Both the position numbers and the translations under genes were made by a program. A model generated the notes under the pieces. That model saw only the letters and a program-made list of their open reading frames with translations, was not told where the DNA came from and did no database searches. Below, in pieces: positions 1 to 64,000 of a DNA stretch of 64,000 nt. Source of the stretch: Aphrocallistes beatrix. Its lineage: Eukaryota; Porifera; Hexactinellida; Sceptrulophora; Aphrocallistidae. How positions within the stretch are numbered: the first letter of the stretch is position 1; the number at the start of each line of letters is the position of its first letter. The stretch lies in assembly GCA_963281255.1 (NCBI GenBank), contig OY725490.1:4030001-4094000 (forward strand). The letters are read 5' to 3'.

Positions 1-479
1 GACAATTTAATTACTTTTGTCTAGTGTCACAATAATTATGGGACAAACTGTATCCCATCGTTATACATCACAACACAATTCTCTCTCCACATATCAATCC
101 ATTGGTCATCAACTATGATTAAAATGGATAAAACTGTTTTCGAAGAACTTCAGAGTTAGCAATTTGATGAAAGTTTTATGGATAATACAAGTAGTAACGC
201 AGTCGATAACAGCAATATATGGATACATAAGTGACCCTGTCTAATAAATCTACGATAATTTATTGAGATCCTGCATCACTTGATACTTACATCGTTTATC
301 AGTTGTTAAATAGGTTAGATTTTTTGTATAAGAGAAAACTGCACACCCAGCCACGTTATTTAGGTACTCAATTTGTGACTCATCAAATACAGGTCAGCAA
401 TATATTTTATTTCATATGTAACAAACTCAAAATCAATATCAATTAAATCCATTTCTTCATTAAAATCCCTGCAAACTAT
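1..479. other. No recognisable feature
   Basis: AT-rich sequence without a credible open frame or a repeat that I could match elsewhere in the window. Confidence 0.5.
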
Positions 480-867
480 TCAAATATTCTTTAAGAGCTA
501 TGGCTACTGTTAATAGTAAAGTTGTTTCAGCTCTAAAAAGACCTTCAGTTGGGATGCGGCAGGCGTTATATCATGAGTATTATCTCATTATTTTATAATA
601 CTATAATCAAGGCTGCTAATTTGATATACGTATAAATGGCTACTAATATTCAATTCACGCATTGAAGTCTTAATAACCATCAATATATTTTGAAATGCTG
701 GTATATCAACTGTATAACTCGATCTCTAACACGCAAATTCTCATGAAATATAAAGGGATACTGATCCCAATAATGACAATATATACGGTAGCTAAATGTT
801 GATGCGGGCGAGGAGATGAAACACAGTCCCAATTAACAGTCCAATACTAGGATTATTGGATTGTTGT
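480..867. repeat. Unnamed dispersed repeat, copy 1
   Basis: Similar by eye to about 54880-55420: both contain CAGCT(C/T)TAAAAA, GGGATGCGG(C/A), CTCATTATTT and a shared AATATTGATGCGG-like block in the same order. The right side is cut by the TTAA-flanked foldback element. Its class is unknown. Confidence 0.5.
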
Positions 868-2406
868 TTAAGGATACCGCCCTCGAAAAAACATATGATT
901 TTGCTTACAGGATACAATGAAAGTAGAGCTATAAGAGATTTTCGATAAATGCTACGTCATCATATGACAAAAATCTAAAACTTACATTCCATAGGATGTA
1001 GTGCAATTATTATCAATGAATCATATATGTACCCTCATAAAAAGTATATTAGTAGATGAGAACTATGAATTTGGACTTATATTTACAGATATAGAGAGAT
1101 ATCTCTTTTTAGACCCTAAATGGGGGTTTTTGAACGAATCTGGGAGGTCCAAGGCCAGAACTTTCAAAATAATTATCAAAAGTTCTCCAATATTCCGTAC
1201 ACATTATTAACGACAATTGTATTCTTTATTTAGCATAATAGCCACATTTGGATACATATTTAATGATTAGATTCGCCATTTTCTAATATATTCAAAGTTC
1301 TCCATAGAATTTGTATTACAATTAAATCAATGATAAGTCGAGAAATATTTATTTTTTGACAAAGGATTGTTTGAGGAACCTATATTTTTCGCACATATAT
1401 TTTCATTTAAGATCATAATAGATTATATATTTTCAATAGTTTTTAAGATATGACATCGGCCTCTTTCGGGACCATAGAGAGATATTATGCCCGAACTTTA
1501 CCTATAGTAAGCGCTATATCACGAATAAATGATCGGATCCGAACAAATTTTTATTTTTGAAACGATCAGAATTTTATATCTGATCCAGTTATCGCTAAAT
1601 ATCTGATATCAAACAGGCGATTTCCTGAGCATTATATAAATGAACTCCCTTATAGAGCTATTTTGTTTGGATTTTATTTGGCCATTCTTCTAAACCTTTG
1701 TGTTATATAGTCTCCAAAGGTGCCAAAACAATGTTAAGGCCCATATCATTAAATATTATCAAATAAGTTAAAAACTAATTGGTAAATGCGTTAAAAACCT
1801 CCAATAATTTTCAATTTTTAGCAACGCTAAACTTTAGGGGGTTAACTAAAATCAAAATAAATACCGTCCAACTAGTACTACCAGATGGTAGACCGCTCAG
1901 TAATACAATGGAATTAACAATAATCTATTATATTCTTAACTAAAAGGATATATGCGAAAATATATAGGTACCTCAAACATTCCTTCGTCAAAAAATAAAT
2001 AATTCTCGACTTATCATTGATTTAATAGTAATACAAATTCTATGGAGAACTTTGAATATATTAGAAAATGGTGAATTAAATGATTAGATTCGCCATTTTC
2101 TAATATATTCAAAGTTCTCCATATAATTTGTTCTCCATAGAATATGTGTCCAAATGTGTCTATTATGCTAAATAATGAAGACAATTGTCGTTAATAATGT
2201 GTACAGAAAAATTGGAGACCTTTTGATAATTATTTTGAAAGTTATGGCCTTGAACCTCGCAGATTCCGTCAAAAACCCCCATTTAGGGTCCAAAAAGAAT
2301 TATCTCTCTATCTCTGTAAATATAAGTCTAAATTCTTAGTTCTCACTTCCTAATATACTTTTTATGAGTGTACAAATATGATTCTTTGATAATAATTGCA
2401 CTACAC

Positions 2407-2961
2407 CAGTGGTTCTCAACCGGGGGTGCACGCACCCCCTAGGGGTGCGAGGGACGATTCTGGGGGGTGCGAGAAAGTATAGCCACTTGATTTATATTTA
2501 TTAAGTAATAAAAAATTTGTTCCATTTTGCCTACTCAATGAGGTGCATTGTTTCGCTTTAACACATTTTATTGTATTCTTGTAAGTGCTTTTCAAAATCA
2601 TATGGGCATGCCTAATTTCCGGGACGGGACGAGACAGTCCCGGAAAATCTAGATACATAATTTCCTGGACAGGACGGGATCCGTCCCGGGAATTAGGTAT
2701 CTTAACCCGCCCCGTCCCGAAAATTAGGCATCTTAACCCGTCCCGTCCAGGAAATTAGGTACCTTTTCTGTCCCGTCCCGGAGATTAGGCATCTTGACTC
2801 GTCCTGTCCCGGAAATTAGGCTTGCCCAAATCATATGATGTGTAAGTCAATGCGTTTTATTGAATAGGCGTAATGACGCTACCTTTATATTAAAAAGGGG
2901 TGCGAGATTTGATTTCGAAAGCTGAAGGGGTGCGGAAGTCTAAAAAGGTTAAGAAACACGG
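2407..2961. mobile_element. hAT MITE inserted in FB-1
   Basis: Starts CAGTGGTTCTCAACC and ends GGTTAAGAAACACGG, with a perfect 8 bp duplication CACTACAC at 2399-2406 and 2962-2969. The other FB-1 arm reads straight through this site, which confirms the insertion. The terminal sequences match the end of the hAT relic at 63581. The interior repeats GGGGTGCGAG near each end. It is itself interrupted at 2604. Confidence 0.92.
2604..2827. mobile_element. GC-rich 224 bp insertion inside the hAT MITE
   Basis: Ends are GGGCATGCCTAATTTCC and the near-inverse GGAAATTAGGCTTGCCC, flanked by a 9 bp duplication AAATCATAT (2595-2603, 2828-2836). The interior is an array of CCCGTCCCGGAAATTAGG-like units in both orientations. 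Superfamily uncertain; a 9 bp duplication would suit a Mutator- or Merlin-like element. Confidence 0.8.
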
Positions 2962-3931
2962 CACTACACCCTATGGAATGTTAAGTTTTTTTTTTAGATT
3001 TTTGTCATATGATGACGTAGCATTTTTCGAAAATCCTAACTTGGAAACTAAAAGTCGTAGACTTTTGCTCTAACTTCCTAATATACTTTTTGGAAACTCT
3101 TTATTCATTCTAAACTGATAGATTATACTTCGTAGTGCTCGGAATATGAATTATTATTCACAATTATCCCAAACCATTCGGGGTTAGGGGCCTCAAGGAA
3201 ATTTTTGGATTTTCAGGGTACTTTTGCTTTTTTTTGTAAATATTTGGTTCAAATATACCTAAATCAGCAGTATAAATGAGAATAAATTTCTGTGAATGCT
3301 TTTGTTCATTATTAATAACTCATTCTACATTCTTCTTAACATCTAAAATTAAAATGTCTATATCTCGGGACTTTAATATTTCAAAATTGACCGTCTTTAC
3401 AGAATTTTAACTCAAAATTGGTTTGAGATAGAGGTTTGGAAATTTCAAGAGTTGTTCCATATTATTTGGCGATGAACGTAGTACCACCACTTTTTCGATA
3501 TCTTCTTACTCGGTGATTTTATTCCTGATTTCCAAAAAAACCCTGACATTTTCGCCCTTTTTTGGCCCTTTTTTTTCGGACACCGATAAAATTTACAATT
3601 TTTGTCATTTTAACTTTCTTCTGGTCCAATGAAGTTGCAAATATGGTAGACTATCTATGATTCGATTTTGGCAGCATTTGATTCCTTGGTATGTCCTAAA
3701 CAATTCCTTGAGTGCCCGAATTTCTACCATTAAGATGTGCTAGCGGAAAACGAAAAAAACATACTTTGAGACACTGTATCTCAAAAACTAGAAATGAGAA
3801 TCAAAAACGGTTTGGAATGTGCCAGTATATCTTGATGGAGATACCTCCCCACGCTTAACATCTCTTATAGCTCTACTTTCATCGTATGCTGTAAGCCAAA
3901 TCATATGTTTTTTCGAGGGCGGTATCCTTAA

Positions 3932-6700
3932 CCAATCCATGGTTCAGCAAAAGAAGAGGATTTGATGAACCAAACCCTGCAACTTAGTTTGAGATCCGAA
4001 AGTGAGGAGAAAATGAAGTTCATCGTCAATTCTCTAAAAGACTTGAAAGATAAGTTAACCTTGATTTCACTAACCAATAGTTGGTTTGTATGGTTTCGTG
4101 ATGAAAATAACATCACCTTCGCTCTTACAAAGATGAGTGAAAGAAATATGTCTGTGAATTCGTACCTAGAAATCAATTCCTATCTATCTACCTCAGCCTA
4201 TTTTCATGGACAAAACATTCCCGTTTCCATTGCAGCAATTAATGACTTCCGACAAATTGAATCTGTTTTGTAAGAACTTGCTTTAGAACACGAATCTAAT
4301 TCTAAAAACACTAAGCAGTCATTTCATATATCCCGAGCCAAAGAGAAAATTAAGGAGGTCATCAATGATTTACTTCATGATATTGAACTTCATAGTGATA
4401 GCTCAGAATTACCGCGTTTGCAACATCCTCTGTCAATTAGAGAATACATTTATCCCCAAGAATAGACGACGATACAATATTATAACACAAATCATGGCTA
4501 TTAAGTCGCATCTGATATCTCCTGCTTGCAATAAGTATCTTCAGAGTTTAAACTGTAATCTCTTCCTCATGTTCATACATTAGAAAAATTGTATGCTTCT
4601 TTTGGTCTTGAAAATGATTTCTGTGTATAACTTCGCCAGGCCACTTCTTGCTTTATTCCAAGGGAAAGAAATGTTTTTGTTCAAATGGATAAATTCATGT
4701 TAGATCTGATATTTCATATCAAGGGCGGAAATATTTGGTCCTAATTTAACTCCAGATGATCCAACGAGAACTGTATTCGCTGTATGGTTTCCAGTTTACA
4801 TAAAAAATTGTATTGCATCTCTCGCTTATCACCTTGTGCATCTATCTCTGCTGAAACTATATTCCCAATCATAAAATTTTGCATAATCGATATCGAACAT
4901 TGCGATCTAAGGGTGCAAGTCATTTCAACTGATAATTATCTTAAGTGTGAATTTGTTTAAACTATTTTCTTCGAATGGAAAGTTAGAGACTAATGTACCT
5001 CACCCATTTGATAGCAGTAGAATTCTCTTTCTAATATTTGACTTTGTTCATTTATTGAAAAGTATTCGTAATAACTGGTTGAACCAAAATGATTATGATA
5101 AAACGTTTTATTTTCCGAATCTGGTAAATTTTAAAGCTGATTCTATCGATTATCCACTTAAATTTGGTAGTACATCCTTTCAAGATGTCCGTCAATTATA
5201 TAATTCAGAAAGAACAAGTTTAGCCAAGTTAGCACCTCATTTGACTATGAAATAATGCTATCCATCTAGCATAGAGCGTCAAAATTTAAGACTGATGTTG
5301 AAAGTCGTTAACGAATTAACTCTTTCTGCACTAAACATTCAGAACGGATTGCGTATCCCAGAATTTAGAAATAATACACCGGAGTTTGTTGATATCCTTC
5401 TTTCTGTTTGGAAATTATCTAACGTGAATACACCATTTAAAGGAATACGTTTGAACGATCATTTCTCTGAACCTTTGACTTTTAATGATGAACGGTTTTT
5501 ATTCTTGATTCGTGTAGTTTTCTGGTTGGATGCCGGGCAAGCTCTACCAGAAAAAAATGGAAAACTGAGTAAATAAACATTCACTAGTTTTAGGCATGCT
5601 TGTATTGCATTACCACAAATTGCTTATCATCTGACTAACTCTTGTGATTTTTTTCCTATGTGTTCCTCTTTTCTACAAACAGTTCATTGGAACACCATGT
5701 CGGGCTGTATCGTATGATATCGGGTTCTAATTACCATGTCTCGTATCTTCAGATTCTCGAAACCGAGCGTCGACTCAAACTTTCTAGCATATTAAATATA
5801 TTTGCTGACCGACAAGACTCTTGTTTGCCATCAATTCAGTCATTTGTCAAATCCTTTTCTTCTCCTTATTCTACTAGTGATGTTGATTTGAAGTAATTTC
5901 TTGATAATATTTCCGATCTATCAACCATTGAAGTCCGGTGTGTGACAGGTGCTTCAATCATTGGCCTTTATTGCAGGCTATTCTGTACATCCAAACCTGA
6001 AATCATCGAAACCATGTCATATCTGTATTAATCTGTTTACAGTTGATAAATAATTTCTTCTTGATTTAGCCTCGGATTCTGAGTTTAAACTTCTGCAGTT
6101 AACGGACCGTGGCGGACTTAAACTAAGTTGACTAATTCATAATTCCTGAAATATGAATCATTCGATTAATTCATAATTCAGGTATTATGAGCTATTCGAA
6201 TAATTCATAATTCGGGAATTATGGATTATTCGAAAAATTCATTCATATAATTCATGATATTTTCCTGTAAAAAACTTCAATTTTGAATAATTCTTCTCAG
6301 GCTTGATGAATTATGAATTATTCGAATTATTCATTAATTCATGAATTAGTCAACTTAGGACTTAAGTACCCATCTGAGCCTGTTTTGAATTCTATACTTG
6401 TTTTATGGAAGACATTTTATGCAATCGAGAATAATAAAGAGCTGTTAGCAAAGCTAGTAAGTGGGCCTTCTAGAAAAATATTAGTTGAACTCACATTGAT
6501 GTACTTGGAAGATAGTGATAATCGTGATACGAATATTTGGAAGTATAATTGTGTTAACTGTACAAATATTCAATTGGAGCATCTTACAGAAACTTGCATT
6601 TACCTCAGCGAATTGCTTTCTCGCAAATATAGTCAAGAATTATAAATCTCTAATTCTTTCAGAAGTTGCAGAAAAACGTAAATTAAAAAGATTTTCTTAA
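3932..6700 (+). pseudogene. P-element/THAP9-type transposase, degenerate
   Basis: Successive fragments in changing frames read as a P-element-type transposase. 3962-4273 contains WFVWFRDENNITF and HGQNIPVS. Around 4580-4920 a stop-interrupted stretch contains SFGLENDFCV, FIPRERNVFVQMD and MVSSLHKK. 4947-5255 contains FDFVHLLKSIRNNWLNQ, and 5295-5576 contains LKVVNELTLSALNIQNGLR and RVVFWLDAGQ. 5660-5896 and 6080-6650 contain LLQLTDRGGL, LKYPSEPVLNSILVLWK and SRKILVELTL. These blocks follow the family order. There are several stops and frameshifts, plus a 236 bp MITE in the C-terminal part at 6122-6357. The THAP DNA-binding domain is absent here, probably because the 5' end was lost next to FB-1. 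No function is expected. Assignment is by recalled family motifs. Confidence 0.8.
6122..6357. mobile_element. AT-rich MITE splitting the P-like transposase
   Basis: Bounded by TAAGTTGACTAATTCAT and its inverse, with an 8 bp duplication GGACTTAA at 6114-6121 and 6358-6365. Removing the element and one repeat restores the P-like reading frame across GGL/KYPSEP. The body is built from ATTCATAATTC-like palindromes. Related copies lie at 35571, 37900 and 62232. Confidence 0.85.
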
Positions 6701-6705
6701 TTAGT

Positions 6706-6751
6706 AGGACACTTTGTGTCCGCCAATTGTAGATAGGTAGTGGCCGTTATT

Positions 6752-6799
<48 letters not shown>

Positions 6800-6840
6800 A
6801 CACATATACATAAACATTAATCGAGTTTTAATAGTAAGGA
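6706..6840 (-). mobile_element. HEL-A remnant, internally deleted
   Basis: Contains the HEL-A 3' hairpin part (GGACACTTTGTGTCCGCC) at about 6709-6726, then a TA microsatellite and the 5' terminus, read on the minus strand as TCCTTACTATTAAAACTCGA. The ordinary body is missing. Confidence 0.65.
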
Positions 6841-7417
6841 TTATGAAATCCAATCACCATTTTCACTATACATGATAATTTTAACCACAGGGTAACGGGC
6901 GGTAATGTTTGGGAGTCCTAGAAATTCACAGTTAACTTAATAGCTCAATTCACTGGATTTTAGAAAATAAAATTTCCCTTGTTCTTCATTCATGGTACAT
7001 TTACTGTCAGGCCTTCTATTAAGTAGGCTATGGTTCTACATATTTTCTGATGTAGGAATATGTCCTTCAACATACATATTTGTTTCCATTTTACAACTAT
7101 TGATGTCATGATTCCATTGTTATTAGTCATCTTTTACTAATTTTTTTACAAATATTTACATCAACAATAACACATTTTGCATCTTTATACGACGGAATCT
7201 ATTTTTATAATTCTGAATTTAAAATCCTGCTTTGAACACCCGAATAAAAAAATTGTAGAGTTTCAATACCTTGCGGTTTCTTTTTTGGGAGAATTGGGAG
7301 CTTTGGGGATCCCTCCCGAGAAAAACTTTGCCTGACGTGAAAGGAAGTTTTTTTATTGCTGATTTCATTGTATTACTGAGAATTTTATGAGTTTGTCCGC
7401 TAAAGCTTAGGACTGTT
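6841..7417. other. No gene; weak FB-1-like tract
   Basis: No supported coding sequence. At about 7340-7385 the string TTTCATTGTATTACTGAG resembles the FB-1 copy at 44390-44410, so a decayed fragment may be present. Confidence 0.4.
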
Positions 7418-7535
7418 GCGTGGAATTTTGAGACGCATAGAATTTTGAGACACTAGTGTTATCGAACCATGGATTGCGTAGAATTTTGAGACGCATAGAA
7501 TTCTGAGACACTAGTGTTATAGAACTATGGATTGC
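7418..7535. repeat. Two-unit 58 bp tandem repeat
   Basis: Two units built from GCATAGAATT(T/C)TGAGACAC and TAGTGTTAT(C/A)GAAC(C/T)ATGG. They share the TTTGAGAC core with the adjoining minisatellite, so one array probably evolved from the other. Confidence 0.85.
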
Positions 7536-7885
7536 GTAGAATTTTGAGACATTTCTATTAAATTTATTATGCAAATAGCGAGCGTAGAATTTTGAGACAT
7601 TTCTATTAAATTTATTATGCAAATAGCGAGCGTAGAATTTTGAGACATTCTATTAGATTTATTATGCAAATAGCGAGCGTAGAATTTTGAGACATTCTAT
7701 TAAATTTATTATGCAAATAGCGAGCGTAGAATTTTGAGACATTCTATTAGATTTATTATGCAAATAGCGAGCGTAGAATTTTGAGACATTCTACTAGATT
7801 TATTATGCAAATAGCGAGCGTAGAATTTTGAGACATTCTATTAGATTTATTATGCAGATAGCGAGCGTAGAATTTTGAGACATTC
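7536..7885. repeat. 47-48 bp minisatellite with octamer motif
   Basis: About seven units of 47-48 bp, each containing GCGTAGAATTTTGAGACAT and ATTATGCAAATAGCGA. ATGCAAAT occurs perfectly six times (7569, 7617, 7664, 7711, 7758, 7805) and as ATGCAGAT at 7852. A single related TTTGAGACAT is found at 8200. Confidence 0.95.
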
Positions 7886-8451
7886 TATTAGATTTAGTGT
7901 CAATTATTTTAATACAGGTTATCCTAATAACTAAATCAAACCCTCCTCTAGAGTGTACTTTACAAGATAATTGGAAGAACGTGAACATGTTTAATAATAA
8001 ATAAATAAAATACATACAACATAAAATGTTAATTTTAACAAATAAATAAAATATAAATATATTTACTACAAAGGAATTATATTGTTGGTTATTTAGTAGT
8101 TTAGCAATCGGTAGTACATGATTTCATAACACTCATATATTGCAATAAATCAGATAATCGTGCTGTCGTTAAATTAACTTGTAAAGTGTCTACTGCGTTA
8201 TAATTTTGAGACATCGAAATACTTTTGCGTCCATTAATTACAAATCAGACTGTTCTCCTCTAAGCTTGAAGATAGGTGTTGTGTTATTTGTTAAATTAAT
8301 GCTATTATCATCAGAAAAATACAGGCCTTTCGTCTATCTAAGACTCATCAGGCTGGCTAGTTTACAACTAGGTCCATATGTAAACACGTAGTCCGTATAG
8401 TATTGTTTGTTTGTAAACACCGAGTCCGTACAGTAAATGTGAAGAAGCTAT
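7886..8451. other. OTU gene 3' flank, no feature seen
   Basis: AT-rich; downstream of the OTU stop codon. Open frames here are short and lack family signatures. Confidence 0.4.
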
Positions 8452-9323
8452 TTAGTCAAGAGTCTGAACATCTCCGGGTATGTTTCCATAAGAAGGAGTG
8501 GGGCAGTTTATCATTGAGATGACTGGTTCATAATGATTAAAATTTTGGATGTAGATGGCTGATTCAGGATTGTCAGTGGCTCTATGCAGGTTCCATCTAA
8601 CAACTCGAATAAGCGAGCTTCCTTGATTGTTATTGGTCGCTACATATATATCCACATTGAAGATACAAGAGGCCGTCATTATTTCTACATCGCTTCCCCA
8701 AATTCCATTAAGATGACAGGGATTCTCATCTAGAAGGTAGTTACATGGGGTTATTTGTTTTTGTTTGAAGTACCAGACAAGTTTCGTTGTTCCTTCAGAG
8801 GCGATAAAATGAGATATAATTTTACGCATTTGAGGATAGTTATCTTCTTTGCCAGTAAATACTTTCGCTAGGCATCTGTACAAACAGTTACCATCACCTA
8901 CTATGCTCTCGGTCTCCCATGGTTGATAACAGCTAAGTGGTTGGCCTGCGAGGTTACTGGGTTGCCGAATTAGAGAGTCGAATTTGAGTCCATATAAATC
9001 GCATTTCTCTCTTAGCCACTCTTCTGAAAGAACTTGGATTTTAGGACTGGAGCTAGGGATCTCCGGGCTTCTGGATTTCGATTTGTCAGGGAATGAATCC
9101 CAAAGAATGGAACTCAAATACTGGATAGCCTAAAGTATAAATATTATAATATAAATTTTAAAACGTAGTCATTCGAATGTTTCGAACTTGGCACTTATAA
9201 AATATGAATTCATAGAATAGTTTGATATACATTATAATATTTTTATGCATTTTATCTGGACACAATTTATTAAATATAACTCACAACTCCATAAAGTACT
9301 TTCTCAGCGTATTTAGCAGCCAT
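8452..9323 (-). CDS. OTU-family cysteine protease, two exons
   Basis: The product is predicted to be an ovarian-tumour (OTU) type deubiquitinase-like protease. Exon 1 is 9323-9285, beginning ATGG and encoding 13 residues. It ends at a GTGAGT donor, followed by a 164 nt intron and an ATCCAG acceptor, and exon 2 is 9120-8452. The spliced product is 235 residues with phase kept. Catalytic elements are visible: GDGNCLYRCL (Asp and nucleophilic Cys), then NGIWGSDVEIMTAS and VDIYVA, and finally NHYEPV with the catalytic His about 117 residues after the Cys. In the exon 2 frame counted from TTG at 9117, these are D75, C78 and H195. The N-terminal part has a Ser/Pro-rich stretch. The frame is also open upstream of the proposed ATG, so the true start could be further 5'. 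No specific OTU subfamily is recognised. A transposon remnant abuts the 5' side. The gene appears intact. Confidence 0.8.
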
Positions 9324-9345
9324 AATATCTCCTAATTCTGGATAT

Positions 9346-9470
9346 AAATCTGACAAGTGATTTGGCTTACAGCAGCGATGAAAGTAGATATAAGCGATGA
9401 AAGCGATGAAAGTAGATATAAATCTGGATATAAATCTGACAAGTGATTTGGCTTACAGCAGCGATGAAAG
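9346..9470. repeat. Local duplication at the OTU gene 5' edge
   Basis: A block starting GGATATAAATCTGACAAGTG and running through GGCTTACAGCAGCGATGAAA appears twice, at about 9349 and 9422, with a scrambled GCGATGAAAG repeat between. It joins the OTU upstream sequence to the foldback-element end. Confidence 0.7.
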
Positions 9471-10143
9471 TAGAGCTATAAGAGATGTTTAGAGTGGGCA
9501 GGTATCTCCATCAAGCAATACTTGCACTTTCCAAACCGTTTTTGATTCTCATTTCTAGTTTTTGAGATACAGTGTCTCAAAGTCTGTTTTTTTTCGTTTT
9601 TCGCTAGTACATGTTAATGGTAGAAATCCGGCCGCTCAAGGAATTGTTTAGGACATACCAATGAAACAAACGCTTCCAAAATCGAATCATAGATAGTCTA
9701 TCATATTGCCACTTCATAGGACCAAAATAAACTTAAAATGACAAAAATTGTAAATTTTATCGGTGTCCGAAAAAAAAGGGCCAAAGAAGGGCTAAAAATG
9801 TCTGTTTTTTTGCAAAAATCAGTAATAAAATCACCAAGTTATCGAAAATAAAATGGTCTTACGTTCATCGACTAATGATATGGAACAACTCTTGAAATTT
9901 TCAAACCTCTATATCAAACCAATTTTGACTTAAAATTCTGTAAAGACGGTTAAATTTGAAATTTTAAAGTCCCGAGATATAGAGATTTTAAGTTTAGATG
10001 TTAAGAAGAATGTAAAATGAGTTATTAAAAATGAACAAAAGCATTCACAAACATTTATTCGCATTTATACTATTGATTTAGGTCAGAGGCGTAGCTTACA
10101 CCTATGTCGCCCGGGGTGGATGTATTTCATGCCGCCCCTCAAC

Positions 10144-11221
10144 CAGGGGCGGATACAGGGTTTAGACTCAGGGGGGGCCAAAAGCGAGCGAAGGTAATGG
10201 GGGTACTGGGGGGAACCCCCCAGAAAAATTTTTTAACTTTAGGTGGTCAAATATCAATGTACAGCAATTCTTATCAAATCTCATACGGGATTTGAATTTC
10301 CTTCCTGTAACCTGATTACCACTTTGTACTTCGCCAATTCATCACAAGCGTTAAACCGGATTTCAATTCTCATTTTCGTAGTGAAGAAAGCACTGAAATA
10401 TCTACAACTAGAAATATTCTAACCTTCTTGGACTACTATGGGCAAACTTTGAGATGACGTTTTCAATGTTTACACGGATGTCCTTATTACAAAAAATGAG
10501 AGCAAGACTAGAAAGTCGCTCTTCAACCATAGTAGACCTCAAGTACGTTTTAACAAGCCTGAGTTTACTGAAGGATCGCTCTGAAGTACATGATGAAACA
10601 GCCACATTTGCTGCTAAAATAAGTCAAAATGGAGCCGGTCACCACTCGTCTACGTTTAGATTCCATTTTGTTACGATCTAAGCTTCCTGTACACAGTAAG
10701 ATTATCAATATGTTATATAAAGAAAGGAATAATTTATGAAGAGGTAATAAGAAAAAATTGATAGTAAGAAAACCCCGGCATAATTAAAATGTTTTTGCGA
10801 GTATATTTAGGTTTTAGTCAACATAGTGATAATGATGCAATGTATGGCATTCTAATGAAAAATAATTCTGTACGGATTTTAGATGCCTATGAAATAGTAG
10901 CATACTCAAGTTTTCACCTCAATCGAATCTAAATGGAAACTCGAAGCTAATTATGGAGTATTAGTCTCAAATAAAAGAATAATTGTTACACTTATGGGTT
11001 AATGTAAATCAGATCTGATGAAATCATTAAACACGGAATAATTGAATTGAAGAAAGAAGTATCTTGGTAGATATAATTGGAATTGAGAAAATAAACTCAT
11101 ATAATTGAGGGCTAAAGTTCACAAATCTGGGGGGCTAGACCCAAATAGCTCTCCCGTAGATCAATTCGTAAAATTTTCAGGGGGGGCATGGCCCCCTGGA
11201 CCCCCCCTGTATCCGCCCCTG
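10144..11221 (-). mobile_element. Nested hAT element with hATC relic
   Basis: Termini CAGGGGCGGATACAGG and CCTGTATCCGCCCCTG are perfect inverted repeats. Flanking octamers CCCTCAAC and CTCTCAAC differ by one base and are read as the target duplication. It retains a minus-strand C-terminal dimerisation segment (10605-10408) but no catalytic domain, so it is an internally deleted derivative. Confidence 0.92.
10408..10605 (-). pseudogene. hAT transposase C-terminal dimerisation fragment
   Basis: The 65-residue reading contains CTSERSFSKLRLVKTYLRST and ERLSSLALIFCNKDI, the hATC dimerisation signature seen in ZMYM/ZBED-type hAT transposases. The catalytic and zinc-finger parts are absent. The fragment is the only coding relic inside the 10144-11221 element and lies on its minus strand. 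It is non-functional by itself. Confidence 0.8.
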
Positions 11222-11932
11222 CTCTCAACACATATTTCTACCTCAACTTGGCAAGTGTATTTACTTAATTTGTGGTGGTTTTTTTTCCCATTTATATTTT
11301 TAATTGTTTCATTGTTTATTCATTAACTAATATTGTTGTAATACATAACTAGAATCAGTGTAAGTAAATATCCTTCATATTTTGCCGCCCCCTAGCTACG
11401 CCACTGATTTAGGTATATTCGAACAAAATATTTACATAAAATAGCAAGAGTACCCTGAAACCCGCAAATTTCCTTGAGGCCCCTAACCCCGAATATTTGG
11501 AGATAATTGTTAATAATAATTCATATTCTTGGCACTGCGAAGTATAATACATTAGTTTAGAATTAATAAAGAGCTTCCAAAAAGTATATTAGGAAGTTAG
11601 AGCGAAAGTCTACGACTTTTAGTTTCCAAGTTTGGATTTCAAAAATGCCACGTCATCATACGACAAAAATCTGAAACTTACATTCCATAGGATGTAGCGC
11701 AATTATTATCAATGAATCATATATGTACTCTCATAAAAAGTATATTAGGAAGTGAGAACTAAGAATTTGGGCTTATATTTACAGAGATAGAGAGATATCT
11801 CTTTTTAGACCCTAAATGGGGGTTTTTGAACGAATCTGGGAGGTCCAAGGCCAGAACTCTCAAAATAATGATCAGATGTTCTCCAATTTTTCTGTATACA
11901 TTATTAACGACAACTGTATTCATTATTTAGCA

Positions 11933-12465
11933 CAAGCGCTTCGTTTGCTTTCGCTGCGCGGCTGGCGGACACTTTGTGTCCACCGGAGGCGCTCTGCGTG
12001 CGCCTGGGGTCACAATGATTAATTATAAGGGGGATAACATGTCTAAATACTCCTGTCCTACTGTTATAATCAATATCGTAAGAAAAATCACAAATTTTAT
12101 CAATTTTTAAAATTTTGATGAATAATGATGACGTCATAAAAAGTGATGATTCATCATTTTTTGATGATAGTCGCATCATATGTGAGATATGTTAGTATAC
12201 AGATTCTCTTAAAACTTTTGCCTTCAAGCTCCTATAATGTCTGAGTTATGCTCGAATAACTGTATTGCTTAACTTTTAAAAATGTGACAATGACGTCATA
12301 ATTCCATGATGAGTCGACATTTTGCTCTGAGCTCAGAACTTAGTGGTGCCATAGCCAAAAGACTCACATATGCCAAAAATCAGCTTTCTGCGCAGGCAGT
12401 TTCTTCAATCAATTCGTAACATATATATATATATATATATATTAATCGAGTTTTAATAGTAAGGA
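11933..12465 (-). mobile_element. HEL-A Helitron-like element inserted in FB-1
   Basis: Full 533 bp copy. On the minus strand it runs from TCCTTACTATTAAAACTCGA through a TA tract and two TGACGTCA palindromes to a terminal CTTG. The FB-1 host reads TTTAGCA/TAATAGCCAC in copy 1 (1228-1245) and TTTAGCA-element-TATTAGCCAC here. Insertion is therefore exactly between A and T with no duplication, the Helitron hallmark. Confidence 0.88.
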
Positions 12466-12659
12466 TATTAGCCACATTTTGATACATATTTAATGATTAG
12501 ATTTGCCATTTTCTAATATATTCAAAGTTCTCTATAGAATTTGTATCACAATTAAATCAATGAGAAATCGAGAAATATTTATTTTTTAACAAAGGAATGT
12601 TTGTGGAACCTATATATTTTCGCATATACCCTTTTATTTAAGAATATCTTATACATGTA

Positions 12660-12830
12660 TCTTATATATTAAAATGCTAGGATTTTTGTTTGTTTGTTTG
12701 TTTGTTTGTTTGTTTGTTTTTTCGAATTGATTGAAGAATTGGCAAGTCGTAGAAATACGAAAATAGGCATGTAGGTGTCAAATGATGAATCTAGGATTAA
12801 GTTCTAAGATCTAAGCGAAATTTCCATGGA
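12660..12830 (+). mobile_element. HEL-B Helitron-like 5' end
   Basis: Begins TCTTATATATTAAAATGCTA, followed by GGATTTTTG and a (TTTG)n microsatellite, then CGAATTGATTGAAGAATT and GGCATGTAGGTGTCAAATG. Further copies start at 19832 (plus) and 47548 (minus). The TC start and TATTAAAA context match Helitron 5' ends. The 3' end is not identified. Confidence 0.6.
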
Positions 12831-13064
12831 AAACAATTTTTCACACCTTTTCTATACAAAATATATGACTACACTATCACAATAGAAATCATTGTACAAG
12901 TACGACTCTACAATAAATAGATCGTTATTGTTATTAATACTTCAAAGCAACTTATGTTTGATATCTTAAATGTATTATAGTTATGGCAATAGAAAATATT
13001 ATGTGCATATTTTAACACCTTTATATACATATTTTCACACCATTTGATGATTTTTGAAAATAAT

Positions 13065-13735
13065 GCTAGAGACTAGCTTCCAACGGGTGACATGGGGTTT
13101 TCAGGGACGTAGATTTCGAATATCATATTTTCAGATCTATATGATAAATTATTTGTTTACTTTTGTTTGCAATAGATACATAAAATAAACAAATTACAAA
13201 AATAGGCTAGAGACTAGCTTCCAACGGCTGACATGGGGTTTTCAGGGGTGTAGATTCCGAATATCATATTTTCAGATTTATATGATAAATTATTTTACTT
13301 TTGTTTACAATAGATACATAAAGTAAACAAATTATAAAAATAGGCTAGAGACTTGCTTCCTACGGTTGACATGGGTTTTCAGGGGTGTAGATTTCGAATA
13401 TCATATTTTCAGATCGATATGATGAATTATTTGTTTACAATATATACATAAAGTAAACAAATTACAAAAATAGGCTAGAGACTAGCTTCCTACAGTTGCC
13501 ATGGGTTTTTAGTGGTGTTGATTTCGAATATCATATTTTCAAATCGAATGATAAATTATTTGTCTACTTTTGTTTACAATAGATACATAAAGTAAACAAA
13601 TTACAAAAATAGGCTAGAGACTAGCTTCCTACGTTTGACATGGGTTTTTTAGGGGTATAGATTTCGAATATCATATTTTCAGATCGATATGATAAATTAT
13701 TTGTTTACTTTTGTAAACAAATAATTTATCATATC
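13065..13735. repeat. Tandem array, 130-141 bp units
   Basis: Five units beginning GCTAGAGACT(A/T)GCTTCC at 13065, 13206, 13344, 13474 and 13613, each with GAATATCATATTTTCAGAT and AAGTAAACAAATTA. The last unit ends in a perfect palindrome around TTTGTTTACTTTTGTAAACAAA (13700-13722 region). Follows the HEL-B 5' end and may be internal to it. Confidence 0.92.
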
Positions 13736-13737
13736 GA

Positions 13738-13975
13738 TTCAAATTACCAACACATGTCTTCAAATTACCAACAATAGAAAGTCTATTGTTGGTATTATGC
13801 AGAAATAAAGGCCTGCAAATTACCAACAATGTTGTCAAATTACCAACAATAGAAAGTCTATTGTTGGTAATATGCAGAAATAAAGGCCTCCAAATTACCA
13901 ACAATAGAAAGTCTATTGTTGGTAATATGCAGAAATAAAGGCCTCCAAATTACCAACAATAGAAAGTCTATAGTT
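13738..13975. repeat. Tandem array of hairpin units, about 55 bp
   Basis: Repeats of AATTACCAACAATAGAAAG, TCTATTGTTGGTAAT and GCAGAAATAAAGGCCT. Each full unit contains TTACCAACAATAGA, a three-base loop and its perfect reverse complement, a 14 bp stem. Partial units begin the array. Confidence 0.92.
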
Positions 13976-15060
13976 AATTAATGTAACCAAATATTGAAAC
14001 CTGCATAAAAATAGTAATAAACATATGTAGCTGCATCCTCAATAAAAAGGAAATGAATATATTTCACTACGCGTCATAGACAGACAACTCTAAACTTCAA
14101 AAGTATAGTAATTCTTTTTTTCTTAGGTATATTGTGTACAAGACTTGATAAAGGATAAAGAAAAAGAAGTGATGTCTTACGGAAGAATTACAGTTTTGAT
14201 ATTCCTTAATCTTATAATATTATCTTCCCTTCATAATTTATCTGTTTTACCCATGTAATCCACAATTCTAATAATGATTATACGTACTTAGTGTCTAATC
14301 ATTTGCCTTTCTATACTTCGCTGGAAATTAAGAAATCAAACCTACTATCAATTTGATTCAGCTCTCTGATTCGTATGATTAAAGTAGCCTTCAAAGTGTT
14401 TTAGAGTTTACATTTTGGAAATTATTCAATGAGATAAATCAGAATTCTATCTTGTTAAAGTACTTTTTCAATTCAAATTCTCGCACATATTATTACAACT
14501 CGCTCTCTTTAAACTTGAAAATGACGAAAATGATAAAGTGGTCTATGATTGTTCCTAGTGTAATGAACAGGAAGAGAAATGTTACAGTGTTAAATGATGC
14601 TTCAATCTACTGTTTGCTTAATAATGTAGCAAAAATATTCAGCTTTTCGTTACTTATTCCCAATCCAGAGATCGTGAAAGGAAAATTTTAAAACTTACTA
14701 GTTTAAAGTAATATTACATGTTCCATATCTACTCAGGGGTGGTTATTACACTTTATGAGTATTTTAGAAAATGTTGAAAATATTATTCTGAGCACTTTAT
14801 TCAAAGTCAAACTCCTTCCTGTTATCCATAGTTTTAGTAGGTAAATAGGCTTTATGTTTAGTAGGCTATGGTATATCACGATTTTCAGACGGAATTTAAT
14901 TCAAACCCATTGGAGAGGAAAACTATATAGAAACTTCAATTTATTGAAAAATTGAAGAAATCAAATGTTCTCAGCAACGTAAATTAAACAAAAGATTAAT
15001 TTGATCATATTAAATCTACATTTTAAGACTGAGTATGAAAATTATATGAAAAAGAAAATT
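13976..15060. other. Between arrays and AK7, nothing recognised
   Basis: Contains a 79-residue open frame at 14452-14691 with no recognisable domain. The right end is the AK7 3' untranslated side. Confidence 0.4.
14940..14945 (-). promoter_or_regulatory. Candidate AK7 polyadenylation signal
   Basis: The minus strand reads AATAAA about 127 nt after the AK7 stop codon. It is the right distance for a 3' end signal, but the region is AT-rich and a chance match is possible. Confidence 0.35.
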
Positions 15061-15071
15061 CAAAGGTATAA

Positions 15072-15601
15072 TCAATCAAGAAAGGGATTTGTCTTAAATA
15101 GGAATTCAGCAAGATAGTCGATCGGGTTGCTGGGCCTGATTTTTACAATATCAGACAAACCACTAGTTAATGTAGGCATCACATATCTCATTATATAAGA
15201 TCTTAAAGGGAGAGCTCGACATTCTAAAATATCATTCTGTTGTCTTACAATCTCTAACTTTTGAGCAGTCCAGATTGCTTCAGCAGAAGTAACTCTTGAA
15301 ACTTCCTCTATCTCAAGAACTCTTTTAGTATCTGCATTTTTCTTCATCTCCAAAATATTATTTTCTTTCTCAAAATTTATCATTAATTCTAATTCTTGCT
15401 TAGAAGGACCAAAGTTCTTTGGATGACCAACCATTGAAATGATTTTTTTTGCTAAATATTCTGTTGAGTAATCACAAATTTCTAAAGAAATAATCTCAAT
15501 TTCGTGCTCATCAAAGTATTGTAGTATCGTTGGCTCAGTTAAATTTAAATTGATATATTTTTCGTATCTTCGGACAAAATCTTCCTCATTATTGTGAGTA
15601 C
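15072..15601 (-). CDS. AK7: Adenylate kinase 7, terminal exon with Dpy-30 motif
   Basis: This is the last AK7 exon. The acceptor TTTTTCTAG ends at 15602 and the first two bases (GT) complete a Gly codon with the preceding exon. The product opens with THNNEEDFVRRYEKY, equivalent to the kinase lid/core end, then LQYFDEHEIEII and VGHPKNFG. A charged helical stretch of about 60 residues, likely coiled coil, follows. The tail reads LPLRSYIMRYVMPTLTSGL then PIDYLAEFLFKTNP, a clear Dpy-30 dimerisation motif as in vertebrate AK7. The stop TGA is at 15074-15072. Together the three exons give 386 residues with no internal stop, which supports both junctions. A reading from an internal Met at 15434 would miss the first 56 complete codons of this exon and is not preferred. 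A functional gene is inferred from the intact frame. Confidence 0.94.
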
Positions 15602-15873
15602 CTAGAAAAATAGTGTATAAGTCACTAGATAGAATAAAAAGTTTAAATTCAGGATAGAAAATCCTTTACAATAAACTATAAAATCGTTAATTTATACTTC
15701 TCTATTTGGTTCAAGATAGAGAGGAGTAGAACTTGACAACTTATTCCGCAATATGTAATTTAAATCTTAGATCGTGCAAGTGATGTATTAAATTGATGAT
15801 TAATAATCATTATATACATCTCATTCAAAGTTGATACTTTGATCTATTACTATTTAGGGCATTAAAACAGTTA

Positions 15874-16221
15874 TCATCCCAAATCTGTATCTCAAGTGAT
15901 AGCGAAAATAGGATATTTTCGATTTCGATTGTATTCTTTAGGGGATCAGCTTCAAATTGGTTTATTGGTTTATTTTAAAAGGACAATTATTGTGGCTTCT
16001 ACATTAGATTTTTGTACACATCGGTTTAACGTAGTGCCTTTGAACGTGATTTTTGGGGTTCCTTTTGATATACGTATAGCAAAAGCTAATGTAGGAACCA
16101 CAATAATTGTCCTCTTAAAATAAACCAATATATAAATTGGGAGCTGATCGCCTAAGGAATACAATGGACAAATCCAAAATATCCTATTTTTACTATCATT
16201 TGAGATACAGATATGGGATGA
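15874..16221. mobile_element. Palindromic MITE in AK7 intron
   Basis: TCATCCCAAATCTGTATCTC at the left is matched by GAGATACAGATATGGGATGA at the right. The arms of about 125 bp stay inverted inward (GGACAATTATTGTGG versus CCACAATAATTGTCC). Short open frames on both strands here are mirror images created by the palindrome. No clear target duplication. Confidence 0.8.
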
Positions 16222-16472
16222 GAACTTATTGAATTTCTTAAGTAGCGTATAGATTCTCTTTTCCCCAGGTGAACAAGGAGATCAATATTTGAGCATCTAA
16301 GATTAAATCTTTTGGAACATTAGAGGTTGAAGGCTCATTAAATGAGATTACTTTCTAACAGATTATAAAATAACAGGTTACCGAACGTGATAATCTAAAA
16401 TCCGTCAAGTTATCTTCATGATTTAGATATAGTATGCATCCTAATATTAAAAATTATAAATATATAGTATAT

Positions 16473-19158
16473 GTATATGGGGAATTCCATGCCAAAAAAA
16501 CCAATAATTTCACCACCATCAACCGATTGGTCTGAAATTTGCTGTGTGACAGGGCACGTATATGTCTTTACTTTTGTGAAAATTTCAGATCAATCGGTCA
16601 TGTGGTTTTTGAGTTATGACGTCACAAATTTTTGAATTTTTGCTGTTTTGACCAAGGATTTTCACAATGGTAAAATCCCATCCCATTTTAAACTCGAATA
16701 ACTCGAAAAATATTCATCAAATTCTTTCATAAATTGCGATACTTATGTTTTTACATATGGAGAAAACGAAAAACTTGAGTAAATTAAGTTTTGAGTTCCT
16801 TTTCTTTGTGAAAACTGGAACTGAAACCAACTCCCGAAGCAAACCGGAACTATGACGTAACAAAAATGTATATTTTTGAAACTGTTTTATTTTTGGGTAT
16901 TTTACTGTTTATATTCATAATTCATTGTATAAAAAAATTCATTTGGTTTCCATATGTTCTCTTTGAGTTATTCACATTTTTGTACCTGTAAACGCTTTCT
17001 ATATATAATTCAAAATTTTATGCCTTTGTAAAAATATAAAATTGACCTGACAACTCTCAATTCTACCATTTTGAAAATGCTTTTTTGTCTTCCTCTATAA
17101 TATCACTAATTCTTACAACATTCTGCAATTGATATGTGCACTTGGAATTATAAGTATGTTGTATATTTGACCACATACAGACTAAACATAAACAGTGTGT
17201 AATGCTGTTGTTGCTATGTAATAGGAATGCAATAAATGTCACTAATGAGTTGAAAAGTTAATTTTAGAGGGCTAATATTTGCTAAACAATCCGATATTTA
17301 GTCCGAACATAGCACTCTGTATATAAGGCCACCCATCTAAATCTCAAAAATGGACCAGGGATGCGGTCGAGGATGGTTGATCAAATACATGATCTGCCAA
17401 AAATCATGAACGACGCAGAATAGAGCTTCGAAATGTATTACCAGCATATATAAATATGACGCCAGAGTATCCATATCCGTTGTTAAAATTTCGATTAGTC
17501 ATCATATGATTGCACAATAGGTTATATTTGGGACACATTTAGTGAATTTCAGAGGTTGTTTAAGGGCACTTCTAAGTTTGTTTTAATATAGTTTCTTTGT
17601 ATAGAACTGAGCTGTGAATGGGTTGATGCGAAAGTGAATATTTTTCATGGAATGTTGCTACATTCCAGCGTTGCTATGAAAACGCATTTTGATCAGTTGA
17701 GGTCATATCTTGAAAACCGCAATAACTATGCTTNNNNNNNNNNNNNNNNNNNNNNNNNNNNNNNNNNNNNNNNNNNNNNNNNNNNNNNNNNNNNNNNNNN
17801 NNNNNNNNNNNNNNNNNNNNNNNNNNNNNNNNNNNNNNNNNNNNNNNNNNNNNNNNNNNNNNNNNNNNNNNNNNNNNNNNNNNNNNNNNNNNNNNNNNNN
17901 NNNNNNNNNNNNNNNNNNNNNNNNNNNNNNNNNAACTGATCAAAATGCGTTTTCATAGCAACGCTGGAATGTAGCAACATTCCATGAAAAATATTCACTT
18001 TCGCATCAACCCATTCACAGCTCAGTTCTATACAAAGAAACTATATTAAAACAAACTTAGAAGTGCCCTTAAACAACCTCTGAAATTCACTAAATGTGTC
18101 CCAAATATAACCTATTGTGCAATCATATGATGACTAATCGAAATTTTAACAACGGATATGGATACTCTGGCGTCATATTTATATATGCTGGTAATACATT
18201 TCGAAGCTCTATTCTGCGTCGTTCATGATTTTTGGCAGATCATGTATTTGATCAACCATCTTCGACCGCATCCCTGGTCCATTTTTGAGATTTAGATGGG
18301 TGGCCTTATATACAGAGTGCTATGTTCGGACTAAATATCGGATTGTTTAGCAAATATTAGCCCTCTAAAATTAACTTTTCAACTCATTAGTGACATTTAT
18401 TGCATTCCTATTACATAGCAACAACAGCATTACACACTGTTTATGTTTAGTCTGTATGTGGTCAAATATACAACATACTTATAATTCCAAGTGCACATAT
18501 CAATTGCAGAGTGTTGTAAGAATTAGCGATATTATAGAGGAAGACAAAAAAGCATTTTCAAAATGGTAGAATTGAGAGTTGTCAGGTCAATTTTATATTT
18601 TTACAAAAGGCATAAAATTTTGAATTATATATAGAAAGCGTTTACAGGTACAAAAATGTGAATAACTCAAAGAGAACATATGGAAACCAAATGAATTTTT
18701 TTATACAATGAATTATGAATATAAACAGTAAAATACCCAAAAATAAAACAGTTTCAAAAATATACATTTTTGTTACGTCATAGTTCCGGTTTGCTTCGGG
18801 AGTTGGTTTCAGTTCCAGTTTTCACAAAGAAAAGGAACTCAAAACTTAATTTACTCAAGTTTTTCGTTTTCTCCATATGTAAAAACATAAGTATTGCAAT
18901 TTATGAAAGAATTTGATGAATATTTTTCGAGTTATTCGAGTTTAAAATGGGATGGGATTTTACCATTGTGAAAATCCTTGGTCAAAACAGCAAAAATTCA
19001 AAAATTTGTGACATCATAACTCAAAAACCACATGACCGATTGATCTGAAATTTTCACAAAAGTAAAGACATATACGTGCCCTGTCACACAGCAAATTTCA
19101 GACCAATCGGTTGATGGTGGTGAAATTATTGGTTTTTTGACATGGAATTCCCCATATA
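16473..19158. repeat. 2.7 kb giant palindrome with central gap
   Basis: The left arm 16473-17733 and right arm 17934-19158 are inverted copies over more than 1.2 kb with few mismatches. Outer tips are GTATATGGGGAATTCCATG and its inverse. The arms' inner parts (from GGACCAGGGATGCGGTCG) match the smaller palindrome at 56964-57594. No transposase is visible. It probably is a foldback DNA element. Confidence 0.9.
17734..17933. other. Assembly gap of 200 N at palindrome centre
   Basis: Exactly 200 N. The right arm resumes about 35 bases short of where the left arm stops, so at least part of the hairpin centre is missing. The round number suggests a placeholder, not a measured length. Confidence 0.97.
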
Positions 19159-19632
19159 CTCTCTGGACAAAAGTATTCGTACCCCAATATTTTCCACCCA
19201 AACTGTTATAATTCTAATCAATTTGTGAAATCAAACACATTTAATTAGTAACAGATACACTAAATCTGGCTTCGAATTCGTTTTCTTAACATTCAAATTA
19301 CTCACTTTGTAAGCTTTCAACTTAATTACTCTCCTTCAAGATTTAGTATTTTCAGCATTTGTAAACCTATGCCAAATATCACGAGTTATCACTATTATAT
19401 ATGATAACATTGGTGGTACGAGGTGGCACAGTTTAAAAATGTTTAATCATGTGAGAGAGTAATCGAGTGGAAAGAATATAAAGCGAGCATTAGAATGTGG
19501 AGAATTTGAATTTAAAGTTAAATTCAGCGTCTCTCTTACAAATTAAATTCCCTTGACTCGCTAAATAACTTAGCACAAGTATTAGAACTATTAGTATGAT
19601 AAATTTTGGGGGGTATGAATATTTTGTGAGTG
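19159..19632. mobile_element. Tc1-type MITE, family M1
   Basis: TA-flanked; left end CTCTCTGGACAAAAGTATTC, right end (inverse) CACTCACAAAATATTCATAC. These are degenerate Tc1-like termini (GGACAAAAGTATTCGTAC class). The interior shares ACTTAATTACTCT and GGTGGCAC-like blocks with the copy at 26850-27303. Confidence 0.75.
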
Positions 19633-19831
19633 TATACTCCAACCAAAATGAATTTATAATGAGAAGGGAATTACTCTCTCATAGATTGGTATATTGTAAA
19701 CATCGAGCAACTTAGGTTACAGCTTAGAAAAACTCTATAAAGTAAAGCGAACTATTCCTAGTAATATTTGATGAAAATGACAACGTATATTAAAATAAAG
19801 TGTATATCTTGGTCTTAAAATCAATAATAAT

Positions 19832-20240
19832 CTTATATATTAAAACGCTAGGATTTTTGTTTGTTTGTCCGAATTGATTGAATAATTAGCAAGTCGTAGA
19901 GATACGAAAATTGGCATGTAGGTGTCAAATGATAAATCTACGATTAAGTTCGAAGATCAAAGCGAAATTTTCTCACCTACGCATGCAAAAATAATAAATT
20001 ATCCTTCGAAACGTGGACTTTTTGATATCATTTCAAGGATGCCTTTGACTAACTCAACTGTTATTTTGATCTTGTTCGGAATTTTTTGGGATTTCTTCGA
20101 TCACTCGTGGACTATAAACTTTATCCGAACTTCTTGTATTCGCAAAATTGTCGCTTTTCCAGTAAAAAACATGAATTTAGATATTTTTGCTGTGTTATCA
20201 AGAAATCATTACATAGATAATAGTATAGTATTGTGAGACT
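19832..20240 (+). mobile_element. HEL-B Helitron-like copy
   Basis: Begins TCTTATATATTAAAACGCTA, then GGATTTTTGTTTGTTTGTCC and GAATTGATTGAATAATTAGC as in the 12660 copy. A 104-residue open frame (19922-20236) runs through it but has no recognisable domain. The 3' end was not found; the given end is approximate. Confidence 0.55.
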
Positions 20241-20990
20241 TCGATGCTGTACCTATGGTAACAATCTAGATTTAAAATGCAAATAATTTTCTGAATTATA
20301 ATCAAAAATAAAATCACAAATGCTGCGTAATCATGAGGTTAGTATATTTAAAATCGAAAGTTCTGGGGCAGAACTCCATATAATAATACATCACGCCATA
20401 AATTTCAAGTTATTGTCTTTTAGACTGTAGCTAGCGAAGTGGACATCACTCATTTTCGCAATGTGCACATATGTATTAATAAAATTAGAGAAATGTGTGA
20501 GAAATGCATTAAAATTGAAAAAAGACACATACTATTACATCCCTAAATTATTATTTTATATTAAGTCAAAAGTCCTTAATCATGATGGTGAAGACATTAG
20601 TGATAACTCTCAACTATAATGAAATTGCTTAGGGACAAAAACGAGTTAGTAAGCCGCGTCGTCAATAACGCAGAGCACACATGAGTTAACACATCAACTT
20701 GACCGAGAAAAGTGAATGGATATTTCATTATTTCACATAAAAAAGTAAAGTTATAAAACAGTACAAACGGTTTAGATGAAGATGAGATATTTAAACAGTA
20801 ATTGATACAAATAATCGGATTTCAGACATATCTTAACGGGTTAATTAATTTATGGAAATTTTGCATAAAATCTAGTAATCGTCTACCTGAACTACTGATC
20901 CATCTCTATTATGTTCAGAATCAATCAACCTTTTGGAAGAGGTTGATAATTGTATCGATTGTTTTCATCAATTTATGAGATTTTCAACTA
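20241..20990. other. Intronic, nothing recognised
   Basis: AT-rich with no match to the families defined here. Confidence 0.4.
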
Positions 20991-20991
20991 T

Positions 20992-21132
20992 ACTCCCTGA
21001 CAAAAGTATTCGTACACCCCAAAATCTTCTATCCAAATTGTTCTAATACTAACCCATTTGTGAAGTCAATAACATTTAACAGTACAATTACGGAAGATCT
21101 GACTTTTCGTTTCTTCATATTCAAAATACACT
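20992..21132. mobile_element. Truncated Tc1-type MITE (M1-like)
   Basis: Begins TA-CTCCCTGACAAAAGTATTC with a M1-like interior (CCAAATTGTTCTAATACTAAC). Cut off at about 21132 by HEL-A sequence. Confidence 0.65.
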
Positions 21133-21284
21133 TCGAGTGATATCGTTTTAGCAGTAAGAAAGACATATTTTGAGATATTAGCTCTCTTATAATTAAGCAA
21201 TGTGAACTTAAGCGCTCAAAGGGCGTCTCAGACGGAGACAAAGTGTCCGTCAGCCGCGCAGTACAAGCAAGCGAAGTTCGTTTG
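21133..21284 (+). mobile_element. HEL-A 3' fragment
   Basis: Contains GAGTGATATCG, GACGGAGACAAAGTGTCCGTC and a terminal hairpin ending GTTTG. Only the last third of the element is present. Confidence 0.75.
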
Positions 21285-21958
21285 TTGGTAATAAGTTACG
21301 AAGGTTCTCCAGTCAATACTAGAAGTACAATTAATCGGGTTAACGAAAACCATGCTTACATGCTATTTTGGCATTCATACAAATAAAATGAATCTAAGGC
21401 ATATAAGAACAATTTTCTATTGTGGTCCGATTGGAAAGGAAATAAAAATATTTTCTCTCTCTCACTTCCAGCTAGTCGCGGGAAAAACTAATACCCAATC
21501 ACATCCTTAAAGGGCTTAGTCATGACCTACTTAATACCAGGGGCGTCGGAACAGGGGGGCTCTGCCCCCCCCCAATTTTTTTAAAAAATTTGTTCATTTA
21601 TTTTGTCACTATCAAGATTGTGTAATAAATTACAGCTATGTCGAAAACATTTTCAGACTGAAACTGTTGTAGAACTACTCCGCGTTCAATTAATAAGTTT
21701 CCAATTAGTTTTGAACAGTGTGTTTGGATTCACACTTTTCTGTATAATTTAGTCCCATTACATTTAACTGAGGATTCAGAATCCGTATATTTGTAATTTC
21801 AATCCTCATATAACTTCGTTAGTTTGTCCATATTTGGAAATCCATATTTGGAAAATTTGTAATGAATGATCTTAATTAAACGATTTAATCAATTATTTAT
21901 TTTCCTAAGATTATAACATCCTTACTATCAAAACTCGATTAATGTTTATATATGTGTA

Positions 21959-23557
21959 CAGGGTAGAACATAAGTGCTGTCCTATTGAGTTTTGTCAAAT
22001 AAATGGAATTTTAAGTTATAGTATGCTATGATTCACTTATCAATATAATCTCCATCTCTTTCTATTACAAGTTTAATACGATTAGGCATATCTGCCACCA
22101 AGTTCGTCAAAATGTCTGGATCTATCTGACTCCACGCTTTTTTAACTATTTTCAAGGGTATCAATATCACTTGGTTGTCCCATCTCATCGACCTTGCCTT
22201 TGACGATTGCCCAAAGATTCTCGATAGGATTTAAGTCTGGGGAATTGCCTGGCCATTTTTCCTTCCTCCAAAAGTGGGGGAGATTGTTTTCGCACCACTC
22301 CTGAGTCAATTTATCCGTATGGGCGGGGGCGCCATCATGTTGAAAGATAATCTCGGACATGTTTCTTGACATCGCAAGCTTTAGGATTGAGCCCTTCTTG
22401 GCCCTACGTTTGAGAGCATCCTTACAAGTGTATGCCAGAATAAAATCACGATAATAAGCTCCGGTTATAGTTTGGCCTTTGGGTACAATGTGCAAATCTG
22501 ACAGAGCCTGGTGTGACATCATACCCCACTCATGAACTTTAGGAGGAAATTTCACCTTGTAGCATGGAGGTACAACTTCAGGTTTTCGTGCGATCATTTT
22601 GGCGATTAGGGGTAGAGAATAATTCAAAAGGACACTCATCTGACCATAAAACCCATTTGAAATCATCAACAGTCCGCTCTTGCCGCTCCCTGGCAAATTT
22701 GAGACGATTTTCCTTCTGACGATCTGTTAGTTTCGGCCTTTTCATCCGTTTGTAAGATTTAGCACCTAAAGAATTCGCCAAATATCTTCGAAAAGTGGTG
22801 TGAGTGATCGGGTAGCCCATGCTAGTTATTCTTTTAGCCAATTTTCTGGTAGATTGCCTTCGTTTAGTAACTGATTTAGCAATCACGATTTTTGCCACAC
22901 GGTGAAATTTCGGCGGTCGTCCAGACCGCGCTTTAGTCTCTAGCGTTTTCCCAGAATTCTGAATGCTGTACCAACGTCTAATCGAGCAATCGTGAATGAG
23001 GGCCCACTGCTTCTGTAAAAAATGTCTTCATAATCGATGTCTCATGACGATTTAGTACCAGGTACCTTTCATTCGCCATAGAAATATTTCATAAATCCAC
23101 TGAATTCGTTATCAGAAATGAGAAAAAGTTATTCAGTCGAAGTTAAAATTAGGTACAATTTGCAAAATTCACCAAAGAGGAAATTTTCATCACATCACAA
23201 AAAAATCTGATCCAATTGGTGTTCAAAATGCACTGATCTGAACATCTTATATCTCAACAAATTTAGAGTGTTCGAGCAAAATGTGTGAGCTAATTTTCCT
23301 AGAATTTGAAGACTCTGGGAAGATGACTTGAAAAGCAGTGGGCCCTGATTCACGATTTCCGTTGCGGACCAGGATACATTTTTTTTTTCAAAACTCACCA
23401 TACAAAACACATTTCTAAGTCATAGAATCGAAAAATCTTTTAAAATCATTGAGGATATTCGAATTACAATCTCTAAGGACCATAATAACTAAGATCGTTT
23501 GAGTATAAGAAATTATATACCTAATGAAGCTTGTAACAGAACTTATGGGTCACCTTG
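21959..23557 (-). mobile_element. DD37E Tc1/mariner-group transposon, about 1.6 kb
   Basis: TA-flanked insertion in the HEL-A TA tract. The ends are CAGGGTAGAACATAAGTGC and, inverted, CAAGGTGACCCATAAGTTC, similar but imperfect inverted repeats. It carries a broken minus-strand transposase. Confidence 0.87.
22142..23079 (-). pseudogene. DD37E transposase, frameshifted
   Basis: A Tc1/mariner-group transposase that would cut and paste the surrounding element. The likely ATG is at 23079-23077 (MANERYLVLNRHE). The helix-turn-helix region is frameshifted, followed by 22898-22578 with TRKLAKRITSMGY, RYLANSLG and LWSDECPFELF (first catalytic Asp). The frame shifts within 22578-22696 and continues to 22142 with WGMMS, FQHDGAPAHT (second Asp) and SPDLNPIENLW (Glu). 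Thirty-seven residues separate the second Asp and the Glu, defining DD37E. All three catalytic residues are present, so only frameshifts inactivate it. The C terminus is truncated by a stop after about DTLENS. Confidence 0.88.
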
Positions 23558-24019
23558 TATATATAGTATATATATCTGTAACGAATTGATTGAAGAAACT
23601 GCAAAGCGCAGAAAGAAGATTTTTGTGAGTCTTTTGGCTATGGCTCCGCAAAGTTCTGAGCTCAGACCAAAATGTCGACTCATCATGGAATTATGACGTC
23701 ATTGTCACCTTTTTTATAATTAGAAATTTCAGTTTTTCGGCTATAACTCGGCCATTTTAGGTAATAGAAAGCTGAAATTTTAATAGAATGTGTATATTAA
23801 TATAGCTCACTTATGATGCTACTATCATAAAAAATTGATGACACATCACTCTGTTATGACATCATCATTATGCATCAAAATTTAAAAAATTGACAAATTT
23901 AGCGATTTTTCCTGCGATATCGATTAAAACAGTAAGACAGATGTATTTAGAGATGTTATCTCCCATATAATTAATCAATGGTGACCACAGGCGCGCAAAG
24001 TGCGCTTGTAGTCTATACA

Positions 24020-24972
24020 TCCTCACAATTAAAATTCGATTAATGTATATACAGGGTGTTTCAGCGATTGTATCACGAAAAGAATTTGAAATTACTAGGT
24101 AAATATTTTACTAATCATCTTCCCCTTTAACGATGTTGTTTAGCACCTTCTGACATTTATGTGACAGCAAAATGGACAAGCTAGATGACAAACAAAACAA
24201 GATCAAGATGGTGGAATTCTACCATAAAAATCAGTCCTATTCAAGACTATCCCACACTTCTAAGGTTTACCCACCCAAAATGACTAAATCGGAAATGAGT
24301 TATCCCATATTAATGATGTTTTAAAATAATTTACTTTTATTCCAACGGTTTGCTTCATTGTTTTTCGCAAATGTCAAAGGATTCCTTTCAAAAGCAACCA
24401 AAATAACTAAATTATCTCAATCACAAATGAAATGAAAGCAATTTACTTTTGTGATACAATCGCTGAAACACCCTGTGTATATATATGTAACGAATTGATT
24501 GAAAAAACTGCCACGCTGATTTTTGGCATGTGGGAGTCTTTTGGCTATGGCTCCAGTAAGTTCTGAGCTCGGACGAAAATGTCGACTCATCATGGAATTA
24601 TGACGTCTTTATCACCTATTTTATAATTAGAAATTTTAGAATTTTAGTTTTTCGACCATAACTCGGCCATAGGTAATAGAAGGCTGAAATTTTAATAGAA
24701 TGTGCATATTAATATACCTCACATATGATACAACTAACATAAAAAATGATGACTCATCACTCTGTTATGACGTCATCTTGACACATCAAAAATTTTATAA
24801 ATTGACAAATTTGGTGATTTTTCCTGCGATGTCGATTATAACAGTAGGACAGACGTATTTAGTGATTTTATCTCCGTTATAATTAATCAATGTGACCCCA
24901 GGCGTCAAGGGCACTTCCGGGGGATACAAAGTGTCCTCTAGCCGCGCAGCAAGCAAGCGAAGCGCGCTTGTT
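24020..24972 (+). mobile_element. HEL-A copy split by a mariner-type MITE
   Basis: 5' end TCCTCACAATTAAAATTCGA at 24020, only 11 bp after the previous HEL-A 3' end. The body resumes after the MITE at ATGTAACGAATTGATTG and ends AAGCGCGCTTG at 24972. It carries TTATGACGTCTT and TTATGACGTCATCTT. Confidence 0.87.
24052..24475. mobile_element. Mariner-derived MITE, copy 1, with start of transposase
   Basis: Ends CAGGGTGTTTCAGCGATTGT and its inverse. At 24172 an ATG opens MDKLDDKQNKIKMVEFYHK, resembling mariner N-termini, then stops after about 50 codons. A near-identical copy lies at 46048-46470. Confidence 0.8.
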
Positions 24973-25109
24973 ATTTATCAAAACTTGTTTGTATTTAGGA
25001 ATCGGCTCCCCTACTTTAAATTTGCTCCCGACGCCCCTGCTTAATACACGTCCGTATAGTATGTCACCGAGGAGGCCTGAAAAATTGAACGCTAATTTCA
25101 CAGCTAAAT

Positions 25110-25505
25110 TTAATTAGACAGACAAATTAAAAACCGTATACGATAGACCTTTAAAATGTATTATTACCATATATAAATATTATAACCGTGTATTCAATTC
25201 TGCTGTCCAAAAGTTGATTTGTCATCATGTGATTACGCAATAAGCCTTTTTCAGAGCGAAAAATGCTGCTGTTGAAGCTCTTTTGAGACTCTAGTGGTTG
25301 AATTTTTGAAGAATCTTTAATATTCTCTGATTTATCTATGATTTTGTCACATCTAATTACTTCTCTATGGATTATGATAAATCCTAGACACGTGAACAGC
25401 ATTATTATTATATAGGAAGCACTAGTTTGCGGATTGAATGGTCTAATTTCTTAGTTTTTTTCATAGCAACTTAGGAATGCATAGACATTCCAGTTAATAT
25501 TTTCA
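25110..25505. repeat. Fragment of the giant-palindrome family
   Basis: Shares ACCATATATAAATATTATAA, TCATCATGTGATTACGCAAT and ATAGCAACTTAGGAATG-like strings with the 17.4 kb arm. Diverged and lacking recognisable ends. Confidence 0.5.
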
Positions 25506-26849
25506 TATTTTTTGGATTAAGGCCTTCCTATTGTTGTTGTACAAAAAATCAAGCATTAGAAATGGAGATAAAGATGTCTCAAATGAGCTAAAATAGCAGG
25601 ATTTTTGCGAGCTAGAACAGCAGGATTTACACGAATACTCATATTACTCTTAATAATAACAAGTATGGTTTTGTTTAAAATTTGAAGTGGGACCATACAA
25701 ATTGTTATTATTGAGAGAAATACAACTATTTCGCATTCATTTTCATCTATAGTAAGAATCTGTTAGCGGGAATTATCTTTAGTAGAATATTGTTCAGGGC
25801 ATTTTCTATTTAATCAATATGTTCCTGGATGGTTTAGCAATAAGTTTCCATCTACATTGCCTGGCTTAAAGTATTTGAACACCGTATTGCTTTACATGAT
25901 GAATAAAACTAAAATGGGTTATTCATGGAAAAGTGACTTCTTAAAACTACGAGCAGTAAACTCTTTAAATTCGAAATATATACCCCCGAACTACTCTGTT
26001 TAAAAGCTTCTCATTGATTATTCCTTCTAAAGTGTAATTACCATCAACTGTGCAAACGTGCTACTTGGCACTAGTCAGGACCATTGCATATTAAGAGATC
26101 AAGACCATTTAGGCATTCTCAAATGGTACAAAACTATTAAACTAACTAATTCGAATGTGAAAAATACTGAAAATGAGGTCGAAAGTATAAATTTTAACTA
26201 TAAAAGGAATACGTAGATAGAGTTCAAATCTATAAATATACTTGAAACTTAAGAAATGAATGGGAAGAGTTTTCGCAACCATGTGGTTGTAAATTATTTG
26301 TTTACGATAATTTTCTATCCTAAATTAAATATTGATTAATAGTTAGATATATGCATATAAATATTTGATTAAACTTAATTATATGACGAAGACTTTGTGA
26401 ATGCCAAGTTAAATTCGAGCTAGAGATAAGAGAGTCAACTGATCAAAGAGCGTATGCCTATAACCAGATATATACTACGTAGTAAACACCAATATAAAGG
26501 AACACTAAATAGTGCATAATAACATTTTCTAAATTAGTATTCATTATGCGTTTAGTGAAAATGATTAATATTAAATATGTAGGGTGCCAGTAAATTATGT
26601 AATACAATCTCCATGTACAGTGTTTAAATTTGTTTACCATACTCCGACAAGAAATAGTGAGTGCATGGAAATATAATATTTCGATTTCAGATAGTGCATG
26701 ATGGAGTTTTAGTCACCAATAGGGTATCTTCAGAAATTGAATGGTCTATTCATTAGTTTCTATGATTTCATGAAAATACAGAAAGTAGTTCAAAATGGCA
26801 ATAATTATGGATTGAGGATTGAGGGGCATGGAATATCAGGTGTATATTA
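25506..26849. other. Intronic, nothing recognised
   Basis: AT-rich; no coherent reading frame or family motif found. Confidence 0.4.
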
Positions 26850-27303
26850 CACTGCCCTACCAAAAGTATTCGTACACTCCAATAGTACCAATACAAATTG
26901 TATAAATCGTATCTATTTTGGGAGTCAATATTTAAATTTGGCTTAAAGTTCATATTCTACACACTCGATTTACTCATTGTATAGTCTTTCAACTCAATTA
27001 CTCTATTTCCAACATAAATATTTGAACATTTACTTCATTGTGCCACATACCATAAATTGATGCCACTATATATGATGGCGTTAGTGGCATTAGGTGTCAC
27101 GGGTTGAAATATTTTAGCTTTAAAATAGAGTAATTGAGTTGAAAGACTATAAAATGAGTAAATCGAGTGTGTAGAATTTGTATTTTGAGGCAAATTTAGT
27201 CCAACTATTACTGATTTATTAATATTGACTCCCAAAATAGATACGATTTATACAATTTGTATGGGAATTATTAGGGTGTACGAATACTTTTGGTAGGGCA
27301 GTG
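26850..27303. mobile_element. Tc1-type MITE with long inverted repeats
   Basis: TA-flanked (26848-26849, 27304-27305). Ends CACTGCCCTACCAAAAGTAT and its inverse; inversion continues inward (ATAAATCGTATCTATTTTGG). No coding capacity; the short open frames on either strand are palindrome shadows. Same family as 19159-19632. Confidence 0.92.
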
Positions 27304-27305
27304 TA

Positions 27306-28305
27306 TATATTATTGACACATAGTTGTCAATCACAAAGCATCGATTCCAGTTGTTAAAAAAACATTATTTCTGAAATAACAATGGCCTAGGTAAAATAGA
27401 AGGCATATTGCCATTTTCAGTGCATCAATGTGAAGTAGTAATATTGTTGCGGAAAGCTTTCCATAAAAATAGGATTTTCCAGACCCACTTTGTGTGTGTT
27501 ATTAACCGATGCCATCATTTACTAAGAATCCCAAACTTGTTATATATAGTAAATATATTAATATTTAAGGTTTCAGATAGCTTTCATTAAAGTATAGATA
27601 TATGGAAGATTAAATAATGACGTCGCGGGCCAGAGTTTCCTGACCACTGCTCTACATGACTTTTTTTAATCTTAAAAGTGCATCTAAAGGGGTAATTACT
27701 AACATTCGGTGAAAATTTTGATTTTGAAATTAAAAACTGTCCTATTGGATCAAAGAACGAATACTTCTCATTCTTTACCTATATTCTCCTAAGGCCACCT
27801 TCGTGTGCTTTGGGGTGTCAAAATTGCAACATGGAGCAAAAACTTGCGAAGGGATCGTTTGAAAATTGCCAAATTCCATTACTTTCTCAGGACTGTTTTT
27901 GTGAGTTAGATGTTTTAAGTTAACGTGTCTGCCATATTGGGTCAGGACTGAATTCCAAAACACCATTACTTGCAAAAACGAAACATTCTTCTGGAGTTAT
28001 GCTCTGAGAAAGGCATGGAGGTTGTTAATTTTGATTAAGATCCGTTTGCAGGACGTTTCCCCATTTAACAATTTTGATTAAACCCCAAATCACTTGAATG
28101 GGGAATTTGGTTGTTTGTGACAAATTCATGTTTTATAATTAATCAAAATATTCCTTTTACATCAGTGCTTGTATTTAAACTCGCCCTTTTTTGATTATAT
28201 TTAACTTGTATAGTCATAATATTTGAATGAAATACAAATCTATTGTATTTGTTAACATCTTGATTTTCTTGAGCTCACTTCATCATCAATATAAAGTTTA
28301 TATAA
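27306..28305. other. Intronic, no gene; possible hAT tail
   Basis: GTCGCGGGCCAGAGTTTCC at 27622 and CCACTGCTCTAC at 27642 resemble hAT terminal sequence, but no partner end was found. The rest is unassigned. Confidence 0.35.
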
Positions 28306-29385
28306 TGGATGTCTAAAATTCCAGAAATGGTAGGAGATTACGTGCAATCGGTATGTTAGAATCAGGTATTAGCCAAAAAGAGATTGCACAGACATTAGGG
28401 GTTACAGTTAAGACTGTTTGGAAAACGAAGAGTCTATCAGGCAAATCCATGGCAAGTATTGCAAGTATAAAGTCTATAAGGAGGTTTTCCGTCAAAAGAG
28501 CATCACTTTCAGCTTTCTTAACGGACAAAACTAGCTCTGGGCGTCCAACACGGCTTTCTCGCATTCTTAAAATCATTATTAGAAAATCTCTTGGCAAACG
28601 ATCTACGCGAAAACTTGCTTGTATCGTCTCGAAAAATTCAAAGAGAGTTAGTAAAGACACTATACATCGCTATTTAAGGAATACTATCGGAACAAAGCCA
28701 TGCAAAAGACCTTCGCATCCAAAATTGTCGGAAAAACAGAAAGAACAGAGACTAAAATTATGTCTTAGTCATAAATTTTGGGGAACAGGATTGGAGAAGG
28801 GTTCTTTTTAGTGAAGAGACTATTTTGAACCTTTTCATTCAACAAATCGGCAGAACGATCAAGTTTGGAGTCAGAATGCATGAAACATTTAACCGGTTCA
28901 AACAGTTAAATTCCCGAGTAGAATCATGGCATGGGGGATGATGAGTGGTACTGGGCTCTCGGAACTCCATTTTCTTCCTCCCAAACATCTGTATATGCAG
29001 ATTACTATATAAACGAAATTTTGGAGAAGTCCTGCCTTCCTACCTCAAAGAGAAGGAAACTACAGGCCCAGTGGCTGGACGGAAAAATATCGCTTGATGT
29101 CCGAGGCCATTATTATGCAGGATGGGGTTCCTGCCCACACCGCCTTAAAGACACAGACCAGGCTTTCCAAACATACTCCAGGCTACTGGGCAAAAGGAAT
29201 TTGGCCTAGCAATTCGCCATTTTAAAATGCCATTGAAAAAATTTCGGCAATTATTCAAGCAGAGCTTGACAAGAAGAAACCAGCCACCAACTTGTCATAA
29301 CTCGTAAAATATCAGAAAAATATCTGGAATGGGCTCACGACTTCGATTTTGGAGGATTTAATCTCAGGGATGTCTGCTCGTATTA
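28306..29385 (+). pseudogene. DD37E Tc1/mariner-group transposase, degenerate
   Basis: The 28353-28811 frame gives GMLESGISQKEIAQTLGVTV (helix-turn-helix), a GRPTRLSRILK linker motif, SLGKRSTRKLA and YLRNTIGTKP. After a frameshift the next part reads RVLFSEETIL, in which the first catalytic Asp is Glu. Later frames hold NICICRLLYK and YYINEILEKSCLP, then MQDGVPAHTALKTQ (second Asp) and a stop-broken SNSPF-NAIE (final Glu). With the stop counted as one residue, 37 positions separate Asp and Glu, as in the element at 21959. Several stops and frameshifts; no inverted repeats recognised. Non-functional. Confidence 0.8.
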
Positions 29386-30825
29386 ATAGGATATTTATCT
29401 ATTCACATACTATACATTTCCTTATGGTTTTGAAATGATTTGTAAGATTGGATAATGTATTAACTCAATTAGTTAGCAATAATAGAGACTTGAACGAGGT
29501 GAATGGATAAAATAGATGTGTTATTGTGCAATTCAAGGCATGCCTGAGTTCATCATTCTATAAAATTATAGCTTCACATCTTCGTTTATATGCATCCTGT
29601 TTCGAATTCCACCCAAAAGATAAATTAAAATGATACAAGAGTATTATGAAGGCTGGGCTGAGAAGCATAAAAAGTACTGTTACTAGTTGACTAAGAATAA
29701 AGATTCAGTCAAATAAAATCTAATTATGTGGTAAAGATATGCTCACTCTCGAAAATTAATCTAGGTAGTTACATGAAAGAGCACGAGCAACCATTGGAAT
29801 TATAAGACTACCGCTTTTATCCACAGATTAATGTTACTACGCTTGTCAACATACATTTTGCAGCTTAGCATGTTAGATCGATTCTAAGGAGTATTTGCGT
29901 GCTGAATCTAAAATGTTATCGATTTGGCCGATTGGGCAGATTATCTATCTCTATAGTAATTTGGAATAGAATATTTCATATAGAATTGAATGTGATAATT
30001 GTAACTACGCTGAAGTACTCTGAAAGTGGCATTGCGTCAGACGAATCTGGTTTACAATAATTACTCAAATATATAGGTGGTCAGAGAGCAATTTAGCTTA
30101 AAATCGTATTCTTTAAGCAATTAATATTGAGTCAACTTGATCTAGTATCTAACAGTTACGAATGATATGAAATATAATATCTCTGATCGTAGATAAAACT
30201 AGCGCTATTCAAGAGACACATATCCATCCATATTTGATGACGTTAATATAGCAAGTTAGAGCACGCGCACCATGCTAGGTAATAGCACTCAACGATCAGA
30301 AATGAATTGCGTCGATCACTCTTCGAACATCAAATGGACAAGCAGTATAGTGATTTGGGGGGAATCAATATACTATGCAATACAATATAAGCACTAGAAA
30401 CTGGATCTCTATATATGGAATTTTTTATACTAGGTGAGGCAATTTACGCAATCTCTACTCATTGCAAATTGATATTTCCTAAATTTTATCTTCACTTTGG
30501 AATATGACAGTTAAAAGATACACAATAATAACTACTTTTCCATTTTTCATGTTCTATTTTTTAACATTAAGTTAAATATATGATATCATTGGAATTTATC
30601 ATATGCCGACTTTCAAAACGACCACTAAATGCTGTATTAAACAAGATGAGCACCATCAAGAGCAAGTTAGTAGTATGCAGTAATTGTTAGACTTCTGTCA
30701 GCATTTTAAAATTAAATGCAATTATGATTCGCTATTCCAAACATAGCTCATTCTGACGTGACATTTATCGAAACCAAGAAGAATTTCTAAGATGGCAACA
30801 AACGATTACGACTTAAAATGATACC
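29386..30825. other. Intronic, nothing recognised
   Basis: AT-rich with no supported gene or repeat match. Confidence 0.4.
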
Positions 30826-30849
30826 ATTGAAATTTTAATAGAATGTGTA

Positions 30850-31485
30850 TGTTGCAGTGTAAATGCGAAACTGGTGGATTCGCGAATACACTGAATAGTT
30901 AGTGGATTCGCGAATACATTGAATAGTTGGTGGACTCGCGAAAACACCGGTGCAAATGCGAAACCTTTTTATCTTAAATCTTATGGTTGGTTAATTATAT
31001 AACTCGGAAATACGTAGTATTTACACTATTATTAGTAATACTCAGCTGTTTCATGACTAAAAATTTGACAGTAAGATGATGTAAACAACATATTTTCAAA
31101 GCTACTATACAGCTACATTTTTGGCGTGAGAAAAAAGTTTTTAAACTTAAAACATACCAAAAAGCAAATAATATAGCATAGCATGAGGAGTGATGTATGT
31201 AATGTAAGAATAATTGATCATACTTGAAGATTACATGAAAACGATTTAGAATAAGGTTTGACATTCATTGATCTTGATTAAAAGTTTTGTTGTAATCTAG
31301 TTGTTCCTATGAGAAATATAAATCAACCATAATATTTAGGATAAAAAGGTTTCGCATTTGCACCAGTGTATTCGCGAATCCACCAACTATTCAGTGTATT
31401 CGCGAATCCACCAAATATATTCAGTGTATTCGCGAATCAACCGGTGTATTCGCGAATACACCAGTTTCGCATTTACACTGCAACA
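30850..31485. mobile_element. 636 bp foldback MITE with TTCGCGAAT arrays
   Basis: Ends TGTTGCAGTGTAAATGCGAA and its perfect inverse, flanked by TGTA at 30846-30849 and 31486-31489. The intact HEL-A sequence reads AATGTGTATATTAAT at this site. Each arm contains repeated GGTGGATTCGCGAATACA-like units. Confidence 0.9.
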
Positions 31486-31622
31486 TGTATATTAATATAC
31501 CTCACATATGATACAACTATCATCAAAAAATGATGACACATCACCCTATTATGACGTCATCATTACGCATCAGAATTATAAAAATTGAAAATTTGATGAT
31601 TTTTCGAGTGAGATTGATTATA

Positions 31623-32959
31623 CTAAGGGCGGTCAGAAAGTTCTAATCACATGAAGTAATTATGAAATAATCAAATTCAAACAAGGTTTTAAACATCTAA
31701 ATATTCGAAATACTGGCCGTTATTATCAATTACCAATTGTAATCTCTCTAGCCACACTCGAAACGTTTTTTTATACTCCTCAATAGCTATGTCCATAAGG
31801 TACCGTTGAATTGTTCGGCCAAGTAACATTCTTGATTCGAATTCCTTGCCAAAAAGATGTTTTTTCAAGTCATCGAATAGCCAGAAATCGCTATTCGCTA
31901 TTAAATCGCTATAAAAAAGGTGATATATCTGGACTATAGGGTGGATGTTCCAGCTCTATCATTCCCACATCATTGATTTTCTCTTTGACCAGCTTTGTTT
32001 TGTGGGGGTGAACATTATCGTGTAAAAGCCGAATCCCCTTTGCTCCACACTTAGGCCTCCTCTTTAAATAGAAATTATTTACTTCTGTTAGTACTTGAGT
32101 AGCATAGTAGTTACTTGTAATGCTCTGCCCTTTGGGAACAGCCATCTGACACAATGGACCATACCCGTCATGAAAAATGGAGTACATTACCATCGGAGCA
32201 AAGCGATTCGGACGGTCTACTACTGGGGGGTCCCCCCTATTTCCACCCACATTTTATTTGGCTCCTTTCTTTGAGGTTCGCAAAAGTAGATCCAAGTCTC
32301 ATCGCCCGTGCAGATATTATATAATATATCAGGTCGGCAATTCTTATAAGTCTGGAGGTGTTTTTTTTGCAATTTCAACTCGGGTCCTTTTTTGGCTTGC
32401 AGTCAAATTGTGAGGGACCCATCGGGCGCAAAGTTTTCTCATTCCAAGATGGTTGTGAATAATCACGAAGAGCTATTGAATTAAGCGTAATATGAGGGTC
32501 TTCATTTATTATTTCTTTGATTTTTTCAATATTCGTCTGGGTGGTTGCTGTAGTTGGCCGTCCTGTGCGTGGGTCATCGTCAACAGATTGCCGCCCTTCC
32601 CTAAAGAGTAGGCTCCATCTCCTGATAGTGGAATCTGAAAGAGTAGTATCGTCCCCATAAACCTTCCTGAGATCGATTTGGATCTGAGTATTGGTATCGC
32701 CTAGTAATGACCTTATCTTGATATAGGCCCTTTGCTCATAATCGCAATTTGGTGGTTTTGTGGCCATGACATTCAACGGTGGCTCGAGTGACACAAATAT
32801 AGACTGGTGGTATACAAAGAATTTTCAACGGATTTTGATTCTGTAAAAAGATATCAGTTGTGCAAATACTAAGCTAACTATAAGTGTAAACGTTAAATGC
32901 ATTATTGTTAGATAAGAATGATTAATAGACACTGATTAGAACTTTCTGACAGCCCTTAG
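31623..32959 (-). mobile_element. Mariner element, 1337 bp
   Basis: TA-flanked in HEL-A. Ends CTAAGGGCGGTCAGAAAGTT and, inverted, CTAAGGGCTGTCAGAAAGTT, a 27 bp inverted repeat with one mismatch. It carries a broken minus-strand transposase. Confidence 0.95.
31640..32767 (-). pseudogene. Mariner transposase, DD34D type, disrupted
   Basis: The likely start is ATG at 32767 (MATKPPNCDYEQRAYIKI). The first frame covers the helix-turn-helix region (STIRRWSLLFREGR, DPRTGRPTTAT) and fails after SIAL, where a frameshift hides the expected HNHLGMRK and WVPH segment. The middle region still encodes GDETWIYF (first Asp). The frame to 31909 holds MVMYSIFHDGYG, LLHDNVHPHKTK (second Asp) and PPYSPDISP. Next to the third Asp a short tandem duplication containing AAATCGCTAT (about 31886-31912) breaks the reading before DFWLFDDL. 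The element cannot make an active protein. Confidence 0.88.
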
Positions 32960-33099
32960 TAAAAGTAAGACAGACATATTTGGAGATGTTATCTCTCTTA
33001 TAATTAATCAATGTGACCCCAGGCGACCGAAGGGAGCCTCTGGCAGCCACAAAGTGTCCGCCAGCTGCGCAGCGCAAACAGGCGACGCGCGCTGCTCTA

Positions 33100-33965
33100 A
33101 TTAAAATTTTAAGACCTTTTCAAAGTAACGTTAACGTAGATTTTGTGCAAAATTCATTAATGAAATCAACTATCGAAGAAGTTATGCCTTTTTTCCTGTG
33201 GTAAAGTCCAAAGGGCTTCTTCAGATGCTATGGATTGCCAAACCTTACCCCACGGAACTTTTCTTTAACAGTTGGAAACAGAAAAAAGTTGCATAGGACC
33301 AAATCTGGACTGTAAGGGGGTGCAATACCAACTGGAAGAACTTTCAGCTAGGATGTCCAGTGTCGCAGCTGCAGTGTGCGTAGAAGCGTTTAGTTAGTAG
33401 ACCTCAAATTCAGGTCTTTGGACGACGAGATGTTCAAGTATCAAAGGCATTAGGAAGACAATTGTTGATTTACTAGTCCGCGAATACCGTGTGACAATCA
33501 TCTAGGGGAATTATGGATGCTGGTCCACTCTTGCAGAAAAATGCGGCCACCATCTACTTACCAACACTGCGAGCTCTCCGAAACGTTAGTAGCGATATTT
33601 CTCCAGGAAACACCCATATTGAAGATTATTGCTTTGTTTCCGGGTAGTATTGATATATCCAAGTCTCATCACATGTTAGGATATCGCAAATATGTTTGGA
33701 TTCTCCTCCGTTAAACATGCTCAACTTAAATTTGCACCATTCTGCCCTTGCCTCCATCTGCAATATGATCTTGTTGATGGTAGTCAAGCCGTGAAGGATC
33801 CAAAGTTCTGCAAGTTTCCTGACACCGATATGATCTTGTTGATGGTAATAATCGCTGTTTTCCGAAGTCTAGACTCTCAGCAATTTGCCCAAAATTAATA
33901 TGGGCATCATCTTTGATTAACGAATCCATTGTTGCAATTATCTCGCCTTCCTCCCCGAAGCTCAT
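33100..33965 (-). pseudogene. Second mariner-like transposase relic
   Basis: Minus-strand fragments read DDAHINFGQIAESLDF (helix-turn-helix part, 33965-33726). Further on they read LLTFRRARSVGK and MVAAFFCKSGPASIIPLDD, then AHTAAATLDILAE and a corrupted PPYSPDL equivalent near 33300. Many stops and shifts; the second catalytic Asp is not readable. It is older than the neighbouring mariner, and no inverted repeats were found. It directly follows the HEL-A 3' end. Confidence 0.7.
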
Positions 33966-34246
33966 CTCCTAGTGATGTTCTCTCTCACTTGAATTGGAGA
34001 TACCAGATGTTCAATCGATAACTTCTATATGAAGTCATAGAACATCATAGTCTAAAATCCATTATTTCAAGCTCCATTCGGAATATCAAAATAGTAGAAG
34101 TAAGAAGTAAGAACTGAATATCAAGTTAATGAAACTTCAGAATCAGTAACAATCGCGTATGACAAAACTCTCTGACTGATCTTTGTATCTATCTAGTGAT
34201 CTAACTATCCAAACCAAAAGTTGCACAAAATAAAATCTATATATGC

Positions 34247-34734
34247 CAGTGGTTTTCAACTAGTGGGCCACGGCCTGGTGATCTAATAATACAGTATAAT
34301 CTCCAAAAGTGAACACCTCTAAAAGATGAACAACACCAAAACATGAACACTTTTTCTCGGGCCCAAATTTTTCCATTCTGTTACATATTATTTAACCACC
34401 AACTTGTGAACACCTCTGAAAAGTGAAACGTGAACACCTAATCTTGTCCCAAATGTCCAAATTACAGTGGATATGGCCTCTTAAAAGTGAACATAGCATG
34501 TGGCTTCATTAGATAATAGGCTAGAGTTAATATTTGATGTAGAATTTGGATACGAATTCATCAGAAATTGGAAGACCCTCTCTCTGTTTAGGATATAATT
34601 ATCCTCACCCATTCTTAATGATTGCTAGTAAAAAGTATTAAAGTAAATAGAAATGTTACAGTAATGTAGTGGGTCACGGTTTTTTCTGTAGTACGCTAGT
34701 TGGGCCACAGCAGTAAAAAGGTTGAAAACCCCTG
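34247..34734. mobile_element. hAT MITE with nested pogo-like sequence
   Basis: Ends CAGTGGTTTTCAACTAGTGG and GGTTGAAAACCCCTG with an exact 8 bp duplication ATATATGC at 34239-34246 and 34735-34742. Inside, TACAGTATAATCTCCAAAAG followed by repeated GTGAACACCTC looks like a pogo/Tigger-type insertion, though only its left end is clear. Confidence 0.9.
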
Positions 34735-34742
34735 ATATATGC

Positions 34743-35570
34743 ATATAAAATTCCCGGAAATTTGATGTTGAGAACGAATATGAAAATAAAATGAACTGGA
34801 ATAACGTAGTAACAAAGTAACAAACTATGATAAAATAACAGTAAAATAGATGTTCGTGATAGTTCTCTCGATCTATTTGTCTTCAATATTCTGTGGTCTC
34901 CAACTCTTTCGTGGGTATGACGGCCTCAGGAAACCTGAATTAATGACCATAATCTCACAACAATTTCCTTTAACTAGCATGAATCCACTCTGACCGTTTA
35001 ATTTGAGATGAAAGATGAGAGACTGTGGCATCGATCAGTCGACAAGATCTTAATTTTAGATGAGTGAGTAGCTTACGTTCAAAACGTTACTTTTGAGTAC
35101 AAAATCGACTTAATAACTAGTCGGCTAATGCCTCTTCAACACTGATTTATTTCAACACATCGTACCTTTCGCGCGTGCCAAGCTGTGTGGACTAATTTTC
35201 TTCGGAGACTATCGTGTTGCTGCGATGTCTTCCTCTTCCCACACCATACTAGACATATAGTCTAAGTCAAAATAGGAAGCAAATAGTCCCAACCCAAAAA
35301 AAATTGCAAGAAATTGTTTTATTGCATTCCGTTGGATCATGAACATACTAAAAGTTTACCGAAATCAGAATATCAGGAAGGGATTTGTCTCGACCCAGGA
35401 CTATAAAAATCGCTGGTTTTAAAAACTGAGATCTAACCTTTCAAATGATTGCAAATCAGTTTTTATCGTCACATTCGTGATCAGCATCAAATTTCCGGAA
35501 ATTTGATATATATATTGACTATATTTTGAGTAAAAAACTTTGGGCCCTCCCAAGCAACAACCTGGAATGT
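34743..35570. other. Intronic, nothing recognised
   Basis: No supported coding or repeat feature. Confidence 0.35.
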
Positions 35571-35863
35571 TAAGTTGATTAATTCACGAAATAATGAATT
35601 ATTCAAATAATTTGAATAATTTATAATTCATCAAGCCTGAGTAGAAATATTCAAAATTGAAAGTTTTTACAATAAAATATCATAGATTATATGAATAAAT
35701 ATATCGAATAATTGATTAGTTAGGATTCTGAATTTTTCGAATAATTCATATTTCAGGAATTATAAATTATTCGAGTTATTCATCAATTCATGAATTAGTC
35801 AACTTAGCTTATGATTGACTAATTCATAATTCTATGCCATCTTTTAAATGAATTTGTCAACTT
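35571..35863. mobile_element. AT-rich MITE copies (ATTCATAATTC family)
   Basis: A copy of the 6122 family runs TAAGTTGATTAATTCAC to TTAGTCAACTTA (35571-35806), and a partial copy follows, ending again in GTCAACTTA at 35863. Confidence 0.75.
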
Positions 35864-36882
35864 AGCTCGAAGGTAAAAATTCCGAACTCCCAATTTGATG
35901 TAAACCATATCGAATTACCCTTTGCTTTTCTCGGCAATGCTTGCTGAGTACGAATTTCTTGATATAAATAGACTAAACATTAGTTTTAAAATATTATGTT
36001 TTGCGCCTGGTGGTGCAAACATAATATTTTAAAATTATTCATGTATTTTTAGTGTGTTTCCTATATTCTTATATTGAATCAATGATCCAATATAATACTT
36101 GTAATATAGTAGCACAGTACTAAAATGAGCGGTGGTGTATGGCCGGCCAGCCGTAAGTGGTGCACAGACCAGAGTTTTAAAGAGATCGGTCTGAATTTTT
36201 TTGTGAAACTGCAGAAATATATGTAGATGTGCACCTACTCATACGATTTTCAATATATGCTAAATCAGCATTTTGTGTTTTCATTTTTTGTTTATTGTAC
36301 AAAAACTAGTAGAGCTAGAAACTTGAGATTGGTAACACTGGTGAAGTATGAGGCCATCTAAAACCTATTTCATTCTAGATCCATCGGACATAGGACCTCT
36401 GAGCAATTTGTGGTTAAAACTTTGTCGCGTCATCATCGCCTAATTTGAATGATAAATGCCTATTAGAGCTCAAATTTTAATAGTTTGAGATAAACAATTG
36501 TTCAATAAAGTGTTCAATATAGATATCTCAACAAAATAAAGTTAATTAATTATGCTGACATCATCGTGACGACAAAATTTACACTCATAATTTTCATCCT
36601 ACAAACTTTAATTGATGTTAAAATAATCAAAGATGTATTTCAATTAAATTATCAGTAAAAAAAGCCACTCACAGACGGGCTAGAAGTGTGCTTCCACATA
36701 CTTGGATGATGACACAAACATATCATTCAAGGAATTTGGAAGCACGCTTCTATCTACTAGAAAAATTCTACACGTCCACCTCTATTTGAGTTTGAACCAA
36801 AATGGCTACTTTGTGTGAGAGAGTGTACTTTTTGGCAAATTTCCGTCTTCAAATCATTCTAACATCATAACAAAAGTGATTC
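35864..36882. other. Intronic, nothing recognised
   Basis: Includes short palindromes such as AACATAATATTTTAAAAT and ATTTTAAAATATTATGTTT around 35980-36030, too small to classify. Confidence 0.35.
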
Positions 36883-37305
36883 GCTTGCCTGCAATGAGTC
36901 ATTTGCCTGCCTAGGCTCACATTGATTAATTATAAAGCGGATAGCACTCTAATTACTACGTCTGTATTACTGGTATAATCGATATCACTTGAAATATCAC
37001 CAAATTTGTCAATTTTTCAATTGATGATGCGTCGAAACAGTAGCAGAGTGATGCATCGTCATTCTTTAATAATAGTTCCATCATATGTGAGATTATATTA
37101 ATATATACATTCTATCAAAAATAAGGCTGATTTATGTCGAAAAACTGAAATTTCTAATTATAAAATAGTAATAATGACGTCACAATTCTATGATTAGTCG
37201 ATATCTTCGTCTGAGGTCAGAACTTAGTGGAACCAAAGCCAAAAGACATACTAAAATCAGCTTTCTATGCCTTGCAGGTTCTTCAACAATTAGTTATAGA
37301 GAAAA
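36883..37305 (-). mobile_element. HEL-A, diverged copy
   Basis: Minus-oriented: CACATTGATTAATTATAAAG, ATAATCGATATCACT and AATGACGTCACAATTC can be followed to TTCTTCAACAATTAGTT. Both ends are eroded. Confidence 0.75.
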
Positions 37306-37890
37306 GTATTGGCACTTTTATCAATTCTAAAGTTCATCTGCTAAATGAGTACAATGCAGTTTCTCATGTATCATATTATCCAATATTGTTGCACATTATA
37401 TCCACAAATCAAGTTTGACTCCAGAAAGTCGTCGTTATAATTGAATTTCATGAAGTGCATTTGAAAACTATTCACTATAAGAAAAATTACTATTTCAAAT
37501 CAAGTTCGCCAAAGCAGATTTGTTTTATATTTCTCGTTTATGAATGCCTTCCTTAAACGTATTTGATTCTATAATGACTCAATTTGATCAAAGGAAGACA
37601 AGAAAATATGAATTGATGCAGGAACTACTTCAGCAGGAAATAGTACGCGAAGACCTGGAAGACCAATGAAGACCTTTTTCGAATAAAGTCACTAATTGGA
37701 CATAAAAATAGATTGAAACACAAAATAGTCAACGGACGAATGAATTATCAATTAATTACTTAAAATTTGAAACTAAATTAATGAAAAAAATATTTGATAT
37801 TTCGTTTAGGGACTGAGCAAAGTTAGAGGTTTATTACATGAGCAAACTTTTAACGACTTTTGGGCATAGAATCTGCACTAATGTTTGAGA

Positions 37891-37960
37891 TTTTGAATAA
37901 TACATTAATTGAATAATTCATAATTCTGCACCATATTTCAATGAATTAGTCAACTTAAGT
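37891..37960. mobile_element. AT-rich MITE fragment
   Basis: TTGAATAATTCATAATTCTG to TTAGTCAACTTAA, the right part of the 6122 family. A similar fragment is at 62232-62286. Confidence 0.6.
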
Positions 37961-38213
37961 CACATTTTAATTTTTCCAAATAAAAATTAATTCCTAACTA
38001 TTTGAAATTATCAATCAGCGCCACCTTATGTCACATACACCCATTTTGACGACTACACATGGTAGCAATGAACTATTTATGGTGGTTCAGAGGGATAATA
38101 TTATTCATTGAGTTGAGTAATTCATTAGATTTGTTTAACTATGACTAATTCAAATGTGTAGATTTTGAAAATGAAATCAGATTAGTGTATATAAACATAT
38201 ACACATTAAGGAT

Positions 38214-38442
38214 ATATCCATATCTGCAAAGAATTGATTGAAGAAACCGTAAAGCATAAAAAGCTGATTTTGGCAAGTTGGAAGATTTTGGCAATGGCTC
38301 CACTATTTTGTGGCCTCAGATGAAAATGTTAACTTTTCAGTGATTTAGGACACATTGTCACCATTTTGATAATTATAAATATCAGTTTTTCGACGATAAC
38401 TCAGCACATTTTAGGGGATTGAAGGTTTAAATTTTAAGAGAA
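38214..38442 (+). mobile_element. HEL-A 5' half, plus orientation
   Basis: AAAGAATTGATTGAAGAAAC through AACTCAGCACATTTTAGG; ends abruptly where a minus-oriented copy begins. Confidence 0.75.
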
Positions 38443-38819
38443 CAAGCGCGCTTCGCTTGCTTGCGCCTGGACGTACATTAATTAATTATAAAGTAGATAC
38501 CATCACTAAACACGTCTTTCTTACTGTTATAATGAATATCACTCGAAAAATCTCAAAATTAGTCAATTTTCAATTTTTGATGCATATTGATGACGTCATA
38601 ACAGAGTGATGAGTCATCAATTTTTCATCAGCGTTGAATTATATCTGTAATGTATTAATAAGCACAATCTCTTAAAATTTCATCCTTTTATCACCTAAAA
38701 TGGCTAAGTTATAATCGAAAAACTGAAATTTATAATATAAAAAAGAAGACAATGACGTTATAATTCCATGATGAGTAAACATCCCCATCTGCGGTCAGAA
38801 CTTAGTGAAGCCATACATA
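38443..38819 (-). mobile_element. HEL-A 3' half, minus orientation
   Basis: Starts with CAAGCGCGCTTCGCTTGCTT, then CATTAATTAATTATAAAG, TTGATGACGTCATAACAG, and ends near AACTTAGTGAAGCCAT. With 38214-38442 it makes an inverted pair. Confidence 0.78.
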
Positions 38820-38821
38820 TA

Positions 38822-39005
38822 CAGTATAACTCGGTTAGTACTTACCCATCCGGGAAGGGGAAAAAGTACGTACTATCCTAAGTACGTACTAACCGAGTTG
38901 ATAATACATAGGAATCTGTATAATAACTGAATTCTGGTTCAGAGAAATGAGTACGTACTAAGCCGAAGTACGTTGTATCCCGAGTACGCACTCCGAGTTC
39001 AATTG
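38822..39005. mobile_element. Pogo-like MITE, 184 bp
   Basis: TA-flanked (38820-38821, 39006-39007). Starts CAGTATAACTCGGTTAGTAC; right end inverted reads CAATTGAACTCGGAGTGCG. Internal GTACGTACTAA repeats. The CAGTATAA start is typical of pogo. Confidence 0.8.
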
Positions 39006-39019
39006 TATATATATATATA

Positions 39020-39225
39020 TATCAGGACATTATACAGCTTTCGAGAGATATGCTCCTAATCTCAAACCCCTAAATTTTAATATGCCTAAAGATAAATTAC
39101 ATTAAAAATATAGGGGAAATTGGGGAATATTCTAAATTTTCACGCTCCTAAACACTTTCGGGCTAAAATCATACGCCTAAAGGAGCGTCTCGCGCTCCTA
39201 TATAATTCCTTGATATATATATATA
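39020..39225. mobile_element. Unclassified insertion in a TA tract
   Basis: Lies between two TA tracts of a HEL-A 5' region; ends ATCAGGACATTATACAGC and (inverted) ATCAAGGAATTATATAGG are weakly alike. Contains AGGAGCGTCTCGCGCTCCT, a strong hairpin. Confidence 0.45.
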
Positions 39226-39227
39226 TA

Positions 39228-40438
39228 TGATACGAATTGATTGAAGAAACTGCCAGGCGCAGAAAGCTGATTTTTAGCATGTGGGAGTCTTTTGGCTATG
39301 GCTCTAAGTTCTGAGTTCAGACGAAAATGTCGAGTTCAGACGAAAATGTCATCATGGAATTATGACGTCATTGTCAACTTTTTTATAAGTAGAAATTTCT
39401 TTTTTGATATAATTCAGCCATTTAGGTGATAGAAGGCTGAAATTTTAAGAGAACGTGTCTATTAATATACCTCACATATGATACAACTATCATCAAAAAA
39501 TGATGACTCATTACTCTGTTACAGGGCCGGCGGAGGCTCGTGAGAGGTGGGGCGGCCTTGAATTGTGATGACAATCATGATGATCGCGAGTCAAAAAAAA
39601 TTACATTACGGTCGATATAAAGTCGTTTCCAAGCAATGAGCAGATTGCAGGAGATTATTTTGGTAAGCAGTGACACATGTAAAACAGAAGGCAAGGTCTC
39701 GGTTTTCCTCGTAGTGCAGCCATGACCACCTGTCGAACCACTTCCGTTGAAACGAACGTTTCATCACTAAGGTATTTCCAAACTCACGTTTGGGAAAGCG
39801 AAAAGAGGAAGGTTAGTGCGGCTTGTCACCGATCGCCGGTGTTTGTCGTCGGCTATTGCCATCAAATGAAGTCATCGCTAACTCAAATATATAACTGATA
39901 TTTCATCTTATTTTTCTTTTCATTTTATACTATTAGATCTAGATTGTTATTTATTTGTCAATTTAGTATTGTTTGTTTCCTATTGCCCAAGATTTGGAAA
40001 TATTGATCAATAGAAAACAATACTAATTTGACAAATAAATAACAATCTAGATCTGGAAGAATGAATTTTGGTCGTATTTCTGGGGTTGAAATAGGGTTTC
40101 GTTCCAGAACAATGTTCGTTATTCTGAGGTGGTCGCTAAGAGGGGTTCCGCTGTACGGCCTGTACCAAAAATTCACACAAAATGTGGGGCGGCCAGGGCC
40201 GCCCCAGCCGCCCCGCTTCCGCCGGCCCTGCTCTGTTATGATGTCATCATTACGCAAAAATTTAAAATTTTACAAATTTGGTGATTTTTCGTGCAATATC
40301 GATTATAACAGTAGGACAGACTGTTTAGAGATGTTATTTCCCCTATAATTAATCAATGTTGCCTCAGGTGCCCACAGGGCGCCTCTGGTAGACACAAAGT
40401 GTCCGTCAGTCGCGCAGCGCAAGCTAACGAAGCGCGCT
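39228..40438 (+). mobile_element. HEL-A copy split by a hAT MITE
   Basis: ACGAATTGATTGAAGAAACT through TTATGACGTCATTGTCAAC, interrupted at 39522-40230, and ending with the ACAAAGTGTCCG hairpin and CGCGCTTG. Its second palindrome is changed to ATGATGTCATCATT. Confidence 0.85.
39522..40230. mobile_element. hAT MITE, GC-rich ends, 709 bp
   Basis: CAGGGCCGGCGGAGG and its inverse with exact 8 bp duplication CTCTGTTA (39514-39521, 40231-40238). The centre holds an almost perfect inverted repeat of about 50 bp at 39935-40054 beginning AGATCTAGATTGTTATTTAT. GGGGCGGCC repeats lie near both ends. Confidence 0.93.
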
Positions 40439-40600
40439 TGTATATATATATATATATATAGCAAGGGAGAGAGAGATTAATCGAGTTTTAATCGTAAGGC
40501 TTCGTTTTGAAGTCATCATTTTGCAGTAAAAATTGAAAAATTGACAAATTTTATGTTATCTACCATTATAATCAATCAATGTAATCAATCAATGAGTTGG
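40439..40600 (-). mobile_element. HEL-A 5' tip and body scraps
   Basis: A TA tract, then the inverse of TTACGATTAAAACTCGATTA, followed by degraded HEL-A-like GAAGTCATCATTTTGC and AATTGACAAATTT. Directly abuts the preceding HEL-A 3' end. Confidence 0.55.
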
Positions 40601-41039
40601 AGCCAGAAGAGAGAGAAAATGTAAATAACTCTTGAGCATTGATTTTATTAAAAATATGAGACCAAAATCGAGCAAAAATCAACATTCCAAGTTATCAACA
40701 CAACTGGCAAAAGTTCGAAAGGATGCCTCAACAGACTTTTAGTAGAGAATACACATTTTAAAATCTTTCTCACCAAAATTGGGATTTTGTAATTATCCAA
40801 TTATGTGTCCTTTGACGTATTAATTTCAAATAATAAAACAAAAATTTATTGGCTTAGATGCGTTTAGTTGCATGAATTGATTTTTATACAAGTAATACAG
40901 ATCTTGCTTTATGGATATTATCCTTAAGAAAAATATATTAAACATCCACCATAGCTTACTCAATAATGACTCACAGCAGAGTGAAAATAATAGACTAGGG
41001 ATGAACAAGTAGTCGATTGAAATTTTACATGTTTAGATA

Positions 41040-41690
41040 AAAATCGTTTACAATGTAGAAAAGCTCCTTAGAATATATTACCAGGTTATAAAATATGATA
41101 TCAAAGTACATAAATCTGCTGATAAAGTTCGATTAGCCATCAAATCATTGCGCAACAAGTCATTTTAAGGACGATTTTAGTGATTTTCTAAGCTGTGTAA
41201 CTGTTTCTAGGTGTTATATCAATGCATTATTTTTATGTAGAACTAAGATTAGTACTATTTATTTGAATTTTTCTATAGAATATTGTTACATTCCTGCGTT
41301 GCTACGTTAAATCATTTTGGTCAGTTTGGGCCATATTGTGCAAACGTTACCAACTAGGTCTTCAAATTTGATCGTATTTGATAAGCAAAATGCTACTTCC
41401 TATTAGGTGATAACACAATTCAAATTGTAAATTCAATGGCTTTTGATTAATAGGTTTTTTAAGAATGTGACCAAAATACCAAATTGAAGCATAAGTGAAT
41501 CTAGAAGTTTAAATTGTATTATTAGGCAATATTAGCATATTACCTGACAAATACGATCAAATTTGAAGACATAGTTATTACAGTTTCCAGGATGTGGCTA
41601 AAACTGATCAAAATGCTTTATCATAGCAACATAGGAATGTAACAACATTCCACTAAAAATTTTCAGAATAACTAAGTACCAATCTTATTG
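41040..41690. repeat. Diverged palindrome of the 17 kb family
   Basis: TTACATTCCTGCGTTGCTAC and CATTTTGGTCAGTTTGGGCC on the left mirror AACTGATCAAAATGC and GCAACATAGGAATGTAAC on the right, with CAAATTTGATCGTATTTG inverted between them. Same design as 56964-57594. Confidence 0.75.
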
Positions 41691-42092
41691 AAGTGAAGTA
41701 AAGTTTATATATGATAGCAATTCATTCTTAAGGTATATTCTAAATGGTTAATAATTTTATGCTGATCGTTATTAATTCCTTCGGCTATATTGCATCCTTG
41801 ATTATTTTAGAGGCATTATATTGAGTAGGCTATGCATATAACAATAAATTACTTACAATTTCTCAAAGCTTCCCAATAATTTTAGCGCAGTTAGAATTCA
41901 GTATTTTAGGTTAATAATATTTACTTTGAGAAGGAGTGAAATTATATGATAAAAGCTATAATTATACCGAAATGAATTAATGGTGATTAACATCTGTAGC
42001 ACTCGTTGGATGGTATTTTTTATTTTCTATGACAACATTTAATCTAAATGGCAGAAATAATATATCAGTAAAGACAAATAATATATTCTCAC

Positions 42093-42445
42093 CTTCCACT
42101 TCTTCCTGATTTAAATTAATTATTCGCTGTCTGAGTCGTTGTTCTTTTGCCTCTAAAACTATGAAGTAAGATGGGATATTCACTATATCAGAATCTTCGT
42201 TTGAAGAATCAAGATCTTTTCTTTCTGAACCAAATAATTTTTGAGCAATATTAAATGATAACGGATATCCATCAAGTACAAATCCCTTATTCTGACATTC
42301 TTTAGTTGATAGTTTTGAATGGAAAAAATCAATGATGAATTCGTCATCATAACGCCCAGAATTCGTTAAAGCATTCTCTTTAAGCCTTTCAAGCAATTCT
42401 TTAGCTTGTTCACTCCGAGATTCCGCACTATCGTCACCATTAGAG
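42093..42445 (-). CDS. AK7: Adenylate kinase 7, kinase-core exon
   Basis: This is the second AK7 exon visible here. It begins after a TTTAG acceptor; its first base C completes the codon started in the P-loop exon. The product has an acidic linker, then EQAKELLERLKENA, YDDEFIIDFF and GFVLDGYPLS, which corresponds to the AK motif GxxLDGFPR that positions the NMP substrate. It ends with a helix reading LRQRIINLNQEE. The donor G/GTGAGA at 42093/42092 leaves one base, which the next exon completes to Gly. The basic residue expected after DG(F/Y)P is Leu here; vertebrate AK7 has Lys there as I recall, so nucleotide binding could be altered. Translation past the donor gives non-homologous residues, so the longer open frame to 41977 is intron. 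The separation from neighbouring exons (15.3 and 26.5 kb) reflects transposon-filled introns. Confidence 0.92.
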
Positions 42446-44330
42446 CTAAATTATTACAAAATTGAGGATATTCAGAGAACATAAATGCATTTGAAATACA
42501 TAACCAATTCAAGGAATATGTGCATATATAGTATCTTAACTAGAGGAAATTATATAATCGTTGTAGTAAGTTTAAGATCGAATAAATTAACATAGAATAA
42601 TAGTACACAAATAAAAATAAAGAATCTTTTAGTGACCTTTTTACGAATATTTGTATGTCAATGTATCAAGTTTGTGGTTTATAAAACAACGACCTACAAA
42701 TACTCACAACATCATATCGTTATTGCTCTAAATATTGGCTTAGTCGTTTGATAAAAGAAATCAGCTTTACGATCGGATATTGAAACTTTCACTAGACATA
42801 CTTGATTTATTTATTTAAAAATTAATGACAGCATTGTTTCTCAATTAACAAGATAATAAAACTAGTTGAAATTATAGACCTACAATATTCCTACGGATAT
42901 AATCATCAAGGTCAGACTAAATCTAAATTTAAGTAGATCCTACACGCAAAGCCCCGTATTTAGGAATGTGTGTAAAAGCAACTCTAAATAGATATTTTCG
43001 TTTACAAAAATCAAAATTTGCAAATTTTTCAGGGATAGTCTTCGGCTACTCTAATACTAAAATGATCATGCGTCACATTTTGGGATGAAAAGTGGTACAA
43101 CTCATTGTCCAAGACGATTCTCAAACTGTATCTATCATAGCGACTTGAGCATCTAAAAGTTACGTTTTCATTGAATCTGACCTAAAGTATTAATTTCTAT
43201 AAGAACCTTAACTATAAAGAAGACAGTTGAGGTAATTATTTGGTAAAAAGGGTCGATTTTGAAATTTCAAAAAACTTATTTTTAAGGAACGAACTCGTTA
43301 AATTTATTCTCTCAACTTAAAATTCCAAATCTCATTTAGGCGACTTTTAAGAGCTTTTTGATTCACTTATTTTATCAAACATATACAGGAGAAATTTCTC
43401 AAATATTTATTTACTTTAAATTTTGATCACAATTTATGACTGAAAGTGAATCGGGACTACATCTGTACTAGTTTTATGAGCCAGTTGCCCATGAGACAAC
43501 AAAATAGAAAAAAATCTTTAACAGAAGAATGTTCTAGAACCCACCACATGAACTCATCATCACATGGTTGGACTAGTTGTTAGATAGTGATATGCTGAAC
43601 TAAACAGACTAACTCGAGAACAACTCCCATTCTCTAGTAAAGCATAGAGATCTAACAAATTAGAACACTTGATTTTAAATTGCAATAAATCAGGATAACT
43701 AACGTCTAAATTCCTATAATGACTAACATGATGCAGCGAACCGAGTAAAGAACAACTTCTACAAAATTATAAATTCAGAGCATAGCCTCAAATGTCACAC
43801 TTAGTGACCAAGAATTATGATAAAATCAGAACGGATTTTCAACTGGTAAATCAACAACATATATTTGACTGTAGTTTTGCAACGGCTTGAAAATTTCAAA
43901 CATTTCTTACTCATTTCTAGTGTAACTCGTCCCTATTCACCTGACGGTTATTGCTGAGCACTAGTTTACTTTTCATACCCCAAAAAGCTTATGGTCTCCT
44001 AAGGGAAGCAGTGTTAAGCACATCGGGAAGTATCTCATTGCTTATGCCAAGGGATTTCAAAGCGTAGATGAATTGTTGTATATCGACCGGTAAAGTCATA
44101 TTTAATCGAAACAAGAATACCTATGCTAAAGGTAATGACGATAAATCCTCGAAACTATCTCAATTAATAACTGAATTAATAAATAATCTATGTAGCTTTG
44201 TGGCGTATGAACAAAATAAACAAATAGAACAAACCAAATTGACAAAAGTGTAATTGAACTGGTCGTTGAGTTTGTTAGGGGAAGAGAAGTGTGCAAAATA
44301 AACAAGTAGGAAAAGCAGCAAAAACGATTC
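42446..44330. other. Intronic, nothing recognised
   Basis: Almost 1.9 kb of AT-rich intron directly upstream of the kinase-core exon. No repeat family match; a 61-residue open frame at 44068 has no domain. Confidence 0.45.
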
Positions 44331-44334
44331 TTAA

Positions 44335-45969
44335 GGATACCGCTCTCGCAAAACTTTGCTTGAAAAAAAAAATGGAAATTATTTATTGTTAATTCATTGT
44401 ATTACTGAGTGGTCTACCATCTAGTCGTACTAGATGGATTGCATTTATTTTGATGAGTTAACCTCCTAAAGTTTAGCGTTACTAAAATTAAAAAATTATT
44501 GGAGATTTTCCGGCGCATTCATCAATTAGATTCTTACTTATTTGATATTCTTTTTAATGATATGGACCATAAAATTGTTTTGGCCGCTTTGGAGATTATA
44601 TAGTTCGGGCATAATACCTCTCTATGGTTCCGAAAGAGGTCGATGTCATAACTTAAAAACTATTCAAGATATATAATCTATTATAACCTTAAATGAAAGG
44701 ATATTTTTGAGAATATATAGGTTTCTCAAATATCTATTTATTTAATCAAATATCTATTAATATTTAAAAATAAAAATCTCAACTTATCATTGACTTTATT
44801 ATAATACAAATTCTATGTAGAACTTTGAATATAGTATAATAAAATGGCGAACCTGATAATGGAATTTGTGTCCAAATGTGGCTATAAAGTTAAACAATCA
44901 ATACAATGGTTGTTAATAATGTATACAGAAAAATTGGAGCACTTTTCATAATTATTTGAAGTTCTGTCCTTGGACCTCCCAGATTCTGTCAAACCCCAAA
45001 TTTATAGTCTAAAAAGAGATATCTCTCTATCTCTGTAAATATATTTCCAAATTCTTAGTTCTCAATTCCTAATATACTTTTTATAACGGTATATATATGA
45101 TTCATTGATAATATTTGCACCACATCCTATGGAATGCTAAGTTTTAGATTTTATAATATGCATTTTTCGAAAATCACAACTTGGAAATAAAAAGTCGTTG
45201 ACTCTCGTTCTAGCTTCCTAATGAGCATTTGAGAAGCTCTTTAATCATTCTAAACTGATGGAGCATACTTTGTATTGCTAGGACTATGAATTATTATTTT
45301 CAATTGGTACAAAATATTCGGGATTAGGAGCCTCAAGGAAATTTGTGGATTTTCAGCATACGTTTTGCTATTTTCCTCACAGTTTGTTTGGAATATATCT
45401 AAATCATTAGTATAAATGCAAATAAATGCCTATGAATGCTTCTATTTATCCTTAGTAGGTCAATTTACATTGTTCTTAACATTTAACTTCACTATATCTC
45501 GGGACTTTAAAATTTCAAAATTGACCATCTTGATAGAGGGTTTGAAAATTTCAAGAGTTGCTCTATATCATTAGGCGATGAACGTAGGACCACTCGATTT
45601 GCGATCTCTTATAAGTTAGTGATATTATGGCTGATTTACTAAAAAAAGTGTTTATGGGTTTTTTTTGTACTTTTTTTAAGACCCATATAAAATTTACAAT
45701 TTTTGCTATTTTAACTTTATATTGGTCCTATAAGGTGGGAAATATGATAGACTATCTATGATTAGATTTTCGAAGCATTTGTTTCCTTGGCATGTCCTTA
45801 AAAATACTTTGAGACACTATATCTCAAAAACTAGAAATGAGAATCAAAAGCGGTAATAATGCGTAATTATTTCTAGAAGCCGATACGAGCCCACCCTTAA
45901 CATCTCTAATAGTTCTACTTTCATTGTATGCTCTAAGCCAAATCGTATGATTTTTCGCGGGCGGTATCC
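44335..45969. mobile_element. Foldback family FB-1, copy 2, 1.6 kb
   Basis: TTAA at 44331-44334 and 45970-45973; ends GGATACCGCTCTCGC and its inverse GCGGGCGGTATCC. The right two thirds match the right arm of copy 1, but the left end leads straight into a different segment (GTGGTCTACCATCTAGTCG), so this copy is not a full foldback. No coding region. Confidence 0.85.
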
Positions 45970-46017
45970 TTAATGATAAAATGAATCAACAAAGAATCAA
46001 GCAACATACTAACTGTT

Positions 46018-46047
46018 AAAACTCGATTTTGATCATATATATATATA
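46018..46047 (+). mobile_element. HEL-A 5' tip remnant
   Basis: TTAAAACTCGATTTTGATC plus a TA tract that hosts the adjoining MITE. Confidence 0.5.
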
Positions 46048-46470
46048 CAGGGTGTTTCAGCTATTGCATCACGAAAATAATTTGAAATTACTAGGTAAAT
46101 ATTCTACTAATCATCTTCCCCTTTTACGATGTTGTTTCACACCCTCTGACATTTGTGTGACAACAAAATGGACAAGCTAGATGACAAACAAAAGAAGATC
46201 AATATGGTGGAATTCTATCATAAAAATCAGTCCTATTCAAGATTACCCCACACTTCTAAGGTTTACCCGCCCAAAATGACTAAATCGGAAATGAGTTATC
46301 CCACATTAATGATGTTTTGAAATAATTTACTTTTATTCCAACGGTTTGCTTCATTGTTTTCATAAATGTCAAAGGATTTCCTTTCAAAAGCAACCAAAAT
46401 AACTAAATTATCTCAATCACAAATGAAATGATAGCAATTCACTTTTGTGTGTAATCAATGAAACACTCTG
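46048..46470. mobile_element. Mariner-derived MITE, copy 2
   Basis: TA-flanked; CAGGGTGTTTCAGCTATTGC start and the inverse-like CAATGAAACACTCTG end. The internal ATG at 46168 opens MDKLDDKQKKINMVEFYHK, as in the 24052 copy. Confidence 0.82.
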
Positions 46471-46621
46471 TACATATATATCTTTTTTTTAGGATGTGAG
46501 TTATGCGGTTTTCTACACCTGTTTTTCACTGATTTTAGATAAATTTAGTGATATTCTGTCCTATTTTAAGCACATTTTAAAGCGGTATTAATAAGTAATG
46601 AATGATTCTCAAACATAATCA

Positions 46622-46893
46622 AGGTGGCAACGGGTTGATTCGAAACTGAATTGATATCACTGCCGTGAGCGAGATCGGACTCAAATCCTCCTGAATTTTT
46701 TTGAGAGGTGAAACTTTGGGGATGGGGACTACGGTGGCAGACTTCCAGAGTACTGGGGAAATTCCATCCTGGATGGAGGCATTAGAGATATTACAAATAG
46801 GAGGGGCTAGTAAAAATGAGTAATCTCCAAATATCCAGTTAGGGACGTCATCTAGGTCAATAGTTTTGTTAACCCGGATAGAAGACAGAAGAT
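46622..46893 (-). pseudogene. Non-LTR retrotransposon reverse transcriptase fragment
   Basis: A minus-strand reading of about 90 residues contains SSIRVNKTIDLDDVPNW, LAPPICNISNASIQDG, PVLWKSATVVPIPKVSPL and EDLSPISLTAV. This matches the start of LINE reverse transcriptases, before the catalytic palm motifs: a helix, then W-K followed by PIPK and the P-I-S-L box. The frame ends in a stop at 46619-46621 and the remaining RT, including the catalytic Asp pair, is absent. Sequence upstream on the same strand (46895-47128) is open but unrecognised. A 5'-truncated or interrupted relic; jockey-like affiliation is a guess. Confidence 0.8.
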
Positions 46894-47149
46894 TTCACAC
46901 CTCTGGAAAAACAAAATATAAATAATCTGGGTAAATAATGAAACAATTGTATTCAGCTTCCAGGGGCATTGCCCCAGAAACCCCATGGAGCTTGCAGCTC
47001 CCCTCAGATCCCCAGCTATTTGGTTGGACCCTAATCAAAAAACTATTCCTACGCCAAAGCATGTTGGTGAACATTTTGTCTAATACTGCAGTACAGCGAG
47101 TTGGATTTTCACTTGTTTTAGTGGACACCTTCTTAACTGGGTGTCATTG

Positions 47150-47487
47150 AGCCTTTTAAAATCAGTCAGTATGATTACGCCAGTGTGAGGATGTAACAGG
47201 AATTGTCCTCTGTTTTCTTGTGCCTGCTCGCTGCAGTCGGTCTGATTTCTCTATCTTCGTGTGGGTGAGGTGGTAGCGTGGCGAGCTGTCCTGCGGGTAG
47301 CTGTCAGCGGTGGAAAGTTGGGAAAGAGTGGGGTGGGGAGGGGGAAGTGGCTACGTCGGAGAGTTTAAATGGCATATACATCACAAGGAGTTGCAGCCAT
47401 TAGGCGGAAAACAATGGTTAAACTGTATTTAGGTTGGTATGAAGTTGGAAAGTAGTTTTATAAACCTATATCTATGACAGTGCAATT
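47150..47487. other. GC-richer tract, unassigned
   Basis: Unusually G-rich on the plus strand (for example GTGGGGTGGGGAGGGGGAAG at about 47330). It could be part of the LINE or another element; no reading frame was recognised. Confidence 0.35.
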
Positions 47488-47548
47488 CTTCAATCAAATT
47501 CGGACAAACAAACAAATAAAAAAAATCCTAGCGTTTTAATAAAAAAGA
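47488..47548 (-). mobile_element. HEL-B 5' tip
   Basis: Minus strand reads from ATTAAAACGCTAGGATTTTT through (TTTG)n to GTCCGAATTTGATTGAAG; the remainder is missing. Confidence 0.6.
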
Positions 47549-48247
47549 TTTACGGTATAAATAGTACCGGACATGCAGTGAGTGCCAAAAGAAATTCAAT
47601 CTGCCATTACAACTTCAAAGGAAACTACACCCCATTCCACCTCCCTACAACCTTTGGGTGCACATTAGGATATTTCAAAAAATTTCCACTTTTTTGTGGT
47701 GGGATTTCGCTTTGTTCAAATATTTTCTGCTTTCTATCACTAGTAGAATTAACTGTATAACAGTTCTTAATTTCTCTTTGTATTCAATATTAATGATATT
47801 GTGACCTAAAGACGGTCCTATTCTAGGTTAAATATTTGGTACAGTACTTATTATACTAACAAGGAAGCTTAGCGAGATTGCACTGCGCGGTTGGCGATTT
47901 ATGCGTTTAAAAATGTCTGGGTTGGAGAATAGGAGCGTATCTCTGGAGTGCAGTATAATATCCTGGACTGGATGAATTGACCTATAATTCCTCAGTAAGG
48001 ATTACAACGCTGCTTTTGTGCTAGAAACGAAATTTCATTTCATTATGAGTCATATTTTTCAAATATGTGATATTACATATTCTATATCATCATATAGTAA
48101 TATTTCATATGAGATATTTTGCAAATTAAGACTCAGAAAGATATGAAATAATTTTTATAGCATAATAATAGCGTTTTATCATTTATCAAATAAGTACTAA
48201 AAATATGGGACCCGAACACGATAGCCTTTAAGTTCTAATATCATTAA

Positions 48248-48736
48248 TACTCGCTTACATGCGCTGCGAGGTTGGCGGACACTTTGCGTCCGCCATAGGT
48301 GCCCTTTGAGCGCCTAGGCTCACATTGATTAATTATAAGGTGGATAACATCTCTAAATGCGTCTGTTTTACTGTTATAATCGATATCGCCCGAAAAATCA
48401 CCAAATTTGTCAATTTTTAAATTTTGAATGCATAAAGATGACGTCATGACAGAATGAAGGGTTATCATTTTTGATGATAGTTGTATCATATGTGAAGGAT
48501 ATTAATATACAGTTTATTAAAATTTCAGCCTTTTATCACCTACAATGACTGAATTATAGTTGAAAAATTAAAATCTCTAATATAAAGGTGACAATGACTC
48601 ATAATTCCATGATGAGTAGACAGTTTCATCTGAGGTCAGAACATAGTGGAGCCATTGCCAAAAGACTAAAACATGCCAAAATCAGATTTCTGTTGCTAGC
48701 AGTTTCTTCAATCAATTCGTTACAGATATATATACT
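48248..48736 (-). mobile_element. HEL-A copy, minus orientation
   Basis: GGCGGACACTTTGCGTCCGCC hairpin at 48272, CATTGATTAATTATAAGG, AAGATGACGTCATGACAG, to CAATCAATTCGTTACAG. The 5' terminus is replaced by a pogo-type MITE. Confidence 0.85.
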
Positions 48737-48741
48737 AACTA

Positions 48742-49330
48742 CTGTCGAACCTACAATAACGGCACCTCTATATAACGGTAAACTGTCTATAGCGGTCACC
48801 AATGAACAGTCTCATCCGAAATTCCATATTATTGAACTTGTGTTTAGCGGTCACCTACTCAACGCGGCCAGCGGCCACCCGTTTGTAGTCCCTTACTGAC
48901 CCTAAACTGTGTATAATGGCCATCACCTTTTCACCTTTTTATGTGTTTATTACAGGTCCTGTTAAGAACGATAAATAAGTTTTGTAATTACTTCAAGTAA
49001 TGGAGGAACTACATGTAGCAACTATGCTTCATTCTATATAGGGTTTAAAGTGCCTGTAGTACTTAACTCATTACAAAAAATATCAATTGGCCGAGTAAAC
49101 TTTAGATTAGAGCCAAATATTGAAATGACTGGCATATTTATTTTTTTACACAGATACATATATGAAAGCTATGGTTCTTCCAATTTATTTCATTCATTGT
49201 CAGTACATTTTATCTCATGGCAGCTAGCTGTCTATTAACGGCTTTTACCTATCTAAAATGGCCATTACCAATCTAAAACGGCCATTACTTCTCTACAACG
49301 GTCATCATCTAAGCGCTGTATACAATATAC
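48742..49330. mobile_element. Tigger/pogo-type MITE
   Basis: CTGTCGAACCTACAATAACG start, with GGTCACC, GGCCATTACC and AACGGTCATC repeated. The segment GTTTGTAGTCCCTTACTGACC is the inverse of one at 56238. Right end uncertain. Confidence 0.65.
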
Positions 49331-49386
49331 ACAATGGATGTTAATTAAAGTTTTGGTTAAACTTATCACCGAACCTTAGGTTAATA

Positions 49387-50719
49387 CTTAGGTCATTTCA
49401 AAAGTACTGATCACCCCCCACCAATTTGATATTAAGCAACGCCTGATGTGTTATTTAATTACATATTCTCGAAATAGTCTCCCTTGACGCGAATACACTC
49501 CTTTGGATGGTCTACCCAGCAGCAGAATGTCTTTTTATACTCCGTCTGTGGGATCGATTTCAGGTACTTATGGACGGCGATTCCGATCTCCATTCGATTA
49601 GTGAACTCCTTATCAGAGAGATGACTTTTCAGCTTTGAAAACAACCAGAAGTCACAAGGACTTAGGTCAGGGGAATAGGGAGGGTGATTCAGTGTTTTCA
49701 TCCCTATATTCTTGATGTATGCGGCGACTTGTTTAGTTTTATGGCTACTGGCATTATCATGTAGAAGTTGTATTCCACGAGGACCAGTTCTCGGCCGACG
49801 CTCTGTGTAGTGTTTACTGACTTCTGCGAGCACATGAGTGCAATAAAAGTCTCCAGTAACATTCTGGCCCTTCGGAACGTAAACTTGAGCAACTGGGCCG
49901 TAGGCGACAAATGCAATTGCGTACATTACCTTCTTGGCACGGAAATTTGGACGCGGTCATTTAGGTCGGGGTTCGCCCGGATGCAGCCAACACTTAGATT
50001 TTTCCTTGGATTTAGGTTGTGAATAGTAAATCCAAGTTTCATCTATGGTTACTATCTCATAGAGTCGCCTTGCATCAAATTTTTCGTAATGTAGAATATT
50101 TTCACAACATTCTACCCTCTGTTTCATCCGGGCCTCTGACAGCAAATACGGCACCCACCGAGCGAAAACCTTCCTTACTCCGATATCTTTCTTCAGAATG
50201 CGGTAAATACTTCCCGTTAAGATATCCGTATACTAAGAAATCTCTTCAATAGAGCAGCAAGGGTCATTTCGAAGAAATTCACCAACTAACTCAATTGAGG
50301 GTTCACCGGTTGCAGATTTAGGCCTACCAGTCCGAGGCTCATCTTCAATGCTGTCTCTTCACTCTCGAAATAGTCCAGCCCATTTTCTAACCGTGGAATA
50401 AGCAAGTGCTTGATCTCCACAAACTCCCACGAGATCATTGTGGATGTTCCTGTTCGAATCTTTTAGCAGTGAACGAAACTTAATATACGCCCTTTGCTCT
50501 TGCTCAATAATTGACGATTTTGAAGCCATAAATGTATAAGTAGCCAAAACTGACGAGATTGAAATGATGATTATAAGAAAAATACTTATGCTATCTTAAA
50601 AATTCTTTTAGATAATAGGAGAGAATGGGTAATGCTATCTGGATTATATTAATTGATACATTCGATATACACTAGCTCTCAAAAATCAATAGTGATCAGT
50701 ACTTTTGAGATGACCTAAG
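49387..50719 (-). mobile_element. Mariner element, 1333 bp
   Basis: TA-flanked (49385-49386, 50720-50721). Ends CTTAGGTCATTTCAAAAGTA and inverted CTTAGGTCATCTCAAAAGTA, one mismatch over about 28 bp. The minus-strand transposase is in a single frame. Confidence 0.96.
49459..50529 (-). pseudogene. Mariner transposase DD34D, three stop codons
   Basis: Start MASKSSIIEQEQRAYIKF at 50529. One continuous frame of 357 codons, close to the usual mariner length of about 345, is broken only by TGA after WAGLFRE, TAG after CSIEEIS and TGA after GEPRPK. Motifs in order: helix-turn-helix with YSTVRKWAGLF, GRPKSAT linker, GVRKVFARWVPYLL, TIDETWIYY (first Asp), LLHDNASSHKT (second Asp) and YSPDLSPCDFWLF (third Asp, 34 residues on). 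All catalytic residues remain. No frameshifts were needed, which suggests a fairly recent insertion. It encodes no full-length protein as read under the standard code. Confidence 0.94.
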
Positions 50720-51037
50720 TAGCGTTGCTTTTTAAAGCATAGAACTAGAGTCGTTAACATCTCGATTCGTATTTGTTCTCAAGCAGCAGCATGAGACCCG
50801 ATTGTCTTTAACGATAACTATATAATGACCTCAATTAAGTAAATAATTTGAAGCAAGTTCCCTTTCCCAACTCAAGGATGAGCTTCCACCGAAATTGAAT
50901 GTTAAAATTGGAGTGCGGTCCTTTAATTCTCCTTGTATACCATTTTGTAAATTGACAAGTGTATTGATCATTCAATTCTCCTGCATGTTTTTATTAATGA
51001 TAAATGATTATTCATCCTTGGTGTGGCAAATAAGGAT

Positions 51038-51786
51038 GGCATCGTCCAAATGCAAATCACTGACTCTGGAAAAGAGAAAATGATTGTCATCAAGAATAAT
51101 AATAACGGGGAAAATGCTCGGAGGATAGCAGAAGAGATGGGGGTTGGTTGTGCCCAAATCCAGGGAATTATTATGAACAAATCTGAAATAAGAGACGAGT
51201 CTAATTATGCCAGTAAACATGCAGTAAGAAAAATTTCACAAAACTGGAAATGAGAACATATAGACATATTATGCTGGGAATGGTTTTGTGAAGGCTCTTC
51301 ACGCCGTGTGGTAGTCACTGGCCACTTTTGCGCGAAAAAGTGCTTGACATTGCAGCAAATGAAGGAAACACAGAATTCAAAGGCTCGAAAGGCTGGTTAG
51401 AGGCGTTTGTAAAGAGAAATAATATCGTTTATGGAACAATTAGCGGCGAGAGTGGGGATGTCAGCGAAAAGGTTGTTCGTGATTCGCAATCAAAAATTCC
51501 TAGTTCTGTCAAAGATATGAACGAGTAAACATCTTTCATATTGATGAGACTGGATTAGTTTACCGTGCTACAACCAACACAAGGACGTTTCATGTTAAAG
51601 GGACTTAGTGCCGTAGAGGAAAGATGTCAAAGAAACGGCTTACGATGTGTGCAAGTGCAATGGGAGAGAAAAAGATTCCACTGGTGATTGGTAAATCTGG
51701 GGGAAACCACAGTACTTCAAGAATATCGATCCCAGGACACTTCCTTTGACATATTTGTCAAATCAAAAGGCATCGATGACGAGTTA
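51038..51786 (+). pseudogene. Tigger/pogo-type transposase fragment
   Basis: Starts MASSKCKSLTLEKRK, then after a frameshift MIVIKNNNNGENARRIAEE and GVGCAQIQGIIMNK, a CENP-B-type helix-turn-helix. 51328-51528 gives a second DNA-binding half (GWLEAFVKRNNI). 51530 onward reads FHIDETGLVYRA, the first catalytic Asp block of the DDE_1 domain, then KKRLTMCASAMGEKKIPLV and YFKNIDPRTLPLTYLSNQKA. The C-terminal catalytic residues are lost where a HEL-A 5' end begins at 51787. Frameshifts and stops make it inactive. It may be the source of the pogo/Tigger-type MITEs nearby, but that link is inference. Confidence 0.86.
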
Positions 51787-51849
51787 TCCTTTCTATTAAA
51801 ACTCGATTAATGTTTGTTTGTGTATATATGTGTATATATATATATATAT
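51787..51849 (+). mobile_element. HEL-A 5' tip inserted in Tigger relic
   Basis: Begins TCCTTTCTATTAAAACTCGA directly after GAGTTA, followed by a TA tract that leads into a minus-oriented copy. Confidence 0.75.
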
Positions 51850-52371
51850 AAGCGCACTTAGCTTGCTTGCGGTGCGCGGCTGGCGGAAACTCTGTGTCCG
51901 CCGGAGGATCCCTTCGGTCGCCTGGGGTCACATTGGGTAATTATAAGGGAGATAGCATCTCTAAATATGTCTGTCAAACTGTTATAATCGATACCACTCG
52001 AAAAATCACCAAATTTGTCAAATTTAAAATTTTTGATGCGTAATGATGACGTCATAACAAAGTGATGAGTCATCATTTTTTGATGATAGTTACATCATAT
52101 GTGATGTATGTTAGTATACATATTCTATTAAAATTTCAGCCTTCTATCTCCTATAATGGCTGAGTTATGCTCGAATAACTGTGTTGCTTAACTTTTAAAA
52201 ATGTGACAATGACGTCATAATTCAATGATGAGTCGACATTTTACTCTGAGCTCAGAACTTACTGGAGCCATAGTCAAAAGACTCCCACATGCCAAAAATT
52301 AGCTTTCTATGACCGGCAGCTTCTTCAATCAATTCGTTACAGATATATATCCTTACTATTACAACTCGATG

Positions 52372-52406
<35 letters not shown>

Positions 52407-52921
52407 GTAACGAATTGATTGAAGAAACTGCGGGGCGCAGAAGGCTGATTTTTGGCATGTGGGAGTCTTTTGGCTATGGCTCCAGTAAGTTCTGAGTTCA
52501 GAGCAAAATGTCGACTCATCATGGAATTATGACGTCATTGTCACATTTTTAAAAGTTAAGCAACACAGTTATTCGGGCATAACTCAGCCATTATAGGAGA
52601 TAGAATGCTGAAATTTTAATAGAATCTGTATACTAACATACCTCACATATGATGCGACTTTCATCAAAAAATGATGACTCATCACTTTGTTATGACGTCA
52701 TCATTACGCATCAAAGGTGATTTTTCGAGTGATATCGATTAGCACAGTAGAACAGACATATTTAGAGATGTTATCTCCCTTATAATTAACCAATGTGACT
52801 CCAGGCGACCGAAGGGAACCTCCGGCGGACACAAAGTGTCCGCCAGCCGCGCAGCGCAAGCAAGCGCGAAGCGCGCTTGTATATATATAAATATACAATA
52901 ATTGAGTTTTAATAGTAAGGA
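51850..52921 (-). mobile_element. HEL-A copy b, minus, carrying copy c
   Basis: The 3' terminal region is at 51850-51910 and the 5' end (inverse of TCCTTACTATTAAAACTCAA) at 52892-52921. The TA tract is interrupted by copy c at 52350-52879. Both TGACGTCA sites are intact (about 52045 and 52209). Confidence 0.85.
52350..52879 (+). mobile_element. HEL-A copy c, nested in b
   Basis: TCCTTACTATTACAACTCGA to GAAGCGCGCTTG. It is inserted between A and T in the TA tract of copy b with no visible duplication. 530 bp, complete. Confidence 0.88.
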
Positions 52922-53465
52922 CAAGCGCGCTTCGCTTGCTTGCGCTCGCGGCTGGCGGACACTTTGTGTCCGCCGGAGGCTCCCTTCGGCCGCCTGGAGG
53001 TGACATTGGTTAATTATAATGGAGATAACATCTCTGAATACGTCTGTCCTACTGTTTTAATCGATTTCACTCGAAAAGTCACCAAATTTGTCAATTTTTA
53101 AAATTTTGATGAGTAATGATGACGTCATAGCAAAGTGATGTGTCATCATTTTTTGATAGTTGCATCATATGTGAGGTATGTTAGTATACATATTCTATTA
53201 AAATTTCAGCCTTCTATCTCCTATAATAGCTGAGTTATGCCCGAATAACTGTGTTGCTTAACTTTTAAAAATGTGACAATGACGTCATAATTCCATGATG
53301 AGTCGACATTTTCGTCTGAGCTCAGAACTTACTGGAGCCATAGCCAAAAGACTCGCCCATGCCAAAAATCAGCTTTCTGCGCCTGGCAGTTTCTTCAATC
53401 AATTCGTTACAGATATATATATATATATATATACACAAACAATAATCGAGTTTTAATAGTAAGGA
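52922..53465 (-). mobile_element. HEL-A copy d, tandem with b
   Basis: CAAGCGCGCTTCGCTTGCTT at 52922 to the inverse of TCCTTACTATTAAAACTCGA at 53465. Copy d's 3' end touches copy b's 5' end with no spacer: a direct head-to-tail pair. Confidence 0.9.
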
Positions 53466-53525
53466 TATGTAACGAATTGATAGAAGAAACCGCCAGGCAC
53501 AGAAAGCGTATTTTTGGCATGTGGG
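53466..53525 (+). mobile_element. HEL-A body scrap
   Basis: ATGTAACGAATTGATAGAAG through TTTTTGGCATGTGGG, then unrelated sequence. Confidence 0.6.
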
Positions 53526-54339
53526 TATTTTTTTTAAAATAACGATTTAGAAATGCCAAGTTTTCACAGTGTCTTCAAGACTGATGTCACTTCATACTAA
53601 AGTTTTAAATTAACAGCTATCTTAACGGACCAACTGTCTCGGAACAAAGTTTAAATAAAATATAACTTTGTATTTATTTTATTTGTAAATAAACGAAATA
53701 TTGAACTTCCGCTGTTTAAATTGATCGTACTGTCAAACTTTTGAATTTGGACTAGTGAAGGTCGTCAGAAATTTTTTCTTAGTCAAAAATCGGTTAAATT
53801 GATCTATCCTCAATGGAGCAAAATTGAATGATTAATTTTCACTTTTAGAATACAATGTTCAAATATTCAAATGGGGAGCCTACTTCAAAATAGATGATTT
53901 TTAGATAAACATAAAATTTGAATCATTAGTACATAATACAATATTTTTATAAATTCAACCTATAATTAAAAGTGCTTAATCACATTCGATTATGGATGAA
54001 ACCATCGCGTTACACAAAGCATACAATATTAGGTGCAGGATAATCATGACTAATAGGTTTTCAAAACTACATCCAGAGGGTGCTAAAAACGCAAATACGA
54101 GTTTCACATGCCGCGAAGCAAAAGTACACAAATTATGCTTGTAATATTTTTTACTTCCAAACGATGCTACAATTCAATGAGGTATTGCATTCTTAATTTG
54201 ATATTTTTTTAAAACCTAAGGTTTAGAATCGTGACTGAAGCCTTTTTAGAAAATATCGTATTTTAGACAAATGTTTGAACAAATTGGGGATATTTGCCAT
54301 ACCACAAAAGCCTACAATAGAGATTATACATTACTAAGT
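53526..54339. other. Intronic, nothing recognised
   Basis: No supported gene or repeat. Confidence 0.35.
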
Positions 54340-54850
54340 TGAAGAGAAGTGAGTGAGTGTATTAAACATCTCATGGGGAGAGACATAGAGGCCACACACA
54401 AAATCCCTAAAGGAGAAGGAAAGTTCATGGAGGTACCTCGTGCCAGGCCTAAATTGAAAGAAGGTGCTGTTCGATGTGTACTTCCTGGATGTCGACCTTA
54501 TGTTCGACAACATTAAAAAATGAAGCGGCCTCGCTTTTCATATGATTCAAGAGAAAGAATAGCTGAATAAACCCCTACAGATGAGCTTGAATTCTGAGAC
54601 AGGAAACAGACAAATGCAAGATCAAGACACTACAGAATCAAAAAGATAAGGTGACTCTCATTTTTACGTAATAATTGGTTAGTGTGGTACTGTGATTATC
54701 TTTCCACGTTTATTGTCTCCATTTTGAAAGATGAAATATTTCAGTTCACCTCCCATCTTGAAATTAATTGTGTTCTATCTGCAAAAGCTATTGCGAATGG
54801 ACAATATTTCCATTTCTGCCAATTCTATATCTGATTTCTGACAGAATGAA
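54340..54850 (+). pseudogene. P-like element N-terminal fragment (THAP end)
   Basis: A frame near 54400-54510 reads HKIPKGEGKFMEVPRARP and LKEGAVRCVLPGCRPYV, resembling the end of a THAP domain, then MKRPRFSYDSRE. Around 54670-54800 it reads NWLVWYCDY and HLEINCVLSAKAIANGQY. This parallels WFVWFRDENN and YLEINSYLSTSAYFHGQN of the P-like relic at 3962. Stops are present. Together the two relics cover complementary parts of one transposase family. The THAP call is tentative because the zinc ligands further upstream are not visible. Confidence 0.5.
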
Positions 54851-54879
54851 TTACAAGTCTTTATTAAGCACTAAAGCAA

Positions 54880-55420
54880 TTGAAAAGCTTAAGGCTACAT
54901 TTAATAGAAAACATGTTCAGCTTTAAAAACACTCTTAGTGGGGATGCGGACGGGCACATTTCATTATCAAGATCTCATTATTTGACACAACAATAAAACA
55001 TGGTTATTCGATCTATAATTGGCTACAAAAATTCAATTAATGCAGTAAATCTCAAAAACAATCAGTATACAGTTTACCCTGCTTTAGTTCACCTGTATAT
55101 AGCGGTCATCTGCACACAGCGGCTACCTAAAAAACATGTGAACAGTCCCGTCCGCTTTTATATAATATTAACCTGTGTATAACGGCCAACTGCTAAGCGC
55201 ATCGGCTCCACTAAAGCCGGTACCTCGGGACTCTAAAACAGTCAATAACGGCACGTCCATGTTTAGAACGAGTATAAAGTGTAATAGTGACAACATATAT
55301 ACAGTAGACTAAATATTGATGCGGATGGTGGAGCTGAAACATGTCTGCAATTAAAAGTGAACTAAATTAAAAAAATTTCATAGAATTTTTAACGCTCAAA
55401 TATCATTGCGGTTTATTGTT
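54880..55420. repeat. Unnamed dispersed repeat, copy 2, with pogo-type insert
   Basis: Matches 480-867 at CAGCTTTAAAAACACTC, GGGGATGCGG and AAATATTGATGCGGATGG. Between about 55070 and 55270 it has AGCGGTCATCTGCAC and TGTATAACGGCC strings typical of the Tigger-type MITEs. Confidence 0.5.
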
Positions 55421-55985
55421 GTTTTAGATAATGACGTTCAGAGTGATACCACTATGAAGTCAAGCTCAAATGCCAATGAAGCCAAGCCCAAATGTTAGGA
55501 GAAGCCGGGAAGATGTTAGGATTTACAATTACGAATAATTGATCCTCTAGTAGTACTAGTAGCATAGTAGTTTTGTGTGTCATTTATTCATTATTTAGTA
55601 ATTAATAGCAATGTGAAATAAATAAATGTTCACTATTTCTCAATAAGGGAAACACAACTTTACCATAATATTGATTGCATTGTAATGTCCAATAGTCCAC
55701 TTACAACTTGATCCCTGGTACTATTACTGTATGGCCTTAAATAGAATAGCCTATGAATTCGCTTTATAATTACTAGATTATAAAGGCTTAAGTCGCACAA
55801 AGTGATATGTATGGACATAATAATCGATAAATATTGAAAGATTATAAGGCTTTGTATGATCTTTTTTCCTGTTCTACTTGATATTCAACATAGATGTTAT
55901 TTTACTGTTTGACATATTTCTGCGTTGACCAAAACACTTAGTACAAGTAGAATAAAGAGTATCATTTCAGAACCAGAGACAACTA

Positions 55986-56395
55986 CAGTGGAACCTGTAT
56001 ATAACGGCCACCCAAGGGACTGTACAAAATTGGCCGTTATAGACAGGTGACGTTATATACAGGTGATTGTCTTAATCCCCAAAGGTATCAACGTCGTGCA
56101 ATAAATAAAGTTTTTAGAAATCCTTTACTTGAAGTAATTACATGAAACTTGTTTATCGTTCGTAATAAACACATAAAAGGTGGAAAGGATGATGGCTGTT
56201 TTAGACAAGTAGTGGCCGTTATAGCCAGTTTTGGGGTCAGTAAAGGACTACAAACGGGTAGCTGCTGGCCGCGTTGAGCAGGTGATCGCTATATACAGGT
56301 TCAATATTAGGGAATTTCGGACGGGACTGTTCATTGGTGACCGCTATAGACAGGTGAGAGTTATATTGAGTGGCCACTATAGCTTGTTCGAATGT
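55986..56395. mobile_element. Tigger/pogo-type MITE
   Basis: TA then CAGTGGAACCTGTATATAAC; repeated GGCCGTTATAGACAGGTGAC and ACCGCTATAGACAGGTGA. The right terminus is eroded. Parts are inverse to 48742-49330. Confidence 0.72.
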
Positions 56396-56963
56396 ATTTT
56401 CATTATTTATCGATAGACATATAAACTAAGGACTAGTTTGCAACTAGAAAGAAAGGATGTTTCATGCTTTATTAATAATCCTTCAAATGATCTGAATCAT
56501 CCTTATGATTTGAACAATAAATTAGCAATAACTACAGTTAGCAATTAACGTAGATGCGCTGCACTTATGCAGTTGAGCGTTGTAGCATATTAGATCAAAG
56601 GTACTCATTGATATTTTTAAAAAATACACAAATCCAAGCAGGCGAAATATTTTACGGAGTTTATTGATGACCTCTATAGAGCAAATTCTTTCCAGTTTGA
56701 CTGGCAATCTAAATCCCGAATAAAACTTCAAAAATATTAATATTAAATGCACAATGTTCGTAATATATATTACAATAATATTTAATTTAGGTTTAACACA
56801 GGATGATATAACATTTGAAAAGGATGACCTTGGGAGAAGGTGCTCATAATTGTCTCTGTTTTATGAAAAAAAAATTTGTGAATATTACTTGTATATACTT
56901 TTACATGTAAATATTGTGCACTATAAATAATATTAACCATGGCCTATTATACATAAGGACTCA

Positions 56964-57594
56964 CAGTAACCCACGGATTTTGGACCAAGGATGCGGTAGA
57001 AGATGGTTGATATGAGCTGCCTTAAATCACTAACCAGGCACTATAGAATTTAGGAATGTATCCCCAGTATATATAAATATGGTGTCAAAGTACACATAAC
57101 CGCAGTTAATATTTAGATTAGTCATCATATGATTGCTCAATTGGTTAAAATTGTGACAAGTTAGTGAGTTTCGGCCCGATTGAAGAACATTTCTAAGTGT
57201 TTTAAATGTATTGTTTCACACGCAGAACTGAGCTTTGACTAGGTTGATGCGAGAAATTTGGAATTTTTTTCATGGAATGTTGTTACATCCCAGCGCAGTT
57301 ATGGAAACATTTTTTGGTTATTTCGGCTTATATCATGAAAACTGCAATAACTAAGCATTCAAATGTTACCCCAAAACACTAAACTTGTCACAATTTCAAC
57401 CAATTGCCCAATCATATGATGACTAATCCAAATTTTAATACGGATATGTATACTTTGACACCATATTCATACGTATATGGAGATAATACATCCCTAAGCT
57501 CCAATCTGCATCGTTAAAGATTTAAGATAGCTCATGTATTCATTAGTTCATCCATCTTCTACCAAATCCCTAGTGCAAAATCCGCAAGTTACTG
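56964..57594. mobile_element. 631 bp palindromic element beside the AK7 P-loop exon
   Basis: CAGTAACCCACGGATTTTGG at the left and its near-inverse at the right; arms inverted along most of the length (for example TAGTCATCATATGATTGCTC). It is the short form of the 16.5-19.2 kb palindrome and sits 107 bp into the intron after the exon's donor. Confidence 0.88.
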
Positions 57595-57700
57595 ATAGGT
57601 CGCATATGTAGTAGGCCACGTATTAAAATTTAAATAAAAAAAGGATGACATTTTCATTTGTACTATTCTGTGTTTAACATAGCGAAGTAAAATTACTAAC

Positions 57701-57978
57701 TTAATCCTTGTAGCCAAATTTTCAAGCTGGGTAATCTGCTCTTGAATAACATCTTTGATAATAATATGAGGTATTTGATAATAATCGGAAAGATAGGCAG
57801 CTAAACATGTTTTTCCAGCGGCAGGAGGACCAATAATACATAATCGAATTGGAAGAAGATTTCTTGATTTTTTGTATTCATTAACAACAGAAGAAATGTG
57901 GTCAACGAATCCAGTTTCACAAATCCAAGGAATATCAATGTAATCTTTGACAGATGTTGAATTCATCCTTAGATTAAC
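57701..57978 (-). CDS. AK7: Adenylate kinase 7, internal exon carrying the P-loop
   Basis: This exon encodes the start of the adenylate kinase core of AK7, an axonemal/ciliary protein with an N-terminal nucleotide-sugar-epimerase-like region, a kinase core and a Dpy-30 tail. The exon encodes 92 complete codons plus two bases. Residues 50-57 read GPPAAGKT, a Walker A loop at 57808-57831. The segment before it (VNLRM, then WICETGFV and NEYKKSRNLLPIR) follows the known AK7 order between the N-terminal domain and the kinase. The acceptor is a pyrimidine-containing tract ending CAG at 57981-57979. The donor AA/GTTAGT leaves a two-base overhang that the next exon completes with C. Translation could also run into the intron up to 57589, but that part has no AK7 similarity. 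Earlier exons must lie beyond 58 kb or outside the window; I could not find them. The family assignment rests on recalled similarity, not a search. Confidence 0.9.
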
Positions 57979-59249
57979 CTGAAAACGTAAATCAATCAAT
58001 GCTAACATTAATTAAAAGTATAGGAAGAGAAGAGTCAGGAAAATCTACTTAACCCTGTTAAAATTAATAGAACACATATCTAAAATTTTAACCATTAAGT
58101 TTTGCCTTGAACATTTGTTGAACATGGTTATAGAAAATTTAGTCACAAATTTCAACCTTTAATAATGAGCAAGCATTGTGAGACCAATAATAATGCAAGG
58201 CATATCAATTTAATGGCTCACATTAAAATAACCATGGATGCAGTAATAGCCGAATGGATTATTAAACGATCAGCTTAAAATCATTAACCACGTAGAATAG
58301 ACCTTAAGAATGTATTACAAGCATAATAAACATGGCATTAATAGATATATATATACCCGGTTTTAAAATTGTGCTAGTCATATCATTGCACAACAGATCA
58401 TTTTAATGACGATTGTCTACACTGTTTAAAGCTTTTCGGCTAATCATGTATTATTTCAATCAGCAACTACTTCGTACCTAGTCAAATTATCAGTCATCTG
58501 TGATGCATTATATTGAGTAAGCGATGAACACAAGGGATATAAGCAAATTGTGAATTTTTATGATTGATATGCCTTGAAGGTTCTGGTTCTGAAATATTAT
58601 CTGGGAGTACATGGGGGGGATTTTATGTGCTGATTAACAATTGTCAAGTTTTGAAACGATATTTTAACATTCTTGATTGGTCAGCATCGATTTTTACCAT
58701 CGAATACAATGCGTTCATTCCTTGGCGGTATAAATAACATTTCACTATTTTTTTTGAGAATGAAATTCTTTGGCACATGTTACATACAATTAATTACTCT
58801 CTGTCATTTCTGTTATTCATAAATCTTATGTAGGATTAACTCACTGTGTGTTAAAAACGATAATTAATGAAAAGTGATTCAGACTGTCCTATTATAACAT
58901 ATTAGCCCTTTTTGTATTCATCAGAATTAAAGGACATATTATTATTGTATTAGCGAAGGCATCCTAAGTGTGCGACTCATGCAAACTCGAATTTTTTGCC
59001 AATCGGTAGCTCGAGCATGTGAAGTGCATATCAAAATATAAAATATACAACATTGATATAGTAATATAATGTTAAACTTCAAATAATTAATATATATCAA
59101 CATGATAGTAATTCTTATTGATTAAAAATAATTAAATTTCACAATATACCGTACCTAGTCAAAGGTATTCGATCACTAGATTGCTTCGCATCATAAATAA
59201 TACTAAAGTAAATATATATCCATGAGGATCAATTGATTCAAACCACGTC
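57979..59249. other. AK7 intron side, one palindrome-family scrap
   Basis: At 58290-58400 GTAGAATAGACCTTAAGAATG and TAGTCATATCATTGCACAAC match the palindrome family. No upstream AK7 exon could be recognised. Confidence 0.4.
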
Positions 59250-59345
59250 CAGTGGCATAACTCCTATGTGCTGAATCGGCAGAAGGGTGGGCTCGAACTC
59301 AAAGGGCCTCCAGGGGCCGCAAAAGTGCACGCGGGGGGACTGGGC
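59250..59345. mobile_element. Possible hAT end fragment
   Basis: CCAGTGGCATAACTCCTATG and a G-rich run CACGCGGGGGGACTGGGC resemble hAT termini, but no partner end or duplication was found. Confidence 0.35.
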
Positions 59346-59571
59346 TACTTTTGTATGATTGAGTGCTTTCCAAGCGCTCAATGCTCTTAAATACTCTTTT
59401 ACTATCTCTCACATTTCAAAGCATTTATTATCTTAAGTAGGTAACTATCCAGTATATTAAAATAGAATATGAAGATATTGTATTCTCTAGGCATCCTACA
59501 TAGAGTTGGAGAAGTTGTATATGGTACATGGGTAATACCAATTACCCAACGGACATAAAAGAGATGCTCAT

Positions 59572-59844
59572 TTGGACTTGTTGATACAGATTTCGTCATT
59601 CGTAAGATCTTATCATGAGGAACTTATGAACAAAACAAGCATTGATGATATACTGAAAATGCTCACAATGAAGATTTACTGTCCTACTTCACTGAGTTCG
59701 CAATATACCACAACAGCAGAAATGTCATTCTATAAACTCAAAATAAATAAGAACTATCTTAATCGAAAATTGCAACATTTGATAGAGATAAAGTTCATAA
59801 ATCAACCAAAAACAGACATAATCCATGAATTTTTGGACAGTTAA
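59572..59844 (+). CDS. Unrecognised 90-residue open frame
   Basis: An open frame ending TAA at 59842 reads RSYHEELMNKTSIDDILKML and further lysine- and tyrosine-rich sequence. It has no start ATG at its beginning; a CAG at 59587-59589 could be an acceptor, making this a possible terminal exon on the plus strand. No family is recognised and its composition matches the AT-rich background, so a chance frame is quite possible. It sits 88 bp before the Tc1-like element. Confidence 0.2.
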   Translation: MDLLIQISSFVRSYHEELMNKTSIDDILKMLTMKIYCPTSLSSQYTTTAEMSFYKLKINKNYLNRKLQHLIEIKFINQPKTDIIHEFLDS

Positions 59845-59932
59845 CAACTCTGTACCTGAATCAAATAATACCAACTGGCAACTTGGGATAACTATATTTC
59901 ACAGGTCCAAAACATGAATTATTATTGAAGTA

Positions 59933-61310
59933 CAGTCTGTCAACTTGAAATTGGGAAGATTAATAGTTTCCTTCAATTACTTGTATGTTTTCTACAGTCT
60001 CTATTCTCGTTGTATTTGTAGTTTTTATTTACTTCTTAACTATTGGTAGTCATATGACAGCTGAAAATATTCTTTTGTGGTGCTGAGTTTTCAGATTCCA
60101 TAACCTCCAACCTAGATATTCATTTTAAATAACCATCATAATATCAATACTAGTTTTTTGAACATTTCCTCATTTTTCTCATCGAATCTTCAAGTTTGAA
60201 TTCACTTTTCGCAGTATTATGAACGAACAAGAACAGCGCTAAAATATTAAAATATTATTTTACTCTGGAATTACTAACTGTATGGAGATATCTCGGAGAA
60301 CTCGAATTCCTAAAAGCAGTGTATATCGCACGGTTTCGAAATTGAAGGATGGTCAAACCGTGAATCGGAAGATTGGCACTGGAGAAAAAGTGTCAAATCA
60401 AAGGCAATGATGCTAGATCACTTGTTGGTTTGGCTATTAAGAATCTTAAGTTATCTGTGAGGAAATTGACTTCAGAATTTAACAAAATACGGTGTCTATC
60501 ATTCTCACATGAAGCTGTAAGGAAAGAAATGAAGCGGCGCGGCTTTACCCAAAAGGTTGCTCAGAAAATTCCGATACTAAAATAATCCCATAAAGCTTAT
60601 CGTGTTCAGTGGGCTAAGGAGAACAAGAAAACCGATTGGGAAAAAGTATTTAGCAATGAAAAGTCTATTTGGCTAGCTGGTGGTAGGATATGTCTCTGGT
60701 GTAAGGGAGATTCGAAAGCAGTAAAACCAAGTACAAAACACTCACCTAAATTGCATTTTTGGGGAGCGTTTTCAGCTCGTGGAACATTTCCTATTAAGAT
60801 TTTCACAAAAAATCTTACCGGACAGCTCTATTGTGACATTCTACATGAATGTCTAGCGGAACAAGCAAGTGTTTTGCATCCAGATGGGTGGATTTTCCAA
60901 GAGGACAACGACCCAAAACACATCCAAAGTCGCTAGGATTCATGCAAGATAGGGGTATAAGTAGGATGGATTGGCCTGCTTGTAGACCGGATATGAATCC
61001 AATTGAAAATATTTGGTCGTGGATCAAGAGAAAAATCGATCTCAAGTCACCACGGAATTTAATTGAGCTCGCTGACGTGTTGAATGACACATGGAATTCC
61101 TTAGAACCGGAGTTTTTAGAACCATTTTGGACATCAATGCACAAAAGAGTCAAACTAGTAATATCAAGTGGTGGAATAAGATAAATTATTAAATACAATA
61201 AATTATTTAGTGTTAGGCTATCCTATTAAAACCTGTAGAATTAAAATAGAATAAGAGAGTTAGAAGGTTAGGGAAGAGAAATATTTTCCCAATTTCAAGT
61301 TGACAGACTG
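59933..61310 (+). mobile_element. Tc1-like element, 1378 bp
   Basis: TA-flanked (59931-59932, 61311-61312). The terminal repeats beginning CAGTCTGTCAACTTGAAATT are identical over 25 bp. It carries one broken plus-strand transposase. Confidence 0.96.
60220..61184 (+). pseudogene. Tc1-like transposase, catalytic Asp changed
   Basis: ATG at 60220 (MNEQEQR) is followed at once by a stop. Helix-turn-helix pieces EISRRTRIPKSSVYRTVSK and LSVRKLTSEFNKIRCLSFS follow. Frame 1 continues through a TAA at 60583 to AYRVQWAKENKK and VFSNEKSIW, where the usual FSDE Asp is Asn. It then gives FWGAFSARG and FQEDNDPKH (second Asp). After a frameshift near 60930, LGFMQDRGISRMDWPAC and DMNPIENIWSWIKRK supply the final Glu. 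The C terminus is complete. At least two stops, one or two shifts and the D-to-N change inactivate it. The layout is Tc1 DD34E-like. Confidence 0.92.
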
Positions 61311-61500
61311 TATTACGACAGTTACAGACCCCAATCCTGTAGCTCAGAGCTGACAACTCATTTCGTTCATCGGTCAAATTGAATGCCTCGTGATGGGGAT
61401 CGGGAAAATAGAAATCATTTAAATTTTATACTTTTATTTTTCTCTTGGCATCCCGATTATTTTAATTACGATAATTTAGTCTAAGAAATTTAATAACTAA

Positions 61501-61565
61501 CATCGTTATTTAGATGATGTAGATACTGATGTATCTTCAGTATCTTCATTATCTAAATAACGATG
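61501..61565 (+). repeat. 65 nt perfect-end hairpin
   Basis: CATCGTTATTTAGAT at the left pairs perfectly with ATCTAAATAACGATG at the right. The stem continues with a few mismatches (AGATACTGA against TCAGTATCT) to a loop of about seven bases. It lies outside the Tc1-like element. It could be a small-RNA precursor or a short MITE. Confidence 0.6.
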
Positions 61566-61639
61566 TGGAATTCACACTTCGTAGAGATAGTTGAAAGTTT
61601 CAATATCAAATGCCAGAATAATATTATAGGAAGTGTGAA

Positions 61640-61740
61640 TGGGTATCCCATCGGTTGAGAGCCTGGGAAAACTGTCTGCGGGTCAAATCTTCCCCGCGGG
61701 CCGTATTTGGGCAGGCCAGCTTTATGTAAAGCTAGGATTT
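61640..61740. other. GC-rich tract, possible hAT remnant
   Basis: GGTCAAATCTTCCCCGCGGG and CCGTATTTGGGCAGGCC resemble ends of non-autonomous hAT elements. No paired end. Confidence 0.3.
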
Positions 61741-62231
61741 ATAATTACTGCTTTAAAATGTTATATAAACCGTTTAATCTAAGATAACGAGATTAGGTAT
61801 AGTATTTGTCTAATACGTCTGACTATAATAAGTATAATCTATATTCATGGTCCCAAAATGGGCATCACATGCTGTATGTTAATTCCTGAAAACATACCAT
61901 AGTATTAGTCTAAAGTTTCATTATGAAGGAATATAGTGTAAAATATGTAGATTCAAAGTAGGAGAACGTTATATATTTTCTACAACGGAACCTGAAATCC
62001 AACATTAAGTTAAACTTAAACAAATGTATATATAGGTATATATGATTAAACTAATTTGAGTAATTCATGGACTATCAATGAATTACTAACTTTGAAACTA
62101 AAATAACAAAATAAATATGGCTATTTCGTGTATGTACATACTGAGCAATGGTAGAGGAATTTAACGAAAGCAACCCTTTAGCCAGTTTTTGGCAATAGAT
62201 CTGCAAAAAGATTCGAGATTTTGAAGTAATA

Positions 62232-62286
62232 AATAAATTGAATAATTCAAAATTCTATACCACTTTCAGTGAATTAGCGAACTAAT
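62232..62286. mobile_element. AT-rich MITE fragment
   Basis: AATTGAATAATTCAAAATTC to GTGAATTAGCGAACTAA, a diverged piece of the 6122 family. Confidence 0.5.
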
Positions 62287-62489
62287 GACCAAAATCGGGA
62301 ACGCACTTCCTTACTGTATCTAGTTCCGCATGCTCAACGTCACCAAACATTTGTACAAAAGATAAACTTGACGTCAAAAACTGTATCCCTCACATTAGCA
62401 ATCTGTGGGAAATAAAACATAGAATTTGAATGTTTTATCAAAAATATTTTTGCTGGAATTTAGTCAGCCAGTATCTATCGCAAAAAAAT

Positions 62490-62740
62490 TTATTGTTATC
62501 ACATGATCGCACAATAGGTTATATTTATGCAGAAATAAGTGATTTTCAAAGGCTGTTTAAGGACACTTCTAAATATTTGTAATGTCAAGTTTTCCACATA
62601 AAAATGAGCTGTGAATGGGTTGATGTGAAAAATTAGGGATTTTTATCATGAAAAGTTGCTACATTCTTGCGTTGCTATGAAAATGCATTTTTTGGTCAGT
62701 GGGGGTCATATCTTTGAAATAGAAATATCTAGGCGTTCAT
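62490..62740. repeat. Fragment of the giant-palindrome family
   Basis: ATCGCACAATAGGTTATATT, GAGCTGTGAATGGGTTGATG and GCGTTGCTATGAAAATGCAT follow the order of the 17.5-17.7 kb arm. One arm only. Confidence 0.8.
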
Positions 62741-63119
62741 AGTCGTTCTTATAAATTGCTAATAGAGAGATATTTCCTCTCAAGCAGTGTATCTTTTAAG
62801 GATTAAAAAAAATTTTTTGTTCTTTTTTAGGATTTAAAAAAATAATCCCCGGAATAAAAAAAATATATTATATAGGGATTTTTATTAATATAAATTCAAA
62901 AATTTGAAACGTTATTGTACTCGAAGCCATCTGAAACTCCCAATATTGGCTAGGAATGTAAAATTTATCATACTTCGAACACAATAATGTAATAATACGC
63001 AAATATAAAATATCCAACCATTTCTTAGTCATATATCAAAAATTTATAGTATAATCTAAATTCTAGAAAAAAAAAAATCAGAAAAATTTTAGAAGTAAGG
63101 AAAAAATGGCTTAAAAGAT

Positions 63120-63581
63120 AGCCTGTTTGTGACACTATGGAAGCGAAGCAAGTACGTTGGCTACCCAAGTGAAATATGGTGAAACGCGTTTATTTTGGGT
63201 GCCATTTTCTTCAACATACCTGTGCGAGTCTGGACTTTCTGCTCTAATGTGCATCAAAAACAAAACTAGAACAAGCTGAGTGTGAAAGACGATCTACGTT
63301 GTGCGTTGTCTAATACTGCACCTTCGATTGACGAGCTGGTCAAGTAAAATAGTACCAAGTATCACACTAATATACTCATAGCGATTAAGTATTGTACTTG
63401 CATACATTTTCTTGCATAGTATATCGATCGTACTGTAGTCATTATACCAACTATAGTGTGTTGGTAAAATAAAAACTTTTCATACCTAGTTCAATATTTT
63501 GGGATTCGTAGAAATACAAAGGGAAAACTCATGATGGGTACTACGAAGGGGGAACTGGTGCAATAAGGTTAAGAACCACTG
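63120..63581 (+). pseudogene. hAT transposase C-terminus (ZBED5/Charlie-like) and element end
   Basis: A frame near 63196-63280 reads FWVPFSSTYLCESGLSALMC and IKNKTRT. A one-base shift then gives LSVKDDLRCALSNTAPSIDE, ending LVK and TAA at 63345-63347. This is the hATC tail shared by ZBED5-like domesticated genes and Charlie-type transposons. The element's right terminus follows at GGTTAAGAACCACTG (63567-63581), matching the ends of the MITE at 2407-2961. Upstream catalytic parts were not recognised. Inactive relic. Confidence 0.82.
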
Positions 63582-63666
63582 GTTTATTTCAATCTTAAAA
63601 CGTTTCGCCTTTGCATATTCTTATTAGAATGGTGATGAATTCATAATGAATAAATGAAAGGAGATA

Positions 63667-63823
63667 TCCTTACTATTAAAACTAGATTAATATTTACTTG
63701 TTTATAGTATATATATATATATCTGTAATGAATTGATTGAAGAAACTGCCGGTCATAGAAAGCTAATTTTTGGCATGTGGGAGTCTTGCCAGCCGCGTAG
63801 CGCAAGTAAGCGAAGCGCGCTTG
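63667..63823 (+). mobile_element. HEL-A, 157 bp deletion derivative
   Basis: 5' end TCCTTACTATTAAAACTAGA, TA tract, CTGTAATGAATTGATTGAAG, then a jump from GTGGGAGTCTT to GCCAGCCGCGTAGCGCAAG and the terminal CTTG. Flanked by A and T. The whole centre with both TGACGTCA sites is absent. Confidence 0.88.
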
Positions 63824-63885
63824 TAGAAGTGATCTGACCTGGTTAAACGATTTTTAAGGTGGATATACCATACATATTATCAATG

Positions 63886-64000
63886 TACAGTACCCGGACA
63901 AAAGTATTCGACCACCACATAAACCTCTATACAAATAGTATTAAAGTGGATCTGTTCATAAAGGAATGTGTACTCAAACTGTTAGAAATACTCTATTTTT
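63886..64000. mobile_element. Tc1-type element end at window edge
   Basis: TA then CAGTACCCGGACAAAAGTAT followed by TCGACCACCACATAAACC. A left end of a Tc1-like element that runs off the window. Confidence 0.55.

Follow-up and report, generated by a model that had tools for sequence, protein, structure and literature searches.

An intact AK7 gene with giant, transposon-rich introns in the otherwise compact genome of Aphrocallistes beatrix

The stretch of Aphrocallistes beatrix DNA analyzed here (the window; 64,000 nucleotides, positions 4,030,001 to 4,094,000 of contig OY725490.1, below C3) holds the 3′ part of a gene for adenylate kinase 7 (AK7) that continues well beyond the window's upstream edge. 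We consider it highly probable (about 0.87) that this is an ordinary AK7 ortholog, intact as a coding gene, whose introns were inflated by transposons and which is cis-spliced from one long pre-mRNA. On this reading, the gene itself is ordinary, and what is unusual is its setting, since giant introns are rare in a genome that is compact elsewhere. Coordinates are those of the window, continued past its ends for the flanks.

Results

Exon structure of the AK7 gene

An earlier note on this DNA had placed three minus-strand AK7 exons at 57.9, 42.4, and 15.6 kb. We recovered all three at these coordinates, namely, exon 3 at 57701-57978 (278 bp; residues 286 to 378), exon 4 at 42093-42445 (353 bp; residues 378 to 496), and exon 5 at 15072-15601 (530 bp; residues 496 to 671 and the stop codon TGA). 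Each is preceded by AG, and exons 3 and 4 are followed by GT. Direct reading also confirmed that they join in frame, with overhangs of 2+1 and 1+2 bases at the junctions, to give 387 codons including the stop. The earlier note had described an AK7 gene of three exons split across 43 kb; this view had to be enlarged. In the flanks, covered for 120 kb on the upstream side of the window and for 30 kb on the downstream side, we found two further minus-strand exons, both upstream of the window: exon 1 at 121879-122579 (C3:4151879-4152579; 701 bp) and exon 2 at 99031-99184 (C3:4129031-4129184; 154 bp). The gene thus has at least five coding exons, and its start and stop codons lie a nominal 107.5 kb apart.

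The ATG of exon 1 lies at 122579 and is preceded by an in-frame stop; an upstream noncoding exon or leader is possible. The joined coding sequence comprises 2,016 bp, which encode 671 amino acids followed by TGA, and its 672 codons contain no internal stop. Reading phase is kept at all four junctions, and the four introns, all on the minus strand and in order, are of the GT-AG type. They measure 22,694 bp (intron 1, between exons 1 and 2), 41,052 bp (intron 2, 57979-99030, with 57979-64000 inside the window), 15,255 bp (intron 3, 42446-57700), and a nominal 26,491 bp (intron 4, 15602-42092, which holds a scaffold gap). A candidate polyadenylation signal, AATAAA, is found on the same strand at 14940-14945, about 125 bp beyond the stop codon.

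When random intron segments of exon length were drawn, a stop-free frame occurred in 2 of 5,000 for the length of exon 1, in 3 of 5,000 for that of exon 5, and in 248 of 5,000 for that of exon 2. Such frames are thus rare at the lengths of the long exons, though not at those of the short ones, and the open frame of exon 5 is not a product of chance. GC content in the AK7 coding sequence falls from 0.44 at first codon positions to 0.25 at third positions. Repeat matches covered none of the five exons (2,016 bp), and five random segments of the same sizes placed in the gene span were all free of repeats in only 190 of 20,000 trials. The earlier note had argued that clean exons imply selection. 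In substance this holds, given the repeat-free exons, the open frame, and the homology across the junctions described below, which together suggest purifying selection on the coding exons. One line of evidence did not contribute: a codon-usage score trained on 4,022 codons failed to separate AK7 exons from intron DNA, which may reflect a small training set drawn from regions of higher GC content. Within exon 4, one weak 21-bp tandem repeat was called, with 2.2 copies and 75% matches.

The encoded protein aligns with AK7 over nearly its full length

To characterize the product, we compared it with solved structures. The 386 amino acids from exons 3 to 5 matched an adenylate kinase 7 chain best (9fqr_Xc; E = 2.7e-83, query residues 1 to 383 against chain residues 325 to 721), with no other family ahead, so the AK7 identity proposed earlier stands. 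The full 671-residue protein gave one unbroken alignment to solved AK7 (residues 25 to 668 against 66 to 721; E = 1.9e-150), and homology was continuous across all four exon junctions. In this full-length search, the two AK7 chains scored E values of 1.9e-150 and 2.6e-148, and the next protein listed was AK9 at 5.5e-11; AK8 matched at 3.2e-6 when the 386-residue part was the query. Pfam identified an ADK domain in the joined exons 3 to 5 (43.3 bits; cutoff, 26.8) and a Dpy-30 motif in the C-terminal part, encoded by exon 5 (51.5 bits; cutoff, 22). The P-loop GPPAAGKT, encoded by exon 3, occupies residues 335 to 342.

The N-terminal part of AK7-type proteins is Rossmann-like. Residues 25 to 285, from exons 1 and 2, align to residues 66 to 324 of AK7. 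No Pfam match was returned for exon 1 or exon 2 open reading frames (ORFs) scanned alone at E = 0.001, so the N-terminal assignment comes solely from the AK7 alignment. Domain order is the same as in AK7 of motile cilia (9fqr_Xc and 9d2f_D), and the alignment is close to full length; the solved chains have 724 and 723 residues compared with 671 here, and the sponge protein is about 40 residues shorter ahead of the aligned part.

Ordinary adenylate kinases carry an arginine after the DG[FY]P motif, whereas this residue is a leucine in the sponge protein and a lysine in solved AK7. Given the leucine, we are unsure whether the sponge protein would be catalytically active. The leucine at position 673 of the 723-residue solved chain is also a leucine here (alignment position counted by eye); AK7 L673P is linked to human male infertility in the title of a work cited by PMC12399478.

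We searched all six frames of the complete 100.5-Mb assembly with the 386-residue part and obtained five matches. Three were the AK7 exons themselves (E = 2.8e-112, 5.7e-72, and 1.8e-55), and the other two had E values of 0.27 and 0.35; this search found no second AK7 locus of similar strength. A search of an open-licence library gave no paper on Hexactinellida and adenylate kinase, although a glass sponge AK7 may still have been reported.

A scaffold gap separates exons 4 and 5

The intron between 42093 and 15601 contains a run of exactly 200 N at 17734-17933, the only such run in the window and one that the earlier note does not mention; we take it to be a scaffold gap. Another N run lies at -17381 to -17182. 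Exons 1 to 4 lie together on sequence that runs without a gap for at least 166 kb, and exon 5 sits on an adjoining 35-kb piece that we take to have been joined to it by scaffolding. The length of intron 4 is therefore nominal, and ORFs listed near 17.6 to 18.0 kb are artifacts produced by the N run. The gap is flanked by an inverted repeat with arms at 16473-17698 and 17934-19159, which are 99.3% identical over 1,227 aligned positions (BLAST, with indels); ungapped identity is 891 of 1,226 positions because of the indels. This repeat may be the reason for the assembly break.

Exon order could, in part, be an assembly effect, in which the scaffold join placed exon 5 at this position and its true distance or arrangement differs. 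The position of the gap, between exons 4 and 5, and the near-identical 1.2-kb repeat on either side of it lend this some weight, and because of the gap, exon 5 is linked to the rest of the gene by scaffolding, phase, and homology. Exons 1 to 4, however, are gapless and already include three introns of 15 to 41 kb. Exon 5 itself has the right strand, order, and phase, and elsewhere the genome offers its protein part no strong match (only one with an E value of 0.27 over 39 residues). We therefore regard an assembly effect as unlikely. Since strand, order, phase, and homology all fit, the gene itself backs the scaffold join.

Transposon content of the introns and flanks

Repeat cover, counted as sequence that is matched elsewhere in a DNA sample of about 300 kb, was 39.5, 31.7, 49.1, and 41.3% for introns 1 to 4, respectively. 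The earlier note had assigned nearly all of the mobile elements it described to two introns; in the same comparison, repeats extended beyond the introns and covered 40% of the upstream and 48% of the downstream flank of AK7. The gene span as a whole had 38% repeat cover compared with 27% in control DNA (80 kb in five stretches, which ranged from 6 to 35%), a comparison that is biased towards the larger locus and in which a 40-kb control on contig C1 (35%) was nearly as repeat-rich. The other four controls, 10 kb each (L025 to L028), carry several conserved genes; L025 to L027 are round-number places on C3, and L028 is nonrandom, having been picked for a Dpy-30 match. Median identity of the intron repeat matches was 81%, indicating that these are mostly old copies.

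Within and near the introns, Pfam recognized Tc1/mariner, Tc5/pogo, integrase, OTU, and LINE parts, as well as THAP upstream of the gene. Among the 73 ORFs of at least 72 amino acids in the window part of the introns (6 of which span the N run and are artifacts), nine families were matched by one to three ORFs each, and all were transposase or general helix-turn-helix (HTH) families. Broken Tc1/mariner-type transposase pieces (HTH_Tnp_Tc3_2 and DDE_3) lie in intron 4 at 22142-23024 on the minus strand, followed by a transposase-type HTH fragment at 28317-28808 on the plus strand and a further HTH fragment (HTH_32 and Mos1-type HTH_48, all matches below the curated cutoffs) at 32375-32821 on the minus strand. 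Intron 3 contains a DDE_3/Transposase_1 fragment at 49459-49953, also on the minus strand.

Intron 2 holds a young LINE on the plus strand at 85675-88317 (L012:1675-4317), with an 881-residue ORF for endonuclease and reverse transcriptase. A 1,300-bp piece of it had 332 candidate places in the genome. Of these, 40 were scored, including the element itself; the 39 other copies were 93 to 99% identical, 38 of them at 95 to 99%, over the piece compared. Because this LINE is up to 99% identical to copies elsewhere, intron growth appears to be partly recent.

Pfam revealed no nested host genes among the 73 intron ORFs of the window, a scan that genes with short exons would escape, and none appeared among the matches listed for 90 ORFs of at least 105 amino acids from the upstream and downstream loci. 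Across the 214 kb of the window and flanks, the host genes other than AK7 among the Pfam matches listed all lie upstream; they encode a RING protein, a caspase-NHL protein, and ATP synthase factor 6. The caspase and NHL parts share one 563-residue open frame (L019:545-2233; window coordinate 154545-156233), a pairing that looked unusual. An Rfam scan of the window gave no matches at gathering thresholds. In the introns up to position 64000, no tandem array was longer than 103 bp. Arrays with units of 47 to 130 bp occur in the 3′ flank of AK7 at 7416-7896 and 13057-13975. ORFs for OTU proteases were seen at 8452-9126, L022:1192-1851, and L012:6190-6714 and are possibly part of a mobile element.

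Giant introns elsewhere in the genome

As a yardstick for intron size, we searched the genome in six frames for four families (dynein heavy chain N2, chaperonin, kinesin, and myosin head). Pieces up to 70 kb apart were chained, leaving out pairs that shared an open frame and gaps below 30 bp. This yielded 78 chains, 44 of them with at least one intron, and 110 introns with a median of 294.5 bp. Some genes were split over two chains, and several chains are partial, so that further giant introns may be hidden. The introns of AK7 are 50 to 140 times as long as the sampled median.

Introns above 10 kb numbered 5 of the 110, and all fell within three chains, one chaperonin and two kinesins. The chaperonin gene, on contig C9, which we take to be CCT3, has an intron of 49.0 kb (nominal), and the two other introns seen in it measure 362 and 421 bp. 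Read directly, the exon ending in NIQDALQ runs into GTTAGT, and the one beginning with VTRNILLDP starts after TTAG, the two being in frame. The exon after NIQDALQ lies 49 kb off. The first CCT3 exon is present twice, 14 kb apart and nearly identical (L038, C9:4098001-4098500; L039, C9:4081801-4084600). In the kinesin on C14, the motor domain is spread over 66 kb (C14:1868588-1934781) by introns of 24.5, 15.6, and 23.6 kb and a fourth of 1.6 kb; the kinesin on C8 has a 20.8-kb intron, the only one seen. Giant introns tended to fall in the same genes: with AK7 left out, the three same-gene pairs of introns above 10 kb were a count reached in a share of 0.0045 of 20,000 shuffles, in a clustering test devised after the data had been seen.

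No intron above 2.6 kb was found in 20 dynein heavy chain chains (one domain examined; 3 of the 20 are single pieces without a partner), and five dynein heavy chain matches lie within intron-free open frames of 4,124 to 5,039 amino acids. Flagellar function therefore does not predict giant introns. The idea that such introns are confined to AK7 or to cilia genes is ruled out by CCT3 and the two kinesins, as well as by their absence from the 20 dynein chains in the one domain examined. Giant introns are rare in the sampled families, yet they are not special to AK7.

Discussion

Comparison with known systems

Mean intron length is given as 341 bp for Oopsacas minuta (PMC10280926), and PMC10282587 compares two scaffolds with means of 194 and 516 bp and puts the mean gene length of Aphrocallistes vastus at about 2.5 kb. 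Short introns and single-exon genes, as in these two species, also dominate the four families sampled here. The AK7 gene, with five coding exons and four introns that are all giant, is about 43 times the published mean length of an A. vastus gene, set against published glass sponge mean introns of 194 to 516 bp.

In Drosophila, kl-3 and kl-5 are axonemal dynein genes on the Y chromosome. Intron gigantism is described for these fertility genes in PMC6508621 and PMC11207136. Sponge AK7 is like them in being a flagellar gene with repeat-rich introns far above the genome norm. It differs in scale and content, since the Drosophila introns reach megabases and hold satellite DNA, whereas those of AK7 are 15 to 41 kb and largely transposon derived; megabase satellite introns of the Drosophila type were not found in AK7, where arrays reach at most 103 bp in the window part.

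A probable reading: an ordinary gene with inflated introns

From the DNA, we infer how AK7 is transcribed and spliced, what its protein does, how its introns grew, and that its exons are under selection. AK7 would be transcribed as one long pre-mRNA, from which four introns (22.7, 41.1, 15.3, and about 26.5 kb) would be removed by ordinary cis-splicing. Successive insertions of DNA transposons and LINEs probably enlarged the introns, in a stretch where few other host genes lie, and insertions that struck exons would have been removed by purifying selection. The product would most likely act in the flagella of the flagellated chambers, in line with AK7 in the cilia of other organisms. For those cilia, PMC12399478 describes two copies of AK7, together with AK9, modeled in the radial spoke 3 (RS3) head, and PMC10541116 argues for a place in the central apparatus.

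The pieces of AK7 might instead be separate transcription units that are trans-spliced or read separately. Trans-spliced leaders have been reported in a glass sponge (PMC10282587), the distances between exons are large for this genome, and an in-frame ATG present in exon 3 would allow a separate start. Nevertheless, all internal exon ends resemble ordinary GT-AG splice sites, in order and on one strand, and in-order giant introns are also found in the CCT3 and kinesin genes, which makes such an arrangement very improbable. Least likely of all is a decaying gene. Insertions, as the size of the introns and the young LINE might suggest, would then impair splicing so much that AK7 would in effect have become a pseudogene, in this individual or in the species. 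Its 672 codons, however, show no stop or frame break, and the P-loop, the Dpy-30 motif, and the leucine opposite position 673 of the solved chain are all kept.

The AK7 gene shows that, in an animal genome that is compact otherwise, a few genes can reach about 40 times the published mean gene length of one glass sponge. Its coding frame is intact while young transposons sit in its introns, which makes it a test case for local transposon load versus gene function as the setter of intron length. It also provides a full coding model of a cilia protein from an early-branching animal class and a warning that a 64-kb window here can hide much of a gene.

We tentatively entertain, as a possibility that we think is probably not the case, a broader pattern in which transposon-rich islands hold a few conserved genes (AK7, CCT3, and some kinesins) in each of which one or more introns have grown to 15 to 50 kb, amid introns of about 300 bp and many single-exon genes. 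If so, gene size would be a property of the chromosomal neighborhood, and such genes might need special transcription or splicing, as the giant genes of Drosophila do.

Mitochondrial features of the assembly

The mitochondrial genome is contig C28 (18 kb). Compared with the best PDB chain, its COX1 scored 779.9 bits with AGR read as serine, 766.7 bits with AGR read as arginine, and 767.8 bits under table 9 (COX1 alone was scored). The ORFs, which we named by eye and presume to be those genes, follow the order atp6-cox3-nad2-nad5-nad1, and atp9 is kept. By eye, cox3 has two apparent +1 frame changes 40 bases apart, both where A follows TGG, at L030:9223 (codon 140) and L030:9263. These features probably point to a glass sponge host. 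A flatworm host was set aside on the mitochondrial code; a search for Chitin_bind_4, as a sign of an arthropod host, gave no match, but it gave none in the control genomes either and so says little. AGR as serine, atp9, the same gene block, and TGG frameshifts are reported for A. vastus or glass sponges at large in PMC2267718, which gives A. vastus cox3 one TGG frameshift site, at position 140. The sequence here has a site at the same codon plus the second one at 9263.
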